Origin: Catellatospora sp. KI3
GTDB taxonomy: Bacteria; Actinomycetota; Actinomycetes; Mycobacteriales; Micromonosporaceae
DNA length: 64,000 nt
Reading direction: 5' to 3'
Assembly: GCF_029948125.1 (NCBI RefSeq)
Contig: NZ_JASAMB010000005.1
Coordinates: 124,001 to 188,000 of the forward strand
Shown here one piece after another: positions 1 through 64,000 of the stretch; the first letter of the stretch is position 1; every line of letters begins with the position of its first letter. A model generated the notes under the pieces. It made no database searches and had not been told where the DNA came from. It saw only the letters and a program-made list of their open reading frames with translations. The translations under genes and the position numbers were made by a program.

Positions 1-5
1 CCCGG

Positions 6-302
6 ATGGACGAGATGTTCACCAGGGTGGCCGAGCTGGTCACCACCGTGGAGACGGTCTGGGCCGGGGTCACCGAGCGCCTGGTGGACATCGGCGCCCG
101 GCTCGCCCGGGTGCGCGGGCTCGACCCGGCGCTCGACGCCGCGATCGTGGCGGCGGAGGCCGGGCTGTTCCGGCTGCACGCGACGCTCAGCCGTGATCCG
201 CTCGCCCTGTGGCGCGACGGTGCGGTGGATCTGACGGCGGTGGACGAGCTGGCTCAGGAGGTCGACGAGATAACGGCCAAGGCGCCGCTGACGGCGTCCT
301 GA
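6..302 (+). CDS. Hypothetical protein, C-terminal part (start may lie before the window)
   Basis: The frame is open to the left edge, so the ATG at position 6 may be internal and the protein may be longer. The 98 visible residues are mainly alpha-helical and rich in Ala, Glu, Leu and Val, with heptad-like spacing near the start (residues 4-36) and again near the end (residues 75-93), which suggests a coiled-coil or helical-bundle protein. I see no signal peptide, membrane segment or catalytic motif and I do not recognise the family. A strong hairpin follows ten bases after the stop, so this is the last gene of its transcript. It is unrelated to the enediyne locus as far as can be seen. Confidence 0.6.
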   Translation: MDEMFTRVAELVTTVETVWAGVTERLVDIGARLARVRGLDPALDAAIVAAEAGLFRLHATLSRDPLALWRDGAVDLTAVDELAQEVDEITAKAPLTAS

Positions 303-311
303 CCCCCGACC

Positions 312-364
312 ACACCCGGCCCGGCACGCGCGATGAGGGACGCGCGTCCGGGCCGGGTGTTTCT
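312..364 (+). terminator. Rho-independent-type terminator of the first gene
   Basis: The arms ACACCCGGCCCGGCACGCG and CGCGTCCGGGCCGGGTGT face each other around a short loop and are followed by a TTTCTTCT tract. It lies directly after the plus-strand gene ending at 302. Confidence 0.75.
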
Positions 365-435
365 TCTGCCCCGGTCCGTTCGGCGTGCGTGCGCGGCCCT
401 GTCGCGCGGGCGTACGCGAGCGCGGCCGGCGGCGG

Positions 436-482
436 GCACGCGAACGCCGCCCGGCGTGAGCGGCCGGGCGGCGTTCGCGTGC
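436..482 (-). terminator. Perfect 19-bp hairpin, terminator of the TIGR03084 gene
   Basis: The arms at 436-454 and 464-482 are exact reverse complements (GCACGCGAACGCCGCCCGG), with a 9-base loop. It lies just past the 3' end of the minus-strand gene that stops at 491. Together with the hairpin at 312-364 it separates two convergent transcripts. Confidence 0.75.
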
Positions 483-490
483 GGGTGTGC

Positions 491-1303
491 TCAGCTCGCC
501 GCGTCGGCGGTCGGCTTGAACTGGCCGGGGGTGCGGCCCTTCCCGCCGGGGCCGCGGTAGGCCTGCGCGATCTCCAGCCAGCGCGGCGCCTCCGGGCCCG
601 TGGCGGTGATCGCGAGGTCGGCCGGGTGCCGTCGGCGGGTCACCAGCAGGCAGAAGTCGGTGGCGGGGCCGCTGATCCGGTCCGCGGCGTCGGCGGGGCC
701 GAACTCCCAGACCTTGCCCGACGGCGCCGTGATCTCGAAGCGGAACTGGACCTCGGGCACGTCCAGGCCCCGGCCGGTGTAGCCGAAGTCCCAGGTGCGC
801 ACCGCGAAGCCGACCAGGTGTCCGATCCGGTCGGTGTGCTCGCGCTCCACATCCAGGGCGTCGGCGACGTCCTGGCCGTGGCCGAACAGCTCCATCATCC
901 CGGCGGCCGCCAGCACCGAGGCGGGCAGCGGGCGGACCAGCCACGGCACGATGTGGTCGGGGGCGAGCGCACCCAGCGCCCGCTCGGTGGCCGCGCGCTG
1001 CTCCTTCCACTTGACCAGCAGCATCTCGTTGGGCATGCCGAGGAACGGCGCCATGGCCTTGGCGACGTTGTCGTTGAAGTTGGGCCCCAGGTTCGCCGAC
1101 ATCGCGGTGAACGCCTCGGGGGCGGCGGCGGCCTTCTCGGCCATCCAGAAGATCGAGGTGAGGTGGGCGACCTGGTGCTTGACCGTCCAGCCCTCGGCGG
1201 GCGTGGGCGCGTCCCAGCCGCTGGCGCCGAGGCCGGTGACCATCCGGTCGAAAGCGTCGCCGTCGGCGGTGAGCGCGGCGACCACGTCGGGTGTCTGTGT
1301 CAC
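491..1303 (-). CDS. TIGR03084 family DinB-like (mycothiol-type maleylpyruvate isomerase fold) protein
   Basis: This 270-residue protein has the DinB/maleylpyruvate-isomerase N-terminal architecture. An early helix contains the sequence EGWTVKHQVAHLTSIFW, where the HQVAH histidines are typical metal ligands, and a later GHGQDVADAL segment supplies a third histidine. Proteins of this actinobacterial family are thought to be metal-dependent thiol transferases using mycothiol, but the substrate is unknown. The start is GTG at 1303, preceded by GGGAG at a good distance. It stands alone between two hairpins and a divergent secreted protein, so its context gives no specific role. Confidence 0.8.
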   Translation of the reverse strand: MTQTPDVVAALTADGDAFDRMVTGLGASGWDAPTPAEGWTVKHQVAHLTSIFWMAEKAAAAPEAFTAMSANLGPNFNDNVAKAMAPFLGMPNEMLLVKWKEQRAATERALGALAPDHIVPWLVRPLPASVLAAAGMMELFGHGQDVADALDVEREHTDRIGHLVGFAVRTWDFGYTGRGLDVPEVQFRFEITAPSGKVWEFGPADAADRISGPATDFCLLVTRRRHPADLAITATGPEAPRWLEIAQAYRGPGGKGRTPGQFKPTADAAS

Positions 1304-1475
1304 AGGATCTCCCTTGTCGAGACGTGTTCTACCTGCTCAGCCTGCCTGAGCGGGCCCCTCGGAGGCTTCTCCGCGCGTGCCCTGGTCAACATCAGCAATT
1401 CTCGATAAATAGAGGTGGTACGCCGTGTAGTGAAGCTGGAGGGAACGTGTACCGCGGCGGCCTACCGTCACCGGC

Positions 1476-2234
1476 ATGCAGACACTCATCGATGCGCCCC
1501 GCCGGCGCCCGCTCCGCTGGGGCATCGCCTGCGCGGTGGCGGCCGCGGGCCTGGTCGTCACGGCGCCGGGCACGGCGATGGCGTACGCCGCCTCCGCCCC
1601 GGGCACCATCAACACCGCCGGGACCGCGCTCAACGTCCGGTCCGCCCCGGGCACCAACTTCGACACCTGGCGCACCGTCGCCGACGGCGCGGGCGTCACG
1701 CTGCTGTGCCAGACCACCGGCGAGACGGTGACCGGCACCTACGGCACCACGAACGTGTGGGACATGCTCTCCAACGGCGGCATGGTCTCCGACGCCTACG
1801 TGTACACCGGCTCCGACGGCCAGGTCGTCAACAACTGCAGCTACGTCGGGGCGGAGCCGTCGTCGAAGACCAACCCGCGCTCGGCCAACGGCGCGATCAA
1901 CTGGGCGTTCCAGCACCACGGCTCCACCGCGTACGAGAACCTGTGCCTGGCCTTCACCGCGCAGGCGTACGGCTGGGGCGGGTCGGGCTGGAACACCGCC
2001 GAGATCGGCGGGGACTGGGAGACCAGCCACGGATACCTGCACACCAGCGGCATCCCGCCGCGCGGCGCGCTGGTCTGGTACCACAACTCCGCCGGCACCG
2101 GGCACGTGGCGATCAGCCTCGGCGAGGGCAAGGTGATCGGCACCTCGGTGGGCGGGAAGGTCGGCGTCGCCGGCTACACCGACCACGTCTCGTACCGGGG
2201 CTGGTCGGTGCCGTACTACCCGGTCGCGTGGTGA
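1476..2234 (+). CDS. Secreted SH3-domain and CHAP/NlpC-type amidase-like protein
   Basis: This 252-residue protein starts with a signal peptide (arginine-rich start, hydrophobic stretch at about residues 15-33, cut after AMAYA). A bacterial SH3 domain follows (about 40-125, with the motif ALNVRSAPGTNF typical of SH3b), then a C-terminal domain with a Cys in NLCLAF and a His in GTGHVAI. That Cys/His arrangement and the RGALVWY strand resemble CHAP or NlpC/P60 peptidoglycan hydrolases, so a cell-wall amidase or endopeptidase role is likely. The gene is monocistronic: a bidirectional hairpin follows directly. Confidence 0.75.
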   Translation: MQTLIDAPRRRPLRWGIACAVAAAGLVVTAPGTAMAYAASAPGTINTAGTALNVRSAPGTNFDTWRTVADGAGVTLLCQTTGETVTGTYGTTNVWDMLSNGGMVSDAYVYTGSDGQVVNNCSYVGAEPSSKTNPRSANGAINWAFQHHGSTAYENLCLAFTAQAYGWGGSGWNTAEIGGDWETSHGYLHTSGIPPRGALVWYHNSAGTGHVAISLGEGKVIGTSVGGKVGVAGYTDHVSYRGWSVPYYPVAW

Positions 2235-2251
2235 CCTGTCCCTGAAGGCGC

Positions 2252-2284
2252 ACCGGCCCGGACGCACCAGGCGTCCGGGCCGGT
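2252..2284. terminator. Bidirectional terminator between convergent genes
   Basis: The arms ACCGGCCCGGACGC and GCGTCCGGGCCGGT are perfectly complementary with a short loop. They sit between the stop of the secreted SH3 protein (2234) and the stop of the minus-strand gene at 2291. This hairpin marks the left edge of the enediyne-type locus. Confidence 0.8.
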
Positions 2285-2290
2285 CGCGGT

Positions 2291-3388
2291 TCAGGCGGCG
2301 GCCTGCTCCGGCTGGTCGACGACGAGGTTCGCGGTCAGCCTGGCGCCGATGCGCCGGGCGGCGGCCATGGCCGCCCACGCGGTCACCGCGAGCAGCTGCC
2401 CGTCGTCGGGGCGGTCACGCCGGAACTCCTCGATCACCCGGGGCGTCACCTGGTACGAGGCGAAGGCGGTGAGCATCGCCAGCCGGCCGGCCGGCTGGTC
2501 GGCCTCGGGCAGGCCCGCCACGGCGTTCTCCAGCCATACCCGGTTGGAGATGCCGGGGCCCTCGACCTCGCGCGCGTTGAGCCGGGTGAGCAGCAGCAGC
2601 CGCACCCGCTCCGGGACCTCGGCCCGGCCGCACGCGTCGAACACCTCGGCGGCCTGGGCCCACGCGGTGGCGACGTCCGGTTCGGACACGGCCCAGACCA
2701 TGTCGCCGGGCAGCGCCGCGGTCGGCAGCAGCCCGAGCGACTGCCCGGTCGCGTGGGGGCGCCGGGCGATGCCGCCCATGACCCGCGCCGCCAGCTTGAG
2801 CAGCGCGCGGCGGCCGCCGCCGGAGACGCCCGGGGGCAGCGGGGTGTCCGGCAGGAAGATGTTGACCATGCGGTTGATGTAGTGGAATGTGACGGCGGTG
2901 CCGATCATCTCCGGCGCGTGCGCGGCCGGGAACGGCGCGGGCAGCAGTTCGCCGGACAGGCCGCTGGCGCGGCCCCAGCGGGCCAGCGCGCGCAGCTGTG
3001 GGTCGGTGATCGCGTCGATGCGGTCGGCGGCCACGGCGGCGGCGTCGGGGTGGCCCCCGACCAGCCCCGACAGCGTCGAACTGTGCACGTCGACGCAGTA
3101 CGGGCAGCGGTTGGCCTGCGACACCGCCGAGGCCACCATCTCCCGGGCGGACCGGGTGGTGGCGCGGTCGACCAGCAGCGTCTCGCGCAGCACGGTCCAG
3201 CCGGCGGCCAGCACTGCGGGCAGGGGGGAGTGCAGGATCAGGGGCGGGGCGAGCATGCCGAACTCCCGTTCGACCTGCTCGTACACCTGCGCGACGAGGC
3301 CGTCCGCGGCCGCTGGGGCGACCGGGCGGACATGCTTGACATGGCTCAGCGTCGGGCGGCGGGACACCAGGGCGAGCAGTGACGCCAT
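2291..3388 (-). CDS. AhpD/carboxymuconolactone-decarboxylase-like protein, paralogue 1
   Basis: The 365-residue protein contains the AhpD-type core motif CPYCVDVHS, a redox CxxC with a downstream histidine, preceded by the helix SAREMVASAVSQAN. It is a full-length relative of the protein at 6071-7162. The two share CPYCVD-x-HS, the HY-x-x-RMVN-x-FL segment, the ASYQV region near the C-terminus and overall length. Small AhpD proteins are alkylhydroperoxidases; this fused, double-length form has no assigned activity that I know of. It ends the minus-strand unit of the enediyne locus, 79 bp downstream of the GMC oxidoreductase gene, with a hairpin between them. A redox or tailoring role on the polyene or enediyne intermediate is inference. 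Confidence 0.75.
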   Translation of the reverse strand: MASLLALVSRRPTLSHVKHVRPVAPAAADGLVAQVYEQVEREFGMLAPPLILHSPLPAVLAAGWTVLRETLLVDRATTRSAREMVASAVSQANRCPYCVDVHSSTLSGLVGGHPDAAAVAADRIDAITDPQLRALARWGRASGLSGELLPAPFPAAHAPEMIGTAVTFHYINRMVNIFLPDTPLPPGVSGGGRRALLKLAARVMGGIARRPHATGQSLGLLPTAALPGDMVWAVSEPDVATAWAQAAEVFDACGRAEVPERVRLLLLTRLNAREVEGPGISNRVWLENAVAGLPEADQPAGRLAMLTAFASYQVTPRVIEEFRRDRPDDGQLLAVTAWAAMAAARRIGARLTANLVVDQPEQAAA

Positions 3389-3420
3389 GGCGAGACCTTT
3401 CTGCTGGTGGGAATACCGAT

Positions 3421-3459
3421 GGCGCGCGGCCGCGGCGGGGTGCCGCCGCGACCGCGCGC
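3421..3459 (-). terminator. Hairpin between GMC oxidoreductase and AhpD-like genes
   Basis: The arms GGCGCGCGGCCGCGGCGG and CCGCCGCGACCGCGCGCC pair almost completely. It lies in the 79-bp gap within the minus-strand unit, so it may terminate or attenuate transcription before the AhpD-like gene at 3388. Confidence 0.6.
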
Positions 3460-3467
3460 CGGGCCGG

Positions 3468-5117
3468 TCAGCGTCCGGCGCCGACCTTGACCTTCGAGGT
3501 GCTGGCCTGGCCGGGGATCGGCGCGCCGTAGGTGCAGGACACGCCCCGCTCGTTGAGCGCCTTCACGATGCCCGGCATGGCCCGCTCGGCCAGCGCCGAG
3601 ATGGTCAGCGCCGGGTTCACGGTCAGGCCGCACGGCACCGCGGACCCGTCGGTGACGAAGATGCCGGGGTGGCCGCGCAGCTCGTGCCGGTCGTCCAGGG
3701 CGGAGGTCTCCGGGTCGTCGCCGATGCGGCACGACGACAGCGGGTGCACCGTGTACGCCCCGATCAGGTCGTTGGTCCACGGCGCCACCTTGGCGATGCC
3801 GTCGCGCTCCAGGATGTCCTTGACGTCGGCGTCGGACAGGTTCCAGCCGCGCCACGTGTTCGCCGTCGGCTTGTACGACAGCGGCCCGTGCCCCAGCATC
3901 TGCTGGGAGAAGCGGTTGGCGTTGCCCGTCTCCGGCGGGGGCCCGAACACGCCCTCGTTGTCATCCTCGGACATCGTGAAGATGGTCAGCCACGACTTCC
4001 ACTCCCGCAGCAGCTCCTTCTTGCGCGGCCCGAACCAGGTCGGGTCGCCCGGCTCCCCCGTCGCGCCGGGCACCTGAGCCAGGATGGTGCCCAGGCCGGG
4101 CGGGAAGTAGAGCTGCTCCAGCGAGTAGCGCTCGTACTCGGGCAGGTTGCCGTCGAGCTTGTCCCAGCTGGCCACGACCGGGCCGCGCCCGATCTGGTGC
4201 GCCTCGTAGGCCGTGCCGTCGCCCCGGTCCAGGCCGAGCACCTCGCGGACCCGGTCCTCGTCGAAGACGACGGTGTTCAGCCGCTCCCCGTTGCCGGAGA
4301 AGTAGCGGCCGACCGCGTGCGGCATCTTGCCCAGGTACTTCTCCGAGCGCTGCAGGATCGGCGGGGTGGCGCCGGTGCCGGCCGCCACCACCACGATCTT
4401 GGCTTCGATCACGCCCGCCTCGTGCAGGATGCGGTAGTCGGAGTCGTCGACGATGCGGTAGTGCACCCGGTAGCCGCCGTCGTCGGTGCGCTCCAGGTGC
4501 TGCACCTCGTGCAGCGGCCGGATCTGCGCCCCGTGCGACATGGCCGCGGGCAGGTAGTTGAGCAGCAGCGACTTCTTGGCGTCGAACTTGCAGCCCGACA
4601 TCATCCAGTTGCAGTTGGTGCACTGGTCGGTGTCCACGGCCGAGGGCACCGGGTTGGCGGTGCGCCCGGCGTGGTTGCACGCCGCGGCCCAGATCCCGCC
4701 GCCGTACGGCACCGTCTCCCACGGGGTCATGGTCACCGGCAGCGACTCGCTGACCCGGTCGTACCAGGGGTCGAGGGTGTCGCGGTCGATCGAGGCCGGC
4801 CACATGCGGCGGCCGATGCTGCCCTGCCGCTCGAAGATGTAGCGCGGCGCCCGCGGCATGGTCGCGAAGTACACGACGCTGCCGCCGCCGACGCAGTTGC
4901 CGGACAGGATGCTCATGCCGTCGCCGACCACGAAATCGAAGATCCGGGTGTACGACGACCCGAGCTTGAAGTCGTGGTCGAACTCCTCGGCGGCCAGCCA
5001 CGGGCCGCGCTCGAGCACGGTGACCCGTGCTCCGCCGGCCGCCAGGTGGTACGCGGCGATGGCGCCGCCGAACCCGCTGCCGATCACGACGACGTCGGTG
5101 CTCTCGATGCTGTTCAC
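3468..5117 (-). CDS. GMC family FAD oxidoreductase (cholesterol-oxidase-like), enediyne E9-type
   Basis: The 549-residue protein opens with an FAD-binding Rossmann motif (DVVVIGSGFGG at about residues 7-17) and a GNCVGGGS loop. It ends with the GMC C-terminal region (HPLSSCRIG, then GLTVNPALTISALAERAM), which carries the catalytic His and the Asn position. These enzymes oxidise alcohols or reduce and oxidise C=C bonds with FAD. The start is GTG at 5117. Its first bases overlap the TGA of the upstream gene in a GTGA junction, so the two are translationally coupled. Nine-membered enediyne clusters carry a GMC-type oxidoreductase (called E9, from memory), which fits this context. Confidence 0.85.
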   Translation of the reverse strand: MNSIESTDVVVIGSGFGGAIAAYHLAAGGARVTVLERGPWLAAEEFDHDFKLGSSYTRIFDFVVGDGMSILSGNCVGGGSVVYFATMPRAPRYIFERQGSIGRRMWPASIDRDTLDPWYDRVSESLPVTMTPWETVPYGGGIWAAACNHAGRTANPVPSAVDTDQCTNCNWMMSGCKFDAKKSLLLNYLPAAMSHGAQIRPLHEVQHLERTDDGGYRVHYRIVDDSDYRILHEAGVIEAKIVVVAAGTGATPPILQRSEKYLGKMPHAVGRYFSGNGERLNTVVFDEDRVREVLGLDRGDGTAYEAHQIGRGPVVASWDKLDGNLPEYERYSLEQLYFPPGLGTILAQVPGATGEPGDPTWFGPRKKELLREWKSWLTIFTMSEDDNEGVFGPPPETGNANRFSQQMLGHGPLSYKPTANTWRGWNLSDADVKDILERDGIAKVAPWTNDLIGAYTVHPLSSCRIGDDPETSALDDRHELRGHPGIFVTDGSAVPCGLTVNPALTISALAERAMPGIVKALNERGVSCTYGAPIPGQASTSKVKVGAGR

Positions 5118-5683
5118 GCCAGGCTCCCGGTCGAGTTGGTCTGCGGGTGGAGGTTGGCCAGCGCACGCCCGTAGGAGTAGCGCGGGAAGCGCCAGACCCC
5201 GTCGGCGTTCGGCTTGGCGTAGCCGATCGTCATCAGCCCGGGGTGGCCGGAGGCCAGCGCGTCGTGGGTGCTCATGTGCGCGGCGCTGTCGAACGCCATG
5301 TTGCTGAACAGGGCCAGCCCCACCCACAGCGCCTTCTCGGGGTGGTCGGGATGGCACAGCCGCTGCACCATGCGGGCACGGTGGTCGTAGTTCAGCGCCA
5401 CGAACGCGGGCAGCGCCTCGTCGAGGCTCAGCTCCTGCTCACCGGCGTACACCGAGGCGTGCAGGTTCAGCAGGTCGGCCAGGCCCTCCAGGGAGTGGGC
5501 GAGGCCGCCGGCGGGGTCTTCGAGCAGCGTGAGGGCACCGGCGGCGACTGCGCCTCCGCCCTCGGCGGCACCAGCGATCGCATGGTCGTCAGGCGACCGC
5601 TTAGCACCGGGGATGATCGTGTCCGCGAACGCCTCGAGCGTCATCACGCGCGACGCTCGGGGGTCGGTGGATTCGGTGTGCAC
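5114..5683 (-). CDS. DUF5987-type small partner protein of the GMC oxidoreductase, enediyne E8-like
   Basis: The 189-residue protein has the early helix TLEAFADTIIPG and a C-terminal aromatic tail (YSYGRALANLHPQ). It resembles gluconate-dehydrogenase subunit-3-like or DUF5987 proteins that accompany GMC oxidoreductases. The GTG start at 5683 has an AGGAGG ribosome site 8 bases upstream. It is first in the minus-strand unit and its stop overlaps the start of the oxidoreductase by four bases, so the two probably form a complex. In known nine-membered enediyne clusters a small protein of similar length (E8) sits beside E9; I recall this rather than derive it from the sequence. Confidence 0.7.
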   Translation of the reverse strand: MHTESTDPRASRVMTLEAFADTIIPGAKRSPDDHAIAGAAEGGGAVAAGALTLLEDPAGGLAHSLEGLADLLNLHASVYAGEQELSLDEALPAFVALNYDHRARMVQRLCHPDHPEKALWVGLALFSNMAFDSAAHMSTHDALASGHPGLMTIGYAKPNADGVWRFPRYSYGRALANLHPQTNSTGSLA

Positions 5684-6070
5684 GGGGGCGCCTCCTGCCT
5701 AGGGATGGGCACACGGATGGTCGGGACAAGGGCAGGCGGGTCCCGTATTCCGGCAACGCCGTCCATCGGCGGCACCTCGGAATGCGGGCGCGTCTCTCTT
5801 CGCGCAGTGCCCCGATGATTGCTCGGTGAACGGCTCACTGCCGCATCATCGTGTGTTCACCACTTATCGAGCCGCATCTCTCTGGTTGCTGAGGAGTGCC
5901 GCTATCCATTCCGCACAGAAGCGCTGGTCGGTTCGATTTCTCCGAAGGTGCTCGGCTGCGCCGCCGCCGTTGCGTCCGGGGCGGCCGCGCGAATACTGGG
6001 AACAGATCTGCGTGTCTGGACGCGGCCGCCGCCGCGACCGGCGCGCGACCAGCCAGCAGGGGAGGCCGGC
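5684..6070. other. Divergent promoter region of the enediyne locus
   Basis: These 387 bases lie between the divergent E8-like gene and the second AhpD-like gene. Base composition is clearly lower in G+C than the flanking genes, as expected for promoters. It contains one plus-strand copy of the locus-specific motif CCGCTATCCATT at 5899-5910. I find no credible gene in it. Confidence 0.65.
5899..5910 (+). promoter_or_regulatory. Candidate cluster-specific regulatory motif CCGCTATCCATT (copy A)
   Basis: The 12-mer CCGCTATCCATT occurs here, again (one base different) at 20407-20418 and exactly on the opposite strand at 21512-21523. All three are in intergenic DNA of the enediyne locus. It could be a regulator site or part of a shared promoter. 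Confidence 0.45.
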
Positions 6071-7162
6071 ATGCTCATCGCCCGCATCGCGTCGTCAGTG
6101 GTCCAGCGCCAGGTCAAGTACGTCACCCCGGTGCCGGTGGCGGCCGCGCGAGGCGAGCTGGGCGAGGTCTACAGCCAGGTGGCGCAGGAGATGGGCCTGG
6201 TCGTGCCGCCGGTGCAGCTGCACTCCGTGGCGCCGCGGCTGGCGGCGGCGTACTGGGCGCTGATGCGCGAGCCGATGCTGCCGACCGACACCGTCGACCG
6301 CGCGGCCAAGGAGGCCGTGGCCACGGTGGTCTCGGTCGCCAACATCTGCCCCTACTGCGTGGACATGCACAGCGTCGGCATGTACGACCTGGCCACCGAG
6401 CACGACGCGGAGGCCCTGGTCGCCGACCGGGTCGAGGAGCTGGACGACCCCCGGGTGCGCGCCATCGCGGCGTGGGCCCGCACCGCCGCCCAACCGGACG
6501 ACCCGGCCGCCGGACCCGCGCCGTTCGCCGAGGCCGACCGGCCGGAGCTGGTCGGGGTGCTGGTCAGCCTGCACTACCTGACCCGCATGGTGAACGTGTT
6601 CCTGTCCAGCTTCCTGCTGCCGCCCGGTCTCGGCCCGGCCGCCCGGCGCCGGTTCAAGCGCGGCGTCAGCCGGGTGCTGCGCCCGACCCTGCGCGACCCG
6701 CGCGCCCCGGGCCGCTCGCTGCCGCTGCTGCCGCACGCGCCGCTGCCGCCGGACGCCGCCTGGGCCACGGGCAACCCGGTGATCGCGGCCGCGGTGGCGC
6801 GCTCGTACGCCGCGTTCGACGACGCCGGGCAGCGGGCGCTCTCCGCCGAGGTACGCGAGCTGGTGCAGCGGCGGCTGGACACCTGGCGCGGCGAGGAGAC
6901 CGGGCTGAGCCGCCAGTGGTGCGAGCGGCTCATCGCCGGGCTGGCCCCGGCCGACCAGGCGGCGGCGCGGCTGGCGCTGCTGACCGCGCTGGCGTCGTAC
7001 CAGGTGGACGCGGAGGTCGTGGACGAGTTCCGGGCCTGGCACTCGGGCGAGGCGAAGCTGGTGGAGGCGACCGCGTGGGCCAGTTGCGCGGCGGCCCGCC
7101 GGGTGGGTGCCTGGCATCTGCCGGCGGGCGCGACCCTGCCGTCAAGTGGCCAGACTGCTTGA
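6071..7162 (+). CDS. AhpD/carboxymuconolactone-decarboxylase-like protein, paralogue 2
   Basis: This 363-residue protein carries CPYCVDMHS, the AhpD redox motif, at about residues 95-103. It aligns along its whole length with the protein at 2291-3388. I chose the ATG at 6071, preceded by AGGGGAGG, rather than the longer upstream frame, because this start gives the same length as the paralogue and the upstream extension shows no homology. It is the first gene of the plus-strand unit that runs through pksE. Family function is peroxide reduction or decarboxylation by thiol chemistry; its reaction here is unknown. Two paralogues expressed divergently suggest a heterodimer or two successive steps. 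Confidence 0.78.
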   Translation: MLIARIASSVVQRQVKYVTPVPVAAARGELGEVYSQVAQEMGLVVPPVQLHSVAPRLAAAYWALMREPMLPTDTVDRAAKEAVATVVSVANICPYCVDMHSVGMYDLATEHDAEALVADRVEELDDPRVRAIAAWARTAAQPDDPAAGPAPFAEADRPELVGVLVSLHYLTRMVNVFLSSFLLPPGLGPAARRRFKRGVSRVLRPTLRDPRAPGRSLPLLPHAPLPPDAAWATGNPVIAAAVARSYAAFDDAGQRALSAEVRELVQRRLDTWRGEETGLSRQWCERLIAGLAPADQAAARLALLTALASYQVDAEVVDEFRAWHSGEAKLVEATAWASCAAARRVGAWHLPAGATLPSSGQTA

Positions 7163-7306
7163 TAGGCGACTCCAGAGCGCAATTTTGAAGATGTGAAAGG
7201 TGAGGCTGCCCTACCACGCTGTAGCGGTCGCCGCACGATCGTGAAGCGAGCACCACCGGGTCGCCGTCGACTGTCGGTGGTGGACTCTGTCGACAGGGGA
7301 GGGAAC

Positions 7307-7879
7307 GTGACGACCTTCGAGGCGTCGACCGGGCGCAGCCCGGCCACGACCGGCTGGCTCAACGCCGCCGGCCACCGCACCGCGCTCAACGTGTTCATGT
7401 TCGTGGTGCTGGCCCACTGGGCCGAGCACCTGGTCCAGGCGTACCAGATCTGGGTGCTGGACCGGCCGCGCCCGCAGGCCCGGGGCGTGCTCGGCCAGTT
7501 CTTCCCGTGGCTGGTCTCGTCCGAATACCTGCACTACGGGTACGCCCTGGTGATGGTCATCGGGCTGTTCCTGCTCCGCAAGGGCTTCACCGGCCGCTCG
7601 AAGACCTGGTGGCTGATCGCCTTCGGGATCCAGTTCTGGCACCACATCGAGCACCTGCTGCTGTTCATCCAGGCGCAGAGCGGCACCATGTTCTTCGGCG
7701 CGAAGGTGCCGACGAGCGTGGCGCAGCTGATCTTCCCCCGGGTGGAGCTGCACCTGTTCTACAACACGATCGTGTTCCTGCCGATGGTCGTCGCGATGTT
7801 CCTGCATCTGCGGCCGACCCCGGCGGAGCGCCGCGAGGCCGCGTGCACCTGCGCGGCACCGCTTCCCGCCGCGGCCTGA
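7307..7879 (+). CDS. Histidine-rich multipass membrane protein of unknown function
   Basis: The 190-residue protein starts at GTG 7307 after an AGGGGAGGG site. I see about four hydrophobic segments: around LNVFMFVVLAHWA, YALVMVIGLFLL, WWLIAFGIQFW and FYNTIVFLPMVVAMFL. Histidines cluster at membrane boundaries in HWAEH, YLHYGY and WHHIEH, an arrangement seen in membrane metal sites, for example di-iron hydroxylases or haem ligands. The C-terminus has a small CTCAA element. Its stop overlaps the ATG of the CopC-like gene by one base, so the two are coupled. I do not recognise a named family. A membrane redox or metal-handling role is inference. Confidence 0.7.
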   Translation: MTTFEASTGRSPATTGWLNAAGHRTALNVFMFVVLAHWAEHLVQAYQIWVLDRPRPQARGVLGQFFPWLVSSEYLHYGYALVMVIGLFLLRKGFTGRSKTWWLIAFGIQFWHHIEHLLLFIQAQSGTMFFGAKVPTSVAQLIFPRVELHLFYNTIVFLPMVVAMFLHLRPTPAERREAACTCAAPLPAAA

Positions 7880-8460
7880 TGGCGACTGAGACCGACGTGC
7901 GCGACCCGGGCGAAACGGTGCCCGGGTCGCGCCGCCTCTGGACCCGGCTGGGCACCGTGCTGATGGTGCTCGTGGTCGGCGGCACGGCCGTGCTGTCGCT
8001 GCTGACCGACACCGAACCGCCCGCCCTGAGCACGGTCAGCCCGGCGGACGGCGCGGTGGTCGGCAGCGCTCCGACGGAGGTCGAGCTGACCTTCGCGGGC
8101 ACGTTCGAACCCCGCGAGGTACACGTGACCGTGGCGGACGCGGCCGGCCGGACCGTCGGCGACCGGCCCGAGGTCGACGGCGACGTCGTCGGGGTGCCGG
8201 TCGTGCTCGGTGCGGACGGCGGCTACCTGGTCGCCTACCACATCGTGCTGGCCGACGGGCAGGTGCTGGCGGGGCAGACCGGCTTCCGGTACACCCGCGG
8301 CGCCGTCGCCAGCGCGCCGCCGCGGACCGCGCCGCCGGCGGCGTCGGGGCACTCCCACGGCGGCGATGATCCGCTCAGCATCGGACTGACCTTCCTGGCC
8401 GCCGTGCTGGTCGCGGTCATGGTGATGATGATGGTCCGGCGCCCCCGGCCGCGGGCCTGA
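7879..8460 (+). CDS. CopC-domain protein with two membrane anchors and altered copper ligands
   Basis: This 193-residue protein has an N-terminal membrane segment (about residues 22-42), a CopC/YobA beta-sandwich (PPALSTVSPADGAVV through GQTGFRYTRG), a His-containing linker (SGHSHGGDD) and a C-terminal membrane segment. CopC proteins bind copper outside the membrane, with one ligand at the mature N-terminus and another His in a DGHxxxG motif. Here the corresponding motif reads DGQVLAG and the N-terminal His is absent, so classical Cu(II) binding is unlikely. It is coupled to the histidine-rich membrane protein upstream. A chaperone or cofactor role for that protein is inference. Confidence 0.75.
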   Translation: MATETDVRDPGETVPGSRRLWTRLGTVLMVLVVGGTAVLSLLTDTEPPALSTVSPADGAVVGSAPTEVELTFAGTFEPREVHVTVADAAGRTVGDRPEVDGDVVGVPVVLGADGGYLVAYHIVLADGQVLAGQTGFRYTRGAVASAPPRTAPPAASGHSHGGDDPLSIGLTFLAAVLVAVMVMMMVRRPRPRA

Positions 8461-8585
8461 CCCCTCGCGCACTGCGCACATCCGCGTAAGCGCACATCTG
8501 GAGACGCTTCGCCGGTCGGCCGCGTACCACCATGAGGACAGTCCGCCGTCCTGGCGGAGTGTGCTTCTTCAGGTACGGAGGAACC

Positions 8586-9584
8586 ATGGCAACCACCCTC
8601 GGCTCACTGCGCAACCTGATGATGACGCCGTCGCTGGCCGACGTGAGCTTCGCCAAGCGCGGGTTCCCGATCGTGCCCACCGCCGCGACCCGGCGGCTGG
8701 AGGCGATCCCGCAGTCGGTGATCTGCGGGTTCGAGTGGGGCATCGACTCGCGGACCCTGTGGGAGGTCGAGCGGCGGCTGGAGCTGGTCGAGCCGGAGAT
8801 GCGCGGCTTCGCCTACGAGGGCGCGACGATGGCGTTCACGGTCCGCGACGCGATGGCCGGCGGTCGCGGCACCCGCACCCGCGACCTGCTGATGGGTCCG
8901 GGCCAGCCGCACATCTTCCTCACCTACATCGGCATCGGCTTCGCGATGGCGCGCCTGCCGCGGCCGCTGTGGAAGAACGTGATCCCCGACCTCACCGGCA
9001 CGCCGTACCACCCCACCATGAGCTGGCTGGCCGTGGACGGGCTCGGCTTCGACCGGGCGTACTTCGACACCCGGGACTGGGTCGACAACCGCCGCCGCCC
9101 CAAGCCCTACCCGTTCGCCGGGCACCCCGGCTACTTCGCGCGCGCCTGGGACCAGGGCGTGGGCCGGGCGCTGTGGTTCATCCACGGCGGCGTGGTGCGC
9201 AACGTGGCGGCGGGCGTCGGCCGGTTCGAGTCCGACCGCCACGCCGACCTCTGGAGCGGGGTGGGCCTGGCGGCCACGTTCGCCGGCGGCTCGACCCCGG
9301 AGGGCCTGGCCGAGCTGCGCGAGCTGTCCGGGGCGTACGCGCCGGACCTGGCCCAGGGCAGCGTGTTCGCGGCCAAGGCCCGCTCGTACTCGGGGTTCGC
9401 GCCGCTCCACAGCGAGCAGGCGGTGTCCGCGCTGGCCGGGATCTCGCTCGACGAGGCGGCCGAGTTCGCCGACGAGGTCGCCGTCGGCGGCTTCCAGTCG
9501 TCGGCCGCGACGCCCGACTACGAGGTCTGGCGCAGCCGGGTCCGGGCCCGGTTCGTGTCCGCGAAAGCCGTGCGGACGCACTGA
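8586..9584 (+). CDS. DUF1702 (UnbL-type) enediyne biosynthesis protein A
   Basis: The 332-residue protein starts at an ATG preceded by GGAGG at 8577-8581. It shows the DUF1702 signature: RGFAYEGATMAFTVRDAM near residue 75, IGIGFAMARLPRPLW, WLAVDGLGFDRAYFDT, QGVGRALWFIHGG and the final YEVWRSRVRARF. Proteins of this family (UnbL in the original enediyne cassette naming) accompany PksE in essentially all enediyne clusters and are required for turning the linear polyene into the enediyne core, but no reaction is established. It is a paralogue of the next gene. The stop is followed by a strong hairpin. Confidence 0.88.
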   Translation: MATTLGSLRNLMMTPSLADVSFAKRGFPIVPTAATRRLEAIPQSVICGFEWGIDSRTLWEVERRLELVEPEMRGFAYEGATMAFTVRDAMAGGRGTRTRDLLMGPGQPHIFLTYIGIGFAMARLPRPLWKNVIPDLTGTPYHPTMSWLAVDGLGFDRAYFDTRDWVDNRRRPKPYPFAGHPGYFARAWDQGVGRALWFIHGGVVRNVAAGVGRFESDRHADLWSGVGLAATFAGGSTPEGLAELRELSGAYAPDLAQGSVFAAKARSYSGFAPLHSEQAVSALAGISLDEAAEFADEVAVGGFQSSAATPDYEVWRSRVRARFVSAKAVRTH

Positions 9585-9601
9585 CGTTACAGGTGTGGCG
9601 A

Positions 9602-9636
9602 ACGATTCCCGCTCCCTTTCGGGGAGCGGGAATCGT
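9602..9636 (+). terminator. 15-bp perfect hairpin between the two DUF1702 genes
   Basis: The arms ACGATTCCCGCTCCC (9602-9616) and GGGAGCGGGAATCGT (9622-9636) are exact complements with a 5-base loop. There is no T-tract. It could be a partial terminator or a processing site that lowers or protects one side of the transcript; the next gene has its own 135-bp leader. Confidence 0.65.
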
Positions 9637-9771
9637 CGCTCGCCATTCCTTCCGGAATGCGGTCCGGAGTCAATTCACCGGCTGGGCAAACGCGAAGAAG
9701 AATTGTTCCGCCAGCCCTGCGACGATCGCAGGTACATCGCCGAATCCAATGACGATATTGGGGGCTCTGCC

Positions 9772-10743
9772 ATGAGCGTATACCGCGCGCTGCGGCGCCG
9801 TATCCTCACGCCCGACGTTAAGGCCACCCGGCTCGACGTACGCGGATTCCACGTCAAAGACGAGGCGTCGCGCGACATGCTCGAGACCGTCGGCCGCAGC
9901 TTCCTCACCGGTTACGCGTACGCCGCCGAGGCGCGCCGCCCGCTCGACGCCGAGCTGCCGCTGGAGGAGCTGCCGACCAGGTACAAGGGCTTCGCGTACG
10001 AGGGCGCCGGGATGGGCTTCGCGATCCGCGACGGCCTGCCCATCGGCGGCGGCAAGCTGGTTGAGGACTTCCTCGACGGCAAGGCCGACGACCACGTCTA
10101 CATGATCTACGTGGGGGTCGGCTGGGCCATGGCCCGGCTGCCGCGCTTCCGCTGGAAGACGCTGTACGCGGCCGACCCGCTGCTGAAGTGGCTGATCCTG
10201 GACGGCTACGGCTTCCACCAGGCCTACTTCCAGACCGACAAGTACGTGTACGACCAGTACGTGGAGGAGAACTTCCCCTGGCCGGGCGGCGAGCACAACT
10301 GGTACGCCAACCGCGTCATCGACCAGGGGATCGGCCGTGCCTGCTGGTTCGTCGGCGGGACGGAGGCCGAGGTGGCCGCGGGGCTGATCGACCGGTTCCC
10401 GGTCGAGCGCCGCGCCGACATGTACGCCGGCATGGGCCTGGCCGCCACCTACGCGGGCGGCGCCGACCCGAAGGAGCTGGAAGAGCTGTGGCAGCACGCC
10501 GTCGACTACCGGCGCGAGCTCGCCCAGGGTGCCGCCTTCGCCGCGGGCGCGCGCGAGCGCGCCAGGCTGACCGTCCCGCACAACGAGGTCGCCACGAAGA
10601 TCTTCTGCGACATGTCGCCGCAGGAGGCGCAGCTGGTCACCATCGAGGCGCTGATGGACCTGCCGATGGACGGCCACCTGCCCATCTACGAGGTGTGGCG
10701 CCAGCGCATCGCCGACCGGTTCGTGGCCACCGGCCACTGCTGA
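9772..10743 (+). CDS. DUF1702 (UnbL-type) enediyne biosynthesis protein B
   Basis: The 323-residue protein carries the same landmarks as its neighbour A: YKGFAYEGAGMGFAIRDGL, VGVGWAMARLPRFRW, WLILDGYGFHQAYFQT, QGIGRACWFVGG and the closing YEVWRQRIADRF. I placed the start at ATG 9772, with GGGGG a few bases upstream, because the first homologous residues follow directly. Family members act with PksE in making the enediyne core; the chemistry is unassigned. The two tandem copies diverge strongly outside the motifs, so they probably have separate roles, possibly as subunits of one complex. Copy B lies 70 bp upstream of pksE. Confidence 0.88.
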   Translation: MSVYRALRRRILTPDVKATRLDVRGFHVKDEASRDMLETVGRSFLTGYAYAAEARRPLDAELPLEELPTRYKGFAYEGAGMGFAIRDGLPIGGGKLVEDFLDGKADDHVYMIYVGVGWAMARLPRFRWKTLYAADPLLKWLILDGYGFHQAYFQTDKYVYDQYVEENFPWPGGEHNWYANRVIDQGIGRACWFVGGTEAEVAAGLIDRFPVERRADMYAGMGLAATYAGGADPKELEELWQHAVDYRRELAQGAAFAAGARERARLTVPHNEVATKIFCDMSPQEAQLVTIEALMDLPMDGHLPIYEVWRQRIADRFVATGHC

Positions 10744-10813
10744 GTCCTTCCCTTCCCTCCTGGTGTCCGGGTCGCGTGGTATGCGCGCCCGCTGGATGAA
10801 AGGCTGTTTCCGC

Positions 10814-13800
10814 ATGTCCAGAATCGCGATAGTGGGGATGGCGTGCCGCTACCCGGACGCCACCTCGCCGCGGGAGCTGTGGGAGAACGCGGTCGCCGGG
10901 CGACGCGCGTTCCGCCAGCTCCCCGAGGTCCGGATGAACCTGGCCGACTACTGGGACGCCGACCCCAAGGCCCCTGACAAGTTCTACGCCCGCAACGCCT
11001 CGGTCATCGAGGGCTACGAGTTCGACCGCATCGCCTACAAGGTGGCCGGCAGCACGTACCGGTCCACCGACCTCACCCACTGGCTGGCGCTGGACGTGGC
11101 CGCGATGGCCCTGGCCGACGCGGGCTTCCCGATGGCCGAGGGCCTGCCGCGCGAGCGCACCGGCGTCATCGTCGGCAACAGCCTCACCGGCGAGTTCTCC
11201 CGCGCCAACCAGATCAGGCTGCGCTGGCCGTTCGTGCGCCGCATGGTCGCCGCCGCGCTCAAGGAGCAGGACTGGGACGACGACCAGCTCGCCACGTTCC
11301 TCAGCGACTTCGAGGCGACGTTCAAGGCGCCGTTCCCGGAGATCGACGAGGACACCCTCGCGGGCGGCCTGTCGAACACCATCGCCGGCCGCATCTGCAA
11401 CCACTTCGACCTCAAGGGCGGCGGCTACACCGTCGACGGCGCCTGCTCGTCGTCGCTGCTGTCGGTGGCGACCGCGTGCAAGGGCCTGGTCGACGGCGAG
11501 CTGGACGTGGTGGTCGCGGGCGGGGTGGACCTGTCCATCGACCCGTTCGAGATCATCGGGTTCGCCAAGACCGGCGCGCTGGCCACCGGCGAGATGCGCG
11601 TGTACGACAAGGGCTCCAACGGCTTCTGGCCCGGCGAGGGCTGCGGCATGGTCGTGCTGATGCGCGAGGACGAGGCGCGCGCCGCCGGTCACCGCGTCTA
11701 CGCCACGGTCGCCGGCTGGGGCATCTCGTCGGACGGCAAGGGCGGCATCACCCGCCCCGAGGTCAGCGGCTACCAGCTGGCACTGCAGCGGGCGTACGAG
11801 CGGGCCGGGTTCGGCATCGAGACCGTGGGCCTGTTCGAGGGGCACGGCACCGGCACCGCCGTCGGCGACGCCACCGAGCTCAAGGCGCTGACGCTGGCCC
11901 GGCGCGCGGCGGGCGCCGAGGCCCCCGCCGCGATCAGCTCGATCAAGGGCATGATCGGCCACACCAAGGCCGCCGCCGGCGTGGCCGGCCTGATCAAGGC
12001 CACCATGGCCGTGCACCACCAGGTGCTGCCCCCGGCGATCGGCTGCGTGGAGCCGCACGAGCTGCTCACCGACGACGACGCCCAGCTGCGGGTGCTGCGC
12101 CGCGCCGAGGCCTGGCCGAGCAAGGCCCCGGTCCGCGCGGGCATCACCGCGATGGGCTTCGGCGGCATCAACACCCACATCGTGCTGGAGAACGAGCGGC
12201 CGCGTAAGCGGGTGCCGCTGGACACCCGCACCAAGGCGCTGGCCTCCTCGCTGCAGGACGTCGAGCTGCTGCTGGTCGACGCCGCCTCGGCGAAGGAACT
12301 GGCCGAGCGGCTGACCCGGTTGATCGAGTTCGTGCCGACCGTCGCGTACGCCCAGCTGGCCGACCTGGCCGCGACCCTGCACCGGGAGCTGCGTGAGCTG
12401 CCGCTGCGCGCCGCGGTCGTGGTCTCCTCGCCCGAGGACGCGACCCGCCGCCTCAAGGCGCTGCTGGAGAAGGTGGAGGCGGGGGAGACCTCGGTGTTCT
12501 CCGCCGACGGCCGCACCTTCCTCGGCCACGCCAGCGGCCCCGGCCGCATCGGCTACCTGTTCCCGGGCCAGGGCTCGGGCAAGGGTGTCAGCGGCGGCGC
12601 GATGCGGCGCCGGTTCGCCGAGGCCGACGAGATGTACACCAAGGCGGCCCTGCCGACCGGCGCGGACGTGGTGGCCACCGAGGTCGCCCAGCCGCGCATC
12701 GTCACCGGCTCCATGGCCGGCCTGCGGGTGCTGTCCACCCTCGGCATCGACGCGACCATCGCGGTCGGGCACAGCCTGGGCGAGATCGCGGCCCTGCAGT
12801 GGGCCGGGGCGATGGACGAGGAGACGCTGCTGCGGGTGGCGGCCGTACGCGGCCAGACCATGAGCCGCCACAGCGCGTCGGGCACCATGGCCGGCGTCGC
12901 CGCCTCCCCGGACACCGTGCTGCGGCTGACCGAGGGCCTGCCCGTGGTCATCGGCGGCTACAACAGCCCGCAGCAGACCGTGATCTCCGGTGCGGTCGAG
13001 GCGGTCGAGACGGTCTGCGCCCGCGCCCGCGAGGAGGGCGTGGCCGCGACCCGCCTGAACGTGTCGCACGCGTTCCACTCGCCGCTGGTGGCGCCCGCGG
13101 CCGACTCGTTCGGCCAGGCCATCGCCGACGAGGAGTTCGAGCCGGTGGAGAAGCGCCTGATCTCGACGGTCACCGGCGAGGCGCTGGCGCCCGACACCGA
13201 CGTGCGCGCCCTGCTGCACCGGCAGATCACCGACCCGGTGCTGTTCAGCCAGGCGCTCGCGCTGGCCGCCAAGGAGGTGGACCTGTTCGTCGAGGTCGGC
13301 CCGGGGCGGGTGCTCAGCGGCCTGGCCGCCGCCACCGACGTGCCCGCGGTCGCGCTGGACACCGACGACGAGTCGCTGGCCGGGGTGCTGCGCGTGGTCG
13401 GCGCGGCGTACGTGGTGGGCGCGTCCGAGGTGGACGCCGCGCTGTTCCACGGCCGCCTGATCCGGCCGCTCGCGGTCGGCGCCGAGTTCAAGTTCTTCGC
13501 CAGCCCGTGCGAGGCCGCGCCGCGGGTGGACATCAAGGGCGTCGCCCGTACCGCGCCCGTCGTCACGCCGGCCGGCACCGCCGCGGCCGCGCCCGAGGCG
13601 GGCGAGTCGACGCTGGCCCTGCTGCGGCGGCTGGCCGCCGAGCGGGCGGAGCTGCCGCTGGAGCTCGTCCGCGAGGAGAGCCGGCTGCTCGACGACCTGC
13701 ACCTGAGCTCCATCACCGTCGGTCAGCTGGTCAACCAGGTGGCCACCAGCCTGGGCGTGCCCCCGGCGCACACGCCGACCAACTTCGCCACCGCCACGGT

Positions 13801-16591
13801 CAGCGAGCTGGCCGAAGCGCTGGAGCAGCTCCGGTCGACCGGGCACGGGGCCGACGGCGCGCCGGCCGAGATCGTGCTCGGCGCCGCCGACTGGGCCCGG
13901 CCGTGGTCGCTCGACTTCGACGAGCTGCCGCTGCCCGCCCGTACCGCGACCGAGGACAGCGGCCGCTGGCAGGTGTTCGCGGTGGCCGACAGCCCGATCG
14001 CCGAGCCGCTGCGCCGGGCGCTGGAGCGCGCCGGGGTCGGCGCCGGTGTCCTGGTCTGCCTGCCGGAGAACGCCGCCGAGGAGCACCTGGAGCTGGCCCT
14101 GAACGGGGCCAAGACCGCGCTGGCCGGCCCGGCCGGGACCCGGTTCGTGCTGGTGCAGCACGGGCGGGGCGCGGCGGGTCTGGCCAAGACGCTGCAGTTG
14201 GAGGCGCCGCAGCTGCGGGTGTCCATCGTGCACGTGCCCCCGGTGGCCAAGGCCGTCGACTGGGTGGCCGCCGAGGTCGCCGCGACCGCGAAGTACATCG
14301 AGGTGCACTACGACGAGCGCGGGACCCGGCGGGTGCCGACGCTGCGGGTGATGCCGTACGAGCCGGAGACCACGCTGCCCGCGCTGCACGAGGGCGACGT
14401 GCTGCTGGTCACCGGCGGCGGCAAGGGCATCACCGCCGAGTGCGCGCTGGCGATCGCCGAGGACAGCGGGGCGAAGCTCGCCCTGCTGGGCCGGTCGGAC
14501 CCGGCCGAGGACGCCGAGCTGGCCGCCAACATCGTGCGGATGGGCGAGCGCGGCGTCACCGTGCGGTACGCCCGGGCCGACGTCACCGACGCGGCGCAGA
14601 TCAAGGCGGCGGTGGCGGAACTGGCCGCCGAGCTCGGCCCGATCACCGCGGTGCTGCACGGCGCCGGGCGCAACGAGCCGGCCGGACTGGCGAGCCTGGA
14701 CGCGGCGGCGTTCCGCCGCACCTTCGCTCCCAAGATCGACGGGCTGCAGGCGGTCCTGGCCGCGGTCCAGCCCGAGCGGCTCCGGCTGCTGGTGACGCTC
14801 GGCAGCATCATCGGCCGGGCGGGTCTGCGCGGCGAGGCGCACTACGCCACCGCCAACGAGTGGCTGGACGACCTGACCCGCCAGGTGGGCCGGGAGTTCC
14901 CGAACTGCCGGGCGCTGTGCCTGGAGTGGTCGGTCTGGTCCGGCGTCGGCATGGGCGAGCGCCTGTCGGTGGTGGAGTCGCTGTCCCGTGACGGCGTCAC
15001 CCCGATCACGCCCGACCAGGGCGTGGCGATCCTGCGGCGGCTGCTGGCCGACCCGGCCACGCCGGGCACGGTGGTGATCAGCGGCCGTACCGAGGGGATC
15101 GACACGGTCCGCTACCACCTGCCGGAGCTGCCGCTGCTGCGGTTCGTGGAGCGGCCGCTGATCCGCTACCACGGCGTGGAGCTGGTGACCGAGGTCGAGC
15201 TCAGCGCGGGCACCGACCTGTACCTGGCCGACCACCTGCTCGACGGCAACCTGCTGTTCCCGGCGGTGTTCGGGATGGAGGCGATGGCCCAGGCCGCCGC
15301 CGCCGTCACCGGCGTCGTCGGCCGGCGCACCGTGGAGCAGGCGCAGTTCCTGCGCCCGATCGTGGTGCCGCCGCAGGGCGCGACCCGCATCCGCGTCGCC
15401 GCGACCGTCAGCGGCCCCGACACCGTCGAGGTGGCCATCCACAGCGAGGAGACCGGGTTCGTCGCCGACCACTTCCGGGCCCGGCTGCGGCTGCCCAACG
15501 GCGAGCCGATCGAGGGCGCGCCGGAGCAGATCGCCGACGGCCTGCCGGCGGTGCAGCTGGACCCGGCCACGCAGCTGTACGGCCCCACCCTGTTCCAGGG
15601 CGGCCGCTTCCAGCGACTGCGCCGCTACCACCGGGCCGCGGCGCGGCACGTGGACGTCGACGTGGCCGCCGACGCCGCGACCAACTGGTTCGCCGGGTTC
15701 CTCTCGCCGCAGCTGCTGCTGGGCGACCCCGGCGTGCGCGACGCGCTGATGCACGGCAACCAGGTCTGCGTCCCTGACGCGACCCTGCTGCCGCAGGGCA
15801 TCGAGCGCATCCACGCCATGGGCGAGGCGATGCTCACCACGCCGGACCTGCGCTACTGCGCGACCGAGCGCAGCCGCGACGGGGACACCTACCTCTACGA
15901 CATCGCGCTGCGCGATGGCACGGGCAAGGTCGTCGAGCGGTGGGAGGGCCTCAAGCTGCGGGCCGTACGCAAGAAGGACGGCCGCGGGCCGTGGGAGGCC
16001 CCGCTGCTCGGCCCGTACCTGGAGCGGGCGGTCGGGGACGTGCTGGGCGCGCAGGTGGCCGTGGTGGTGGAGCCGGACGGCCCGCAGACCGACGGCGACC
16101 CGCAGACGCTGCGCCGGGCGCGTACGGCGCTGGCCGCCGGGCGGGCCCTGGGCGGACCGGTGACGGTCAAGTACCGCAAGGACGGTCGGCCGGAGGTGCC
16201 GGGCGACCGGAGCATCTCCAGCTCGCACGCGGCCGGGATCACCCTGGTCGTGGCGGGTGCCGGCCCGCTGGGCTGCGATGTCGAGCTGGTCGTGCAGCGG
16301 CCGGACTCGGTGTGGGACGGGCTGCTCGGCCCCAACACCGGGCTGGCCCAGCAGGTCGCCGCGCAGACCGGGGAGGACCGCGCGACCGCCGCGACGCGGG
16401 TCTGGTCGGCGGTGGAGTGTCTGCAGAAGGCCGGCCGACCGGTTCGCGGTCCGCTGTCCCTGCTGCCCGCCGAGCGTGCCGGCTGGACCGTGTTCGCCTC
16501 CGGCGAGCTGCGGATCGCCACGTTCGTGACGGGGCTGGCCGGGGTCACCGAGCCGGTGGTGTTCGCGATCGCAACGGATGGAGGCCGCTGA
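10814..16591 (+). CDS. pksE: Enediyne-type iterative type I polyketide synthase PksE
   Basis: The 1925-residue protein has the PksE domain order. The KS (1-460) has active Cys211 in DGACSSS and His motifs EGHGTGT and GHTKAA. The AT-like domain (about 560-890) has Ser654 in GHSLGE. The ACP (about 930-1000) has the phosphopantetheine Ser966 in DLHLSSITVGQL. The KR (about 1195-1450) has TGGGKGI at 1200 and Tyr1344. The DH has His1474 in HLLDGNLLFP. A C-terminal phosphopantetheinyl transferase has Asp1822 in GCDVE and Glu1868/Lys1872. This self-activating synthase makes the linear C15-type polyene that feeds enediyne assembly. All catalytic residues I checked are intact. The ATG at 10814 begins MSRIAIVGM, the normal KS start, with AAAGG upstream. 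Downstream it is coupled to the thioesterase. Confidence 0.97.
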   Translation: MSRIAIVGMACRYPDATSPRELWENAVAGRRAFRQLPEVRMNLADYWDADPKAPDKFYARNASVIEGYEFDRIAYKVAGSTYRSTDLTHWLALDVAAMALADAGFPMAEGLPRERTGVIVGNSLTGEFSRANQIRLRWPFVRRMVAAALKEQDWDDDQLATFLSDFEATFKAPFPEIDEDTLAGGLSNTIAGRICNHFDLKGGGYTVDGACSSSLLSVATACKGLVDGELDVVVAGGVDLSIDPFEIIGFAKTGALATGEMRVYDKGSNGFWPGEGCGMVVLMREDEARAAGHRVYATVAGWGISSDGKGGITRPEVSGYQLALQRAYERAGFGIETVGLFEGHGTGTAVGDATELKALTLARRAAGAEAPAAISSIKGMIGHTKAAAGVAGLIKATMAVHHQVLPPAIGCVEPHELLTDDDAQLRVLRRAEAWPSKAPVRAGITAMGFGGINTHIVLENERPRKRVPLDTRTKALASSLQDVELLLVDAASAKELAERLTRLIEFVPTVAYAQLADLAATLHRELRELPLRAAVVVSSPEDATRRLKALLEKVEAGETSVFSADGRTFLGHASGPGRIGYLFPGQGSGKGVSGGAMRRRFAEADEMYTKAALPTGADVVATEVAQPRIVTGSMAGLRVLSTLGIDATIAVGHSLGEIAALQWAGAMDEETLLRVAAVRGQTMSRHSASGTMAGVAASPDTVLRLTEGLPVVIGGYNSPQQTVISGAVEAVETVCARAREEGVAATRLNVSHAFHSPLVAPAADSFGQAIADEEFEPVEKRLISTVTGEALAPDTDVRALLHRQITDPVLFSQALALAAKEVDLFVEVGPGRVLSGLAAATDVPAVALDTDDESLAGVLRVVGAAYVVGASEVDAALFHGRLIRPLAVGAEFKFFASPCEAAPRVDIKGVARTAPVVTPAGTAAAAPEAGESTLALLRRLAAERAELPLELVREESRLLDDLHLSSITVGQLVNQVATSLGVPPAHTPTNFATATVSELAEALEQLRSTGHGADGAPAEIVLGAADWARPWSLDFDELPLPARTATEDSGRWQVFAVADSPIAEPLRRALERAGVGAGVLVCLPENAAEEHLELALNGAKTALAGPAGTRFVLVQHGRGAAGLAKTLQLEAPQLRVSIVHVPPVAKAVDWVAAEVAATAKYIEVHYDERGTRRVPTLRVMPYEPETTLPALHEGDVLLVTGGGKGITAECALAIAEDSGAKLALLGRSDPAEDAELAANIVRMGERGVTVRYARADVTDAAQIKAAVAELAAELGPITAVLHGAGRNEPAGLASLDAAAFRRTFAPKIDGLQAVLAAVQPERLRLLVTLGSIIGRAGLRGEAHYATANEWLDDLTRQVGREFPNCRALCLEWSVWSGVGMGERLSVVESLSRDGVTPITPDQGVAILRRLLADPATPGTVVISGRTEGIDTVRYHLPELPLLRFVERPLIRYHGVELVTEVELSAGTDLYLADHLLDGNLLFPAVFGMEAMAQAAAAVTGVVGRRTVEQAQFLRPIVVPPQGATRIRVAATVSGPDTVEVAIHSEETGFVADHFRARLRLPNGEPIEGAPEQIADGLPAVQLDPATQLYGPTLFQGGRFQRLRRYHRAAARHVDVDVAADAATNWFAGFLSPQLLLGDPGVRDALMHGNQVCVPDATLLPQGIERIHAMGEAMLTTPDLRYCATERSRDGDTYLYDIALRDGTGKVVERWEGLKLRAVRKKDGRGPWEAPLLGPYLERAVGDVLGAQVAVVVEPDGPQTDGDPQTLRRARTALAAGRALGGPVTVKYRKDGRPEVPGDRSISSSHAAGITLVVAGAGPLGCDVELVVQRPDSVWDGLLGPNTGLAQQVAAQTGEDRATAATRVWSAVECLQKAGRPVRGPLSLLPAERAGWTVFASGELRIATFVTGLAGVTEPVVFAIATDGGR

Positions 16592-16592
16592 G

Positions 16593-17036
16593 ATGGAACG
16601 GTACTTCGAGTACCTGCACACGGTGGGGTTCGAGGAGACCAACATCGTGGGGAACGTGTACTACGTCAACTACCTGCGCTGGCAGGGCCGCTGCCGGGAG
16701 ATGTTCCTCAAGCAGCGCGCCCCTGAGGTCCTGGCGGACCTGCAGGACGACCTCAAGCTGTTCACCCTGAAGGTCGACTGCGAGTTCTTCGCCGAGATCA
16801 CCGCCTTCGACGAGCTGGCGATCCGGATGAACCTGATCGAGCTGTCGCAGACGCAGGTCCAGTTCGGATTCGACTACGTACGGCTGGAGCCGGGCGGCGG
16901 GGAGACCCTCGTCGCCCGGGGCGGGCAGCGGGTCGCGTGCATGCGCGGCCCCAACACCCGCACGGTCCCGTCGCGGGTTCCCGACGCGCTGGTGCAGGCG
17001 CTCACGCCGTACCAGCTCGCCGGCGCCCGAAGTTAG
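16593..17036 (+). CDS. Enediyne hotdog-fold thioesterase (E10/CalE7-type)
   Basis: The 147-residue protein begins MERYFEYLHTVGFEETN and has the enediyne thioesterase signature NIVGNVYYVNYLRWQGRCRE. It releases the polyene from the PksE ACP. These thioesterases lack the usual acidic catalytic residue; Asn and Arg were implicated in CalE7 (Asn19 and Arg37, from memory), and here Asn17 and Arg35 have the same spacing of 18. I prefer the ATG at 16593, one base after the pksE stop, because GGAGG at 16579-16583 is properly spaced. An in-frame ATG at 16578 is the alternative. Confidence 0.95.
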   Translation: MERYFEYLHTVGFEETNIVGNVYYVNYLRWQGRCREMFLKQRAPEVLADLQDDLKLFTLKVDCEFFAEITAFDELAIRMNLIELSQTQVQFGFDYVRLEPGGGETLVARGGQRVACMRGPNTRTVPSRVPDALVQALTPYQLAGARS

Positions 17037-17061
17037 CCGTCCCGAAGACAGGAGAGGCACA

Positions 17062-17598
17062 GTGGACGTCCAGCAAACCCCGCCGCTGCTGGTGGCGGAT
17101 CCGAAGGCGCTACGCCGGGCCTTCGGCGCGTACGCCACCGGGGTCACGGTGGTCACGGTCGGCGGGGACACCCCGCACGGCATGACGGCGAACTCGTTCA
17201 CCACGGTCTCGCTGGACCCGCCGCTGGTCCTCATCTGCGTCGGCCACGAGGCGATCATGCACGGCGTCCTCGCGGCGACCAACCGGTTCGCCGTCTCCGT
17301 CCTCGGCTCCGGCCAGGAGGCGGTGGCCAGGTACTTCGCCGACCGGAACCGGCCCATGGGCAAGGAGCAGTTCGACGCCGTCGACTGGACCCCGGGCCGG
17401 TTCTCCGGCGCCCCCCTGATCATCGGGGCGCTGGCCCACTTCGAGTGCGAGGTGCGGGCCCGCTACGACGGCGGCGACCACACGATCTTCCTCAGCGAAC
17501 TGCTCTCGGTCGAACGCGCGGAGGACGACGACGCGCTGCTGTTCCTGCACGGTCGATTCCATCAGATTCACCACGAGCGAAGCGACGTGACGAGATGA
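17062..17598 (+). CDS. Flavin reductase (HpaC/E6-type)
   Basis: The 178-residue protein has the flavin reductase-like split-barrel motifs: FGAYATGVTVVTV at the start, HGMTANSFTTVSLDPPLVLICV with the flavin-binding TANSFTTVSLDPP, and a C-terminal GRFHQI. Such enzymes supply reduced FAD or FMN to a two-component monooxygenase. The start is GTG 17062 after AGGAGAGG. The stop overlaps the P450 start in an ATGA junction. Flavin reductases of this type (E6 in C-1027 and neocarzinostatin nomenclature) occur in nine-membered enediyne loci. No flavin-dependent monooxygenase partner is visible in this window. Confidence 0.9.
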   Translation: MDVQQTPPLLVADPKALRRAFGAYATGVTVVTVGGDTPHGMTANSFTTVSLDPPLVLICVGHEAIMHGVLAATNRFAVSVLGSGQEAVARYFADRNRPMGKEQFDAVDWTPGRFSGAPLIIGALAHFECEVRARYDGGDHTIFLSELLSVERAEDDDALLFLHGRFHQIHHERSDVTR

Positions 17599-18950
17599 CC
17601 ACGATGACGCGCACCCGCGTCGCCCCGCCGGGACCGCCGCGCAGCGCCGCGCTGCGCTGGCTGGCGGTGATGAACCGCGACCGGCTCGGCATGATGATCC
17701 AGGCCGCGGCGCGCTACGGCGACGCGGTGCGGATCCCGGTGGGCCACAAGGCCCTGTACTTCTTCAACCACCCCGACAGCGTCAAGCACGTCCTGGCCGA
17801 CAACGCGGCCAACTACCACAAGGGCATCGGCCTGGTGCACGCCAAGCGGGCGCTGGGCGACGGCCTGCTGACCAGCGAGGGCGAGCTGTGGCGCAAGCAG
17901 CGCCGGGTGATCCAGCCGGCGTTCCAGAGCAAGCGGATCGCGGCGCAGGCCGGGGCCATCGCGGCCGAGGCCGAGCTGCTGGTGTCGCGGCTGCGCGAGT
18001 TCCGGGGAGGTGAGCCGGTCGACGTGGTCCGCCAGATGACCGGCCTGACCCTGGGCGTGCTCGGCCGTACCCTGATCGACACCGACCTGGGCCAGTTCCC
18101 GGACATCGGCGACCACTTCGGCGTGGTGCAGGACCAGGCCATGTTCGAGCTGGAGTCGCTGAGCGCGGTGCCCACCTGGGTGCCGCTGCCCAACCAGCGG
18201 CGCTTCCGCAGGGCCCGCGCCGAGCTGCAGTCGATCGTCGACCAGCTCGTCGCGGAGCGGGCCGGGCGCACCGACGACCGCGAGGACGTGCTGTCCCGGC
18301 TGATCGTCTCGGCGGGGGCGGAGGCCGACCCGAGGGTGGGCCAGATCCGGCTGCGCGACGAGCTGGTGACCCTGCTGCTGGCCGGGCACGAGACCACCGC
18401 CAGCACGCTCAGCTGGACGCTGTACCTCATCGACGAGCACCCCGAGGTACGCGAGCGGCTGCGCGAGGAGGCGGTGGCGGTGCTCGGCGACCGCCGGCCG
18501 GAGTTCGAGGACCTGCACAAGCTGCGCTACACCTCGATGGTGGTGGAGGAGGTCATGCGCCTCTACCCGCCGGTGTGGCTGCTGCCGCGCAAGTCGCTGG
18601 CGGCCGACGAGATCGCGGGCTACCACGTGCCGGCCAACGCCGACGTGGTGGTGAGTCCTTTCACGATGCACCGCCACCCCCGGTTCTGGGACGACCCGGA
18701 GCGGTTCGACCCGGAGCGGTTCGACCCCGATGTGGTGACCGGACGTCCCCGCTACGCCTACATCCCGTTCGGGGCCGGTCCGCGCTTCTGCGTCGGCAAC
18801 CACCTGGGCATGATGGAGGCGGTCTTCGTGGTCGCGATGCTCAGCCGGGAGCTGCGCATGACGCGGATGCCCGGCTACGAGGTGGTGCCCGAGCCGATGC
18901 TGTCGCTGCGGGTGCGCGGCGGACTGCCGATGTCGGTCCACGAGGCGTGA
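17595..18950 (+). CDS. Cytochrome P450 (enediyne E7-like position)
   Basis: The 451-residue P450 has all hallmarks: I-helix LLAGHETTAS, K-helix EEVMR, a proline-rich PERF region and the haem loop FGAGPRFCVGNHLG with ligand Cys399. The sequence type (AGHETT, FCVG, FMHRHP-like region) is closer to fatty-acid and polyene hydroxylases than to typical macrolide P450s. It overlaps the flavin reductase by four bases and is the last gene of the long plus-strand unit, followed by a strong terminator. A likely role is hydroxylation or epoxidation of the enediyne core. No ferredoxin gene is adjacent, so electron partners must come from elsewhere. Confidence 0.93.
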   Translation: MTTMTRTRVAPPGPPRSAALRWLAVMNRDRLGMMIQAAARYGDAVRIPVGHKALYFFNHPDSVKHVLADNAANYHKGIGLVHAKRALGDGLLTSEGELWRKQRRVIQPAFQSKRIAAQAGAIAAEAELLVSRLREFRGGEPVDVVRQMTGLTLGVLGRTLIDTDLGQFPDIGDHFGVVQDQAMFELESLSAVPTWVPLPNQRRFRRARAELQSIVDQLVAERAGRTDDREDVLSRLIVSAGAEADPRVGQIRLRDELVTLLLAGHETTASTLSWTLYLIDEHPEVRERLREEAVAVLGDRRPEFEDLHKLRYTSMVVEEVMRLYPPVWLLPRKSLAADEIAGYHVPANADVVVSPFTMHRHPRFWDDPERFDPERFDPDVVTGRPRYAYIPFGAGPRFCVGNHLGMMEAVFVVAMLSRELRMTRMPGYEVVPEPMLSLRVRGGLPMSVHEA

Positions 18951-18962
18951 ACCCCGCCGATC

Positions 18963-18994
18963 GGGGCCCCGGGCGCGCAGGCGCCCGGGGCCCC
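18963..18994 (+). terminator. Terminator of the pksE transcription unit
   Basis: Arms GGGGCCCCGGGCGC and GCGCCCGGGGCCCC form a perfect 14-bp stem with a GCAG loop, followed by TTCGTC. It begins 12 bases after the P450 stop. Confidence 0.82.
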
Positions 18995-19168
18995 TTCGTC
19001 GTGCCCGTACGGCCGTCACGTCCGCCGGGCCGCAGGGGACCTACCGGCGGTGCCCGCGGCCCGCAGCAGAGCCGTACAGGGCGCGCAAACCCTACTCGCA
19101 CATGAGAAAGACGGCGGACAGACCTCTGGGTCTGCCGCCGTCGTCGACGGGTCGTCGAAGCTGAAGGG

Positions 19169-19978
19169 TCAGGCCACGCTCGTCTGCTGCTGCTGCTGCT
19201 CGCGCTCGGCGACCAGCTTGAGTGCCGCCATGCGCACGTCCAGCAGGGCGAGCAGGACCGGCGGGTCCAGGTCGGAGATCGCCTTGAGCTGGAGTTCGGC
19301 GTCGTCGATCACCATGCCGCGCCGCATGGTGATCGGGCCGAGCGAGCCGACGCCCAGTTCGTTGCCGGCGCCGGCGCCGGGCTCACCGGTCACCCGGGCC
19401 GGGTCGGAGGAGACCGAGTGGGCCAGCAGGAACCACTCGCCCGGGGGCACCTTCTCCAGGGTGAACGGGCCGGGCTGGTCGAGGATCGCGCAGCTGACCG
19501 GCCGGGCCTCGGGGATCCGGTCGCGGAACAGGCCGACGAAGGTCAGCTGCGGCTCGTCGGCCGGGTACGGCCGGATGACGCCCTTGACGGTGCCGAAGGC
19601 CCACTCCGGCCCGCTGACACTGGTCTCGGGGTGCACCGCGGGGGCGTAGCCGCCCAGGCGGCGGTAGGCCGTCGGGGACAGGCCCACGCTGCGGGTGAAG
19701 CGGGAGCTGAACGTGCCGATGCTGGTGTAGCCGACCTGCAGGCTGATGTCGGCGACGTTGCTCTGCGTCGAGACCAGCAGTTGTTTGGCCTGCTGCAGCC
19801 GCAGCGCGGACAGGAAGCGACCGGGCGAGATCCCGGTGACCCGTTGGAATATGCGCGAGAAATGGAACTTGCTGAACATCGCGACCCGTGCCATGTCGTC
19901 GATGGTCAACTGTTGCCCGAGATTTTCGCGCATGGTAGCGATCACACGTTCGACGGCCCTTGTCGTGGTCTTGTCCAT
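19169..19978 (-). CDS. AraC family regulator with C-terminal poly-Gln tail
   Basis: The 269-residue protein is an unusual AraC type with the DNA-binding domain first. Two helix-turn-helix motifs lie in about residues 10-110 (LTIDDMARVAMFSKFHFSRIF, then VADISLQVGYTSIGTFSSRFTRSVG). A C-terminal domain of about 150 residues follows and may sense a ligand. The protein ends with a run of five glutamines encoded by CTG repeats. I chose the ATG at 19978, preceded by GGGAG; the longer frame upstream is not conserved-looking. It lies between the pksE unit and the MerR/UnbV unit, divergent from MerR, so it is the likely pathway regulator. A perfect palindrome sits 90-115 bp upstream. Confidence 0.88.
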   Translation of the reverse strand: MDKTTTRAVERVIATMRENLGQQLTIDDMARVAMFSKFHFSRIFQRVTGISPGRFLSALRLQQAKQLLVSTQSNVADISLQVGYTSIGTFSSRFTRSVGLSPTAYRRLGGYAPAVHPETSVSGPEWAFGTVKGVIRPYPADEPQLTFVGLFRDRIPEARPVSCAILDQPGPFTLEKVPPGEWFLLAHSVSSDPARVTGEPGAGAGNELGVGSLGPITMRRGMVIDDAELQLKAISDLDPPVLLALLDVRMAALKLVAEREQQQQQTSVA

Positions 19979-20067
19979 AGCGTCTCCCGAATCGAGCTGC
20001 GCCCCTCGCGGGGGGCGATAGGCGTCACCGCCGCCGGCATCGCAGCAAGTTCCGACAGTCACGGCCG

Positions 20068-20093
20068 TATCCGGATCCGTTAGGATCCGGATA
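20068..20093. promoter_or_regulatory. Perfect 11-4-11 palindrome upstream of the AraC gene
   Basis: The arms TATCCGGATCC and GGATCCGGATA are exact complements around GTTA. It lies 90 bp upstream of the AraC start. This size and symmetry fit an operator for a dimeric regulator, perhaps autoregulation by the AraC protein or binding by the MerR protein, though a transcript hairpin is possible. Confidence 0.6.
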
Positions 20094-20406
20094 GGAGTCG
20101 TTAACCTGCCGGAAACAGCTGCTCCATGGATGCGAAAGCGAATTCGCTCCCGGCCCCTCGCCCTCGGGTCGCGCGCCCCGGGGACATTCGATGCGGTCTC
20201 CCGCATCCATGAATGCCAGCGACAGGGATCGATGTTAGGAGGTCTCAAAGGGATCAGCAATACCAACGGCGGACGCTCCTCGGCCGGACGGACGGGTGCG
20301 GCGCTCCATTCGTCGATGATAATGGCTTCAAGCTGCGCGTACCTCGGCAGGGTGGTGCCCTGCGGGGAAACTGAGCAATATTATGGAAAGGCGAAGTCGG
20401 CGAGTT

Positions 20407-20418
20407 CCGCTATCCATA
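20407..20418 (+). promoter_or_regulatory. Candidate cluster-specific regulatory motif CCGCTATCCATA (copy B)
   Basis: It matches 11 of 12 bases of the motif at 5899-5910. It lies about 265 bp upstream of the MerR start in the AraC-MerR intergenic region. Confidence 0.42.
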
Positions 20419-20682
20419 TCGGCTACGCAGCGTCATCCGCACTCAGGGCGCCCGCGCCCGCGCGACGCGGTACGCGTCGTTTCGGTTGCCGTGTGGAACG
20501 CCTCTGTCGTGAAGTGGTCACACCGCGAGCGAGGGTCGGTGCCGGTGATCACCGGCGGGGCGTCGCGGGAGCGGTTCCGCACCTGGCACTTCTTCGCCAA
20601 AAACGACATTTCGACTGTTGCGGCGAGTGATCGCTATGTGCCAACATGCAAGCATTCCCATCAACTACACCGATGGAGTTCG

Positions 20683-21315
20683 ATGAAGATTTCGAATCTC
20701 AGCAGGCGGAGCGGTGTGTCGGTGGCGACGATTAAGTTTTATCTGCGCGAGCACCTGTTGCCTCCGGGCGTACCGACGGCGAGGAACCAGGCCGAGTACG
20801 ACGAGACTCACGTCGCCCGGCTGCGACTGATCCGGGTGCTTACCGGGATGGGCATGATGAGCCTGGCCTCGGTGCGCGAAGTGCTGGCCGCCCTCGACGA
20901 CAACTGCATGTCGCCGCACGGGCTGGCCAAGGTCGTCAACAACGCACTCTCCGCCGAACATCCGGCGCGCGCCGACGCGCCGGCCGACACCTCGGCCAAT
21001 GGCCAGGTCGACCGCTTCCTGGCCGACCTGGGCTGGCGCGTCGATCCCAACGCGCCCGGCCGGACGACGCTGGCCCAGGTCCTGGTCGCGCTGCGCGACC
21101 TCGGCTGGGACTGCGGCGCTGACATCTTCGCCCCATGCGCCGACGCGGCCGAGCGACTGGCCGTGCGGGAGCTGGACTCCCTGCCCACCGACGGCGCGGC
21201 GACCGCGGTCGCCCGCACCGTCCTGCTCGAGGTCGCCTTCGCGGTCATGCGCCGGATGGCGTACGAGCACTACCTTGCCATCCGGGCGTACGGCTCTGCC
21301 GCACCCGGCTGCTGA
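20683..21315 (+). CDS. MerR family transcriptional regulator
   Basis: The 210-residue protein has a MerR DNA-binding domain at residues 1-70 (MKISNLSRRSGVSVATIKFY, then LREHLLPPG and YDETHVARLRLIRVL). The effector domain is longer than in metal-type MerR proteins, runs to the C-terminus and has only a few scattered Cys. The absence of a paired-Cys metal loop suggests a small-molecule effector, as in MerR regulators of drug efflux. The ATG at 20683 follows GGAG. It sits between AraC and the UnbV-UnbU-MFS unit in the same direction as the latter, so control of the exporter or self-resistance is a reasonable inference. Confidence 0.88.
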   Translation: MKISNLSRRSGVSVATIKFYLREHLLPPGVPTARNQAEYDETHVARLRLIRVLTGMGMMSLASVREVLAALDDNCMSPHGLAKVVNNALSAEHPARADAPADTSANGQVDRFLADLGWRVDPNAPGRTTLAQVLVALRDLGWDCGADIFAPCADAAERLAVRELDSLPTDGAATAVARTVLLEVAFAVMRRMAYEHYLAIRAYGSAAPGC

Positions 21316-21817
21316 GCGGAACGGGCCCGGGGAGGTGCGCCCCGGCCCCCGCCGCGATCGCCGTCTCGTCCCCGCCTTTCGTCACTGAGCGTGACCATCT
21401 GGCTCTTCCAGATTGCGGGGGTCGGCGCTGAGCATTTAGCGAGAAGACACGGACTTCCGACGGCCGCGAGGATGGGCGACGTCGAGAAGGACGTCAATTC
21501 CTTCCGGCGGCAATGGATAGCGGGAAGGAGGACTTCTCTTTCACTCATCTTTCAAGCGGTCGCGGCGCAGATCGCGGCCCACCCCCACTGATTCACATCA
21601 GGTCCTCCCGCATCCGCGTGACTGATAGCGGAGTCAGCCTCGCGATGAATGACCGGCGAACAATTCCACGGCGTGCTGCGCGCGACTCGATCGCATAGCA
21701 CGGCGCGGATCGCCGCGTGCGAAAGCTGAATGGGGACCGCCGAACACCGTCTGACGCCTCCCGGCGCCTCGCCGGCGGCCGTGTTGTGCACCGTGACGTC
21801 TAACTCGAGGGGAACCG
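21316..21817. other. 502-bp leader/promoter region before unbV
   Basis: I see no convincing gene here. The base composition is less G+C-rich than the surroundings. On the minus strand it carries CCGCTATCCATT (21512-21523) and the related CCGCTATCAG (21622-21631). The second lies within ACTGATAGCGGAGTCAG, itself a weak inverted repeat. A short open frame of 66 codons at 21391 lacks coding bias and a ribosome site, so I left it out. Confidence 0.55.
21512..21523 (-). promoter_or_regulatory. Candidate cluster-specific regulatory motif CCGCTATCCATT (copy C)
   Basis: This is an exact 12-base match, on the opposite strand, to the motif at 5899-5910. It lies about 300 bp upstream of unbV. A shorter version, CCGCTATCAG, follows about 110 bp further on at 21622-21631 on the same strand. 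Confidence 0.42.
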
Positions 21818-23797
21818 ATGCCAACGAACGAGGTCGGCCTGCTGCGCCGACTGACACCTGTCGTATTCGTGATCGCGCTGGCGGTGACGCTGTTCGCGGT
21901 GGCTCAGCTGCCCGAGGCGTCCGCGGCGGACAAGGCCGCGATGGCCTCCCGCTACCGCTTCACCGAGCTTCCCATCGCGCTGCCGCCGAACCTGCCGCAG
22001 CGTGACGTGCGCACGGTGAACCCGGAGTACGAGCACATCAAGTCCTGGATCTCGTCGGTCGGCGCGGCCATCGCCGTCAACGACCTGGACGGCGGCGGCA
22101 AGCCCGACGACCTGTGCCTGGTCGACACGCGCAGCGACAGCGCGATCGTCACCCCGGCGCCCGGCACCGGCGGCGCCTACCAGCCGTTCGTGCTGGACAC
22201 CGCCCCGCTGCCGTACAACGACACCATGGCGCCCATGGGGTGTGTGCCGGGTGACTACAACCTCGACGGCTGGACCGACCTGCTGGTCTACTACTGGGGC
22301 CGCACGCCGGTGCTGTTCCTGCACAAGCCGGCCGCCTCGCTGCTGACGCGGGACACCTTCGTGGCCACCGAGCTCATCCAGGCCGGGGTGTACAACGACA
22401 AGGCGTACCACGGGCAGCTGTGGAACACCAACGCGGTGGCCATCGCGGACTTCGACGGTGACGGCAAGCCCGACATCGGGGTGTTCAACTACTTCCCCGA
22501 CACCGGTGTGCTCGACCCGGTCGGCAACAAGAACGTGACGATGAACCACTCCATGTCCCGGGCCCAGAACGCCGGCGGCGCGCACGTGCTGCGGTGGAAG
22601 GCGAAGGCCGCGGGCAAGAACGGCGGACCGGCGACGGTCACGTTCGAGGAGCAGCGCGGCGCGATCGACCCGAAGTGTGCCACCGGCTGGACGCTGGGAT
22701 CGGCCTCGGCCGACCTGGACGGCGACCTGCTGCCGGAGCTGTACCTGGCCAACGACTTCGGCAACGACCGCTTCTTCCACAACGTGTCGACCCCCGGGAA
22801 CATCAAGTTCGCGCTGGCCGAGGGTGAGCACGGCCCGTTCACGCCCAAGTCGCTGGTGATGGGGCACGACTCGTTCAAGGGCATGGGCATCGAGTTCGGC
22901 GACCTGTACGGCACCGGCCGCTTCGACGCCTTCGTCAGCAACATCACGCACTCCTGGGGCATCGAGGAGAGCAACTTCGTCTGGCGCAACACCGCCGCGA
23001 GCCCGGACGAGGCGAAGGCGGAGCTGAGCAGGGGCGTGGCCCCGTTCGAGAACGAGGCGAGCGAGACCAACCTGGCCTGGGTCGGCTGGGGCTGGGACGC
23101 CAAGATGGCGGACTTCGACAACAGCGGCAACCAGGTCGTCGTGCAGACCGCCGGCTTCGTCAAGGGCACGATCAACCGCTGGAACTGGCTCCAGGAGCTG
23201 GCCATGAGCAACGACCTCATGCTGCAGGAGCCGGCGATGTGGCCCAAGGCGATGCCCGGTGACGATATCGCCGGCACCGACCACATGGCGTTCTGGGCGC
23301 CGGAGGGCAACGGCCGCTACACCGACCTCAGCCCGCAGCTGGGCATGGACGCGCAGATCCCGAGCCGGGGCGTGGCAGTGGCGGACACCAACGCCGACGG
23401 CAGCCAGGACTTCGCCGTGGCCCGCCAGTGGGGCCCGCCAGCGTACTACCGCAACGACCGCAAGGGCAATGGCGACTTCATCGGCCTGCGCCTGCACCGC
23501 CCGGTCGACGGCGCCAAGGGCGACGCGCTGCGCACTCCGGCGTACGGCGCGATGGTGAAGATCACCACCGCGGACGGCAGGTCGCAGCTGGCGCAGCTCG
23601 ACGGCGGCGGCGGCCACTCCGGCAAGCGCAGCTTCGACATCTTCTTCGGCCTGGGCAACCAGGGTGCCAAGCCGGTCTCGGCCGAGATCTGCTGGCGCGA
23701 CCTGTCCGGCGCCGTCCACATGCAGAAGGTCGACCTGACCGTCGGCTGGCACGACTTCATGCTCACGACTCAGGCTCAGGAGGTGGCGGCGAAATGA
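21818..23797 (+). CDS. unbV: UnbV, secreted or membrane-anchored beta-propeller protein of the enediyne cassette
   Basis: The 659-residue protein has an N-terminal signal or anchor (about residues 12-30, ending EASAAD). FG-GAP/VCBS repeats follow, with calcium-binding-like loops such as DLDGGGKPDDL, DYNLDGWTDLL, DFDGDGKPDIG, DLDGDLLPELY and DTNADGSQDF, and then a C-terminal ASPIC/UnbV domain near GGGGHSGKRSFDIFFGLG. UnbV homologues occur in almost every enediyne locus and are needed for core formation, with no known reaction. The protein should lie outside the membrane. Start: ATG with GAGGGG upstream. The stop overlaps the unbU start in an ATGA junction. Confidence 0.93.
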   Translation: MPTNEVGLLRRLTPVVFVIALAVTLFAVAQLPEASAADKAAMASRYRFTELPIALPPNLPQRDVRTVNPEYEHIKSWISSVGAAIAVNDLDGGGKPDDLCLVDTRSDSAIVTPAPGTGGAYQPFVLDTAPLPYNDTMAPMGCVPGDYNLDGWTDLLVYYWGRTPVLFLHKPAASLLTRDTFVATELIQAGVYNDKAYHGQLWNTNAVAIADFDGDGKPDIGVFNYFPDTGVLDPVGNKNVTMNHSMSRAQNAGGAHVLRWKAKAAGKNGGPATVTFEEQRGAIDPKCATGWTLGSASADLDGDLLPELYLANDFGNDRFFHNVSTPGNIKFALAEGEHGPFTPKSLVMGHDSFKGMGIEFGDLYGTGRFDAFVSNITHSWGIEESNFVWRNTAASPDEAKAELSRGVAPFENEASETNLAWVGWGWDAKMADFDNSGNQVVVQTAGFVKGTINRWNWLQELAMSNDLMLQEPAMWPKAMPGDDIAGTDHMAFWAPEGNGRYTDLSPQLGMDAQIPSRGVAVADTNADGSQDFAVARQWGPPAYYRNDRKGNGDFIGLRLHRPVDGAKGDALRTPAYGAMVKITTADGRSQLAQLDGGGGHSGKRSFDIFFGLGNQGAKPVSAEICWRDLSGAVHMQKVDLTVGWHDFMLTTQAQEVAAK

Positions 23798-24825
23798 CCC
23801 ACGCAGAACGCGTCAGCACGACCGGCATCGGCATCAAACCCCCCGCGGCGGCGACCGTACGGGTGGAGCCGACCAGGGTGGCCGCGGCCGGCCGGATGGC
23901 CGCCCCGCCCCGGGTGGACAAGAAGGACCCGCGGTACATCGCGCTGCGCAACTTCGCCATCTCCATGAGCATCTTCAACATCCTCGGGTACTGGCTGTTC
24001 GGCTTCGAGCAGCCGTGGACCTGGCCGTTCATCGCGCTGGCGGTCGGCTACGCCACCGAGTTCACGGCCGAGACCATCGCCGCCTGGGCCTACAAGCGGC
24101 GCCCGGAGTACGCCGGCAACGGCATGTGGGGCGTGTACACGTTCCTGCTGCCCACCCACATCACGGCGCTGGCGGCGAACATGCTGCTCTACGCCAACGA
24201 CCTCTTCTGGCCCATCGCGTTCGCGATCGTCATCGCGGTCGGGCAGAAGTACGTCCTGCGCGCCCCGATCAAGGGCCGCATGCGCCACTTCATGAACCCG
24301 TCCAACCTCGGCATCACCGCCGCGCTGCTGGCCTTCAGCTGGGTCAACATCGCACCGCCGTACCACTTCACCGAGCACGTGCCGGACGCCATCCGGATCG
24401 TGATCCCCTTCGTCATCCTCACCTCGGGCACGGTGCTCAACGCGCTGCTGACCAAGAAGGTGCCGCTGATCCTGGGCTGGGTGGGCGGCTTCGTGATCCA
24501 GGCCCTGATCCGGACGTGGATCTGGGATGTGGCGCTGTGGGCGGCGCTCATCCCGATGACGGGCGTGGCGTTCGTGCTGTTCACGAACTACATGATCACC
24601 GACCCGGGCACCACGCCGTCGAAGGGCTGGATGCAGTTCATGTTCGGCTCCAGCGTCGCCACGGTGTACGGCATCCTGATGGTGTTCAACGTGGTCTACA
24701 CGCTCTTCTTCGCGGTGACCATCGTCTGCGCGGTCCGGGGCCTGTTCTGGTGGTACAAGCACCTGCGCGAACGCGGCCAGCAGCAGGCGCAGCCGCGTAC
24801 GGTGCCCGTACCGGCGACAGTCTGA
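23794..24825 (+). CDS. unbU: UnbU, integral membrane protein of the enediyne cassette
   Basis: The 343-residue protein has a 50-residue soluble N-terminus and then about eight hydrophobic segments. Features include GYATEFTAETIAAWAYKRRPEY, MRHFMNPSNLGI and FTNYMITDPGTTPS. The last two resemble the NQR2/RnfD flavoprotein family, which carries covalent FMN at an SGAT-like Thr; DPGTTPSK near residue 270 is the matching position. UnbU homologues are cassette members of unknown reaction, and an electron-transfer role across the membrane is a reasonable inference from the RnfD likeness. It overlaps unbV by four bases and is followed by a hairpin. Confidence 0.92.
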   Translation: MTHAERVSTTGIGIKPPAAATVRVEPTRVAAAGRMAAPPRVDKKDPRYIALRNFAISMSIFNILGYWLFGFEQPWTWPFIALAVGYATEFTAETIAAWAYKRRPEYAGNGMWGVYTFLLPTHITALAANMLLYANDLFWPIAFAIVIAVGQKYVLRAPIKGRMRHFMNPSNLGITAALLAFSWVNIAPPYHFTEHVPDAIRIVIPFVILTSGTVLNALLTKKVPLILGWVGGFVIQALIRTWIWDVALWAALIPMTGVAFVLFTNYMITDPGTTPSKGWMQFMFGSSVATVYGILMVFNVVYTLFFAVTIVCAVRGLFWWYKHLRERGQQQAQPRTVPVPATV

Positions 24826-24830
24826 CGACC

Positions 24831-24878
24831 TGCGGGCGGGACCGGTCGCGGCTGCGGCCGCTGCGGGTCCCGCCCGCA
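24831..24878 (+). terminator. Hairpin after unbU
   Basis: Arms TGCGGGCGGGACC and GGTCCCGCCCGCA are exact complements around a 22-base loop. It lies between unbU and the MFS gene and may separate or attenuate them. Confidence 0.65.
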
Positions 24879-24963
24879 ACTGCGCAACTGACAAGATGCC
24901 CGACTACATCGATAGATGGAAACCTCCGGCTACAGAACCGTTACAGCCAGGGGGGAACCAGCC

Positions 24964-26184
24964 ATGGTCGCCGACGTCCGTACCGACAGCACGGCCCCAC
25001 CGGTTCCGAAGCTGCGCGCCGCAGCGGGGTTCGTGTTCTTCTTCCTGTTCGGAACGCTGTTCGCGGCGCTGGGGGCGCTGCTGCCCGCGCTGCGGGGCGA
25101 GTTCGAGCTGAGCGCTTCCCGGGGTGGCGGCCTGGTCAGCGTCTTCCAGCTCGGCGCGCTGGCATCGATGGTCTACTGCGGGCTGTTCGCCCGTCGCGTC
25201 AACGGCAGGCGGACCATGTCGCTGCTGGTGCTGGTCGCCGCGGCCGCCGCGGCGGCGCTGGCGCTGGCGCCGTCCTGGCCGGCCGTGCTCGCCGCGGCCG
25301 GATTCGGCGGCCTCGGCTTCGGCGGCCTGATGCTCTACCTCAACACCGCCTTCTCCGCCGGCTTCGGCCGGCGCGGCGCGCTGATGCTGAACCTGTTCAA
25401 CACCGTGTTCATGGCCGGCTCCATCGTCGGGCCGCTGGCCGTCGGGGCCACCGCCGGGTACGAGCGCCACGTGCTGCTCGGGGTCGCGGTGCTGGTGCTG
25501 CTGTGCTGGCCGGCCTGCGGGCTGGCGCCACCGGCGGCGGTGCCCTCCGCCGGTGGGCAGGGCCCGGTGCACGAGCCCTCGCGCAGTTCGCTGCCGGTGG
25601 TCGCGGTGTTCACGGTGGCCGGCCTGCTCTATGGCGCGGTCGAGACCGCGGTGGGCACCTGGGAGACCTCCCACCTGGTCGCGATCGGGTTCTCCGCGCC
25701 GGTCGCCGCGTCCCTGACCGCGCTGTTCTGGGCCGGTCACGCCGTGGGCCGGCTCACCGTCTCGTTCCTGCGGCCCCGGCGGTCCCCGGCGAAGCTCGTC
25801 ATGGGCTGCACCCTGCTGGCCGCGGGCGCGCTGGCGGGGGCGTCGTCGCCGCTCGCGGCACCGTACGCGTACGCCCTCGCGGGTGTGCTGCTCGGCCCGG
25901 TCTTCCCGACGCTGCTGGCCTGGCTGGCGACGGTCACCCCCGCGACCCAGTCGACCCGGGCGGTGCTGATGACCGGGCTCATGATCGGGGGCGCGGGGGC
26001 GCCCGCCCTGGTCGGTGCCAGCGTCGGCGGCTCGTCTGGTGCGACCGTTCCGCTGGTGCTGTGCCTGCTCGCGGTGGCGGCCGCCGTCGCCGCGATGGTG
26101 GCGGCGCGGGTCGCCGCGGTGCACGGCCGCCTGTCGGCGGCCCTGGCGGCCGAACTGCTGATGGTCCCGCGCACCACGGGCTGA
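24964..26184 (+). CDS. MFS transporter, probable product efflux/self-resistance
   Basis: This 406-residue protein has about 12 hydrophobic segments in two halves with a short central loop (PSAGGQGPVHEPSRSS). An LFARRVNGRR stretch after TM2 corresponds to the MFS loop motif, and a second arginine-rich loop (FLRPRRSPAK) sits in the equivalent place of the C-terminal half. I chose the ATG at 24964 with AGGGGGGAA before it. It follows UnbU in the same direction. Being the only exporter in the locus, it is the likely route for product export; no other resistance gene such as an apoprotein is visible. A small-molecule facilitator unrelated to the product cannot be excluded. Confidence 0.85.
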   Translation: MVADVRTDSTAPPVPKLRAAAGFVFFFLFGTLFAALGALLPALRGEFELSASRGGGLVSVFQLGALASMVYCGLFARRVNGRRTMSLLVLVAAAAAAALALAPSWPAVLAAAGFGGLGFGGLMLYLNTAFSAGFGRRGALMLNLFNTVFMAGSIVGPLAVGATAGYERHVLLGVAVLVLLCWPACGLAPPAAVPSAGGQGPVHEPSRSSLPVVAVFTVAGLLYGAVETAVGTWETSHLVAIGFSAPVAASLTALFWAGHAVGRLTVSFLRPRRSPAKLVMGCTLLAAGALAGASSPLAAPYAYALAGVLLGPVFPTLLAWLATVTPATQSTRAVLMTGLMIGGAGAPALVGASVGGSSGATVPLVLCLLAVAAAVAAMVAARVAAVHGRLSAALAAELLMVPRTTG

Positions 26185-26209
26185 GCCGTCGCGCGCCCGG
26201 CGTGGCGTC

Positions 26210-26245
26210 GCGGAGTCGTGGCCGCTCCAGCTGCCACGACTCCGC
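26210..26245. terminator. Bidirectional terminator at the right edge of the enediyne locus
   Basis: Arms GCGGAGTCGTGGC and GCCACGACTCCGC pair perfectly with a 10-base loop. It lies between the stops of the convergent MFS and M23 genes. Confidence 0.78.
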
Positions 26246-26257
26246 CGCCGGACGCGG

Positions 26258-26959
26258 TCAGCGGCCGAAGATGGACTCGACGCCGGTGGCGAAGTCGACG
26301 CCGTGCCGGGCGAACCAGGTCGCCGGGTTCTGCGCCACGCCGTTCACGTGGATCTCCAGGTGCAGATGGGTGCCGAAGGACTGGCCGGTGTTGCCCAGCC
26401 GTCCGATGACGTCGCCCGCGTGGACCTGCTGGCCCTCGCGGACCAGGACCCGGCTGGAGTGGCCGTACAGCGTCTGCAGGCCGTCGCCGTGGTCGACGAT
26501 GATCGAGTAGCCGTAGCCGCCGTTCCAGCCCGCCTGCACCACGGTCCCGTCGTGCACCGCCGCGTACGGCGTGCCCTCCGGCAGCCCGGCCAGGTCGAGG
26601 CCCTTGTGCCAGGCGCCCCAGCGCATGCCGAAGCCGGAGCTGAGCGTGTAGCCGTGCACCGGCAGCACCCAGGCGTCCGGGGCCTGCGAGATCGAGGTGC
26701 TGAGCGTGCGCTCCTCGCGGCTGGCCTGCCGGGCGGCCTCGCTGCGCGCCAGCGCGACGCGGCTGCTCACGCCGGCGTCGCCGGTGAGACCGCTGGGCTT
26801 GGCGTCGTCGATCGCGGCGCCCGCGGTGAGGGCGACCATGCCGGCACCGACGAACGCGGTGGTCACGGCGGCGGCGTAGCGCAGGCGCGGGGGAGCGGAC
26901 GCCCTGCGGCGGCCGCGGTAACCATCGCCTGTCGCCGCGGCCAGGGGCCGTTGCAGCAC
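26258..26959 (-). CDS. M23 family peptidase, membrane-anchored or secreted
   Basis: The protein has an N-terminal membrane segment (YAAAVTTAFVGAGMVALTAG) and an M23/lysostaphin domain with zinc ligands HKGLD and the catalytic pair HLHLEIH. Such enzymes cut peptidoglycan cross-links. I place the start at GTG 26959 (233 residues) because GGAGG lies directly upstream and the preceding frame is a low-complexity Arg/Pro/Gly stretch, but the spacing is short and an upstream start is possible. It is monocistronic and convergent with the MFS gene. Confidence 0.82.
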   Translation of the reverse strand: MLQRPLAAATGDGYRGRRRASAPPRLRYAAAVTTAFVGAGMVALTAGAAIDDAKPSGLTGDAGVSSRVALARSEAARQASREERTLSTSISQAPDAWVLPVHGYTLSSGFGMRWGAWHKGLDLAGLPEGTPYAAVHDGTVVQAGWNGGYGYSIIVDHGDGLQTLYGHSSRVLVREGQQVHAGDVIGRLGNTGQSFGTHLHLEIHVNGVAQNPATWFARHGVDFATGVESIFGR

Positions 26960-27283
26960 ACATCCTCCGTCTCGCCGCCGGCGAGGGGATGCCGGGCACT
27001 CGAAGACCCGCGATCGGCCCCGCCCGTAGGGCGCCGCGGGTCGGCCCGCGGTCCGCGGGCCGACAGCGACGCTAGACCGGCCGGTCGCGGCACCGTGGGA
27101 GGCACGCCGCAAATCACCCGAAAACCGCATCATCGGGTATCGCCGGAGCCTCGGCTCACGGGCAGGCGGCACCCGCGCAGGTTCGCGCTGGAGCCGAAGC
27201 GCAGGCGGGTCGCCCGCGGGCGCCGACCGTGGCATGGTTACGGTGCCACCCCGCAGTCGCCCCTTACCGTGCCTGGACCCGTG
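26960..27283. other. Divergent intergenic region between M23 peptidase and ABC exporter
   Basis: These 324 bases hold no gene that I trust. A palindromic GGCCCGCGGTCCGCGGGCC hairpin lies near 27042-27062. I looked for a c-di-AMP (ydaO-type) riboswitch, common before actinobacterial wall hydrolases, and did not find its conserved pieces. Confidence 0.5.
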
Positions 27284-29071
27284 ATGACCGCACCCCCGCA
27301 GTACCGCGCGCCCCGCGCCGCCGTCGACCCCGATCCGAACAAGTCCTGGCTGCGGCGCGCCCTACCCGTGGTGCTGGCCCACCGCCGGCTGCTGCTCACC
27401 TCGCTCGGCCTGTCCCTGGTCGGCCTGATCGTGCAGGTGCAGATCCCGAACGTGGTGCGCCTGGGCATCGACCGCGCCCTGGTCGCCCGCGCCGTGAGCC
27501 TCGACACCTACGTCTGGTGGCTGATCGGCCTGGCCCTGGCCGCCGGACTGGTGAACTACCTGGCCCGCCGCTACCTGCTGCGCACCGCGTACGAGATCGA
27601 GTACGACCTGCGCAACATCATCTACGCGCACCTGATCCGGATGCCGTTCGGCTTCTACGACCGGGTGCAGACCGGCGAGCTGATGTCGCGGTCCAGTTCG
27701 GACATCCGCGCGGTGCAGATGTACCTCGCGTTCGGCCCGTCGATCCTGGTGCAGTGCCTGATCGCGGTGTTCGCCTTCGCGCTGATGGTGTCGATCGACG
27801 CGCCGCTGGCGGTGGTGGCCATGGCGACCATGCCGCTGATCGCGGTGCTGGGCGTGTGGATGCGCAAGGCGATCTTCCCGGTGTCGTGGCTGATCCAGGC
27901 GCGGCTGGCCCGGGTGGCGACGCTGGTCGACGAGAACGTCAGCGGGGTGCGCATCGTCAAGGCGTTCGCGGCCGAGCAGCGGCAGCTCACCACGCTGGCG
28001 GCCGCCGCCGACCGGGTGCGCTGGGCGTACCGGCGCGACGCCGAGATCCGCAGCCGCTGGGCGCCGACGCTGGAGAGCCTGCCCCGGCTGGGGCTGGCCC
28101 TGGTGCTGCTGTGCGGCGGCTGGATGGTCATCGAGGGCGACGCCTCGATCGGCACCATCGTGGCCTTCAACTCGTACGTGCTGATGCTGCAGCCGCCGTT
28201 CCGCATGCTCGGCATGATGATCATGCTGGGGCAGCGGGCGGCCGCCTCGGCGCAGCGCATCTACGAGGTGCTCGACACCCACTCGGAGATCACCGAGCGA
28301 CCCGACCCGGTCCGCGCCCGGGTGCACGGCGACGTCGAGTTCGCGGGCGTCGAGTTCGCCTACCCCAACGGCACGGTCGCGCTGCGCGGGCTGGACCTGC
28401 GGGTCCCGGCCGGGGCCACGGTGGCGGTGGTCGGCCGTACCGGCTCGGGCAAGTCGACGCTGGGCCGGCTGCTGGCCCGCTTCTACGACGCCGACGCCGG
28501 AGCGGTCCGCGTCGACGGCCGCGACGTGCGCGACTACGCCCTGGACACGCTGCGCGAACAGGTCGGCATCGTGCCCGACGAGCCGTTCCTGTTCTCGGTG
28601 TCCATCCGCGACAACATCGCCTACGGCCGCCCCGACGCCGACCTGGCCGACATCGTGGCCGCCGCGACCGCGGCCGGGGCCGACGACTTCGTCCGCGCCC
28701 TGCCCGACGGGTACGACACCGTCGTCGGCGAGCGCGGCTACACCCTGTCCGGCGGGCAGCGCCAGCGGATCGCGATCGCCCGCGCGCTGCTGGTCAACCC
28801 GCCGGTGCTGGTGCTCGACGACGCCACCAGCGCCGTCGACGTCACCGTCGAGCAGCGTATCCACGCCGCGCTGCGGGACCTGCTGGCGGGCCGGACGACC
28901 ATCATCGTGGCGCACCGCCTGTCCACCATCGCCCTGGCCGACACCGTCGTGCTGATCGAGGACGGCCGCGTGGCGGCCCAGGGCACCCACACCGAGCTCC
29001 TGGCCACCGAGCCCCGCTACGGCGAGGTGCTCGCCAGCCTGCGCTCCGACGACAGCGAGGTGGCAGCGTGA
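27284..29071 (+). CDS. ABC exporter half-transporter, subunit 1 (degenerate catalytic site)
   Basis: The 595-residue protein fuses a six-helix exporter membrane domain (about 25-310) with an ATPase domain. The Walker A GRTGSGKST has Lys390, the signature LSGGQ is intact, and Walker B reads VLVLDDATS, where residue 513 is Asp instead of the catalytic Glu. Start: ATG 27284, with an in-frame GTG one codon earlier. It overlaps the next gene in GTGA. Heterodimeric bacterial exporters have one such weakened site, so this is the non-catalytic partner. Lipids, peptides or drugs are possible cargo. A connection with the enediyne locus next door is possible but unproven. Confidence 0.92.
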   Translation: MTAPPQYRAPRAAVDPDPNKSWLRRALPVVLAHRRLLLTSLGLSLVGLIVQVQIPNVVRLGIDRALVARAVSLDTYVWWLIGLALAAGLVNYLARRYLLRTAYEIEYDLRNIIYAHLIRMPFGFYDRVQTGELMSRSSSDIRAVQMYLAFGPSILVQCLIAVFAFALMVSIDAPLAVVAMATMPLIAVLGVWMRKAIFPVSWLIQARLARVATLVDENVSGVRIVKAFAAEQRQLTTLAAAADRVRWAYRRDAEIRSRWAPTLESLPRLGLALVLLCGGWMVIEGDASIGTIVAFNSYVLMLQPPFRMLGMMIMLGQRAAASAQRIYEVLDTHSEITERPDPVRARVHGDVEFAGVEFAYPNGTVALRGLDLRVPAGATVAVVGRTGSGKSTLGRLLARFYDADAGAVRVDGRDVRDYALDTLREQVGIVPDEPFLFSVSIRDNIAYGRPDADLADIVAAATAAGADDFVRALPDGYDTVVGERGYTLSGGQRQRIAIARALLVNPPVLVLDDATSAVDVTVEQRIHAALRDLLAGRTTIIVAHRLSTIALADTVVLIEDGRVAAQGTHTELLATEPRYGEVLASLRSDDSEVAA

Positions 29072-31011
29072 CCATGTTCGGCGGCGGCTTCGGCGGACCC
29101 GGAGCGGGCGGCGGCGGGCCGATGGGCGGGCTCGGCGGGCTGGCCGGGGGCGGCAACAAGGGCGCGCAGGGCAGCGGGCTGCCGTTCGGCGGCATCCCGT
29201 CGGAGCTGCTCGCGGGCGTACGGCGGCTGGAAGCGGCCGAACCGGACCACCCGCGGCCGGCCGACCGGTTCGGCCACCGCGGCGGCGGCGCGCCCCTGAC
29301 CATGCGGTCGCTGCTCACCCGGCGCCGGAGCCTGCTGGTGCTGGCCTGCCTGGCCGTGCTCGGCGAGACGCTGCTGCTGCAGGCCGGGCCGCTGCTGGTG
29401 CAGGTCGGCATCGACCACGGCATCAGCGCCCGGAACCTGCCGGTGCTGCTGTGGGCCTCGGCCGCGTTCGTCACGGCGGTGCTGGCCGGGTGGTGGGTGT
29501 CGGGCGCGCGCATGCGCCAGACCGGGCGGCTGGCCGCCGAGGCCACCCGCGAGCTGCGGGTACGGGTCTTCGCGCACCTGCAGCGGCTGTCGATGGACTA
29601 CTACACCGAGGAGAAGGGCGGGGTCATCCTGACCCGGATGACCTCCGATGTGGAGTCGCTGCAGCAGCTGTTCCAGGAGGGCCTGGCCCAGTTCGCGGTG
29701 CAGGGGCTCACCATGCTCGTGGTGACGGCGGTGCTGTTCGCGTACCACGCCGAGCTGGCCGCGATCACGCTGCTGCTGGTGGTGCCCGCGCTGATCGCGG
29801 CGTCGCTGTGGTTCCGGCGCGCCTCCGACACCGGCTATGCCCGCCAGCGCGACACCATCGCCGCCATGTTCACCGACCTGGCCGAGAACCTGCACGGGGT
29901 ACGGGTGGTGACCGCGCACAACCGGCAGGAGCGCAACGTGCGCGCCCACCGCGTGGTGGTCGGCCGCTACCGCGACGCCAACGACTTCACCGGCCACATC
30001 AACGCGATCTACGGCCCCGGCACCTCGGTGATCGGCATGGTCGGCATGGCGCTGCTGCTGCTCATCGGCGGCCGGATGGTGCTGCGCGGCGAGCTGAGCA
30101 TCGGCGAGCTGACCGCGTTCGTGCTCTACCTCAACGCCTTCTTCGCCCCGGTGCAGCAGCTGGTTCAGCTGTACACCAACTACCAGCAGGGCCGGGCGGC
30201 GGTGCTGAAGCTGCGCGCGCTGCTGGCGCAGGAGCCGTCGGTGCTGGAGCACCCGCGCCCGCGTACGCTGCCGCCCGCCTCCGGCGGCATCGTCTTCGAC
30301 CGGGTCACCTTCGGCTACGACCCGGCCCGGCCGGTGCTGCGCGAGGTGGACCTCACCATCGCGCCCGGGGAGACCATCGCCTGCGTCGGACCCACCGGCG
30401 CCGGCAAGTCGACCCTGGCCAAGCTGGTGACCCGGCTGCACGACCCGGATACCGGCCGGGTGCTCATCGACGGCCACGACCTGCGCGAGGTCAGCCTGGG
30501 CTCGCTGCGCCGCCAGATCGGGGTGGTGCCGCAGGAGCCGTTCATGTTCGCTGGCTCGATCCGCGACAACGTGGCGTTCGCCCGGCCGGACGCGACCGAC
30601 GCCGAGGTCTGGGCCGCCGTCGACGCGGTCGGCCTGCGCGAGCTGGTCGAGCGGACCGAGGCGGGCCTGGACGCGCCGCTGCACGAGCGGGGCCAGTCGG
30701 TGTCGTCCGGGCAGCGGCAGCTGCTCGCGCTGGCCCGCGCGTTCCTGGCCCAGCCCCGGGTGGTGGTGCTGGACGAGGCGACGTCCAACCTGGACCTGCA
30801 GTCGGAGCTGCGCGTCGAGCAGGCGCTGGACCGGCTGCTGGAGGGGCGAACCGCGCTGCTGATCGCACACCGGCTGTCCACCGCGATGCGCGCCGACCGG
30901 ATCGTGGTGCTCGACAGCAGCGGCATCGTCGAGGTCGGTTCGCACAGCGAGCTGCTGGCCGCGCGAGGCCGCTACGCCGACATGTTCGCGACCTGGTCGC
31001 GCCACCAGTGA
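29068..31011 (+). CDS. ABC exporter half-transporter, subunit 2 (catalytic partner)
   Basis: The 647-residue protein starts at GTG within the stop of subunit 1. It has a Gly-rich N-terminal extension of about 60 residues (MFGGGFGGPGAGGGG-type), a six-helix membrane domain with DYYTEEKGGVILTRMTSDVE, and an ATPase domain with Walker A GPTGAGKST, Walker B VVVLDEATS (catalytic Glu570) and a degenerate signature VSSGQ. In a dimer, the altered signature of this subunit pairs with the Asp-containing Walker site of subunit 1, so both defects fall in one nucleotide site. That is the classical asymmetric design. Confidence 0.93.
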   Translation: MTMFGGGFGGPGAGGGGPMGGLGGLAGGGNKGAQGSGLPFGGIPSELLAGVRRLEAAEPDHPRPADRFGHRGGGAPLTMRSLLTRRRSLLVLACLAVLGETLLLQAGPLLVQVGIDHGISARNLPVLLWASAAFVTAVLAGWWVSGARMRQTGRLAAEATRELRVRVFAHLQRLSMDYYTEEKGGVILTRMTSDVESLQQLFQEGLAQFAVQGLTMLVVTAVLFAYHAELAAITLLLVVPALIAASLWFRRASDTGYARQRDTIAAMFTDLAENLHGVRVVTAHNRQERNVRAHRVVVGRYRDANDFTGHINAIYGPGTSVIGMVGMALLLLIGGRMVLRGELSIGELTAFVLYLNAFFAPVQQLVQLYTNYQQGRAAVLKLRALLAQEPSVLEHPRPRTLPPASGGIVFDRVTFGYDPARPVLREVDLTIAPGETIACVGPTGAGKSTLAKLVTRLHDPDTGRVLIDGHDLREVSLGSLRRQIGVVPQEPFMFAGSIRDNVAFARPDATDAEVWAAVDAVGLRELVERTEAGLDAPLHERGQSVSSGQRQLLALARAFLAQPRVVVLDEATSNLDLQSELRVEQALDRLLEGRTALLIAHRLSTAMRADRIVVLDSSGIVEVGSHSELLAARGRYADMFATWSRHQ

Positions 31012-31024
31012 ACGGGAGGGTGCG

Positions 31025-31816
31025 ATGACCGCCGAGCAGCCGTACGTCGAGATCGACGGGGACCCGGCCGCCGCGGGGAAGCTGCTGTTCCCGGCGCTGG
31101 TCAACTACGGCCACTACACCTCGATGCAGGTCCGCGCGGGTGCCGTCCGCGGCCTGGGCCTGCACCTGGACCGCCTCGACTCGGCCACGCGGGAGCTGTT
31201 CGGCGCCGAACTGCCCGCCGACCTGGTCCGGGGGCGGATCCGGCACGCGCTGCGCGGCCGGGCCGACGCCTCGGTGCGCGTGGTCGTGTTCAGCCCGCAG
31301 CCCGCCGGGGCGGCCGGCCCGGTGTCGGTGCTGGTGTCGGTGACCGGACCGCAGGTGTTCGACCCGCGCCCGCGGCGCCTGCGCTCGGTGCCGTACCAGC
31401 GCCCCGCCGCGCACCTCAAGCACGTCGGCAGCTTCGGCCAGACCTACCACGGCATCCGGGTGCGCCGCGAGGGCTTCGACGACGCCCTGCTCACCACCGC
31501 GGCCGGGGTGATCAGCGAGACCGCGACCGCCAACATCGGCTTCCGGGACGGCGACGCGGTGCTGTGGCCCGACGCGCCCGCGCTGGCCGGCATCACCATG
31601 CGGCTGCTGGAGCAGGTCCTGGCCGACCGGGGCGTCGCGGTGCGGCGCCGGGCGCTGTCGGTGTCCGAGGCGGTCACCCTGCCCGCCGCGTTCGTCACCA
31701 GTTCACTGGGGATCGCGCCGGTCGAGCGCGTCGACGACCGGCGTCTGCCCGTCGACGAGCCGCTGATGGCGACCCTCAACAGCCTGTACGACGCGGTGCC
31801 CGGCGATCCGGTCTGA
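31025..31816 (+). CDS. Class IV PLP-dependent aminotransferase/ADC-lyase-like protein
   Basis: The 263-residue protein has fold-type IV landmarks: an early Arg in the GLHLDRLD helix, the PLP lysine in HLKHVGSFGQTY, and Glu in ISETATANIGF, the phosphate-cup region. TSSLGIAPVERVDD near the end is the usual closing element. Family members are branched-chain or D-amino acid aminotransferases and aminodeoxychorismate lyases. Start: ATG with GGGAGGG upstream. It follows subunit 2 of the exporter by 13 bases and so is probably in the same operon. Substrate is not determinable from the sequence. Confidence 0.85.
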   Translation: MTAEQPYVEIDGDPAAAGKLLFPALVNYGHYTSMQVRAGAVRGLGLHLDRLDSATRELFGAELPADLVRGRIRHALRGRADASVRVVVFSPQPAGAAGPVSVLVSVTGPQVFDPRPRRLRSVPYQRPAAHLKHVGSFGQTYHGIRVRREGFDDALLTTAAGVISETATANIGFRDGDAVLWPDAPALAGITMRLLEQVLADRGVAVRRRALSVSEAVTLPAAFVTSSLGIAPVERVDDRRLPVDEPLMATLNSLYDAVPGDPV

Positions 31817-31870
31817 CCTACACGTGCGGTACGACGCGGTACCCGGCGATCCGGTCCGACCTACACGTGC
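31786..31870. repeat. 43-bp tandem duplication across convergent gene ends
   Basis: The 42-base segment at 31786-31827 (starting GTACGACGCGGT) is repeated at 31829-31870 with two changes. Copy 1 contains the TGA of the aminotransferase, which in copy 2 reads CGA. Copy 2 contains the reverse-strand stop of the epimerase gene. Confidence 0.85.
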
Positions 31871-32916
31871 TCGGGCGCGGCCGCCGACACGTCGGCCGAG
31901 CCGACGGCCCGGCCCGCCTGCCGGGCCGTGACCAGCCCTCGCCGGTGCAGCCAGCGCACGGTGTCGGCCAGCGTCTGGGTGAACGGGCGCGGGGCGATGC
32001 CCAGCGGCGGCTGCTCGTCGTCGGGGCGGGCGTCGCAGGCGCAGACGTAGCAGGCGCCGTACTCGGCGGGGATGTGCCAGGGCCAGATCCGCTGCGCCAG
32101 CCCGGCCAGGTAGGCCATCGGCATCATGGCGCGGGCGGGCAGGAACACCGCCGGCAGGCTGCGGCCGGTCACCAGGCGGGCCGACCGCACGAACTCGCGG
32201 GTGCTCGCGTAGCGGCCCGGTCCGAAGTGGCGGTCCGGGCCGTCGGCCGGAGCGGTCAGCAGGGCGGTGTGCAGCGCGGCGGTGTCGCGTACGTCGCCGA
32301 CGGGGAAGCCGCCCGAGGGCCACATGGGCATCAGCCCGCGCAGCATGTTGCGCAGCCGCGCGTTCTGGTCCCCGAGCTTCGGGTCGTCCGGCCCGAGCAG
32401 CGCGGGCGGGTAGGTGATCACGACGGGGGCGCCCTGGGCCTGGTGCTCGCGGGCGACCGTCTCGGCCGCCGCCTTGCTGGCCAGGTACGGCTCGCGCGCC
32501 GCGCCGGGCGCGGTCCGGGTGCCGATCACCCCGCCGGAGGCGGGCAGCATGGCGCCGAAGGTCGAGACGTACACGGTGCGGCCGACGTCGAACTGGCGGG
32601 CCGCCGACAGCACCAGCTCGGTTCCGGCGACGTTGGTGCGGCGCATGGCCGCGTTCTGCCGGGTGTCGAACGAGAACACCGCGGCGGCGTGGACGACCGC
32701 GTCGACTCCGCGCACGGCCCGGTTGACCGCGGCGCGGTCGGTCACGTCGCCCAGCGACACCTCGACCGCGCGAGCGGACACCCCCAGGGGGCCGAGTGCC
32801 CGCTCGACCCCGGCATGCGCCCGGGCGAGCAGCCGCACCTGGTGACCCTCGCGAACCAGCGCGGCGACGGTGTGCGCGCCGAGGAAACCCGTACCACCTG
32901 TCACCAGCACCAGCAT
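31861..32916 (-). CDS. NAD-dependent epimerase/dehydratase (extended SDR)
   Basis: The 351-residue protein opens with the Rossmann motif VTGGTGFLG, has the VDAVVHAAAV strand and the catalytic YLASK (Tyr-x-x-x-Lys), preceded by the catalytic Ser/Thr in VYVSTFGA. Extended SDRs of this type act on nucleotide sugars, 3-beta-hydroxysteroids or dihydroflavonols. A CYVCACDA segment in the C-terminal part is unusual and may bind a ligand. Its stop lies inside the second copy of the 43-bp duplication. It is transcribed toward the aminotransferase and has its own promoter region at 32917-33065. Confidence 0.85.
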   Translation of the reverse strand: MLVLVTGGTGFLGAHTVAALVREGHQVRLLARAHAGVERALGPLGVSARAVEVSLGDVTDRAAVNRAVRGVDAVVHAAAVFSFDTRQNAAMRRTNVAGTELVLSAARQFDVGRTVYVSTFGAMLPASGGVIGTRTAPGAAREPYLASKAAAETVAREHQAQGAPVVITYPPALLGPDDPKLGDQNARLRNMLRGLMPMWPSGGFPVGDVRDTAALHTALLTAPADGPDRHFGPGRYASTREFVRSARLVTGRSLPAVFLPARAMMPMAYLAGLAQRIWPWHIPAEYGACYVCACDARPDDEQPPLGIAPRPFTQTLADTVRWLHRRGLVTARQAGRAVGSADVSAAAPEHV

Positions 32917-33065
32917 CGTGCGGTCCTTTCCATTCGTTGATGTGCGTCGATATTGTCGCCTATCCGACCGTGGTTCCGCGCCTCCCAGCGTGCTCAGGTC
33001 GCCGGAGGACCGCGCGGATCCGGGCTCCCCGGTAGATTGACCGGCGTTGACGGTCGGGGGGACGA

Positions 33066-33986
33066 ATGGTGCGGCTGACTCGGCGGCGGGTGGCCGCCGG
33101 CCTGCTCGCGGCGGCGCTGCTGGTCGGCGGCGCGGCGATCGCGGTGCGCCAGACGATGTGGAGCGACCCGGCGGCCACCGCCGCGCGGCTGGACGCGCTG
33201 ACGGTCGGCATCCTCGGCTCGGCCGACGAGCTGAGGGCCGCCGAGCTGGTCAGCTACCACCGGATCGAGGGCGGCGTCGCGGCCTGCATGCGCGAGCGGG
33301 GCACGCCGTACGAGCCCGCCCCGTTCTTCACCCGCTACGACGGCTTCACCGACGCCGACCTCGGCTACGGCACCGGCCGCGCCGGGGTGCTGGACTCGGT
33401 GACCGAGCACGGTCGCCGGTTCATCACCAACGTGCTGGGGCAGGCGCGGATGCCCGCCGGGTACCACGAGCGCGGCGCCCCGGCCGGGGTCGACCCCGAC
33501 ACATGGGCCGCCGCCGTCAACGCCTGCCGCGCCCCGTACGAGTACCGCGACTACCACGACTTCACGCCGCCGACCGGGGCGTACGAGCTGTCCGACCTGC
33601 CCGGCCTGAGCTCGGACATCTACGCGAACCCGCTGGTCCGGCTGGGGATGCTGCGGTATTCGCCGTGCATGGCCGACCTCGGCTACCGGGTCGAGTGGCA
33701 CGGCCGGGACGACTTCCTGTTCCGGGACTGGGGGCTGCGGCTGGAGGACGCGCCGGTCGACGGGCGGGCGGCGGCGCCCGCGTGGAACGACGCGGTGGCG
33801 GCGCTGACGAGCACCTTCGCCGCCGACGCGAAGTGCCGCGACGCCTCGTACCGTCCGGCCATGCGGCTGCTCGCCTCGCGCCTGGACCAGTGGGAGGCCG
33901 CGCACCGCGACCAGCTCGCCGCGATCCGGGCCGAGTGGCGCAGCCGGGTCGCCGCCGCGGCCGGGCTGCCGACCACGCTGGCCTGA
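33066..33986 (+). CDS. Secreted or membrane-anchored hypothetical protein
   Basis: The 306-residue protein has an arginine-rich start and one hydrophobic segment (GLLAAALLVGGAAIAV), so it is exported or anchored. The rest is hydrophilic, with four cysteines (ACMRERG, NACRAPY, SPCMADL, AKCRDAS) that could form two disulfides, and a C-terminal helical stretch rich in Arg and Ala. I do not recognise the family. Start: ATG 33066 with GGGGGG upstream. It is divergent from the epimerase gene and stands alone. Confidence 0.7.
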   Translation: MVRLTRRRVAAGLLAAALLVGGAAIAVRQTMWSDPAATAARLDALTVGILGSADELRAAELVSYHRIEGGVAACMRERGTPYEPAPFFTRYDGFTDADLGYGTGRAGVLDSVTEHGRRFITNVLGQARMPAGYHERGAPAGVDPDTWAAAVNACRAPYEYRDYHDFTPPTGAYELSDLPGLSSDIYANPLVRLGMLRYSPCMADLGYRVEWHGRDDFLFRDWGLRLEDAPVDGRAAAPAWNDAVAALTSTFAADAKCRDASYRPAMRLLASRLDQWEAAHRDQLAAIRAEWRSRVAAAAGLPTTLA

Positions 33987-34105
33987 GCGTCCGCGTCGGC
34001 ACTCCGACACCGGGACCGGCCGGCCGTGTCACCACGCGGACAGTGATCGAAGATTCTACATCTTACGATCGACGGATCAAGCGGCTCCGAGCAGGAGGGT
34101 GATCC

Positions 34106-35137
34106 ATGGGGGCATTGCGGAGGATAGCGGCGGGCCTGTGCCTGACCGCGGCCGTGGTTCTGGCGCCGGCCGCACCGGCACAGGCGGTCAGCCCGGGGGT
34201 GCCGGGCAGAGTGGCGTTCATCCGGGGCGGCAACCTGTTCGTCGCCGAGACGTCCGGCGCGGTCTGGCAGGCCACCACCGGCGGCGGCTACGAGCGGCCG
34301 CGCTGGCAGCCCGGCGGTGGTGACGGCCTGGCCGTGCTCAGGAACGGCGACCTCTTCTACGGCCACGTCGACCCGGCCGCGCACTCGTTCACGGTCGACA
34401 GCCAGCTCACCACCGGCGGATTCGTCGGCGCCGGGGCCTGGTCGCCGGACGGCGCCAAGCTGGCGTACGCCTACAGCACCTGGGAGAACTACGCGCCGAC
34501 GATCTACATCGTGGACATCGGCGGCTCGGCGGCGGCCCGGTCCGGTCCGGCGTCGGCGCGCCGGTTGGCGACACACCTGAGCGCGGCCGCGCAGCAGGCG
34601 TTCGACCGCGCGCCGAAGAAGTCCGCCGCGGCGGCGGGCACCCCGGTGAACACCTGGAACCCGCTGCGCCACTCCCGCACGATCGCCTGGTCGCCCAACG
34701 GCCGGTGGATCGCCTTCCCCAACGGCGAGTGCTTCGCCATCTTCGACGACTGCCTGTCGGTGGTGGACGTGGCGACCGCGGAGGAGTGGTGGGTCACCGC
34801 GTTCGGCGGCGGCGGAGCCGACCTCAACGGCTTCGCCACCGAACCGGCCTTCACCGCCGACTCGTCCCGGCTGCTGTGGACCCAGCAGACCGCACCGCGG
34901 TACGAGCCGAATCCGTTGCCCGGCCCGCTGCGGACGATCTCCTCCCCGCCCACGGCGTTCACCCCGCAGACGCAGGTCGGCGCCGACTGGGAGTACGCGG
35001 CGATCCCGTCACCGGCCGCGGACGGCAGCGTGCTGGTGACCGCGGGCCGCAGCGGCGTCGCCTGGGTGACGCTGCGCGACGGCGCCACCCGACGCTACCT
35101 CTACCAGGGATACCAGCACGACTGGCAGGCCCGCTGA
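34106..35137 (+). CDS. Secreted TolB-like beta-propeller protein
   Basis: The 343-residue protein has a signal peptide cut after APAQA and several WD40/TolB-like blades: GRVAFIRGGNLFVAE, GAWSPDGAKLAYAYS, IAWSPNGRWIAFPNG, PAFTADSSRLLWTQQ and PSPAADGSVLVTAGRSG. Such secreted propellers bind proteins or glycans; no enzyme site is evident. A lower-G+C promoter region (ACATCTTACGATCGACGG) precedes the AGGAGGG ribosome site. A strong terminator follows the gene. Confidence 0.78.
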   Translation: MGALRRIAAGLCLTAAVVLAPAAPAQAVSPGVPGRVAFIRGGNLFVAETSGAVWQATTGGGYERPRWQPGGGDGLAVLRNGDLFYGHVDPAAHSFTVDSQLTTGGFVGAGAWSPDGAKLAYAYSTWENYAPTIYIVDIGGSAAARSGPASARRLATHLSAAAQQAFDRAPKKSAAAAGTPVNTWNPLRHSRTIAWSPNGRWIAFPNGECFAIFDDCLSVVDVATAEEWWVTAFGGGGADLNGFATEPAFTADSSRLLWTQQTAPRYEPNPLPGPLRTISSPPTAFTPQTQVGADWEYAAIPSPAADGSVLVTAGRSGVAWVTLRDGATRRYLYQGYQHDWQAR

Positions 35138-35143
35138 CGGGGG

Positions 35144-35177
35144 CCCGGCCGCACGGGCTCGCGTCCGTGCGGCCGGG
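35144..35177 (+). terminator. Terminator of the beta-propeller gene
   Basis: Arms CCCGGCCGCACGG and CCGTGCGGCCGGG are exact complements with an eight-base loop. It begins a few bases after the stop. Confidence 0.75.
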
Positions 35178-35277
35178 GCACGCGTGTCCGCCCGTCCACC
35201 CGGGTGCGGGTCGGCCGCCGTGGCGGCGCGCCCGGCCCGGATAAGCCGCCGCCGCCGGATCCGCTGACACCGCCCGC

Positions 35278-36249
35278 TCAGCACAGCGGCACCCGCCACC
35301 TGCCCTCGGCGGCCGGGGTGGCGGTGCCGCCGAGCTCGGCGCAGGCCGCCGCGAATCGGCGGCCGATCCAGTCGACCTCCCGGCCCCGAGCCAGCCGGGT
35401 ACGGCAGTAGTCCAGCGCCAGCGGCACGGCCTCGGCGTGCACCGGTCCCCGCTCGTCCACCGTCACCTCGAACAGCAGGCCGAGGTCGTTGCGCAGGTGC
35501 GGGTCGACGGCGTAGTCGTCGATGAAGTCGCCCAGGTCGTACAGGACCGGCCCCCGCACGCCGTGGAACACGTGCGCCGAGTGCCCGGCGACCAGCGCCG
35601 CGCCCGCCGCCAGCAGGCGCGGCGCCACGGCCCGCACATGCGGCACGGGGCGGGTGGTCATGTTCGGACCCCAGTGCGGCATGACCAGGGCCAGGTCGGT
35701 GTCGGCGGCCATCGCGCCGATCTGCCCGAGCAGCCACTCCGGCACCTGCCGGTGCAGGTCCGCGTAGGCGACGCCCGGTGCCGTGGCCGTGGCGGCGAAG
35801 TCGGCCGGGTGGTCGGTGACGCCCAGCACGCCCAGCCGCAGGCCCGCGGCGTCGAGCACCCGCCAGGCGCGGGCGGTGCCCTCGTCCGGCCCGGCCCCGG
35901 CCACCGCGATCCCGGCCGCGTCCAGCAGGCCCAGCGTGTCCAGCAGTGCCACCGAGCCGTAGTCCAGGGCGTGGTTGTTGGCCAGCGTCACGCACCCGAC
36001 GCCGAGCCAGGACAGCAGTGCGGCCGCGCGCGGCGGGGCCCGGAAGAAGAACGGCTTGCCCGGGGCGGCCCAGCGCTCGCCCCGATCGCTGACGCAGCAC
36101 TCCAGGTTGACCACGCAGGCGTCGGCACCGGCGCAGATCCGGCGTACGGCGGGGGAGAACAGCTCGTCGAACGGCACCCCGGCGGCCAGGCTGTCACCGA
36201 CGCCGCGCCCGAGCATGGTGTCCCCCGCGAGCACCACTCGCACCACCAC
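35278..36249 (-). CDS. CapA family (poly-gamma-glutamate synthesis-like) metallophosphatase-fold protein
   Basis: The protein shows the CapA pattern: LAGDTMLGRGV at the start, VVNLECCVSDRG, TLANNHALDYG, MPHWGPNM, GHSAHVFHGV and YDLGDFIDDY. These contain the Asp, Asn and His residues of a calcineurin-like metal site. CapA-like proteins occur in capsule synthesis loci and as secreted or cytosolic enzymes of unclear activity. This copy has no signal peptide. The start is uncertain: the reading frame continues upstream to GTG 36279 through a C-rich low-complexity stretch, and several GTG codons lie at 36243-36249. Confidence 0.8.
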   Translation of the reverse strand: MVVRVVLAGDTMLGRGVGDSLAAGVPFDELFSPAVRRICAGADACVVNLECCVSDRGERWAAPGKPFFFRAPPRAAALLSWLGVGCVTLANNHALDYGSVALLDTLGLLDAAGIAVAGAGPDEGTARAWRVLDAAGLRLGVLGVTDHPADFAATATAPGVAYADLHRQVPEWLLGQIGAMAADTDLALVMPHWGPNMTTRPVPHVRAVAPRLLAAGAALVAGHSAHVFHGVRGPVLYDLGDFIDDYAVDPHLRNDLGLLFEVTVDERGPVHAEAVPLALDYCRTRLARGREVDWIGRRFAAACAELGGTATPAAEGRWRVPLC

Positions 36250-36337
36250 CCCATTCCACCGCGCCCCGCCCCGCCCCACAACCCACCCCCGCCCCGCCCG
36301 CGCCGCCCCGCCCGCGCCGCGTCCGCGCGGGGCGGGC

Positions 36338-36393
36338 AGTTTCGGGGAAAGTGCAGGTATCCGGGCCCCGATTGCCGCAGTTTCCCCGAAATT
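36338..36393. repeat. Dispersed palindromic element, copy 1
   Basis: The left arm GCAGTTTCGGGGAAAGTGC and right arm GCAGTTTCCCCGAAATTGC flank a short G+C-rich centre. It belongs to a four-copy family (see 46038, 56417 and 63424). This is the most diverged copy, with a shortened right inner arm. It lies between divergent capA-like and GNAT genes. Confidence 0.85.
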
Positions 36394-36486
36394 GCAGCCT
36401 GCGGTTGGCGCCCAAAGTGGGGCGCGGGGGCGGCGGGTGCGGTGTTAACGTGCTGCGCCGGTGCGGGTCGGGCGAGGAGGAGCAGC

Positions 36487-36966
36487 GTGGTGGAGCGGTC
36501 GGTGGTGGCCTTCCGGATTGAGGCGGCCGGGTTGGTGAGCGGCTGGGCGACGACCGCGGCCGAGGTCGCGGCCTGGTGCTCGCGCGACCGGGCGCCCGTG
36601 CCGCCGGAGGTGGTCGCGTCCTGGTCGGGCGAGCCGGACGTGCGCGCATACCTGCTGCTCGAGGGCGACGAGCCGGTCGGGTACGGCGAGCTGTGGCTCG
36701 ACGACGAGGAGGGTGAGGTCGAGCTGGCCCGGCTCCTGATCGCCCCCCGCCGTCGCGGCCACGGCCTGGGTCGAGAGCTGGTACGGGCGCTGACCGGGCT
36801 GGCCCGGCGGGCGCACCCGACGGTGTTCCTGCGGCTGGTGCCGGGCAACGACGCGGCGCTGGCCTGCTACCTCGGGGCGGGGTTCGTCCGGGTGGCGGCG
36901 GAGCAGGAGCGGGAGTGGAATGCGATCCAGCCGCGGCCGTACCTGTGGCTGACGTTCACGGCATGA
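36487..36966 (+). CDS. GNAT family N-acetyltransferase
   Basis: The 159-residue protein has the GNAT core: the central strand GEVELARLLIAPRRRGHGLGRELV with the acetyl-CoA loop RRRGHGLG, followed by VFLRLVPGNDAALACYLGAGFV. Its substrate is unknown. Start: GTG 36487 with GAGGAGGA upstream. Its 3' end overlaps that of the convergent membrane-protein gene by 11 bases. Confidence 0.85.
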   Translation: MVERSVVAFRIEAAGLVSGWATTAAEVAAWCSRDRAPVPPEVVASWSGEPDVRAYLLLEGDEPVGYGELWLDDEEGEVELARLLIAPRRRGHGLGRELVRALTGLARRAHPTVFLRLVPGNDAALACYLGAGFVRVAAEQEREWNAIQPRPYLWLTFTA

Positions 36967-38050
36967 CCGGCTGCGGCTGCGGGGCGTGCACCTTGCCGAG
37001 GTACGCCCAGATCGCCAGGCCCACCGGGATGATCAGCCAGCACGAGAACAGGCGGTAGCCGAGCACCGCCGCGGCGGCGGGTGCCTGCCCGGCACCGGCC
37101 GAGGTGAGCGCGGTGAGCAGGCTGGCCTCGATGACGCCCATACCGCCGGGGGACACCGGGATCTGGCGGACCAGCTGCACGACGACGTACACGGTGCCGA
37201 GCTGGACGAAGGTCAGCGGCAGGTCAAAGGCGCGGGCGACGGCGGCCAGGCAGATCAGGTCGGCCAGCCAGTTGGCGGCGGCGAAGCCGAGGGCGGCGCG
37301 GCGGTGGCGGCGGGAGATGGTGGCGCTGACGGAGATCGTACGCCGCAGCAGGTCGAGCAGTGTGCGCAGGCGGCCGCCCAGCCAGCCGTCCTCGGCGACC
37401 GGGCCGGCGGTCCGGACGACGCGATCGGCGCAGTCCCGGCGGTGCCGCGACCGGCGCCAGATCCGCAGGCCGAGTCCGGCGGCGACGGCGCCCGCCGCGC
37501 TCAGCACCCCGGCGGGGTGGGACTCCCACATCTCCTGCGGCGCCCGGACGACCATGGTCAGGAAGCCGGTCAGGTAGAGCAGGGCCAGCGCGGCGAACGA
37601 GCACACCCCGGACAGGATCATGACCGCCGTGGCGGCCTCGCTGGAGGCGCCCCAGCGGCGGAACGACTGGTAGGCGAACGCGGCCGACACCGCCGACCCG
37701 GCGGGCATGCTGATCGCGATCGCCGACCGGCCGTAGGTGACCGCCAGCGCGCTGCGCATCGGCACGTCCACGTCCACGCCCTTGAGCAGCCAGACCTGCT
37801 GCCGGGCGAACATGGCCATGGAGACCCACTCGGCGACCAGGGCCACGAGCAGCCAACCGGGCTCGGCACCCGCGAGTACGGGCCAGATCTCGTCGAGGCC
37901 CGGCACCTTGTCGCGCACGGTGTACAGCGCTACGGCGATCGCCACCACAGGCAGCAGCCTGCGGAGCCATCGTCTGATCGCGGGGTGCCGCACGATCGCC
38001 GACGCTACTGCCTCGGCTGATGCTTTTGCACAACAAGTAATTTTGCCCAC
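36956..38050 (-). CDS. Lysylphosphatidylglycerol synthase-type (UPF0104) integral membrane protein
   Basis: The 364-residue protein has about eight hydrophobic segments. It contains the family elements SMPAGSAVSAAFAYQSFRRWGAS and the closing RQIPVSPGGMGVIEASLL motif, typical of the flippase-like transmembrane domain of MprF/AglD proteins. A soluble synthase domain is missing, so it is the stand-alone membrane type, possibly a lipid or glycolipid translocator. The frame opens at GTG 38050, but a TTGCC-N5-GGCAA palindrome spans 38043-38057 and overlaps it, so the true start may be further in, for example GTG 37993. That palindrome matches sites at the TetR gene 1.3 kb away. Confidence 0.82.
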   Translation of the reverse strand: MGKITCCAKASAEAVASAIVRHPAIRRWLRRLLPVVAIAVALYTVRDKVPGLDEIWPVLAGAEPGWLLVALVAEWVSMAMFARQQVWLLKGVDVDVPMRSALAVTYGRSAIAISMPAGSAVSAAFAYQSFRRWGASSEAATAVMILSGVCSFAALALLYLTGFLTMVVRAPQEMWESHPAGVLSAAGAVAAGLGLRIWRRSRHRRDCADRVVRTAGPVAEDGWLGGRLRTLLDLLRRTISVSATISRRHRRAALGFAAANWLADLICLAAVARAFDLPLTFVQLGTVYVVVQLVRQIPVSPGGMGVIEASLLTALTSAGAGQAPAAAAVLGYRLFSCWLIIPVGLAIWAYLGKVHAPQPQPVMP

Positions 38051-38057
38051 ACGGCAA
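38043..38057. promoter_or_regulatory. TTGCC-N5-GGCAA operator-like palindrome
   Basis: The sequence TTGCCCACACGGCAA matches the palindromes at 39342-39356 and 39359-39373 next to the TetR gene. It sits at the 5' end of the UPF0104 gene, so that gene is a likely second target of the TetR protein. Confidence 0.6.
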
Positions 38058-38722
38058 GCTGTGTGATCCGGCCGGTCTCCTCGGTGGGCGGCCAGCTTCC
38101 GAGCTGCTGCGGGGTTCCGACCGGGTCCGGTGATCGTCGGCGCGGCGCCCGGGCGGTTGATCGCCGTTGTCGGCCGGAAGGCGGGACCCGGCTCTAGCGC
38201 GCTGCGCGATGTTCTGTCCGAAGACAGCGATCTTCGCTTGCGCGAGGATTGGTGATCGGTGTCTGCGGACTCGTAGCGGGTTTCGGCCGGCGGGCCGAGC
38301 AGCGTTGTGACCGCTGGTGGCGATCTTCGGCGTCCGTCCTACTGCTTTGATCGCTGTTGGCGGCCACAACATGGGCCATTGGCCGAGGTTCTGACCACTG
38401 ACGGCGATCAGGAACGCGGTCGGCAGAGGTAGTGACCGCTGGCAGCGATCATCGCGGCGCGCCCCTCACCTGCGGCGCGCCCCCTCACCTGCGGCGCGCT
38501 CCCCCTGCGGTGTGCTTCTCACTGGTGGTGCGCTTCTCGCTGGTGGTGCGCCCTGTCGCCTGCGGCGCGCGCCTCTCGCCGCTCGAGGCTCGCACCCTTA
38601 CCTACCTGCCCGCCACGGCTGCCTCGCCTCGTTTCGGCGAGTGATCACGGTGCCAGGGTGGCGACACACCGTCGAACCCGACCTTAAGTTCATGATCAAC
38701 CGGGTGGGCGGGGTGGGTGGGG
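38051..38722. other. 672-bp intergenic region with degenerate repeats
   Basis: No gene is credible. Between 38157 and 38454 short related units occur in both orientations, of the form TGACCGCTGGYGGCGATC: 38308, 38392 and 38432 forward, 38158 and 38347 reverse. These are followed by a seven-copy tandem repeat at 38454-38580. Confidence 0.6.
38454..38580. repeat. Seven degenerate tandem copies of an 18-19 bp unit
   Basis: The unit is close to GCGGCGCGCCCCTCACCT. Copies start at 38454, 38472, 38491, 38507, 38525, 38543 and 38562 and range from 16 to 19 bases. The first two are nearly identical. Middle copies drift to GTGGTGCGCTTCTCGCTG. Confidence 0.8.
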
Positions 38723-39310
38723 TCAGGTGAAGGGGGAGGCGGCGTGGGAGAGGCCGGTCTGGATGGCTTCGGAGAGGGGGGAAGGGGTCTTCTGCTCGGT
38801 CCAGTGGGCGGTGACGGTGCGGATGGTGGCGAGGAAGACGGCGGCCATGACGCGGGCGCGCATCGGGTCGGGGTGGGGGTCGCGGGCGGCGATCTCATTG
38901 GCGAGCTCGTGCTCGAAGGCGGCCTGGATGGCGGCCTGCTGGGCGAGCAGCGACGGGTGCCGCCGCAGCAGGCGGAGCTGGCCAAGCCAGTTCGGGTCGG
39001 GTTCGCGCCGCTGGGCGAACTGGGCGGCGGCGCTGCGGGTCAGCGCCTGCCACGGGGGTTCGTCGGCGGGGCGGGCGCGCAGCCGTTCGAGCAGTCCGTC
39101 GATGCGGGCGCGGTCGCCGTACAGCAGGGCGTCTTCCTTGTTGAGGAAGTAGTTGGAGAAGGTGCGCCGGGAGACGTTGGCCTCGTCGGCGATCGCGTCG
39201 ACGGTGACCGTGTCGAAGCCGCGTTCGAGGGCCAGGCGCAGGGTGGCCTCGTGCAGCGCCTGCCGGGTGGCTTCCTTCTTGCGCTCACGCAGCGTGATGG
39301 TGGTCTCCAC
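38723..39310 (-). CDS. TetR family regulator
   Basis: The 195-residue protein has a TetR DNA-binding domain in residues 10-55 (ATRQALHEATLRLALERGFDTVT, then ISRRTF-like VSRRTFSNYF) and an all-helical effector domain. The start is GTG 39310. Candidate operators of the form TTGCC-N5-GGCAA begin 15 bases upstream of it in a 17-bp-spaced row, so autoregulation is likely. The divergent UspA gene shares that region. Confidence 0.88.
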   Translation of the reverse strand: METTITLRERKKEATRQALHEATLRLALERGFDTVTVDAIADEANVSRRTFSNYFLNKEDALLYGDRARIDGLLERLRARPADEPPWQALTRSAAAQFAQRREPDPNWLGQLRLLRRHPSLLAQQAAIQAAFEHELANEIAARDPHPDPMRARVMAAVFLATIRTVTAHWTEQKTPSPLSEAIQTGLSHAASPFT

Positions 39311-39324
39311 AGATGCCCACTTTA

Positions 39325-39373
39325 CCGCCCGTCGGGCAAACTTGCCTCATGGGCAACTTTGCGTACGCGGCAA
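39325..39373. promoter_or_regulatory. Array of three operator-like palindromes, 17-bp period
   Basis: CCGCC-CGTCG-GGCAA (39325-39339), TTGCC-TCATG-GGCAA (39342-39356) and TTGCG-TACGC-GGCAA (39359-39373) follow at exact 17-bp spacing. The central copy is a perfect match to the site at 38043. It lies between the divergent TetR and UspA genes. Confidence 0.65.
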
Positions 39374-39406
39374 GAAGTGCCGCCCCGCGCGGCGCGGGCC
39401 GCTGAG

Positions 39407-39901
39407 ATGGACGCCTCGACCGGCGCGGCCGAGCACTACGGTCCGGCGGCACCGCGCCACGACTTCGAGTGCGGCACGGACGGCCCCCGCGTGATCATGG
39501 TGGGCGTGGACGGGAGCCCCACCTCTGAGCACGCCGCCGCGTACGCCGCCGGGCTGGCCCGCCGCCAGCGCTGCCGCCTGGTCGTCGTCTTCGTCGGCAC
39601 CTCGCCCGGCCTGGTCGGCTCGATGTACGCCGACCTCGCCGTGGCCGCCGCCGACGCCAACGACGAGATCGCCGCGCAGCTGCGCCGGGACGTGCGCCGG
39701 GCCGCCGAGGAGATGGGCCTGCCGGTCACGTTCGTGGTCCGGGAGGGCGACCCGTTCGCGCGCCTGCGCGAGACCGCCGACCAGTTCAAGGCCGACATGC
39801 TGGTGGTCGGCGTCTCCGCGCAGGCCGGGCACCGCTTCCTCGGCTCGGTCGCGACCCGGCTGGTCCGGCTCGGCCGCTGGCCGGTCGTGGTGGTGCCCTA
39901 G
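39407..39901 (+). CDS. Universal stress protein (UspA family)
   Basis: The 164-residue protein has the UspA core: MVGVDGSPTSEHA at the first strand and loop, and the ATP-type motif GHRFLGSVATRLVRLGRWPVVVV at the end (G-x2-G-x9-G-type phosphate loop). It has an N-terminal extension of about 30 residues. Start: ATG 39407. It is divergent from the TetR gene and shares its operator region, so stress- or ligand-responsive control by that TetR is likely. Confidence 0.85.
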   Translation: MDASTGAAEHYGPAAPRHDFECGTDGPRVIMVGVDGSPTSEHAAAYAAGLARRQRCRLVVVFVGTSPGLVGSMYADLAVAAADANDEIAAQLRRDVRRAAEEMGLPVTFVVREGDPFARLRETADQFKADMLVVGVSAQAGHRFLGSVATRLVRLGRWPVVVVP

Positions 39902-39936
39902 CCCGCCCGCACGCTCAGGCCACCGGCCGGGCGGGC
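39901..39936. terminator. Terminator between UspA and SRPBCC genes
   Basis: Arms GCCCGCCCG and CGGGCGGGC pair across an 18-base loop. It lies just past the UspA stop and faces the convergent SRPBCC gene. Confidence 0.5.
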
Positions 39937-39959
39937 CGAGCACCGTGTCAGGCCCGCGC

Positions 39960-40391
39960 TCAGGCCGCGGTCGGGGAGTCGAGCACCGTGCCGAGGTGGC
40001 GCAGGATGCCGGGCCAGCCACGGGACATGCCCTCGAGCGCGCTGCGGCCCAGCGGCGAGTCCAGGTCGATGCCGGCCTGCTCCAGGAACAGCCGGGTGCC
40101 GGTGCCCTCGGGGACCAGCCGCCAGGTGATCGTGTTGTCCAGGGTGCCCTCGGCGAAGCTGTAGCGCAGCAGCCGCTCCGGCAGCACCTCCAGCACCTGG
40201 CACGGCTGCTGCCCCCACCTGCCCATGTCGAGGGTGAAGCGGTGCCCCACCTCGGGCCGGACGTCACCGGTGGCCCACCAGCGGGCGTGCAGCTCCGGGT
40301 CGGTCAGCGCCCGCCACACCGCGGCGGGCGGGTGGGCCAGGAACTGGTCGCAGCGGATCACGCCAGGCTGGTTCGGCTCGGGCTGCGTCAT
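39960..40391 (-). CDS. SRPBCC/AHSA1-type protein
   Basis: The 143-residue protein has the SRPBCC (START-like) pattern: FLAHPPAAVWRALTDPELHARWW at the start, then a beta-rich middle and TRLFLEQAGI with a C-terminal helix SRGWPGILRHLGTVLD. AHSA1 proteins bind hydrophobic ligands or act as co-chaperones. Its start overlaps the ArsR stop by four bases, the common ArsR-SRPBCC operon arrangement. The pair suggests a small hydrophobic inducer. Confidence 0.86.
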   Translation of the reverse strand: MTQPEPNQPGVIRCDQFLAHPPAAVWRALTDPELHARWWATGDVRPEVGHRFTLDMGRWGQQPCQVLEVLPERLLRYSFAEGTLDNTITWRLVPEGTGTRLFLEQAGIDLDSPLGRSALEGMSRGWPGILRHLGTVLDSPTAA

Positions 40392-40696
40392 GGGGACTCC
40401 TCATCCAGTACGTCGCGCAGCGACCGCAGCCGCTCGCGCCAGTAGTGCTCGAAGGGGTGCAGCCACTGGCCCACCTCGGCCAGGGGCTGCGGTTGCAGGT
40501 GGTAGAAGCGCTGGCGGCCGCGCGGCTCCTCGCGCACCAGTCCGGCCTGCCGCAGCACCTGCAGGTGCTCCGACACCGCCGGGCGGCTCAGTGCGAAGCG
40601 CGCGACCAGGTCGTTGACCGCCAGCGGCCCGGTGCGCAGCGCGTAGAGCAGCTGCCTGCGCACCGGGTTGGCCAGCGCGCCGAACACGTCTGTCAC
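40388..40696 (-). CDS. ArsR family regulator
   Basis: The 102-residue protein is a winged-helix regulator: FGALANPVRRQLLYALRTGPLAVNDLV, then the recognition helix RPAVSEHLQVLRQAGLV and the wing EEPRGRQRFYHLQ. No metal-binding Cys pair is present, so it is not a classic metal sensor. Start: GTG 40696. It is translationally coupled to the downstream SRPBCC gene. A GTCGGA-N4-TCCGAC palindrome lies 15 bases upstream. Confidence 0.88.
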   Translation of the reverse strand: MTDVFGALANPVRRQLLYALRTGPLAVNDLVARFALSRPAVSEHLQVLRQAGLVREEPRGRQRFYHLQPQPLAEVGQWLHPFEHYWRERLRSLRDVLDEESP

Positions 40697-40710
40697 GAGC
40701 GGAACAATAC

Positions 40711-40726
40711 GTCGGAGATTTCCGAC
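40711..40726. promoter_or_regulatory. Candidate ArsR operator
   Basis: GTCGGAGATTTCCGAC is a perfect inverted repeat with a four-base centre, 15-30 bp upstream of the ArsR start. Its position fits autoregulation. Confidence 0.55.
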
Positions 40727-40842
40727 GCGTCAACACGGACAGGCACCGCCTACGGCGAGCGTGTTGGCGCCGACCCGCCGGCTGGTCCACAATCCAGCAG
40801 GTCGGGGGCGAGTGGGCGCCCTCGCCGAGCAGGGAGTGCCTC

Positions 40843-42492
40843 GTGTCCGACGTCGCCGTCGAGCCCGTATCCGTGACGCTCGGTGATGAGCCGACCGCCC
40901 CGGCGAGGCGGGACCGGCGGGTGGCGGTGCTGCTGCCGTACACCCTGCTGGGGCTGGTGCTCGCGGCGGTGACCTGGGTGAGCCTGGCCACGGCGCGCTA
41001 CCACGGCCGCACCTACGACGAGTACATGCAGGACGACTACGGCGCCCGGGTGCTCGAGTTCTACCTGTCGCTCGGGCGGGACCGCTCGTTCCTGGAGATG
41101 CCCGACTACCTCTACATGCCCCAGCACGGCTCGGGCTTCGAGGTGGTCGTGGCCTTCTGCCAGCACCTGACCGGCGAGGTGTGGCAGACCCGGACCATGG
41201 TCAACGCGTGCTTCGGCCTGCTCGGCATCCTCATCGTCGCGCTCGCGGGCCGGGAGCTCGCCGGGCCGTGGGGTGCGCTCGCCGCCGCGACCGGGCTCGC
41301 GCTGTATCCGCGCTACTTCGGCCAGCTGCCCAACAACTCCAAGGACGTCCCCATGGCGGTGGCCATGGCGCTGGTGCTGTGGCTGGTGCTGCGCCTGATG
41401 CGCCGCTGGCCGCGGCGGCCGCGGCGGTTCGAGGTGCTGGAGCTGTCGGCGGTCGGCGCCGCGATCGGGTACGCCGCGTCGATCCGGGTCAACGCGCTGC
41501 TGTGGTTCGGGCTGCTGGCGCTGCTGGGGGCCGGGTACTGGCTGCGCCACGGGTACCGGCTGCGCGGCGCGGCGCTGCGCGACGAGCTGCTGCACCAGCT
41601 CAGCGCGGTGCTGGCCATCGGCTCGGCGGCCTACCTGGTGATGTCGCTGATGTGGCCGTACCTGCTGACCAACCCGGTGCACGGGCTGCTGGACTCGGTG
41701 CACTCGATGGCCAACTACGACTGGGACAACGAGATCCTGTTCGGCGGCGAGCTGGTCCGGGCGACCCGGCTGCCCTGGTACTACGCGCCGTGGTGGCTCG
41801 TCATCGGCTCACCGCTGCCGGTGGTGCTGCTGGCGGCGGCCGGCGCGGTGGCGGCGGTGGCCGCGCTGGTACGGCGGCAGCGGCTGGACGCCCGCCTGCT
41901 GCTGCTCGGGGCGTACATCGTGCTGCCGCTCGTCATGATCATCGTGGCGCACTCGACGCTGTACAACAGCCTGCGGCAGTTCCTGTTCGTGGTGCCCGGA
42001 CTGGTGCTGCTGGCGGCGGTGCTGCTGGTGCGCTGGGTGCGCCACGCCCGGCGGCACGGCCGGGTCGCACTGGCCGTGGCGCTGACCGGGGCGGCCGTGC
42101 TGGGCCAGGCCGAGGCCGCCTACGCCTCGGCCCGGATCTTCCCGTACGAGTACGCGTACTTCAGTCCGCTCGTCGGCGGCTACACCGGTGCCCGCCACGA
42201 CTACGAGAGCACCTACTACGGCTCGTGCACCCGCGCGGCGGCGGTCTGGCTCAACGACCACTTCACCGAGTACACCGCCGACCCCCGCCCGACGTTCCGC
42301 GACGAGCACCAGTGGAACTCCCTGGCCGAGGTCGACCTGGCCGACGGGTTCACCGGCGTCGGGGACGGGCAGCCCCTCTTCCGGATCACCACCGGCCTGC
42401 CCGGCCCCGGCTACCGGGAGATTCACACGGTGACGCTGGAGGGTGAATCACTCTGCCGCGTCTCGGTGCTGAACACCGGCGTGGCGGCGTGA
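40843..42492 (+). CDS. GT39/ArnT-like membrane glycosyltransferase
   Basis: The 549-residue protein has about a dozen hydrophobic segments. The early periplasmic loop has RTYDEYMQDDYGARV, with acidic residues in the position of the catalytic Asp/Glu of PMT-type (GT-C) enzymes. LYPRYFGQLPNNSKDVP follows in the next loop. The C-terminal 100 residues are soluble. Such enzymes transfer a sugar from a polyprenyl phosphate donor outside the membrane. Start: GTG 40843 with AGGGAG upstream. Its last 70 bases overlap the convergent YciI-like gene. Confidence 0.8.
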   Translation: MSDVAVEPVSVTLGDEPTAPARRDRRVAVLLPYTLLGLVLAAVTWVSLATARYHGRTYDEYMQDDYGARVLEFYLSLGRDRSFLEMPDYLYMPQHGSGFEVVVAFCQHLTGEVWQTRTMVNACFGLLGILIVALAGRELAGPWGALAAATGLALYPRYFGQLPNNSKDVPMAVAMALVLWLVLRLMRRWPRRPRRFEVLELSAVGAAIGYAASIRVNALLWFGLLALLGAGYWLRHGYRLRGAALRDELLHQLSAVLAIGSAAYLVMSLMWPYLLTNPVHGLLDSVHSMANYDWDNEILFGGELVRATRLPWYYAPWWLVIGSPLPVVLLAAAGAVAAVAALVRRQRLDARLLLLGAYIVLPLVMIIVAHSTLYNSLRQFLFVVPGLVLLAAVLLVRWVRHARRHGRVALAVALTGAAVLGQAEAAYASARIFPYEYAYFSPLVGGYTGARHDYESTYYGSCTRAAAVWLNDHFTEYTADPRPTFRDEHQWNSLAEVDLADGFTGVGDGQPLFRITTGLPGPGYREIHTVTLEGESLCRVSVLNTGVAA

Positions 42493-42788
42493 TCGCGCCC
42501 GCGCAGCAGCGCGGCGCGGAACGGCCGGAGCTCGCCCTTGGTCAGGCCCGAGGCGATGAACGGGTCCGCGTTCATGATCTGCGTGGCGGCGGCCTCGTCC
42601 TCGGCCTCGATCACGCAGACGCCGGTGTTGATCGTTCCGAGGGTCGGTCCGGCCAGGATCAGCTTGCCCTGGGCGAGCAGCTGCTGCAGGTACCCGAAGT
42701 GGGCGCCGAAGACCGCCTGCTCGTCGTCGTTCATGGTCGCGGCGAAGTCGTCTCGCGGCGAGTGTATGAAGTAGATCCATTCGTTCAT
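42423..42788 (-). CDS. YciI family protein
   Basis: The 121-residue protein has the YciI pattern: MNEWIYFIHSPRDDF, then the helix FGAHFGYLQQLLAQGKLILAGPTLGT and DEAAATQIMNADPFIASGLTKGELRPF. These small ferredoxin-fold proteins bind a metal or small ligand through a conserved His-Asp pair; the His in HFGYLQ and Asp in ADPF are present. The ATG at 42788 gives the family start. The 3' ends of this gene and the GT39-like gene overlap by 70 bases. Confidence 0.83.
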   Translation of the reverse strand: MNEWIYFIHSPRDDFAATMNDDEQAVFGAHFGYLQQLLAQGKLILAGPTLGTINTGVCVIEAEDEAAATQIMNADPFIASGLTKGELRPFRAALLRGRDHAATPVFSTETRQSDSPSSVTV

Positions 42789-42853
42789 GCCCGGCAGCGT
42801 ACCGCTGTCCATCGATGGGTTGTCACGAGCGGGTCGGGGGTACGGAGATCACC

Positions 42854-43582
42854 GTGAATCAACCGTACGCGGTGACCGCCGAGTTCTACGATCTGCTGCA
42901 GGCTGACGGCCAGCTCGCGGTGGTCGACCGGCTGGCGGACAGGTGGTTCGGCCGGCCGCGGGTGGGAGTGCTGGACGTCGGTGCCGGCACCGGCCTGGCC
43001 GTGTTCCGGTTCGCGCAGCGGTGCGAGCTGCCGGTGCACGCCGTCGAACCCGCGGCGAGCATGCGCGCCGTGCTGCTGAGCCGGCTCGCCACCCGCCCCG
43101 ACCTGCGTCCCCGAGTGCGGGTGCACGCCGCCGGGGTGCAGGAGCTGGGTCTGCGCGGGGTCGCCGACTTCGGCTGGTGCCTCAACACCATGGGCGGGCT
43201 CGGCGGCCCCGCCCGGCGGCGGGCGCTGGCCGCGCTGGCCGAGGCGCTGGTGCCCGGGGGCGTGGCGGTGGTGCAGCGCCCGCCCGCGACGGCCCGCGGC
43301 GATCGCCGGAGCCTGGCCCGGGTGGAGCTGGGCGGCGACGTCTACACCGGCGACGTGACCTCGATGCCGGTCGGGGCGGCGGGGGTCCGCTGGTGCTTCC
43401 GCTACCGGGTGGTCCGCGACGGGGAGCTGGTCCGGCAGGAGACCGAGACCTTCGACGGGCACCTGGTCAGCGCGGAGCTGTTCGACGCCGAGCTGCTGCG
43501 GGCGGGCCTGGCGCCGGTCGGCGCGGACAGCCCGGACGTGGTGGTGGTGCGCCGGTCGCCGGCCTCCGACACCCGCGAATAA
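42854..43582 (+). CDS. Class I SAM-dependent methyltransferase
   Basis: The 242-residue protein has the SAM-binding motif VLDVGAGTG near residue 35, the acidic loop HAVEPAASM, and FGWCLNTMGGLGG as the post-II/IV region. The N-terminus VNQPYAVTAEFYDLL is common in actinobacterial methyltransferases that act on small molecules. I chose GTG 42854 after GGAG over the upstream frame. It is divergent from the YciI-like gene and stands alone; its substrate is not predictable. Confidence 0.8.
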   Translation: MNQPYAVTAEFYDLLQADGQLAVVDRLADRWFGRPRVGVLDVGAGTGLAVFRFAQRCELPVHAVEPAASMRAVLLSRLATRPDLRPRVRVHAAGVQELGLRGVADFGWCLNTMGGLGGPARRRALAALAEALVPGGVAVVQRPPATARGDRRSLARVELGGDVYTGDVTSMPVGAAGVRWCFRYRVVRDGELVRQETETFDGHLVSAELFDAELLRAGLAPVGADSPDVVVVRRSPASDTRE

Positions 43583-43610
43583 CGGCCACCCGGGCGGGTA
43601 TCCGGGGCGC

Positions 43611-44525
43611 ATGACCCTCAACGAGAACGCTGACATCGACACCAGTCAGGTGACCGACGCCCGTGGCTCCGGCGGTGGCGGCGGCTCGCTCGGCGGCCTG
43701 GGCGGCCTGCCCATCCCCATCGGCGGCGGCACGGTGGGCACGCTGATCGTGCTCGCGCTGATCGTGGCGGGCACCTTCCTCGGTCCGAAGCTGATGGGCG
43801 GTGGCGACGCGGGCGGCCCCGGCGTGGACCAGACCTGCTCGACGGCCAACCCCGACCGGCTGAACCAGAGCGAGTGCCGCAACGCGCTGTACATCAACTC
43901 GATCCAGGCGTACTGGCGCACCGCGCTGCCGACCACCTTCGGCGAGCAGTACCAGCAGGTCGACACGGTCTTCTTCGCCCAGCAGGTCAACACCGGCTGC
44001 GGTATGGCCGACAGCGGCGTGGGCCCGTTCTACTGCCCGCTGGACGACCAGGTCTACATCGATCTGTCCTTCTACGACGAGCTGGCCCAGCGCTTCGGGG
44101 CCAAGGGCCGCTTCGCCCAGCCGTACGTGCTGGCCCACGAGTACGGCCACCACGTGCAGGACATCCTGGGCACCTCCGACGACGTGCAGCGGCGCTCGCA
44201 GGCCGACCCGGGCAGCGCCAACGAGCTGTCGGTGCGGCTGGAGCTGCAGGCCGACTGCTTCGCGGGGGTATGGGCCAAGCACGCGCTGGAGACCAAGGAC
44301 GCCAAGGGCGTGCCCATCTTCAGCTCGCTCACCCAGGCCGACATCGACCAGGCGCTGGAGGCGGCCGCCGCGATCGGCGACGACCGGATCCAGTCCCAGG
44401 CGGGCGGCCCGATCGACGAGTCGAAGTTCACCCACGGCACCTCGGAGCAGCGCAGCCGCTGGTTCAACACCGGCTACACCAGCGGTGACGGCAAGCAGTG
44501 CGACACCTTCAGCAGGGCCATCTGA
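43611..44525 (+). CDS. Neutral zinc metallopeptidase (YpfJ family), membrane-anchored
   Basis: The 304-residue protein has a Gly-rich N-terminus, one membrane segment (about 43-63), and the YpfJ-type zinc motif HEYGHH at residues 176-181, followed by LELQADCFAGVWA with the third ligand region. Residues GPFYCPLDDQVYID precede it. Four conserved cysteines suggest an extracytoplasmic location. Start: ATG 43611, 28 bases after the methyltransferase stop, so they may be co-transcribed. Confidence 0.86.
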   Translation: MTLNENADIDTSQVTDARGSGGGGGSLGGLGGLPIPIGGGTVGTLIVLALIVAGTFLGPKLMGGGDAGGPGVDQTCSTANPDRLNQSECRNALYINSIQAYWRTALPTTFGEQYQQVDTVFFAQQVNTGCGMADSGVGPFYCPLDDQVYIDLSFYDELAQRFGAKGRFAQPYVLAHEYGHHVQDILGTSDDVQRRSQADPGSANELSVRLELQADCFAGVWAKHALETKDAKGVPIFSSLTQADIDQALEAAAAIGDDRIQSQAGGPIDESKFTHGTSEQRSRWFNTGYTSGDGKQCDTFSRAI

Positions 44526-44550
44526 CCGACCTCGAACCTCAGCGTCCCGC

Positions 44551-45147
44551 TCACTCCCACGGCAGCCGGGCCAGCGCCAGATCGGCGGTGCGACGCAACC
44601 GCCGCCGGTCGGCGCCCCCGGCCGCCTCGACCGACAGCCCCGCGCTGAGCGCCAGCACGTAGCCCGCGATCGCGGCCGGATCGGCACCGGCGGGCAGCTC
44701 GCCGTCGGCGACGCCGCGCGCCAGCCGTTCGACCAGCAGCCGCTCACCCGCCAGGCGGCGGACCTGGAGCTGCTCCTGCACCGCCCGGGCGGTGTCGCCC
44801 ACCGCGAGCGCGCCCTGCACGAGCAGGCAGCCGGGCGGGGTGTCGCGGCCGGTGGTGGCCTCGACCACCCCGGCCAGCCAGCGCTCCACCACCCCGCGCA
44901 CGGTCGGGGCCCGCACGGCCTCGGCGGCGTAGCCGAACACGGTGTCGACGTAGCGGTCCAGCACCCGCTCGAACAGCCCGGCCTTGGACTCGAATGCGGA
45001 GTAGACGCTGCCCGGCTTGAGGCCGGTGGCGGCGGTCAGGTCGGCCATGCTGGTGCCCTCGTAGCCCTTGGCCCAGAACACCTTCATGGCGCGGTCGAGC
45101 ACCTCGTCGGTGTCGTACTCGCGGGGGCGCCCGAGTGGCGGTGTCAT
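44551..45147 (-). CDS. TetR family regulator, divergent from SDR gene
   Basis: The 198-residue protein has a TetR domain (YDTDEVLDRAMKVFWAKGYEGTS, then LKPGSVYSAFESKAGLF) with the GSVYSAF recognition helix of the AcrR/YcdC-like subgroup, and a C-terminal TetR_C segment. ATG 45147 has GGAGGG upstream. Two copies of TTGA-N8-TCAA operators lie in the 113-bp region shared with the divergent SDR gene, so it most likely represses both. Confidence 0.9.
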   Translation of the reverse strand: MTPPLGRPREYDTDEVLDRAMKVFWAKGYEGTSMADLTAATGLKPGSVYSAFESKAGLFERVLDRYVDTVFGYAAEAVRAPTVRGVVERWLAGVVEATTGRDTPPGCLLVQGALAVGDTARAVQEQLQVRRLAGERLLVERLARGVADGELPAGADPAAIAGYVLALSAGLSVEAAGGADRRRLRRTADLALARLPWE

Positions 45148-45169
45148 CGCCGTACCCTCCGGAAAGTTT

Positions 45170-45236
45170 TTGAGTGTGTGTTCAACATATCACTTGCGGG
45201 GAGCCTCGCGCCATGACATGTTGAATGAGCACTCAA
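45170..45236. promoter_or_regulatory. Two inverted operator copies between TetR and SDR genes
   Basis: TTGAGTGTGTGTTCAACAT at 45170-45188 and, in inverse orientation, 45218-45236 agree in 15 of 19 positions. Each contains a TTGA-N8-TCAA palindrome (45170-45185 and 45221-45236). They bracket the region where both promoters must lie. Confidence 0.75.
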
Positions 45237-45260
45237 GAATTCGAGCCAAGGTGGAGAGTC

Positions 45261-46004
45261 ATGGGACAGCAGCTGGCGGGCAAGGTCGCCATCGTCACGG
45301 GCGGATCGCGCGGCATCGGCGCCGGGATCGCCAAGCGGCTCGCGGCGCAGGGCGCCACGGTCGCCGTCACCTACCAGGCGTCGGCCGACCGGGCCGAGGA
45401 GCTGGTCAAGGAGATCGACAGCCAGGGCGGCCAGGCCGTCGCGCTGCGGGTCGACTCCGCCGACGGCGCCGCCGTACGGGCCGGGATCACCGAGGTCGCG
45501 CAGCGCTTCGGAAAGGTGGACATCCTGGTCAACAACGCGGGCGTCGCCGTCGTCGCGCCGATCGACCAGATCGACGAGCGGCACTACGAACGGATGGTCT
45601 CGGTCAACCTGCACGCGGTGTTCCACGCCTCGCAGGAGGTGCTCAAGCACATGGGCGAGGGCGGCCGGATCATCACCATCGGCAGCGTCAACGCCGACCG
45701 CGTCCACTTCCCCGGCGGCAGCGTGTACGCGCTGACCAAGGCCGGGGTGGCCGGATTCACCCGGGGCCTGGCCCGCGAGGTCGGCAGCCGGGGCATCACC
45801 GTCAACACCGTCCAGCCCGGCCCGGTCGACACCGACATGAACCCCGCCGACGGACCCTTCGCCGCGTACACGGTGCCGCTCCTCGCGACGGGCCGCTACG
45901 GCACCCCCGACGAGGTCGCCGGCCTGGTGGCGTACCTGGCCGGCCCCGACGCGGCCTACCTCACCGGCGCCACCGTCAACATCGACGGCGGCTACACCGC
46001 CTGA
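45261..46004 (+). CDS. Short-chain dehydrogenase/reductase
   Basis: The 247-residue classical SDR has the NAD(P)-binding motif TGGSRGIGAG at residues 12-21, the VNNAG motif, catalytic Ser in TIGSVNA and the YALTK pair, and the closing LTGATVNIDGGYTA. It is similar in form to FabG-type 3-oxoacyl reductases and TetR-controlled quinone or aldehyde reductases. Start: ATG 45261 after GGAGAG. It is divergent from the TetR gene and probably induced by the TetR ligand. Confidence 0.9.
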   Translation: MGQQLAGKVAIVTGGSRGIGAGIAKRLAAQGATVAVTYQASADRAEELVKEIDSQGGQAVALRVDSADGAAVRAGITEVAQRFGKVDILVNNAGVAVVAPIDQIDERHYERMVSVNLHAVFHASQEVLKHMGEGGRIITIGSVNADRVHFPGGSVYALTKAGVAGFTRGLAREVGSRGITVNTVQPGPVDTDMNPADGPFAAYTVPLLATGRYGTPDEVAGLVAYLAGPDAAYLTGATVNIDGGYTA

Positions 46005-46037
46005 CCGGGCGTGCCCCGCGCCCAGCGCGCGGTCTTT

Positions 46038-46101
46038 CGTGCAGTTTCGGGGAAAGTGCGGGAATCTCGGCCTGGATTGCTGCACTTTCCCCGAAACTGC
46101 C
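46038..46101. repeat. Dispersed palindromic element, copy 2
   Basis: Arms GCAGTTTCGGGGAAAGTGC and GCACTTTCCCCGAAACTGC are perfectly complementary, with GGAATCTCGGCCTGGATT-like bases inside. It lies after the SDR gene and before a small gene. Position and stem make it able to act as a bidirectional terminator. Confidence 0.88.
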
Positions 46102-46153
46102 GCCACGAGGATCGCGGGCACCGCGATCGCGCGCGTTCGGCTACGGTCGCGGC

Positions 46154-46279
46154 ATGGCTGAGGGACCGGCCCCGGTGGCGGGCATGACGATCAGCGTGCG
46201 GACCCGGCGCGACGTCGTCGTGGTGGATCCGGACCGCTTCCTGCCCGGGGACCCGTTCGCGCTGCCCCGCACCGGCTGA
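46154..46279 (+). CDS. Possible 41-residue small protein
   Basis: An ATG after GGTCGCGGC opens a 41-codon frame with good codon bias (MAEGPAPVAGMTISVRTRRD, then VVVVDPDRFLPGDPFALPRTG). I do not recognise it. No strong ribosome site is visible. It may be a real small protein or the remnant of a longer gene. It is convergent with the gene at 46284. Confidence 0.35.
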   Translation: MAEGPAPVAGMTISVRTRRDVVVVDPDRFLPGDPFALPRTG

Positions 46280-46283
46280 CCGG

Positions 46284-46685
46284 TCAGCACGGGCCGGACT
46301 CGTCCGGCCAGTCGGCCACGATGATCAGCGGGACGCTGTCCGGCGACCGGTACTCGTCGCCGGGGTAGTACTCGATGTGCTGGTGGCGGTGGATCGCGCG
46401 GTCCTCGGCGGTCTCGGACTGCTCGGCCAGCCCGTCCAGGGCGTCCCAGACGATGTCCAGGTACTCGACTCCGCCGGACAGGCACAGCACGTTCCCGTCC
46501 CGTACGCCGACCAGCAGCGGTCCGGCGGTCCGCGCCTGTGCGACGGTGCCGCCGCGGACCGGCACCTCGATCGCCTCCGGGTCCGCGCGCAGCAGCCGGC
46601 ACAGGTCGCGCAGCGCGTCGGGCGGACCGGCCAGCTCGTTCTCGCCGCCGGCGAAGGACAGGCGGCAGTCGCGGTAGTCCGTCAT
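46284..46685 (-). CDS. Hypothetical protein coupled to a GNAT gene
   Basis: The 133-residue protein begins MTDYRDCRLSFAGGENELAG and ends with ADWPDESGPC. It is acidic and has HRHQHIEYYPGDEY, a His/Tyr-rich segment. The form recalls immunity-like or unassigned actinobacterial proteins, but I do not recognise a family. Its ATG overlaps the stop of the GNAT gene by four bases, so the two are co-translated. Confidence 0.65.
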   Translation of the reverse strand: MTDYRDCRLSFAGGENELAGPPDALRDLCRLLRADPEAIEVPVRGGTVAQARTAGPLLVGVRDGNVLCLSGGVEYLDIVWDALDGLAEQSETAEDRAIHRHQHIEYYPGDEYRSPDSVPLIIVADWPDESGPC

Positions 46686-47203
46686 GCGGACACCCGCTTC
46701 GTGCGGGCGCCGGTCGTCGAGGCCCGGTAGCGGACCGTGTTCAGTCCGCGCCAGATGCCGCGGCCGCCGTCGGGGCGGAAGCCGACGTGTTCGTAGAAGC
46801 CGCGGGCCCGGGTGTTCGCCGCGACGACCCAGGCGACGCACTCGTCGCAGCCGAGCCCGGCCAGGCTGGTCAGCGCGTCCTCGACCAGCAGCCGGCCGGC
46901 GCCCAGGCCGTGCGCGGCCGGCAGCAGGTACACCGCGTCGAGTTCGCCCACTCCTGGCGGTTCGGACTCGGCCGGACCGCTGAGGGCGTAGCCGACCACC
47001 TTCGCGTCCCGTTCGGCCAGGCGCAGCCGGCGTGCCGGGTCGGCGGCGGCCCGCGCCCAGTTGTCGGCCGTGCGTGCCGGGTCGAGGCCGTCGACCATGG
47101 CCGGGTTCAGGTCACCGTAGGTGGCGCGCCACGCGGTCTGCTGAACGGCGGCGATCGCCGGCCCGTCGTCGGCCCCGGCCGCCCGCAGCATGATGTCTCG
47201 CAC
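46682..47203 (-). CDS. GNAT family N-acetyltransferase
   Basis: The protein has MLRAAGADDGPAIAAVQQTAWRATYGDL, the typical GNAT start, and the acetyl-CoA region LDAVYLLPAAHGLGAGRLLVEDAL, followed by WVVAANTRARGFYEHVGF. GTG 47203 gives 173 residues; an ATG at 47191 is an alternative. It is upstream of and coupled to the hypothetical gene at 46284 and divergent from the gene at 47274. Confidence 0.85.
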   Translation of the reverse strand: MRDIMLRAAGADDGPAIAAVQQTAWRATYGDLNPAMVDGLDPARTADNWARAAADPARRLRLAERDAKVVGYALSGPAESEPPGVGELDAVYLLPAAHGLGAGRLLVEDALTSLAGLGCDECVAWVVAANTRARGFYEHVGFRPDGGRGIWRGLNTVRYRASTTGARTKRVSA

Positions 47204-47273
47204 CGGATCAGCGTAGAAGCCCGGTGGTAAAAGGCTTCGCGGGCCGTCGGTGTGCTGGCTAGGCTGCCTGCCC

Positions 47274-48074
47274 ATGAGTGCGCTCGTGCGGCATCAGCTG
47301 ACCCCTGCCGAGACCGGCCCGGCGCTGCGGGCGCTGTGCGAGTGGACGCCGGTCGACGCTCCCGGCGGCGGCCTCCACCCCGGCGACGTGGGGTGGGAGC
47401 TGCGCAATGACGACGCGTCGATTCTCATGTGGACCGACGGTGCGGCACCGGTGGCGGTCGGCTTCCTGGACAGCCACGTGCTGCGGGTGACCGTCGCGCC
47501 CGGCGCCGACCTCGGGGCGCTCGCGGCTGACGCCGAGCGGATGTTCGAACCCGGCGACGACTCCTGCGACGGGCTGCCGCTACCCGGCTGGGCGCCGGAC
47601 CAGGACAATCCGTGGCTCGTGCTGTCGTGGGCGCCGCGGCCGGTGTCGAGCCGCGCCGAGCCGGTCGGGGCGGCCGACGCGGCCGACCGGGTGCTGGTGC
47701 AGCGGTCCGCCTTCGCTAGGTCCACGTTCACGGTCGAGCGCTGGCACACGATGCGGCGGTCGCCGGCGGGCGCCCTGGCCGTGGAGGTGCTCGTGCGCAC
47801 CCCGGCGGGCGCGCCCGCCGCTGCGGCGACCGGCTGGTCGGCGGGCGTAGGCAGGTGCGGCCTGCTCGAACCGGTCGGCACCCACCCGGACCACCGCGGG
47901 CACGGCTACGGCCGCGACGCGGTGCTGGGCGCGTGCGCGGCGCTGGCCGCACAGGGTGCCGGCGCGGTGGCCGTGGTGACCCCGGCCGCCAACGAGGCCG
48001 CGGTGGCGCTCTACCGGTCGGCCGGGTTCACCGTCGTACGCGAGAACCGCGACTGGGTCCGACCCCCGGCCTGA
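47274..48074 (+). CDS. GNAT-fold acetyltransferase, two-part
   Basis: The 266-residue protein has a C-terminal GNAT core (GLLEPVGTHPDHRGHGYGRDAVLGAC, then VTPAANEAAVALYRSAGF) and a degenerate N-terminal half (residues 1-130) that looks like a second, inactive GNAT-like domain, a form common in actinobacteria. Acceptor unknown. ATG 47274 begins MSALVRHQLTPAE. It is divergent from another GNAT gene across a 70-bp region. Confidence 0.8.
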   Translation: MSALVRHQLTPAETGPALRALCEWTPVDAPGGGLHPGDVGWELRNDDASILMWTDGAAPVAVGFLDSHVLRVTVAPGADLGALAADAERMFEPGDDSCDGLPLPGWAPDQDNPWLVLSWAPRPVSSRAEPVGAADAADRVLVQRSAFARSTFTVERWHTMRRSPAGALAVEVLVRTPAGAPAAAATGWSAGVGRCGLLEPVGTHPDHRGHGYGRDAVLGACAALAAQGAGAVAVVTPAANEAAVALYRSAGFTVVRENRDWVRPPA

Positions 48075-48131
48075 CCGGCGCACCACGGTGGCCACTTGAC
48101 AGCGGTGCGGCTCCGACATGGACTTCACCGC

Positions 48132-49073
48132 ATGCGCGTACTGGTGATAGGCGGCAGCGGGCTGATCGGCGCACACGTGGTGGAGGTGCTGCGGGAGCGG
48201 GGCCATACGGTGACCACCGTGGCGCGCACCGCCAGGGAGGGTGTCGACCACGTCCTGGACCTGGAGTCGGCGTCGGTGGAGCAGCTGCGGCCGCTGCTCG
48301 CGGGGCTGGACGGCGTGGTGTTTGCGGCGCGTACCGACGAGCAGGCGCCGCTGCGCAAGCCGGTCTACCCGGCGTTCCGCGCCGACGTGGTCGAGCCGGT
48401 GGTGCGCCTGTTCACCGCGGCCCGCGCGGAGGGACTGACCCGCGGTGTGATCATGGGCTCGTACTACACCTACTTCGACCGGCTGCACCCGCAGTGGCGC
48501 CTGCCCGAGCGGCACACCTACATCCGCTGCCGCGTGGAGCAGGCACGGGAGGGGCGGGCCGCCGCCGGACCCGGCCTGCCGGTCGCGGTGCTGGAGCTGC
48601 CGTTCGTGTTCGGCCGCGCCGGTGACCGGCTGCCCAACTGGGCCGGTGCGCTGGACGGCTGGGCCAGGTCCCGGGCGCCGCTCACCGTCCCGGTCGGCGG
48701 CACCGCCGCCACCTCGGCGCGCAGCGTGGCCGAGGTCGCGGCCGACGCGCTCGAACAGGGCTCGGGGGACGACATCCCGGTCGCCGACGAGAACCTGACC
48801 TGGGCCGAGATGATGTCGCGCGTGGCCGCGGCGGTCGGCCGCCCGCGCCGGATCCGCCGACTGCCCGCATCGGTGGTCCGGGCGGCCACCGGGCTCGGCG
48901 GGCTGCTGCAGGCACTCGGGCGCAAGGAGTCGGGCATCAACCCGAGGTACTTCGGCCGGCTGCTGCTCACGGAGTTGTTCATCGAGCCGCCCAGCGGTCG
49001 GCCGCTGGAGCAGGCGGTGCGGGACACCTTCGCGCGGGACGTGTCCGCTGCGAGCGTGAACGTGTCCGGCTGA
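48132..49073 (+). CDS. NAD-dependent epimerase-like extended SDR
   Basis: The 313-residue protein starts MRVLVIGGSGLIGAHVVEVL, an NAD(P)-binding motif. The active-site Tyr region is SYYTYFDRLHPQW, which lacks the usual Tyr-x-x-x-Lys, so it may be an atypical SDR that binds but does not classically reduce. C-terminal elements (ENLTWAEMMSRVAAAVG) are typical of NmrA/epimerase proteins. It follows the GNAT gene by about 57 bases and may be co-transcribed. Confidence 0.8.
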   Translation: MRVLVIGGSGLIGAHVVEVLRERGHTVTTVARTAREGVDHVLDLESASVEQLRPLLAGLDGVVFAARTDEQAPLRKPVYPAFRADVVEPVVRLFTAARAEGLTRGVIMGSYYTYFDRLHPQWRLPERHTYIRCRVEQAREGRAAAGPGLPVAVLELPFVFGRAGDRLPNWAGALDGWARSRAPLTVPVGGTAATSARSVAEVAADALEQGSGDDIPVADENLTWAEMMSRVAAAVGRPRRIRRLPASVVRAATGLGGLLQALGRKESGINPRYFGRLLLTELFIEPPSGRPLEQAVRDTFARDVSAASVNVSG

Positions 49074-49157
49074 CGGCGGCCGACGCACGGGTCGCCCGGC
49101 GAGGATCGGTGTACGGCCGCGCACCGCGGCCGTACACCCGACCGGGGAGGAGAGCCC

Positions 49158-49460
49158 ATGTTCATCGCCATCGTCGACTTCGACACCGCCGCCGCCGACC
49201 GTCCCGCCGCCCTGGCCCAGCTCGACCGGGAGGGCGCGAACGTACGGGCGATGCCGGGCAACGTCGCGTTCCGGGTGCACGCGTCGCGCCTGAACGACAC
49301 CGGGGTCACCATCGTGCACGAGTGGGCCGACGCCGAGTCGTTCGCCGGGTACCAGGCGTCGGACTCGTTCGCGCGGTCGGGCCAGGTGCTGCGGCCGCTG
49401 ATGACCGGCGCGCCGCTGAGCCGCCGGTTCCGCGCCGAACTGGTCGAGACGGTCGCCTGA
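49158..49460 (+). CDS. Antibiotic biosynthesis monooxygenase-type (ABM) small protein
   Basis: The 100-residue protein has the ferredoxin-like ABM fold pattern: MFIAIVDFDTAAADRPAALAQLDRE, then NVAFRVHASRLNDTGVTIVHEWADAESFAGYQAS. ABM proteins are cofactor-free oxygenases or dimeric binders. Start: ATG with GGGGAGGAG upstream. It lies directly before the AraC gene in the same direction, with only 32 bases between, so the two are likely an operon. Confidence 0.8.
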   Translation: MFIAIVDFDTAAADRPAALAQLDREGANVRAMPGNVAFRVHASRLNDTGVTIVHEWADAESFAGYQASDSFARSGQVLRPLMTGAPLSRRFRAELVETVA

Positions 49461-49492
49461 GCGGCGGCTTCTACGATCGGGCCGTGCCGGAG

Positions 49493-50245
49493 ATGACCTG
49501 CGAGGCGTACAGCTTCGTCCGTACGTTCGCGCCGGAGCCCGACCGGGAGCTGCGCGTGGACCGCCACTACCTGCTCTGCGCCTCCGCCGGTGTGCTCCGG
49601 CTGGAAGCGCGGGGTCAGGCGTGGCTGCTGCCCCCGGCCCGCGCCGCCCTGATCGGGGCGGGGCAGCCGATCCTGGTCGGCATACCGCAGCCGGTGACGA
49701 CGGCGTCGGTGCTGTTCCACCCGGGATTCGTCGCGGCCCCGCCCGCGCCGCTGACCGTGTTCGACCTCGATCCGCTGGCACGGGAGCTGGTGCGCGCCTG
49801 CGGCGAGTGGGGCGAGGGCGAGCAGCCGCTGCCGGCGTACCCGAAGGCGCTGTTCGCGGCCCTGGCCGCGGTGGCCTGGCGGCTGGCCGAGCGGCCCAGC
49901 CCGGTCGTCGTGCCCGCCGGCCGGTCACCGGAGCTGCGCCGGGCGCTGCGGCTGACCGAGCGGCGGCTGGGGGAGGAGGTCCGCTTCGAGGACGTGGCGG
50001 CAGAGGTGGGCCTGGCGCCCCGGTCGCTGGCGCGCCGCTTCGCGGACGAGACCGGCATGACCTGGCGCGCGGTGCTGCGCCGGATGCGGGTGCTGCGCGC
50101 GGTCGAGGAGCTGGCGGCGGGCGACACCCCGGTGACCGCGATCGCGTTCCGGGTCGGGTACACCTCGCTGTCCGCCTTCAACGCCGCGTTCGCCGAACTC
50201 ACCGGCCGCACGCCCACGCAGTACCGGGCCAGCTTCCGTCCCTGA
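49493..50245 (+). CDS. AraC family transcriptional regulator
   Basis: The 250-residue protein has an N-terminal sensor (about 1-140) and a C-terminal AraC domain with two helix-turn-helix motifs (EEVRFEDVAAEVGLAPRSLARRFADETG, then TAIAFRVGYTSLSAFNAAFAELTGRTP). It starts at ATG 49493; GTG 49484 is an alternative. It probably controls the ABM gene upstream or the flavin-binding protein downstream. Confidence 0.88.
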   Translation: MTCEAYSFVRTFAPEPDRELRVDRHYLLCASAGVLRLEARGQAWLLPPARAALIGAGQPILVGIPQPVTTASVLFHPGFVAAPPAPLTVFDLDPLARELVRACGEWGEGEQPLPAYPKALFAALAAVAWRLAERPSPVVVPAGRSPELRRALRLTERRLGEEVRFEDVAAEVGLAPRSLARRFADETGMTWRAVLRRMRVLRAVEELAAGDTPVTAIAFRVGYTSLSAFNAAFAELTGRTPTQYRASFRP

Positions 50246-50383
50246 CCGTGTGCGCCCGCTGGGACCCGGACCGCCCGGGGCGGCGGCGGGCCGCCCGGCG
50301 GAGTAGCGTGCGGGTGCGGCAGCTCCGTCCACCGCCCGGCGGGCTGCCCGTCCGCCGGCACGATGGGCGGGGAGGAGTGCACC

Positions 50384-50983
50384 ATGGGCAAGACCTACGA
50401 GCGCATCGACGGCCGCCTGCGCGAGTTCATCGAGGCGCAGCAGATGTTCTTCACCGCGACCGCGCCACTGGCCGGCGACGGGACGATCAACCTGTCGCCG
50501 AAGGGTCTGACCGGTTCGTTCGCCGTGCTCGACGAGCACGCCGTGGCCTATCTGGACTTCGCGGGCAGCAACGCCGAGACCATCGCGCACCTGCGGGAGA
50601 ACGGCCGCATCACGCTCATGTGGTGCGCCTTCCAGGGTCCGCCGAACATCGTGCGGGTGCACGGGCGCGGCGAGCCGGTCTTCCGCGACGACCCCCGCTT
50701 CCCCGAGCTGCTGGCGCACTTCCCGGGCATCGACCACCGCGGCCACGGCCTGCGCGCGATCATCGTGGTGCACGCCGAGCTCGTCCGCGACACCTGCGGC
50801 TACGCCGTCCCGTTCATGACCTACGACGAGGACCGCGACCTGCACCGGCGCCGGTTCGAGCGGGAGGACGACGCCTCGCTGTCGGCGTACTTCACGGGCA
50901 AGGACCACGTCGCGACCAGCATCGACGGGCTGCCGGGCCTGCCGCTGCCACTGCCGCCCAGCGTCGAGCCCGCCACGGTGTGA
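50384..50983 (+). CDS. Pyridoxamine 5'-phosphate oxidase-like flavin/F420-binding protein
   Basis: The 199-residue protein has the split-barrel pattern: FIEAQQMFFTATAPLAGDGTINLSPKGL, LDFAGSNAETIAHLRENGRITLMWCAFQGPPNIVRVHGRGEP and CGYAVPFMTYDEDR. Family members use FMN or F420 as redox cofactor, and the GTINLSPKG and NGRITLM segments suit the FMN-binding PNPOx group. Start: ATG after GGGGAGGAG. A terminator follows. Confidence 0.85.
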   Translation: MGKTYERIDGRLREFIEAQQMFFTATAPLAGDGTINLSPKGLTGSFAVLDEHAVAYLDFAGSNAETIAHLRENGRITLMWCAFQGPPNIVRVHGRGEPVFRDDPRFPELLAHFPGIDHRGHGLRAIIVVHAELVRDTCGYAVPFMTYDEDRDLHRRRFEREDDASLSAYFTGKDHVATSIDGLPGLPLPLPPSVEPATV

Positions 50984-50991
50984 CCGGCCGC

Positions 50992-51023
50992 GCCGGGGCC
51001 CGCGCGCCGTCGCGGGCCCCGGC
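50992..51023. terminator. Bidirectional terminator
   Basis: Arms GCCGGGGCCCGCG and CGCGGGCCCCGGC are exact complements with a six-base loop. It lies between the convergent PNPOx-like and metalloprotease genes. Confidence 0.8.
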
Positions 51024-51029
51024 ACCGGC

Positions 51030-52259
51030 TCAGTACAGGAAGCTGCCGTACGGCCCGGCCAGGATCGCGTTCTTCTGCGCCTGGCTGAAGTGCGTGTTCG
51101 GGTAGCTGTAGAACGACGCCGACATCGGCGTGCCGTCGGTCGAGGCGGCGTCGGGCAGGCCGAAGGCGTGGCCGAGTTCGTGCACCATGCCGCCGTACCA
51201 GCGGTTCATCGACTGGCCGCTGATGCCGGCCGCCCCGTCGGCGTCGTGGCCGCTGAGCACCACCCAGCCGGGGCTGCCGCCGCCACCGGCCCCGTCGCCC
51301 TCGGCGCTGATCTCACCGACGCACAGCCAGCGGCTGTCCGGGTTGCGCAGACTCAGCTTGCGCGCCAGCTCCTGCTGCATGTTCGTCACCGACCACCAGT
51401 ACTTGTCCCCGCCGTTGGGCGTGTTCTCGTACCAGCTGCGGACGTGGTCGCCGTTGACGACCTCGACCACGACGGTGTTCAACCGGAACGTCTTGCCGAG
51501 TTCCTGCAGGTAGTAGCGCTGCGCCTCGCGCATGACGGCGGCGATGCCGTCGGGGTAGCGCTGGTCGTAGGGCACGTCCGACGGCTTGAGCCAGAACACC
51601 CGCACCGTCCCCGACGGCGGGGTGCCGCCCGGCGAGGTCGAGGGCGCGGGGGAGGTCGAGGGTGAGGCCGACGGGCTGGTGCCGAGCGGGTAGCCGGCCA
51701 GGCGCCATACCCGGGAGGTGGCCGTGCCGCAGGCCAGCTGCACCAGGCCGGTGTTGCTCGCCGCCGACCCGCCCGCGGGCACCACGCACTTGCCGGAGTG
51801 CACCGCCTGCAGGTTGAACGTGCGGTCGGTGCCGCCGACCGCGACCGGGACCAGCCGGAACCGCTGGTTGGTGCCGGTGCCGCAGCTCCACTGGATGATC
51901 GTGGCGTTGTCGGCGGTCGACGCCCCGTTGACGTCGACGCACTTGCCCGCGTTGACCGTGCCGATCGTGTACTGGTCGGACGTGCCCGCGACCGGCGTGA
52001 AGACGAGGTTCTGGTTGCCGCCGCCGTTGCAGCTCCACTGGATGAGCTGCGTGCCGTTGGTGGCCGTGCCGTTGGGCACGTCGGCGCAGTTGCCGCCGTT
52101 GCGGTTGACGGCCGTGGAGGTGAATGCGCTCGCGGCGTACGCGGTCGGGGCGGCGGTGACCAGCACCGCGATGGAACCGGCCAGGACGGCCAGGGCGGAC
52201 ACCAGCGCGGCGGCCAGCCGTGATCGACCGGGCGCGGGCAGAGAGGGGGTACGGAGCAT
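51030..52259 (-). CDS. Secreted zinc metalloprotease with ricin-type lectin domain
   Basis: The 409-residue protein has a signal peptide (ending TAYAAS), a ricin B-type beta-trefoil (residues about 45-195, with three QxW-like repeats such as IQWSCNGGGNQNLVF and IQWSCGTGTNQRFRL), a Ser/Thr/Pro linker (SPSASPSTSPAPSTSPGG) and a catalytic domain with the extended zinc motif HELGHAFGLPD at 360-370. The reprolysin/matrixin-like HExxHxxGxxD form suggests a metzincin-like protease. The lectin part should target it to sugar polymers. Confidence 0.88.
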   Translation of the reverse strand: MLRTPSLPAPGRSRLAAALVSALAVLAGSIAVLVTAAPTAYAASAFTSTAVNRNGGNCADVPNGTATNGTQLIQWSCNGGGNQNLVFTPVAGTSDQYTIGTVNAGKCVDVNGASTADNATIIQWSCGTGTNQRFRLVPVAVGGTDRTFNLQAVHSGKCVVPAGGSAASNTGLVQLACGTATSRVWRLAGYPLGTSPSASPSTSPAPSTSPGGTPPSGTVRVFWLKPSDVPYDQRYPDGIAAVMREAQRYYLQELGKTFRLNTVVVEVVNGDHVRSWYENTPNGGDKYWWSVTNMQQELARKLSLRNPDSRWLCVGEISAEGDGAGGGGSPGWVVLSGHDADGAAGISGQSMNRWYGGMVHELGHAFGLPDAASTDGTPMSASFYSYPNTHFSQAQKNAILAGPYGSFLY

Positions 52260-52319
52260 GCGATCTCCCGGGTGAGAGGAACGAGCAGACGGATGTGAAC
52301 CGTCAGCCGGTCTCCGGCA

Positions 52320-52523
52320 TCAACCCGGGTGGGACGAGACGTCCCTCAGCGGAGGTGGCCAACCAGCCGCCGACGATAGTCCCGCCGATCGTGGTATGTC
52401 AATGTCTGGCGGTGCCGCCTCGGCCTGCGCCAACCGTTGCGCGCAGCGGTGCCTGGCCGCCAGGAACCGCTCGCCGTCGAAGAAGCCCGTCATCTCGATC
52501 AGTTCGGCGAAGTCCTCCGCGCG
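52320..52523 (-). pseudogene. Possible gene remnant
   Basis: An open minus-strand frame reads EDFAELIEMTGFFDGERF followed by LAARHRCAQRLAQAEAAPPD, which has regular amphipathic helices, and then degenerates. There is no start codon and a TGA stands directly before it. I do not recognise the parent family. It may instead be noise in G+C-rich DNA. Confidence 0.3.
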
Positions 52524-52535
52524 TCACACCTCATC

Positions 52536-52551
52536 GGGTGTACGTACACCC
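52536..52551. promoter_or_regulatory. Perfect 16-bp palindrome GGGTGTACGTACACCC
   Basis: This exact self-complementary sequence is flanked by ACACC on the left and GGTGT on the right, extending the symmetry with a gap. It lies between the remnant and the 3' end of the lipoprotein gene. It could be an operator left from a lost gene or a weak terminator. Confidence 0.45.
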
Positions 52552-52578
52552 CATGTGGTGTAACGCCGTGCGCGACGG

Positions 52579-53076
52579 TCACGCGTAGACGAGGTCGAGC
52601 GTGTCGGTGTGGCCGGACCAGGTCAGGGTGAGGCGCCAGCAGCCGGCCTGCGGGAAGTCGATGATCGAGGGGCCGGGGCCGCCGTCGACCGTGCGGACCA
52701 CCGGGTCGCCCGTTCCGTCGAGCCGTCCGGTGATCACGAGCGGGTCGGACGTCGGCTGCGGGTGCGACACCCACAGGATCTTGTTGCTCATGCCGTCGGT
52801 GCGCGCGGCCGTCAGCGGGTGGGCGAACAGGACGGCGGCGATGTCGCCGTTGCGGCCGAACACGTGCGGGATGGCGGAGCTGCCCGAGAAGCCGGCGCTG
52901 GCCCAGTCGGGCAGCGGCCCGGTCTCGACCGGCGAACCGCACGCCGCCGGGGGTGACGCGGGCGCGGCGGCGCTGCTCGCGGCGGCGGTCGGAGCCTGCC
53001 CGCCGGTGCAGGCGGCGAGCGCGGCGCAGGCGGCCAGCAGCACGGCGATCCCGGTACGTCGATACGGTGCGGTCAT
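52579..53076 (-). CDS. Secreted lipoprotein of unknown function
   Basis: The 165-residue protein has a lipoprotein signal (lipobox LAAC, Cys22) followed by an Ala/Ser/Pro linker. The domain contains a Cys pair (ACGSPVETGPL and AGCWRLTLTWSG) and a beta-rich form ending in TDTLDLVYA. I do not recognise a named family; the ending resembles small beta-sandwich domains. Its start is ATG 53076. It stands alone, divergent from the MFS gene. Confidence 0.75.
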   Translation of the reverse strand: MTAPYRRTGIAVLLAACAALAACTGGQAPTAAASSAAAPASPPAACGSPVETGPLPDWASAGFSGSSAIPHVFGRNGDIAAVLFAHPLTAARTDGMSNKILWVSHPQPTSDPLVITGRLDGTGDPVVRTVDGGPGPSIIDFPQAGCWRLTLTWSGHTDTLDLVYA

Positions 53077-53182
53077 GGTCGTCTCCTCGGGGCTCGGGGC
53101 AGGTGCACAGCAGGAGAGCCGTGACGAACCCGACTGGTTCCCGGGTTGACCTCAACCGGGCTTGAACTGTCAGTCTTGCCCG

Positions 53183-54457
53183 ATGCGCATGGCGAAACGG
53201 CTGGTTCCGGCCGCGTACAGGGAGGTGCTGCGGGTGCCGGGGTTCCGGCGGCTGCTGTCCGGGGAGGCGGTGTCCTTCCTCGGCGACGGCCTGAGCGTGG
53301 TGGCGATCTCGTGGCTGGCCATCCAGATCACCGCGCCGGAGCGGGCGGCGCTGGTGGTGGGGGCGGCGGTCGCCGCGTACACGCTGCCCGCCGCGCTGGG
53401 CGCCGCCGCGCTCGCCCGCTGGCTGAGCCGGGTCGACCCGCGCCGCCTGGTCATCGCCAACGCGCTGCTGCGCGCGTCCACCCTCGGCGCCGCCGCCGCG
53501 TGCCACCTGCTCGGGGTGCTCACCCCCACCCTGTACGTGGTCCTGCTCGCGCTGTCGTCACTGCTGGCCGCGTGGGGCACGGCGGGCACGTACACCCTGG
53601 TCAGTGCCCTGGTCCCGGCCGCGCAGCGGCTGCCCGCCAACACGCTGCTGGGCACCGCCCAGACCACCGCGATCATCCTCGGGCCGCCGCTGGCCGGAGT
53701 GCTGGTCGCGCTCGCCGGACCGGCGTCCGTGCTCGCCTTCGACGCCGCCACGTACCTGGTGCTCGCCGCTCAGCTGCGGCGCCTGCCCGCGGCGGCCGTC
53801 GCGCCGGGCGAGGCGCCGCCGTCCACGGGCGGGTTCCGCATCCTGGCCCGGCGTCCCCAGCTGCTCGGCCTGCTCGCGCTGACCGCGGTCTTCTTCTTCC
53901 TGTACGGCCCGGTCGAGGTCGCCCTCCCGCTGTTCATCGTCGACGTGCTCGGCCGCGACGCGGGGTTCCTCGGCGTCTACTGGGCCGTGTTCGGCATCGG
54001 CGCCCTGGTCGGCGGCCTGCTCGCGGGCACGCTGCGCCAGGTGTCGCCGTGGCCGTTCGCGATCGCGGTCATCGCGGGGTGGGGCGCCTGCCTGCTCCCG
54101 TTCGGGTTCACCACCTCGGCCTGGGCGACCATGGCCGGGATGGCGGTCGGCGGGATCATCTACGGTCCGTTCCCGGCCTTCAACGTGACCCTGTTCCAGG
54201 CCGCCGCGGACCCGGCCGACCTGCCCGCGGTGCTGGCCGCCCGCGGCTCGGTGATGGTCGCGGCGGCCCCGATCGGGGCGGCGATCGGCGGCCCGCTGGT
54301 GAACCTGCTCGGCCCCGGCGGCACGCTGCTGGCCTCGGGCGCGGCCACGGTCGCGCTGGCGGTGCTCGCCACGGCGATTCCGCTGGCCGTGTACGCCCGC
54401 CGCCGCGGCGCCATGCGCGGGACGGGCGAGGCTGTTCCGTCCAGCCCCTCGATGTGA
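53183..54457 (+). CDS. MFS transporter (enterobactin-exporter-like MFS_3 type)
   Basis: The 424-residue protein has 10-12 hydrophobic segments and the motif VPGFRRLLSGEAVSFLGDGLSVVAISWLA typical of the MFS_3/EntS group. It exports small molecules, substrate unknown. ATG 53183 (MRMAKRL) is preferred; ATG 53189 is also possible. It has no visible relation to the enediyne locus 27 kb away. Confidence 0.85.
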   Translation: MRMAKRLVPAAYREVLRVPGFRRLLSGEAVSFLGDGLSVVAISWLAIQITAPERAALVVGAAVAAYTLPAALGAAALARWLSRVDPRRLVIANALLRASTLGAAAACHLLGVLTPTLYVVLLALSSLLAAWGTAGTYTLVSALVPAAQRLPANTLLGTAQTTAIILGPPLAGVLVALAGPASVLAFDAATYLVLAAQLRRLPAAAVAPGEAPPSTGGFRILARRPQLLGLLALTAVFFFLYGPVEVALPLFIVDVLGRDAGFLGVYWAVFGIGALVGGLLAGTLRQVSPWPFAIAVIAGWGACLLPFGFTTSAWATMAGMAVGGIIYGPFPAFNVTLFQAAADPADLPAVLAARGSVMVAAAPIGAAIGGPLVNLLGPGGTLLASGAATVALAVLATAIPLAVYARRRGAMRGTGEAVPSSPSM

Positions 54458-54596
54458 CCTGGGCGGACTCCTAGTCGGCCGAGAACCTTCAGTAAAACGG
54501 GTAAGATAGACCAATCGGTCGCAAAACCCACGACGGATGCGCTTGTCGCCGCTACCGCATACGGTGGGCGGGAAGTTTCCTAAGTGGAGGAACGTC

Positions 54597-56399
54597 ATGA
54601 GACTCAGGCACCACCGTGCACTGGTCGCGCTGGCCGGGGCCGCACTGCTGTCGACCGTCATCACTGCTCCCGCGTACGCCGACCCGCCCGCCGCCGACCG
54701 GCAGCCCACCGCCGAGGGGTACGGCGGTGCCGTGTCCACCGTCGACCCCGACGCCACCCGCGTCGGCCTGGACGTGCTGCGCCGGGGCGGCAACGCGGTC
54801 GACGCCGCGGTCGCGGCCGCGGCCACGCTCGGCGTCACCGAGCCGTTCTCGGCCGGCATCGGCGGCGGCGGCTTCCTCGTCTACTACAGCGCCCGCGACC
54901 GGCGCGTGCACACCATCGACGGCCGCGAGACCGCCCCGATGACCATGACGGAGAACGCCTTCGTCGACCCGGCCACCGGCCTGCCGTACCAGTTCCAGGA
55001 GGCGCGCGTCAGCGGCGTCGCCGCGGGTGTGCCGGGCACCCTGGCCACCTGGCAGCAGGCGCTGCGCAGCTGGGGTACGACCAGCCTGGCCCAGGCGCTG
55101 CGCCCGGCCGAGCAGGTCGCCGACCGGGGCTTCCTGGTCGACGCCACGTTCCGCACCCAGATCAGCGACAACGCGGCCGCGTTCAGCCAGTTCACCTCCA
55201 CCAGCGCGCTGTACCTGCCGGACGGGCAGCCGCCGGCCGTCGGCTCGGTGTTCCGCAACAAGGACCTGGCCCGCACCTACCGGCAGCTCGGCCGGGAGGG
55301 CACCGGCGCCTTCTACCGGGGTGCGATCGGCGCCGACATCGTCGGCACGGTGCAGCACCCGCCGGTGGTGTCCGCGCCGGGCACCGTCTGGCCGTACCCG
55401 ATCCGGCCCGGCACCATGGCCGCCTCGGACCTGGCCGCCTACCGCGTGCGCACCCCCGAGCCGACCCACGTCGCCTACCGCGGCCTGGACGTGTACGGCA
55501 TGGCCACGCCCTCCAGCGGCGGCCAGGCGGTCGGCGAGGCGCTGAACATCCTGGAGAACTCCGACCTCTCGGCGATGAGCCGCACCGAGGCGCTGCACCA
55601 CTACCTGGAGGCCAGCGCGCTGGCGTTCGCCGACCGCAACCGCTACGTCGGCGACTACACCCCGCGCCCGCTGCTCGACGAGCTGCTGACCGACGGGTTC
55701 GCCAAGGAGCGCGCCTGCCTGATCGACCCGGCGCACGCGCTCGTCAAGCCGGTCGCGCCGGGCGAGCCCGACGGGTCCTACACCGGGTGCGCGACGGCGG
55801 CGCCGGGCGAGTCGGTGACCGAGGGCCAGTCGACCACCAACCTGACCGTGGCCGACCGGTGGGGCAACGTGGTCGTGTACACGCTGACCATCGAGCAGAC
55901 CGGCGGCAACGCCATGGTGGTCCCGGGTCGCGGCTTCCTGCTCAACAACGAGATGACCGACTTCAACTTCACGCCCACCCAGGGCGGTGCGCCCGACCCG
56001 AACCTGCCGGGGCCGGGCAAGCGGCCGCGCAGCTCGATGGCGCCGACGATCGTGCTGTCGCACGGCAAGCCGTACCTCGCGGTCGGCACGCCGGGCGGCT
56101 CGACGATCATCACGACCGTGCTGCAGATCCTGGTCAACCGGCTGGACCTGGGGATGACCCTGCCCGAGGCGGTGGCCGCGGCCCGCGCCACGCAGCGCAA
56201 CACGGCCGCGGTGCAGGCCGAACCGGGATTCGCCCCGGAGCAGCCGGGGCTGGCGGCGCTGGGCCACGTGTTCGCGCCGAACCCGGAGATCGGCGCCGCC
56301 ACCGGCATCGAGTTCCTCGGCGGCGGCCGCCTGGTCGCAGCGGCCGAGCCCACCCGCCGCGGCGGCGGCGCCGCCGGGGTCCTCTGGCCTGCCTACTGA
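54597..56399 (+). CDS. ggt: Gamma-glutamyltransferase (GGT), secreted
   Basis: The 600-residue protein has a signal peptide (ending PAYA), the GGT large subunit with GGNAVDAAVAAAATLGVTEPFSAGIGGGGFLVYY and a DGRETAP segment, and the autoprocessing site at Thr413 in STTNLTVADRWGNVV. In E. coli GGT the matching sequence is TTHYSVVD; here the His is Asn. The PGGSTIITTVLQI region in the small subunit contains the GG loop. The enzyme cleaves glutathione and gamma-glutamyl compounds. Start: ATG 54597 with TGGAGG. Confidence 0.92.
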   Translation: MRLRHHRALVALAGAALLSTVITAPAYADPPAADRQPTAEGYGGAVSTVDPDATRVGLDVLRRGGNAVDAAVAAAATLGVTEPFSAGIGGGGFLVYYSARDRRVHTIDGRETAPMTMTENAFVDPATGLPYQFQEARVSGVAAGVPGTLATWQQALRSWGTTSLAQALRPAEQVADRGFLVDATFRTQISDNAAAFSQFTSTSALYLPDGQPPAVGSVFRNKDLARTYRQLGREGTGAFYRGAIGADIVGTVQHPPVVSAPGTVWPYPIRPGTMAASDLAAYRVRTPEPTHVAYRGLDVYGMATPSSGGQAVGEALNILENSDLSAMSRTEALHHYLEASALAFADRNRYVGDYTPRPLLDELLTDGFAKERACLIDPAHALVKPVAPGEPDGSYTGCATAAPGESVTEGQSTTNLTVADRWGNVVVYTLTIEQTGGNAMVVPGRGFLLNNEMTDFNFTPTQGGAPDPNLPGPGKRPRSSMAPTIVLSHGKPYLAVGTPGGSTIITTVLQILVNRLDLGMTLPEAVAAARATQRNTAAVQAEPGFAPEQPGLAALGHVFAPNPEIGAATGIEFLGGGRLVAAAEPTRRGGGAAGVLWPAY

Positions 56400-56416
56400 C
56401 CGCACCCGCTCCGCTC

Positions 56417-56480
56417 TGCCGCAGTCTCGGGGAAAGTGCGGGAATCCTGGCCTGGATTCCCGCACTTTCCCCGAAATTGT
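56417..56480. repeat. Dispersed palindromic element, copy 3
   Basis: Arms GTCTCGGGGAAAGTGCGGGA and CCCGCACTTTCCCCGAAAT match the family. It lies 18 bases after the GGT stop. The inner part GGAATCC-TGGCCTGGATTCC extends the stem. Position suits a terminator. Confidence 0.88.
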
Positions 56481-56639
56481 CGGACGGCGATCGGCCTGCG
56501 CGGACGGGCGGGTCTGGTGATAGGAAGGTTGATTGCCGTATCGGCGTCCGGTCTCTAGTCTGGTGGGACTGGACATGCACAACCTTCACTGTGTCGTTCG
56601 GCTTCTGGGCGGCACCCTGGCGCGTTCCGGAGGCCGACC

Positions 56640-58235
56640 ATGAACGGTCGTGGTGTACGCCGCACTCTGTCCGCACTCGTCCTGGCCGCCGCCACCGGCG
56701 CGGCCGTCCTCGTCTCCGGCACCGAGGCGCTGGCCGCCCCCGTCCCGCTCACCTCGGTCGTGCCGGCGCCGGTCACGGCCACGCCCACGGCCGGTGTCAC
56801 CTACACCATCGGCTCGGCGACCGCGATCTACACCGAACCGGGCTCGGCGGCCGCGACGGGCATCGGCGACTACCTCGCGGGCATCCTGCGCCCCTCGACC
56901 GGTTTCCCGCTGCCGGTGGCGGCCGCCCCCAGCGGCTCGCCGAGCGGCATCGCGCTGCTGCTGACCGGCGCGCCCGCCTCGGTCGGCGCCCAGGGCTACC
57001 AGCTCGACGTCACCGCGACCGCGATCACGGTACGGGCGAACCAGCCCGCCGGCCTGTTCGCCGGGGTGCAGACGCTGCGGCAGCTGCTGCCGCCCGCCGT
57101 CGAGGCGGCCACCGTCCAGACCGGACCGTGGCAGGTCGGCGGGGCGCACGTGGTCGACTACCCGCGCTTCGCCTACCGGGGCGCGATGCTCGACGTGGCC
57201 CGCCACTTCTTCGCGCCCGCGGCGGTGCGCCGCTACCTCGACCAGCTCGCCCTGTACAAGGTGAACTACCTGCACCTGCACCTGTCCGACGACCAGGGCT
57301 GGCGTATCGCGATCAGCAGCTGGCCGAACCTGGCCGGGTACGGCGGCGCGACCGCGGTCGGCGGGGATCCGGGCGGCTACTACACGCAGGCCGACTACAC
57401 CGCGCTGGTCGCCTACGCCGCCTCGCGCTACATCACGATCGTGCCCGAGATCGACATGCCGGGGCACACCAATGCCGCGCTGGCCTCGTACGCCCAGCTC
57501 AACTGCGACGGGGTCGCGCCGGCGCGGTACACCGGCACCGCCGTCGGGTTCAGCTCGCTGTGCGTGCCGCTGGAGCTGACGTACACCTTCATCGACCAGG
57601 TGGTCGGGGAGCTGGCCGCGCTGACGCCGGGGCCGTACCTGCACATCGGCGGCGACGAGGCCAGCTCCACCACCGCCGCCGACTACACCACCTTCATCGA
57701 CCGGGTGCAGCAGATCGTCGCCGCGCACGGCAAGACGGTGCTCGGCTGGCACGACGTCGTGCACGCCGGCCCGCAGCCGTCGCGGATCGCGCAGTTCTGG
57801 GGCACGGGCACCAGCGACGCGGCCGTGGCGGGCGCGGCCGCGAACGGCACCAAGGTGATCATGTCGCCGGCCAGCCGCACCTACCTGGACATGAAGTACA
57901 AGAGCAGCACCCGGCTGGGGCAGAAGTGGGCCGGGCTCATCGACGTCGACAAGGCGTACGACTGGAACCCCGGCGCCTACCTCAGCGGTGTCGGCGAGTC
58001 GTCGGTGCTCGGCGTCGAGGCGCCGCTGTGGACCGAGACGATCCGGACCACCGCCGACCTGGACTACATGGCGTTCCCGCGCCTGCCCGCGATCGCGGAG
58101 CTGGGCTGGTCGCCGTACTCGACGCACAACCTGAGCGCGTTCAAGGGCAGGCTCGGCGCGCAGGGGCCGCGCTGGCGGGTCATGGGCATCGGCTACTACC
58201 ACTCCACCCAGGTCACCTGGCCTGCCGGCTCCTGA
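56640..58235 (+). CDS. Secreted GH20 beta-N-acetylhexosaminidase
   Basis: The 531-residue protein has a signal peptide (ending EALAAP), a GH20b domain (residues about 40-165), and the GH20 barrel with YRGAMLDVARHFF, NYLHLHLSDDQGW, PEIDMPGH and the catalytic pair Asp339-Glu340 in HIGGDE. It releases GlcNAc or GalNAc from chitin oligomers or glycans. Start: ATG 56640 with GGAGG nearby. It is convergent with GH8 across a strong terminator. Confidence 0.95.
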   Translation: MNGRGVRRTLSALVLAAATGAAVLVSGTEALAAPVPLTSVVPAPVTATPTAGVTYTIGSATAIYTEPGSAAATGIGDYLAGILRPSTGFPLPVAAAPSGSPSGIALLLTGAPASVGAQGYQLDVTATAITVRANQPAGLFAGVQTLRQLLPPAVEAATVQTGPWQVGGAHVVDYPRFAYRGAMLDVARHFFAPAAVRRYLDQLALYKVNYLHLHLSDDQGWRIAISSWPNLAGYGGATAVGGDPGGYYTQADYTALVAYAASRYITIVPEIDMPGHTNAALASYAQLNCDGVAPARYTGTAVGFSSLCVPLELTYTFIDQVVGELAALTPGPYLHIGGDEASSTTAADYTTFIDRVQQIVAAHGKTVLGWHDVVHAGPQPSRIAQFWGTGTSDAAVAGAAANGTKVIMSPASRTYLDMKYKSSTRLGQKWAGLIDVDKAYDWNPGAYLSGVGESSVLGVEAPLWTETIRTTADLDYMAFPRLPAIAELGWSPYSTHNLSAFKGRLGAQGPRWRVMGIGYYHSTQVTWPAGS

Positions 58236-58256
58236 GCTCGCGCTGCGGTCGAGGTG

Positions 58257-58295
58257 CACGGCGGTGGGGCCGGGCGGACCGGCCCCACCGCCGTG
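58257..58295. terminator. 17-bp perfect bidirectional terminator
   Basis: Arms CACGGCGGTGGGGCCGG and CCGGCCCCACCGCCGTG are exact complements with a five-base loop. It separates the convergent GH20 and GH8 genes. Confidence 0.85.
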
Positions 58296-58300
58296 ACCGG

Positions 58301-59947
58301 TCAGGGCAGCCAGTAGTTGCCGCTGGCGACGATCATGACCTGGAGCTGGATGCTGGTGGAGTAGTAGTCGCTGCTGGTGAACGACGTGTTGACCATCTTG
58401 GTCCAGAGCGAGTCGAGCCAGGCCTGGCTGCCGGAGTCGGTCATCGCCGCGACCGCGAACGGGGCGAAGAAGGCCGGCTCGCTGCCGGCGCTGATCTGGG
58501 TGCCGCTCAGCGAGTAGCCGACCGCGATGCTGTTCGGATTGCCGCCGGTCTTCGACTTGATCCAGGTGTTGAGCTTGCGCGCCGAGGCGAGCGAGGCCGC
58601 CCCGCCGCCGGTGACCGCGTCGGTGCCGATGCGCCACGGCGTGCGGCAGGAGTTCCAGTAGTACTTGCCGTCGTTGGGGTCCTCCAGCACCTCGCCGGGG
58701 GCGGGCTTGGCGGTGGTGTTGGTGTTGACCACGAAGTCGGGCAGCAGGCCGGTGCTCGGGGCGTACTGCGTCTGCAGGTTGGTGATCAGGTTCTGGTGGC
58801 TGGTGCGTACGGTGTCCCAGAACGTGTCGCCGGTGGCCGCCTTGAACGCCCGGAAGTGGTCCAGGTGGAAGTCGGACGGGCGGGTGGTCCAGTACAGCGG
58901 GTCGCCAGAGGTGCTCCAGTCGCCCAGCAGCATCAGCTTCGTGGTCGGGTTGACCTCGCTGGCCTTGATCGCGTTGATGTGGTTGACCGCGAGCTGCCTG
59001 TAGTTGTACGTGCCGGTGCTGCCCCACTGCTTGTCGGCCATGAGCAGGCCCAGTGCCACGTCGAGGTCGCCGTCGGTGGCCGAGTCGGAGCCGTTGACGC
59101 TGGTGCAGTTGACGTCCTGCTCGGCGGCGAGCAGATTGGCGTTGTTGACCGACGGGTGGGCCAGCATGTACTTCACCATGCCGTCGAACACGGTCTTGGC
59201 GTTCGCGTCCGCGCCGGCCATCAGCGCGGTGACGACCATGCCGTAGCCCTGCGCCTCGGCGACGTACGGGTGGTCGGCGTCGGGTGAGATGACCTCGTAC
59301 CAGCCGTTGCCGCAGTTCTGCTTGACGAACGCGGCCTTCCACTTGTTGTAGTACGTCACCACGGCCGCGTCCAGGGTGGACTGCGCGCCGGTCGGCTTGA
59401 GCGTGCCCGCGGCGTACGCGTACTGGTGGCTGCCGAACGGGATGGCCGGGCCGGTGCCGGTCGAGCCGGTGGTCAGGTCGAGGTAGTCGAGGTTGGCGGT
59501 GCCGGCGGCGCTGGTGGCGGTGATCCGCACGGTGTTGCTGCCCGCGTTCAGTGTGACGGTGAGCGTCTTGGTCGCCCAGGTGTCCCAGTTGCCGGTGGAC
59601 CCGAACGCGGCGGCCGCCGCCACGACGGCGCCGTTGACGGCGATGTCGGCGGGGCGGCCGGTGGTGGTGCCGTTGCTGTAGCGGATCGCGACGGTGGCAC
59701 TGCCCGCGCTGGGTGCGGTGACGGTCCACTGCACGTAGCTGCCGGTGACGTTGTCGGTGTTGACGAAGCCGGTGCCGGAGTAGCCGAGGTGGTTGGCCTC
59801 GGCCACGCCCTGCGAGATCGCCGCGTTCTCGGCCTCGTACCGGGTGGTCGCGGCGGCGGCCTGGGTCAGCGGTGCGGCGGCGGTCAGGACCAGGGCGCCG
59901 AGTAAGGCGGCGGCCAGGCGGTACGCCGTCCGTGGTGCGGTGCGCAT
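58301..59947 (-). CDS. Secreted GH8 glucanase with CBM6/35-type domain
   Basis: The 548-residue protein has a signal peptide (to about residue 33), a carbohydrate-binding domain (about 35-165, YEAENAAISQGVAEANHLGYSGTGFVN, typical of CBM6/CBM35), and a GH8 catalytic domain. GH8 elements include SEAQGYGM-type VAEAQGYGMVVTALMAG with the catalytic Glu and ATDGDLDVALGLLMAD with the catalytic Asp region. It hydrolyses cellulose, xylan or chitosan; the exact substrate is unclear. ATG 59947 follows GGAG. It is divergent from the sugar ABC operon. Confidence 0.9.
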   Translation of the reverse strand: MRTAPRTAYRLAAALLGALVLTAAAPLTQAAAATTRYEAENAAISQGVAEANHLGYSGTGFVNTDNVTGSYVQWTVTAPSAGSATVAIRYSNGTTTGRPADIAVNGAVVAAAAAFGSTGNWDTWATKTLTVTLNAGSNTVRITATSAAGTANLDYLDLTTGSTGTGPAIPFGSHQYAYAAGTLKPTGAQSTLDAAVVTYYNKWKAAFVKQNCGNGWYEVISPDADHPYVAEAQGYGMVVTALMAGADANAKTVFDGMVKYMLAHPSVNNANLLAAEQDVNCTSVNGSDSATDGDLDVALGLLMADKQWGSTGTYNYRQLAVNHINAIKASEVNPTTKLMLLGDWSTSGDPLYWTTRPSDFHLDHFRAFKAATGDTFWDTVRTSHQNLITNLQTQYAPSTGLLPDFVVNTNTTAKPAPGEVLEDPNDGKYYWNSCRTPWRIGTDAVTGGGAASLASARKLNTWIKSKTGGNPNSIAVGYSLSGTQISAGSEPAFFAPFAVAAMTDSGSQAWLDSLWTKMVNTSFTSSDYYSTSIQLQVMIVASGNYWLP

Positions 59948-60008
59948 GTGACTCCTTCGGTCACGGTCCGGCCGGGGCCGGACGGGAGCGAGCACGGTGC
60001 CTGCCGGA

Positions 60009-60028
60009 TAGGCAAACTGACTTACTGT
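60009..60028 (+). promoter_or_regulatory. TAGGCAA-N4/5-CTTACT element, proximal to GH8
   Basis: TAGGCAAACTGACTTACTGT. Its inverted partner lies at 60142-60161, 114 bases away. Confidence 0.55.
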
Positions 60029-60141
60029 TCGACTGATGAGGATGTTAAGTACGTAAATCGCGCGGGGTCAAGCGTTGTGCGCCCGCGGATCGGCCGTTCG
60101 GGCCGAAGTGGCGGCCCTTGACACCGGATAGCGCGGTGGCG

Positions 60142-60161
60142 ATAGTAAGCCTACTTGCCTA
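60142..60161 (-). promoter_or_regulatory. TAGGCAA-N4/5-CTTACT element, proximal to sugar ABC operon
   Basis: On the minus strand it reads TAGGCAAGTAGGCTTACTAT, matching the element at 60009-60028 in both outer blocks. Confidence 0.55.
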
Positions 60162-60173
60162 TTGAGTTCTTAG

Positions 60174-60199
60174 AGATCACCGGACCTGTCCGGTGATCT
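60174..60199 (+). promoter_or_regulatory. Perfect 11-bp stem hairpin in the leader of the sugar ABC operon
   Basis: AGATCACCGGA and TCCGGTGATCT are exact complements around CCTG. It ends 47 bases upstream of the TTG start and could be an operator or a leader hairpin. Confidence 0.6.
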
Positions 60200-60246
60200 G
60201 CTCGGCGCGCCACCGATCCGCGAGACCCACCCCAGAGGAGCGTTCC

Positions 60247-61572
60247 TTGTCTACTTCCGCCACCAGGCTGGCCGCCGTCGCGCTGACGGCGGGCCTGCTG
60301 CTGACCGCCGCGGCCGGGTGCACCCCCGGCGCGGCCCCGGCGCCGGTCGCCAGCGCCGGAGTCGAGCCCTCCGGCGAGGTCGAGTTCTGGCACTTCTTCA
60401 CCGACCGCGAGGCCAAGGCCGTCGACGACATCGTGGCCGACTTCCAGACGAGGTATCCGAAGGTGAAGGTCGTGGTGAAGGGCGGCCAGGACGACACCAA
60501 GATGCTCCAGGCGATCGGCGCGGGCCAGGGTCCCGACCTCGGCCTGAGCTACTCCACCGACATCGTGGGCAAGTTCTGCTCCTCGGGCGCCTGGACCGAC
60601 CTCGCGCCGTACCTGCAGCGCGACGGGGTCGCGATGGACCGGTACCCGGCGGTGGTGAAGTCCTACACCGAGTTCCGGGGCAAGCGGTGCGCCATGCCGT
60701 TCCTGGCCGACGTGTACGGCCTGTACTACAACAAGAAGATCTTCGCCGAGGCCGGTGTCACCGCCCCGCCGAAGACCCTCGCCGAGCTGACCGACCTGGC
60801 CAAGAAGCTGACCGTCCGCAAGCCCGACGGCACCATCGTGCGGGCCGGGTTCCTGCCCAGCTTCGGCTTCTACGAGAACTCCCCGGCGCACCTGGCCCCC
60901 GCGGTCGGCGCGACCTGGCTCAAGGCGGACGGCACGTCGGCCATCGGCAGCGACCCGAAGTGGCGCGAGCTGTTCGCGTGGCAGAAAGAGCTGGTCGACT
61001 GGTACGGCTACGACAAGCTGGAGAGGTTCCGCGCCTCCCTCGGCGACGAGTGGGGCGCCGACAACGCCTTCCACAGGGGCAAGGTGGCCATCGCGGTGGA
61101 CGGCGAGTGGCGCATGGCGTTCCTGCGCGACCAGGCCGAGGATGTGCCGTTCGGGGTGGCGCCGCTGCCGGTGACCGACCCGGCCCGCTACGGCGCCGGC
61201 TATGTGACGGGCAACGTCATCGGCGTGTCCCGTACCGCGAAGAACCCGGAGGCGGCCTGGGCGCTGCTGAAGTTCCTCACCAGCGACACCGCCGCGATCG
61301 TGAGGCTCAGCAACGGCATCCGCAACGTGCCCACCACCAGTGACGCGCTGGCCAGCAAGGACCTGGTGGTGGACCCGGAGTTCCAGGTGTTCCTGGACAT
61401 CTTCGCCAACCCGGGCACCACGACCACCCCGCCGAGCGTGGTCGGCGCCGCCTACCAGGAGGAGCTGTCGGCGTTCCTCCAGGAGTACCAGTCCGGCAAG
61501 AGCACGGATCTGGGCGCCGGACTGGCCAGGGTGGACGAGCAGATCGACAACCTCGTCAAGCTGGCCGGCTGA
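60247..61572 (+). CDS. Sugar ABC transporter substrate-binding lipoprotein
   Basis: The 441-residue protein has a lipoprotein signal with lipobox TAAAGC and the extracellular family-1 binding protein pattern: EVEFWHFFTDREAKAVDDIVADFQ, PDLGLSYSTDIVGKF, PFLADVYGLYYNKKIF, AVDGEWRMAFL and NPEAAWALLKFLTSDTAA. I start it at TTG 60247, which has GAGGAG seven bases upstream; no ATG or GTG suits the signal peptide. It is first of the three-gene importer operon. The divergent GH8 gene suggests beta-glucan or chitosan oligomers as cargo. Confidence 0.9.
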   Translation: MSTSATRLAAVALTAGLLLTAAAGCTPGAAPAPVASAGVEPSGEVEFWHFFTDREAKAVDDIVADFQTRYPKVKVVVKGGQDDTKMLQAIGAGQGPDLGLSYSTDIVGKFCSSGAWTDLAPYLQRDGVAMDRYPAVVKSYTEFRGKRCAMPFLADVYGLYYNKKIFAEAGVTAPPKTLAELTDLAKKLTVRKPDGTIVRAGFLPSFGFYENSPAHLAPAVGATWLKADGTSAIGSDPKWRELFAWQKELVDWYGYDKLERFRASLGDEWGADNAFHRGKVAIAVDGEWRMAFLRDQAEDVPFGVAPLPVTDPARYGAGYVTGNVIGVSRTAKNPEAAWALLKFLTSDTAAIVRLSNGIRNVPTTSDALASKDLVVDPEFQVFLDIFANPGTTTTPPSVVGAAYQEELSAFLQEYQSGKSTDLGAGLARVDEQIDNLVKLAG

Positions 61573-61574
61573 CC

Positions 61575-62543
61575 GTGGCCACCGTGGTACGCGCGGGTGC
61601 CGGGTCTCCCGGCACCTCCCGCCTGCTCTCGCTCAGGACGCGGCGCAGGCTCACGCCGTACGTCTTCGTCGCCCCGGTCCTGCTCGGCCTGGTCGTGTTC
61701 CTGGTCTACCCGCTGCTGGCGGCGGTCTACTTCTCCTTCACCCGGTTCAACATGATCGAGGCGCCGGAGTGGGTGGGCCTGGACAACTGGCGGTTCCTGC
61801 TGACCGACGACAACGTCGTCAAGGCGGCCCGGAACACGCTGTGGCTGGTCGTGGTGATGGTCCCGGCCCGGATGCTCGGGGCGCTGCTCACCGCGATCCT
61901 GCTCAACCAGGTCAAGCGCGGGCGCAGTGCCTACCGGACGCTGTTCTACCTGCCCGCGCTGGCGCCGCCGGTTGCCGCCACGCTCGCCTTCGTGCTGCTG
62001 CTCAAGCCGGGCACCGGCCCGGTCAGCACGTTGCTGAGCCACCTCGGCGTCAGCGATCCGCCGCTGTGGTTCAACGATCCGGACTGGTCCAAGCCGTCGC
62101 TGGTGCTGCTCGCGCTGTGGGGCGTCGGCGACCTGATGATGATCTTCGTCGCGGCGCTGCTGGACGTCCCGGTCGAGCTGCACGAGGCGGCCGCGCTGGA
62201 CGGCGCGGGCACCTGGCAGCGCTTCCGGTACGTCACCCTGCCCGGCATCTCGCCGGTGCTGCTGTTCGCCGCGATCACCGGGATCATCGGCACCCTGCAG
62301 TACTTCACCCAGGCGGCCGTGGCCGCCAGCGTCGCCTCCGGCGCGGTCACCGGCGGTGGCGGCATCTCCGACACGTTCGGCTACCCCAACGGGTCCACCT
62401 TCACCTACCCGCTCTGGCTGTACGTCGTCGGCTTCCGCTACCACGTGCTCGGCTACGCCAACGTGCTGGCAGTGGTGCTGTTCGCGGTCTCCATCACGGG
62501 CACCCTGATCCTGCTGCGCCGATTCCGGGAGTATGCGAAGTGA
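61575..62543 (+). CDS. Sugar ABC transporter permease (MalF type)
   Basis: The 322-residue protein has six membrane segments and the EAA loop ELHEAAALDGAGTWQRFRYVTLP, the site for the ATPase. N-terminal PYVFVAPVLLGLVVFLVYPL is typical. Start: GTG 61575, two bases after the binding-protein stop. Its stop overlaps the next start in GTGA. No ATPase gene is in the operon, so it must use a shared MsiK-like ATPase, as is common in actinomycetes. Confidence 0.93.
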   Translation: MATVVRAGAGSPGTSRLLSLRTRRRLTPYVFVAPVLLGLVVFLVYPLLAAVYFSFTRFNMIEAPEWVGLDNWRFLLTDDNVVKAARNTLWLVVVMVPARMLGALLTAILLNQVKRGRSAYRTLFYLPALAPPVAATLAFVLLLKPGTGPVSTLLSHLGVSDPPLWFNDPDWSKPSLVLLALWGVGDLMMIFVAALLDVPVELHEAAALDGAGTWQRFRYVTLPGISPVLLFAAITGIIGTLQYFTQAAVAASVASGAVTGGGGISDTFGYPNGSTFTYPLWLYVVGFRYHVLGYANVLAVVLFAVSITGTLILLRRFREYAK

Positions 62544-63373
62544 ACGCCAAGAAGCAGCCGTTCCTGCTGCTGGTCGCCCGGCACAGCGTGATGATCGCGC
62601 TGGCGGTCATGTTCGTCGCCCCGGTGCTGTTCCTGGCGCTGACCTCGTTCATGACCAGCGACCAGGCGCTGACCTCGCAGCTGTGGCCGACGACGTGGCA
62701 CCCGGAGAACTACGCCGACGCGTTCAGCCGGGCCCCGCTGCTGCGCTACCTGCTCAACACGGTGCTCTACGCGGGGCTGGCCACGGTGTTCATGCTGCTG
62801 GCCAGCGTCCCCGCCGCGTACGGGCTGGCCAAGCTGCGCTGGCGCGGGCGGCAGACCACCATGATCGCGATCATCTGCATGATGATGCTGCCGCCGCAGG
62901 TCACCACGGTGCCGCTGTACCTGTTCTGGGCCGATGCGGGCCTGACCGGCTCGCTGTGGCCGCTGATCCTGCCGATGCTGGCCGGGGACGCGTTCTCCAT
63001 CTTCCTGCTGCGCCAGTTCATGCTCACCATCCCGGACGAGTACCTCGACGCGGCCCGGGTGGACGGTGCGGGGGAGTGGCGCACGCTCTGGCAGGTCATC
63101 GTGCCGATGGCCCGCCCCGGCATCGCGGCGGCGGCCATGTTCCAGTTCTTCTACGCCTGGAACGACTACTACGGCCCCCTGCTGTACGCCAGCGAGAACG
63201 AGCAGGCCTGGACCGTCTCGCTCGGGCTGGCCGGCTTCCGCAGCCTGCACCACGTCGAATGGCACCTGGTCAGCGCGGCCACCATGCTGACCATCCTGCC
63301 CGTCCTGGTCGTCTTCTTCTTCGCCCAGAAAGCCTTCGTCCAGGGCGTCACCCTGACCGGCGTCAAGGGCTGA
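62540..63373 (+). CDS. Sugar ABC transporter permease (MalG type)
   Basis: The 277-residue protein has six membrane segments and the EAA loop YLDAARVDGAGEWRTLWQVIVPMARPGI. The HPENYADAFS element in the first loop is standard for MalG-like permeases. Start: GTG 62540 within the upstream stop. It ends the operon; a simple GCCGCCC repeat and then palindromic element copy 4 follow. Confidence 0.93.
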   Translation: MNAKKQPFLLLVARHSVMIALAVMFVAPVLFLALTSFMTSDQALTSQLWPTTWHPENYADAFSRAPLLRYLLNTVLYAGLATVFMLLASVPAAYGLAKLRWRGRQTTMIAIICMMMLPPQVTTVPLYLFWADAGLTGSLWPLILPMLAGDAFSIFLLRQFMLTIPDEYLDAARVDGAGEWRTLWQVIVPMARPGIAAAAMFQFFYAWNDYYGPLLYASENEQAWTVSLGLAGFRSLHHVEWHLVSAATMLTILPVLVVFFFAQKAFVQGVTLTGVKG

Positions 63374-63408
63374 CCGCCGCCCGCCGCCCGCCGCCCGCCG
63401 CCCGCCCG
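63374..63408. repeat. Simple 7-bp tandem repeat (CCGCCCG)n
   Basis: About four to five uninterrupted units follow the MalG-type stop. They may arise by slippage. Confidence 0.7.
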
Positions 63409-63423
63409 CGCGAACGGGCGGCG

Positions 63424-63484
63424 TGCAGTTTCGGGGAAAGTGCAGGAATCTCGGCCGGGATTCCAGCACTTTCCCCGAAACTGC
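63424..63484. repeat. Dispersed palindromic element, copy 4
   Basis: Arms TGCAGTTTCGGGGAAAGTGC and GCACTTTCCCCGAAACTGCA are perfectly complementary. The centre AGGAATCTCGGCCGGGATTCC extends the pairing. It stands between the sugar importer and the last gene and could terminate in both directions. Confidence 0.9.
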
Positions 63485-63534
63485 ACCTAAATGCGGTGAG
63501 GGGAGGGACACGGTGGGGCGATACTGGGCGCGCC

Positions 63535-64000
63535 ATGCGTACCAGTGAGGACATCTACCACCGGGTCCGGTGGGACCCCCGGTTCGACCCCGCCCGCTTC
63601 GTGCTCGGGGTCTCGCAGCGCACCGCGGCTCCCAAGCGGGTCGCGCTGCCCGCCTTCGTGCCCGGCGGCGACATCCCGTGGCACCGCGTGCTCTACATCG
63701 AGGCCGACGGGGAGATCGTCTGGGACCGCGCCGCGGGCGTGGACCGCCTCGACTCCAGCACCGCCGGCCGGGTCCGGGACGAGCAGGCGCTGCGGGCGCC
63801 GTTCTTCACCGCGGGTACGGCGTACACCTGGCGCGACGGCTGGCAGCCGACGGTGGCCGCCGCCGCTGTGCCGGGCCCGCCCCGGCTGCGGGTGCTGACC
63901 TGGAACACGCTCTGGGACCGCTACGACGGCGAGCTGATCGACACCGCGCTGCGGCGGCCGCTGCTGCTGGCGGCGCTGCGGGCCGCCGACGCCGACGTGA
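63535..64000 (+). CDS. MJ1316/DUF504 domain plus EEP-nuclease domain fusion protein, 5' part
   Basis: The gene starts at ATG 63535 and runs off the window in frame (155 codons visible). Residues 1-75 carry the MJ1316 RNA-end-recognition (DUF504) pattern: TSEDIYHRVRWDPRFDPARF, FVLGVSQR, FVPGGDIPWHRVLYI. From about residue 118 an endonuclease/exonuclease/phosphatase domain begins (RLRVLTWNTLWDRYDGELID). Fusions of this type in actinobacteria are proposed RNA-repair or RNA-end-processing proteins, often with a nucleotidyltransferase or 2H-phosphoesterase further on. The remainder is outside the window. Confidence 0.85.
   Translation, partial: MRTSEDIYHRVRWDPRFDPARFVLGVSQRTAAPKRVALPAFVPGGDIPWHRVLYIEADGEIVWDRAAGVDRLDSSTAGRVRDEQALRAPFFTAGTAYTWRDGWQPTVAAAAVPGPPRLRVLTWNTLWDRYDGELIDTALRRPLLLAALRAADADV

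Follow-up and report, generated by a model that had tools for sequence, protein, structure and literature searches.

The window carries an enediyne cassette

Enediynes are very potent DNA-cutting natural products, and the first-pass annotation of the stretch of 64,000 nucleotides from a soil bacterium analysed here (the window) had recognised an enediyne cassette in it. We confirm each of the named members: PksE, a thioesterase, UnbV, UnbU and DUF1702 proteins. The enediyne polyketide synthase PksE (10763..16591, +) has Pfam KS, AT, KR and DH domains at residues 19-427, 634-851, 1214-1393 and 1473-1738, and the order KS-AT-KR-DH is described as characteristic of enediyne PksE in the available part of PMC7692728. 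The PksE alignment comprised ten sequences, namely that of the window, one from a genus mate and 8 of the 28 listed relatives. PksE had also been credited with all its catalytic residues; the domains stand, while the catalytic motifs were spotted by eye alone and have the meaning that we presume for them, and the ACP and PPTase parts are visible as motifs only.

PksE is preceded by two DUF1702 proteins (E2/E3 family; 8532..9584 and 9595..10743, both +), which score 430-453 bits with Pfam profiles, and followed by the thioesterase (E10; 16578..17036, +), a flavin reductase (E6-like; 17062..17598, +) and a cytochrome P450 (E7-like; 17595..18950, +). AraC-type (19169..20266, -) and MerR-type (20383..21315, +) regulators lie between these and UnbV (E4; 21818..23797, +), which has FG-GAP/ASPIC domains in Pfam, and UnbU (E5; 23794..24825, +), which is without a Pfam family. 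The thioesterase, DUF1702 (E3), UnbV and UnbU genes all stand close to PksE, as the cassette is defined, with the E numbers of individual genes being those that we take them to have. The last gene encodes an MFS exporter (24964..26184, +), which evolves fast between sister genomes.

To the left of the DUF1702 genes are those for a CopC-domain protein with two hydrophobic segments (7843..8460, +), an unnamed His/Glu-rich membrane protein (7307..7879, +), two CMD/AhpD-like proteins (6071..7162, +; 2291..3388, -), a DUF5987 protein (5114..5683, -; PF19449, 286 bits) and a GMC oxidoreductase (3468..5117, -). The last two had been named E8-like and E9-like, and the whole E6/E7/E8/E9-like set is indeed present. 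All gene starts are those of our own gene calling and may be inexact.

The locus had been delimited at 2291..26184. Its right boundary holds, since the next genes are a flank common to two sister genomes (G008 and G009). Its left boundary has to be moved: a TIGR03084 metal-binding protein, maleylpyruvate isomerase-like (491..1285, -; match above cut-off), is a likely cluster member, the window edge splits a membrane acyltransferase-domain gene (C-terminal end at 1..302; full gene -1650..302, +), and further genes follow outside. Relatives of UnbU, the GMC oxidoreductase and the TIGR03084 protein occur in 106, 84 and 62, respectively, of 116 enediyne neighbourhoods, 36 of which were picked by UnbU or genus, with some loci counted twice. 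Outside the genus, 28 family genomes have UnbU at about 65% or more; 27 of these (all except G124) entered this sampling, as did four with UnbU at 55% or less, and some of the neighbourhoods end at contig ends.

A His/Glu-rich membrane protein accompanies UnbU

The His/Glu-rich protein is a near-constant companion of UnbU, being found in 71 of the 72 family genomes with UnbU and in 17 of 21 class-wide, even when the two are unlinked and its gene lies 0.7-1.8 Mb away. The genomes with UnbU that lack it are G180, G299, G435, G480 and G595. Nine His (23, 37, 41, 76, 112, 113, 116, 149, 167) and four Glu (40, 73, 115, 147) are invariant in 21 aligned sequences. There was no significant sequence match in Pfam, NCBIfam or the PDB, and Foldseek gave none under E 0.001 for the protein model (pLDDT 75, pTM 0.70); one relative has a sub-threshold DUF6008 match (E 0.009), and S. 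globisporus JCM 4378 has a relative at 64%. As sgcE1 and sgcM are both described as regulator-like in the available part of PMC2657911, neither can be this protein. It tracks producers almost perfectly in the sampled genomes, and we tentatively raise the idea, which we would not yet favour, that it is a metalloprotein which enediyne producers can hardly do without and which has been overlooked so far, acting as a core-forming oxidase/desaturase or as a self-protection factor. If so, the five-gene cassette would gain a sixth near-universal partner, and the protein could open the question of core finishing or tolerance.

PksE and the thioesterase point to the nine-membered class

In the PDB, the thioesterase best matches 4i4j, an ACP-polyene thioesterase that we take to be SgcE10 (246 bits), followed by CalE7 (221 bits), two other thioesterases (134-137 bits) and DynE7 (125 bits). 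The nearest PDB entries to the flavin reductase are 4r82/4hx6, presumably SgcE6. In a tree of 112 PksE rows from our own gene calls and three outgroups (several loci appearing twice, under G and L names, with G189 left out and no ten-membered PksE reference under its name), the PksE of the window belongs to a Micromonosporaceae clade of 51 rows (support 97), which has Phytohabitans flavus among its members and is separate from the clade of the C-1027 producers; the genome's own iterative PKS, used as an outgroup, was placed among the PksE rows with a very long branch. P. flavus is placed with nine-membered enediynes in the available part of PMC7692728. The nine-membered criterion of PMC5181780 is the presence of E2 together with the absence of R3, and the two DUF1702 proteins found here are not separated at its E2 threshold. 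The best match of the thioesterase and the grouping with P. flavus speak for the earlier assignment, and on sequence relationships the locus is enediyne-type and probably nine-membered-like.

Likely pathway genes extend up to 39 kb to the left of the window

Inspection of the flanks had been named beforehand as the test that could overturn the idea of a locus without decorating enzymes, and its outcome speaks against that idea for this genome: likely decorating genes, among them glycosyltransferases, an aryl ligase, an iterative PKS and sugar genes, lie 0-39 kb left of the window on the same Catellatospora contig, with no apoprotein gene among them. In window coordinates, an aryl-AMP ligase gene (-38820..-37078, -) is divergent from that of an iterative KS-AT-DH-KR-ACP synthase (iPKS; -36903..-31627, +), next to which is a thioesterase (-31532..-30843, +). 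A DUF2795 chromosomal gene (-30745..-30446) lies between the iPKS and the sugar genes, which begin with a dTDP-glucose 4,6-dehydratase (-30403..-29420, -) and RmlA (-29380..-28502, +). Then come an MFS protein (-26609..-25152, +), an RfbH-like PLP enzyme (-25055..-23751, -), two glycosyltransferases (-23727..-22579, -; -21402..-20140, +), a P450 (-19280..-18066, +) and an SDR (-17839..-17099, +). Nearer to the window are three SnoaL-like proteins (-9190..-7743, +), the first of which is SgcJ-like (SgcJ is its best PDB match, 148 bits), a GMC oxidoreductase (-7629..-6055, +), an HsaA-like monooxygenase (-6024..-4834, +) and an FAD monooxygenase (-3403..-2033, -). A second iterative PKS, an aryl ligase, NDP-sugar genes and a glycosyltransferase are all present near the core. 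The junctions of the inserted block share no repeat, only one 11-base inverted match, and against a plasmid collection the iPKS found general type I PKS only, at 35% identity or less (best 12 of 289 records).

Most of the left block adjoins an enediyne core in genome G189, and the block is absent from two sister genomes at the same site

In another genome, G189, a stretch of about 55 kb brings most of the left-flank gene types together with an adjoining enediyne core. Contiguous with that core are relatives of the ligase (63%), iPKS (65%), RmlB (66%), RmlA (54%), P450 (55%), the three SnoaL-like proteins (74, 58 and 62%), GMC oxidoreductase (70%), monooxygenases (67 and 64%) and acyltransferase (60%); for the RfbH-like enzyme and the thioesterase, G189 gave no close match, and its glycosyltransferase match is just 32%. 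Among the 15 other family genomes with iPKS, it shares a contig with UnbU within 80 kb in eight; both are present and unlinked in four (G065, G116, G118, G169), in G040 separate contigs carry the iPKS block and the core, and linkage cannot be judged in G048. UnbU is present in 15 of 16 iPKS genomes versus 57 of 184 others (Fisher p 9e-7, both samplings being taken as the same 200 family genomes). Gene content was read in 11 of the 15 (all except the four unlinked ones), and the ligase is beside iPKS in ten of these, all with UnbU; the exception, G088, is without UnbU. The iPKS was not seen in any of the five genus mates with PksE (E 1e-60; best six candidates per genome scored).

Two shorter versions, one of 25 kb (core only, intact) and one of 34 kb, occupy the same site in sister genomes with 93-95% identical PksE; neither G009 nor G008 has the aryl and sugar genes there. 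G008 has the 25 kb version, 84 bp from the flank gene; its core-only status refers to this site, and the search of the rest of that genome covered iterative PKS. The description of the locus as core-only is not supported for its own genome and is true of the sister G008 at this site. Three close Catellatospora genomes would then have, at a single chromosomal site, versions of 25, 34 and 65 kb built on nearly the same core, a natural set for studying the bare-core product and the gain or loss of decorations.

No neocarzinostatin-type apoprotein gene lies on the cluster contig

Four PF00960 matches were found in the genome, none of them on the cluster contig (C45), so that the claim of an apoprotein-free locus is borne out for this contig. 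As a control, each of G200, G201 and G202 gave a strong frame of 153-175 aa; two of these, CB02366 and CB02261, are reported to have an apoprotein gene (PMC5181780). The one strong match, on another contig (C3), was weighed as a candidate unlinked apoprotein and dismissed, because this protein of 195 aa has a signal peptide and an LAKTG-type anchor (by eye), as in a sortase-type surface protein, and because PF00960 is present in 10 of the 11 genus genomes, among them 4 of the 5 that lack PksE. With the C3 protein as query, a phmmer search of the 2668 genes called in the 116 neighbourhoods yielded no apoprotein; this result carries no weight for us, as the majority of the named loci extend only 10 kb from PksE and the search did not recover any known apoprotein that could serve as a control. 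A missing apoprotein gene is common.

One cluster of about 65 kb is the most probable reading

We consider it probable (roughly 0.8) that a single nine-membered-type enediyne cluster spans about 65 kb (-38.8 to 26.2 kb), with its right-hand part in the window, given the adjacency in G189 and the iPKS-UnbU linkage in 8 of 15 genomes. The locus would look stripped-down because the window begins mid-cluster, and its core-only look most likely comes from the position of the window edge. For this genome we withdraw the reading of an unadorned enediyne, and a wrong lead is thus avoided. PksE and the thioesterase would make a polyene, which DUF1702, UnbV, UnbU and the flavin-dependent and P450 proteins would turn into the enediyne core. 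The iterative PKS may provide a benzoate- or naphthoate-type acid, to be activated by the ligase and joined, with a deoxysugar, to the core; the MFS proteins would export the product, and no neocarzinostatin-type carrier protein would be used.

On the other hand, the left block might be a cluster of its own that came to lie next to the enediyne genes, leaving an enediyne pathway of the core and a few tailoring genes, close to the first-pass reading. The absence of the block from both sister genomes, the chromosomal DUF2795 gene inside it and the separate contigs of G040 fit this idea, as does the region from -22.3 to -9.4 kb, where 8 of 12 called genes lack relatives in the enediyne stretches used for comparison. 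Nevertheless, in G189 the iPKS, ligase, two sugar genes and tailoring genes are contiguous with the core, and the iPKS-UnbU association spans genera, which makes an independent origin rather improbable.

One could also think of a ten-membered enediyne, as CalE7 is the second-best thioesterase match and, of the two PksE of Phytohabitans suffuscus, L179 lies near that of the window. The available part of PMC7692728 sets a P. suffuscus PksE nearer calicheamicin, which we took to be L192 from estimated positions only. The two DUF1702 paralogues, the SgcE10-like best match and the clade shared with P. flavus, nine-membered according to the same partial source, speak for the smaller ring, so that a ten-membered product seems very unlikely. 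Still less credible is a decaying remnant: gene content does differ strongly among sister genomes, but all cassette reading frames are open, and dN/dS is 0.02-0.58 for the called genes from 2291 to 24825 in all three genome pairs (flank genes, 0.16-0.24).

Comparison with known enediyne systems

The neocarzinostatin and maduropeptin clusters also have an aryl ligase, deoxysugar genes and a glycosyltransferase. Like the locus described here, they pair the cassette with another iterative PKS, which in their case provides an aromatic acid; in neocarzinostatin, maduropeptin and calicheamicin alike, the aromatic moieties are products of bacterial iterative type I PKSs (both according to the available part of PMC2636887). 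The Catellatospora locus differs from these two in having no apoprotein gene on its contig and in its three tandem SnoaL-like genes; the likeness is judged by gene kinds. The C-1027 producers Streptomyces sp. CB02366 and S. globisporus have a PksE 65-66% identical to that of the window, and the likeness extends to the SgcE10-nearest thioesterase, the flavin reductase nearest 4r82/4hx6, the SgcJ-like protein and the His-rich membrane protein. In contrast, those genomes carry a 153 aa PF00960 frame, a PksE of a separate clade and other peripheral genes. The sporolide cluster of Salinispora belongs to the same enediyne core family and has a different periphery. According to the available part of PMC8609351, three S. 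pacifica strains keep the sporolide core without 45 kb of NRPS genes, with no sporolide or identifiable derivative reported from them, and these strains offer a precedent for sister strains with and without a periphery.

A biosynthetic block continues to the left of the window

The window (G000:C45:124001-188000) belongs to a genome of 8.2 Mb in 96 contigs. Its Pfam families comprise PksE, two DUF1702 proteins, UnbV, a 4HBT-type thioesterase, a flavin reductase, a P450, a GMC oxidoreductase, DUF5987, two CMD/AhpD-like proteins, a CopC protein, an MFS protein and AraC and MerR regulators. We examined 60 kb beyond each window edge for further genes. Those from 26258 onward begin a flank common, in the same order, to the sister genomes G009 (C. 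tritici) and G008, and on the left (negative coordinates) the cluster probably continues. An AMP-binding ligase (-38820..-37078), best matched in the PDB by 2,3-dihydroxybenzoate-AMP ligase and next by salicylate-AMP ligase, is divergent from a 1758 aa iterative synthase with the order KS-AT-DH-KR-ACP (-36903..-31627). After the synthase come a thioesterase, a dTDP-glucose 4,6-dehydratase, RmlA and an RfbH-type PLP enzyme that exceed their NCBIfam cut-offs, then two glycosyltransferases with EryCIII-like Pfam domains (TIGR04516 falls below cut-off in both, just below in one), followed by a P450, a ferredoxin and an SDR. Nearer the window, three SnoaL-like proteins (the first with SgcJ as top PDB match) are joined by a GMC oxidoreductase, an FAD monooxygenase and a monooxygenase that is HsaA-like but scores below the cut-off of the HsaA model. 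The left window edge cuts through an acyltransferase-domain gene. The order of its domains, together with the ligase and the other neighbouring genes, makes the synthase probably one of aromatic type.

PksE groups within a Micromonosporaceae clade

PksE is present in 6 of the 11 genus genomes, namely our own, G009 (95% identity), G008 (93%), C. vulcania (76%), C. coxensis (77%) and C. methionotrophica (76%), and two further ones gave partial PKS matches only (36-37%). The top PDB match of the PksE AT stretch is DynE8. For the thioesterase, the ACP-polyene thioesterase 4i4j, which we take to be SgcE10, ranks first (246 bits), ahead of CalE7 (221), two other thioesterases (134-137) and DynE7 (125). 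Among 80 named PksE loci, those of C-1027 producers are 65-66% identical to ours. A tree built from 112 PksE rows groups our sequence with other Catellatospora inside a Micromonosporaceae clade of 51 rows (SH-aLRT 97), whose members include Salinispora and Phytohabitans flavus (L166), and C-1027 producers form a separate clade. PMC7692728 grouped P. flavus with nine-membered enediynes and placed P. suffuscus closer to calicheamicin. Two PksE of P. suffuscus are in our tree, L179 near ours and L192 far from it, and we take L192, via locus tags, to be the one in that paper; because this assignment is by estimated position only, the support drawn from that paper is moderate.

The proposal in the first-pass annotation that the locus is apoprotein-free is supported for contig C45, as none of the four PF00960 matches of the genome is on it. 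In a control of 10 genomes, PF00960 found a strong frame of 153-175 aa in CB02261 and two C-1027-type genomes; G040 gave only a weak match, and there was none in G189, G027, G100, G203, G204 and G205 (G027 and G204 are seemingly one and the same Asanoa genome). Of the 11 genus genomes, 10 have PF00960 matches, irrespective of PksE; one match (G000:C3:26879-27202; L035 1411-1998) is a neocarzinostatin-family domain whose host protein is 195 aa long and carries an LAKTG-type anchor. Enediyne clusters without an apoprotein are common, one being present in 7 of 21 predicted nine-membered clusters according to PMC5181780.

A His-rich membrane protein accompanies UnbU

Across 21 aligned sequences, nine His and four Glu of the His/Glu-rich protein at 7307-7879 are invariant. 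The protein has no significant match in Pfam, NCBIfam, PDB sequence or fold searches. It is found in 72 of 200 family genomes, UnbU in 72 and both in 71 (Fisher p 3e-52), the exceptions being G108 (His-rich protein without UnbU) and G180 (the reverse), which is probably Salinispora tropica. Since G180 lacks it, the protein cannot be required by every enediyne pathway. The 71 pairs lie within 60 kb (60 pairs), at 67-78 kb (2), at 0.7-1.8 Mb (4) or on different contigs (5). In a class sample of 394 genomes, ours included, 18 have the His-rich protein, 21 UnbU and 17 both; fragmented G212 has the former only, and G299, G435, G480 and G595 UnbU only. One genome, G070, carries two UnbU genes 17 kb apart (C1:1315819 and 1333091; 65% and 74% to ours). 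The adjoining CopC-domain protein (7843-8460), of which 20 of the 116 enediyne neighbourhoods contain a relative, hints at copper. We recognised no paper naming the His-rich protein, although one may exist, most subscription journals being outside our scope. For ten known clusters, PMC5181780 reports no conservation beyond the five-gene cassette.

The left block and the core probably serve one pathway

We consider it likely, with a probability of about 0.8, that the left block and the enediyne core form one pathway. In G189, relatives of 12 left-hand genes and of gene 491-1285 (54-74% identity) lie within about 55 kb alongside the core, in one contiguous stretch. The synthase occurs in 16 of 200 family genomes, and UnbU in 15 of these versus 57 of the 184 others (Fisher p 9e-7); a ligase adjoins the synthase in 10 of 11 genomes examined for gene content. 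Both this contiguity and this co-occurrence speak against two separate pathways, a reading for which there are nevertheless several arguments: the block is missing from G009 and G008, the iterative PKS is separated from the sugar genes by a DUF2795 gene (-30745..-30446) that belongs to the shared chromosomal flank, and of the 12 called genes between -22.3 and -9.4 kb, 8 lack relatives in the compared enediyne stretches.

In our genome and 8 of the 15 others, the synthase and UnbU share a contig and lie within 80 kb of each other; both are present, unlinked, in four, G040 has the synthase on another contig, G048 consists of short contigs and G088 is without UnbU. The aryl PKS block of G040, which also contains SnoaL-like and tailoring genes, and the core are on different contigs (C1:850001-890000, C2:940001-980000).

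If the block and the core are one pathway, the cluster of about 65 kb is not unusually compact, yet it is below the 80-120 kb given as frequent in PMC5181780.

Sister genomes form a series at one chromosomal site

At the same site, G008 has precisely the segment that starts at 2291 and ends with the MFS gene (25.2 kb, 84 bp from the left flank gene), G009 has 33.6 kb, adding among others the SnoaL-like triplet, a GMC oxidoreductase, two monooxygenases and the TIGR03084 gene, and with the aryl and sugar block in addition our genome reaches 65 kb. The description of the locus as core-only fits that of G008 but is not supported for our own genome, where probable decorating genes lie left of the window and the impression was most likely a window-edge artefact.

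The PksE of G008 is an open reading frame, and no iterative synthase like that of the left block was found in this genome at E 1e-60 (scoring covered the 6 best of 28 candidates). For the called genes between 2291 and 24825, dN/dS is 0.02-0.58 in all three genome pairs (maximum for the flavin reductase, G009-G008), and for flank genes 0.16-0.24. The MFS gene (24964-26184) is an outlier, with dN/dS of 0.66-0.73 versus G008 and 58% identity, evolving much faster than its neighbours, as if it might serve another compound. A close precedent for a core without periphery is found in three S. pacifica strains, which, as described in PMC8609351, keep the sporolide core, lack 45 kb of NRPS genes and make neither sporolide nor an identifiable derivative.
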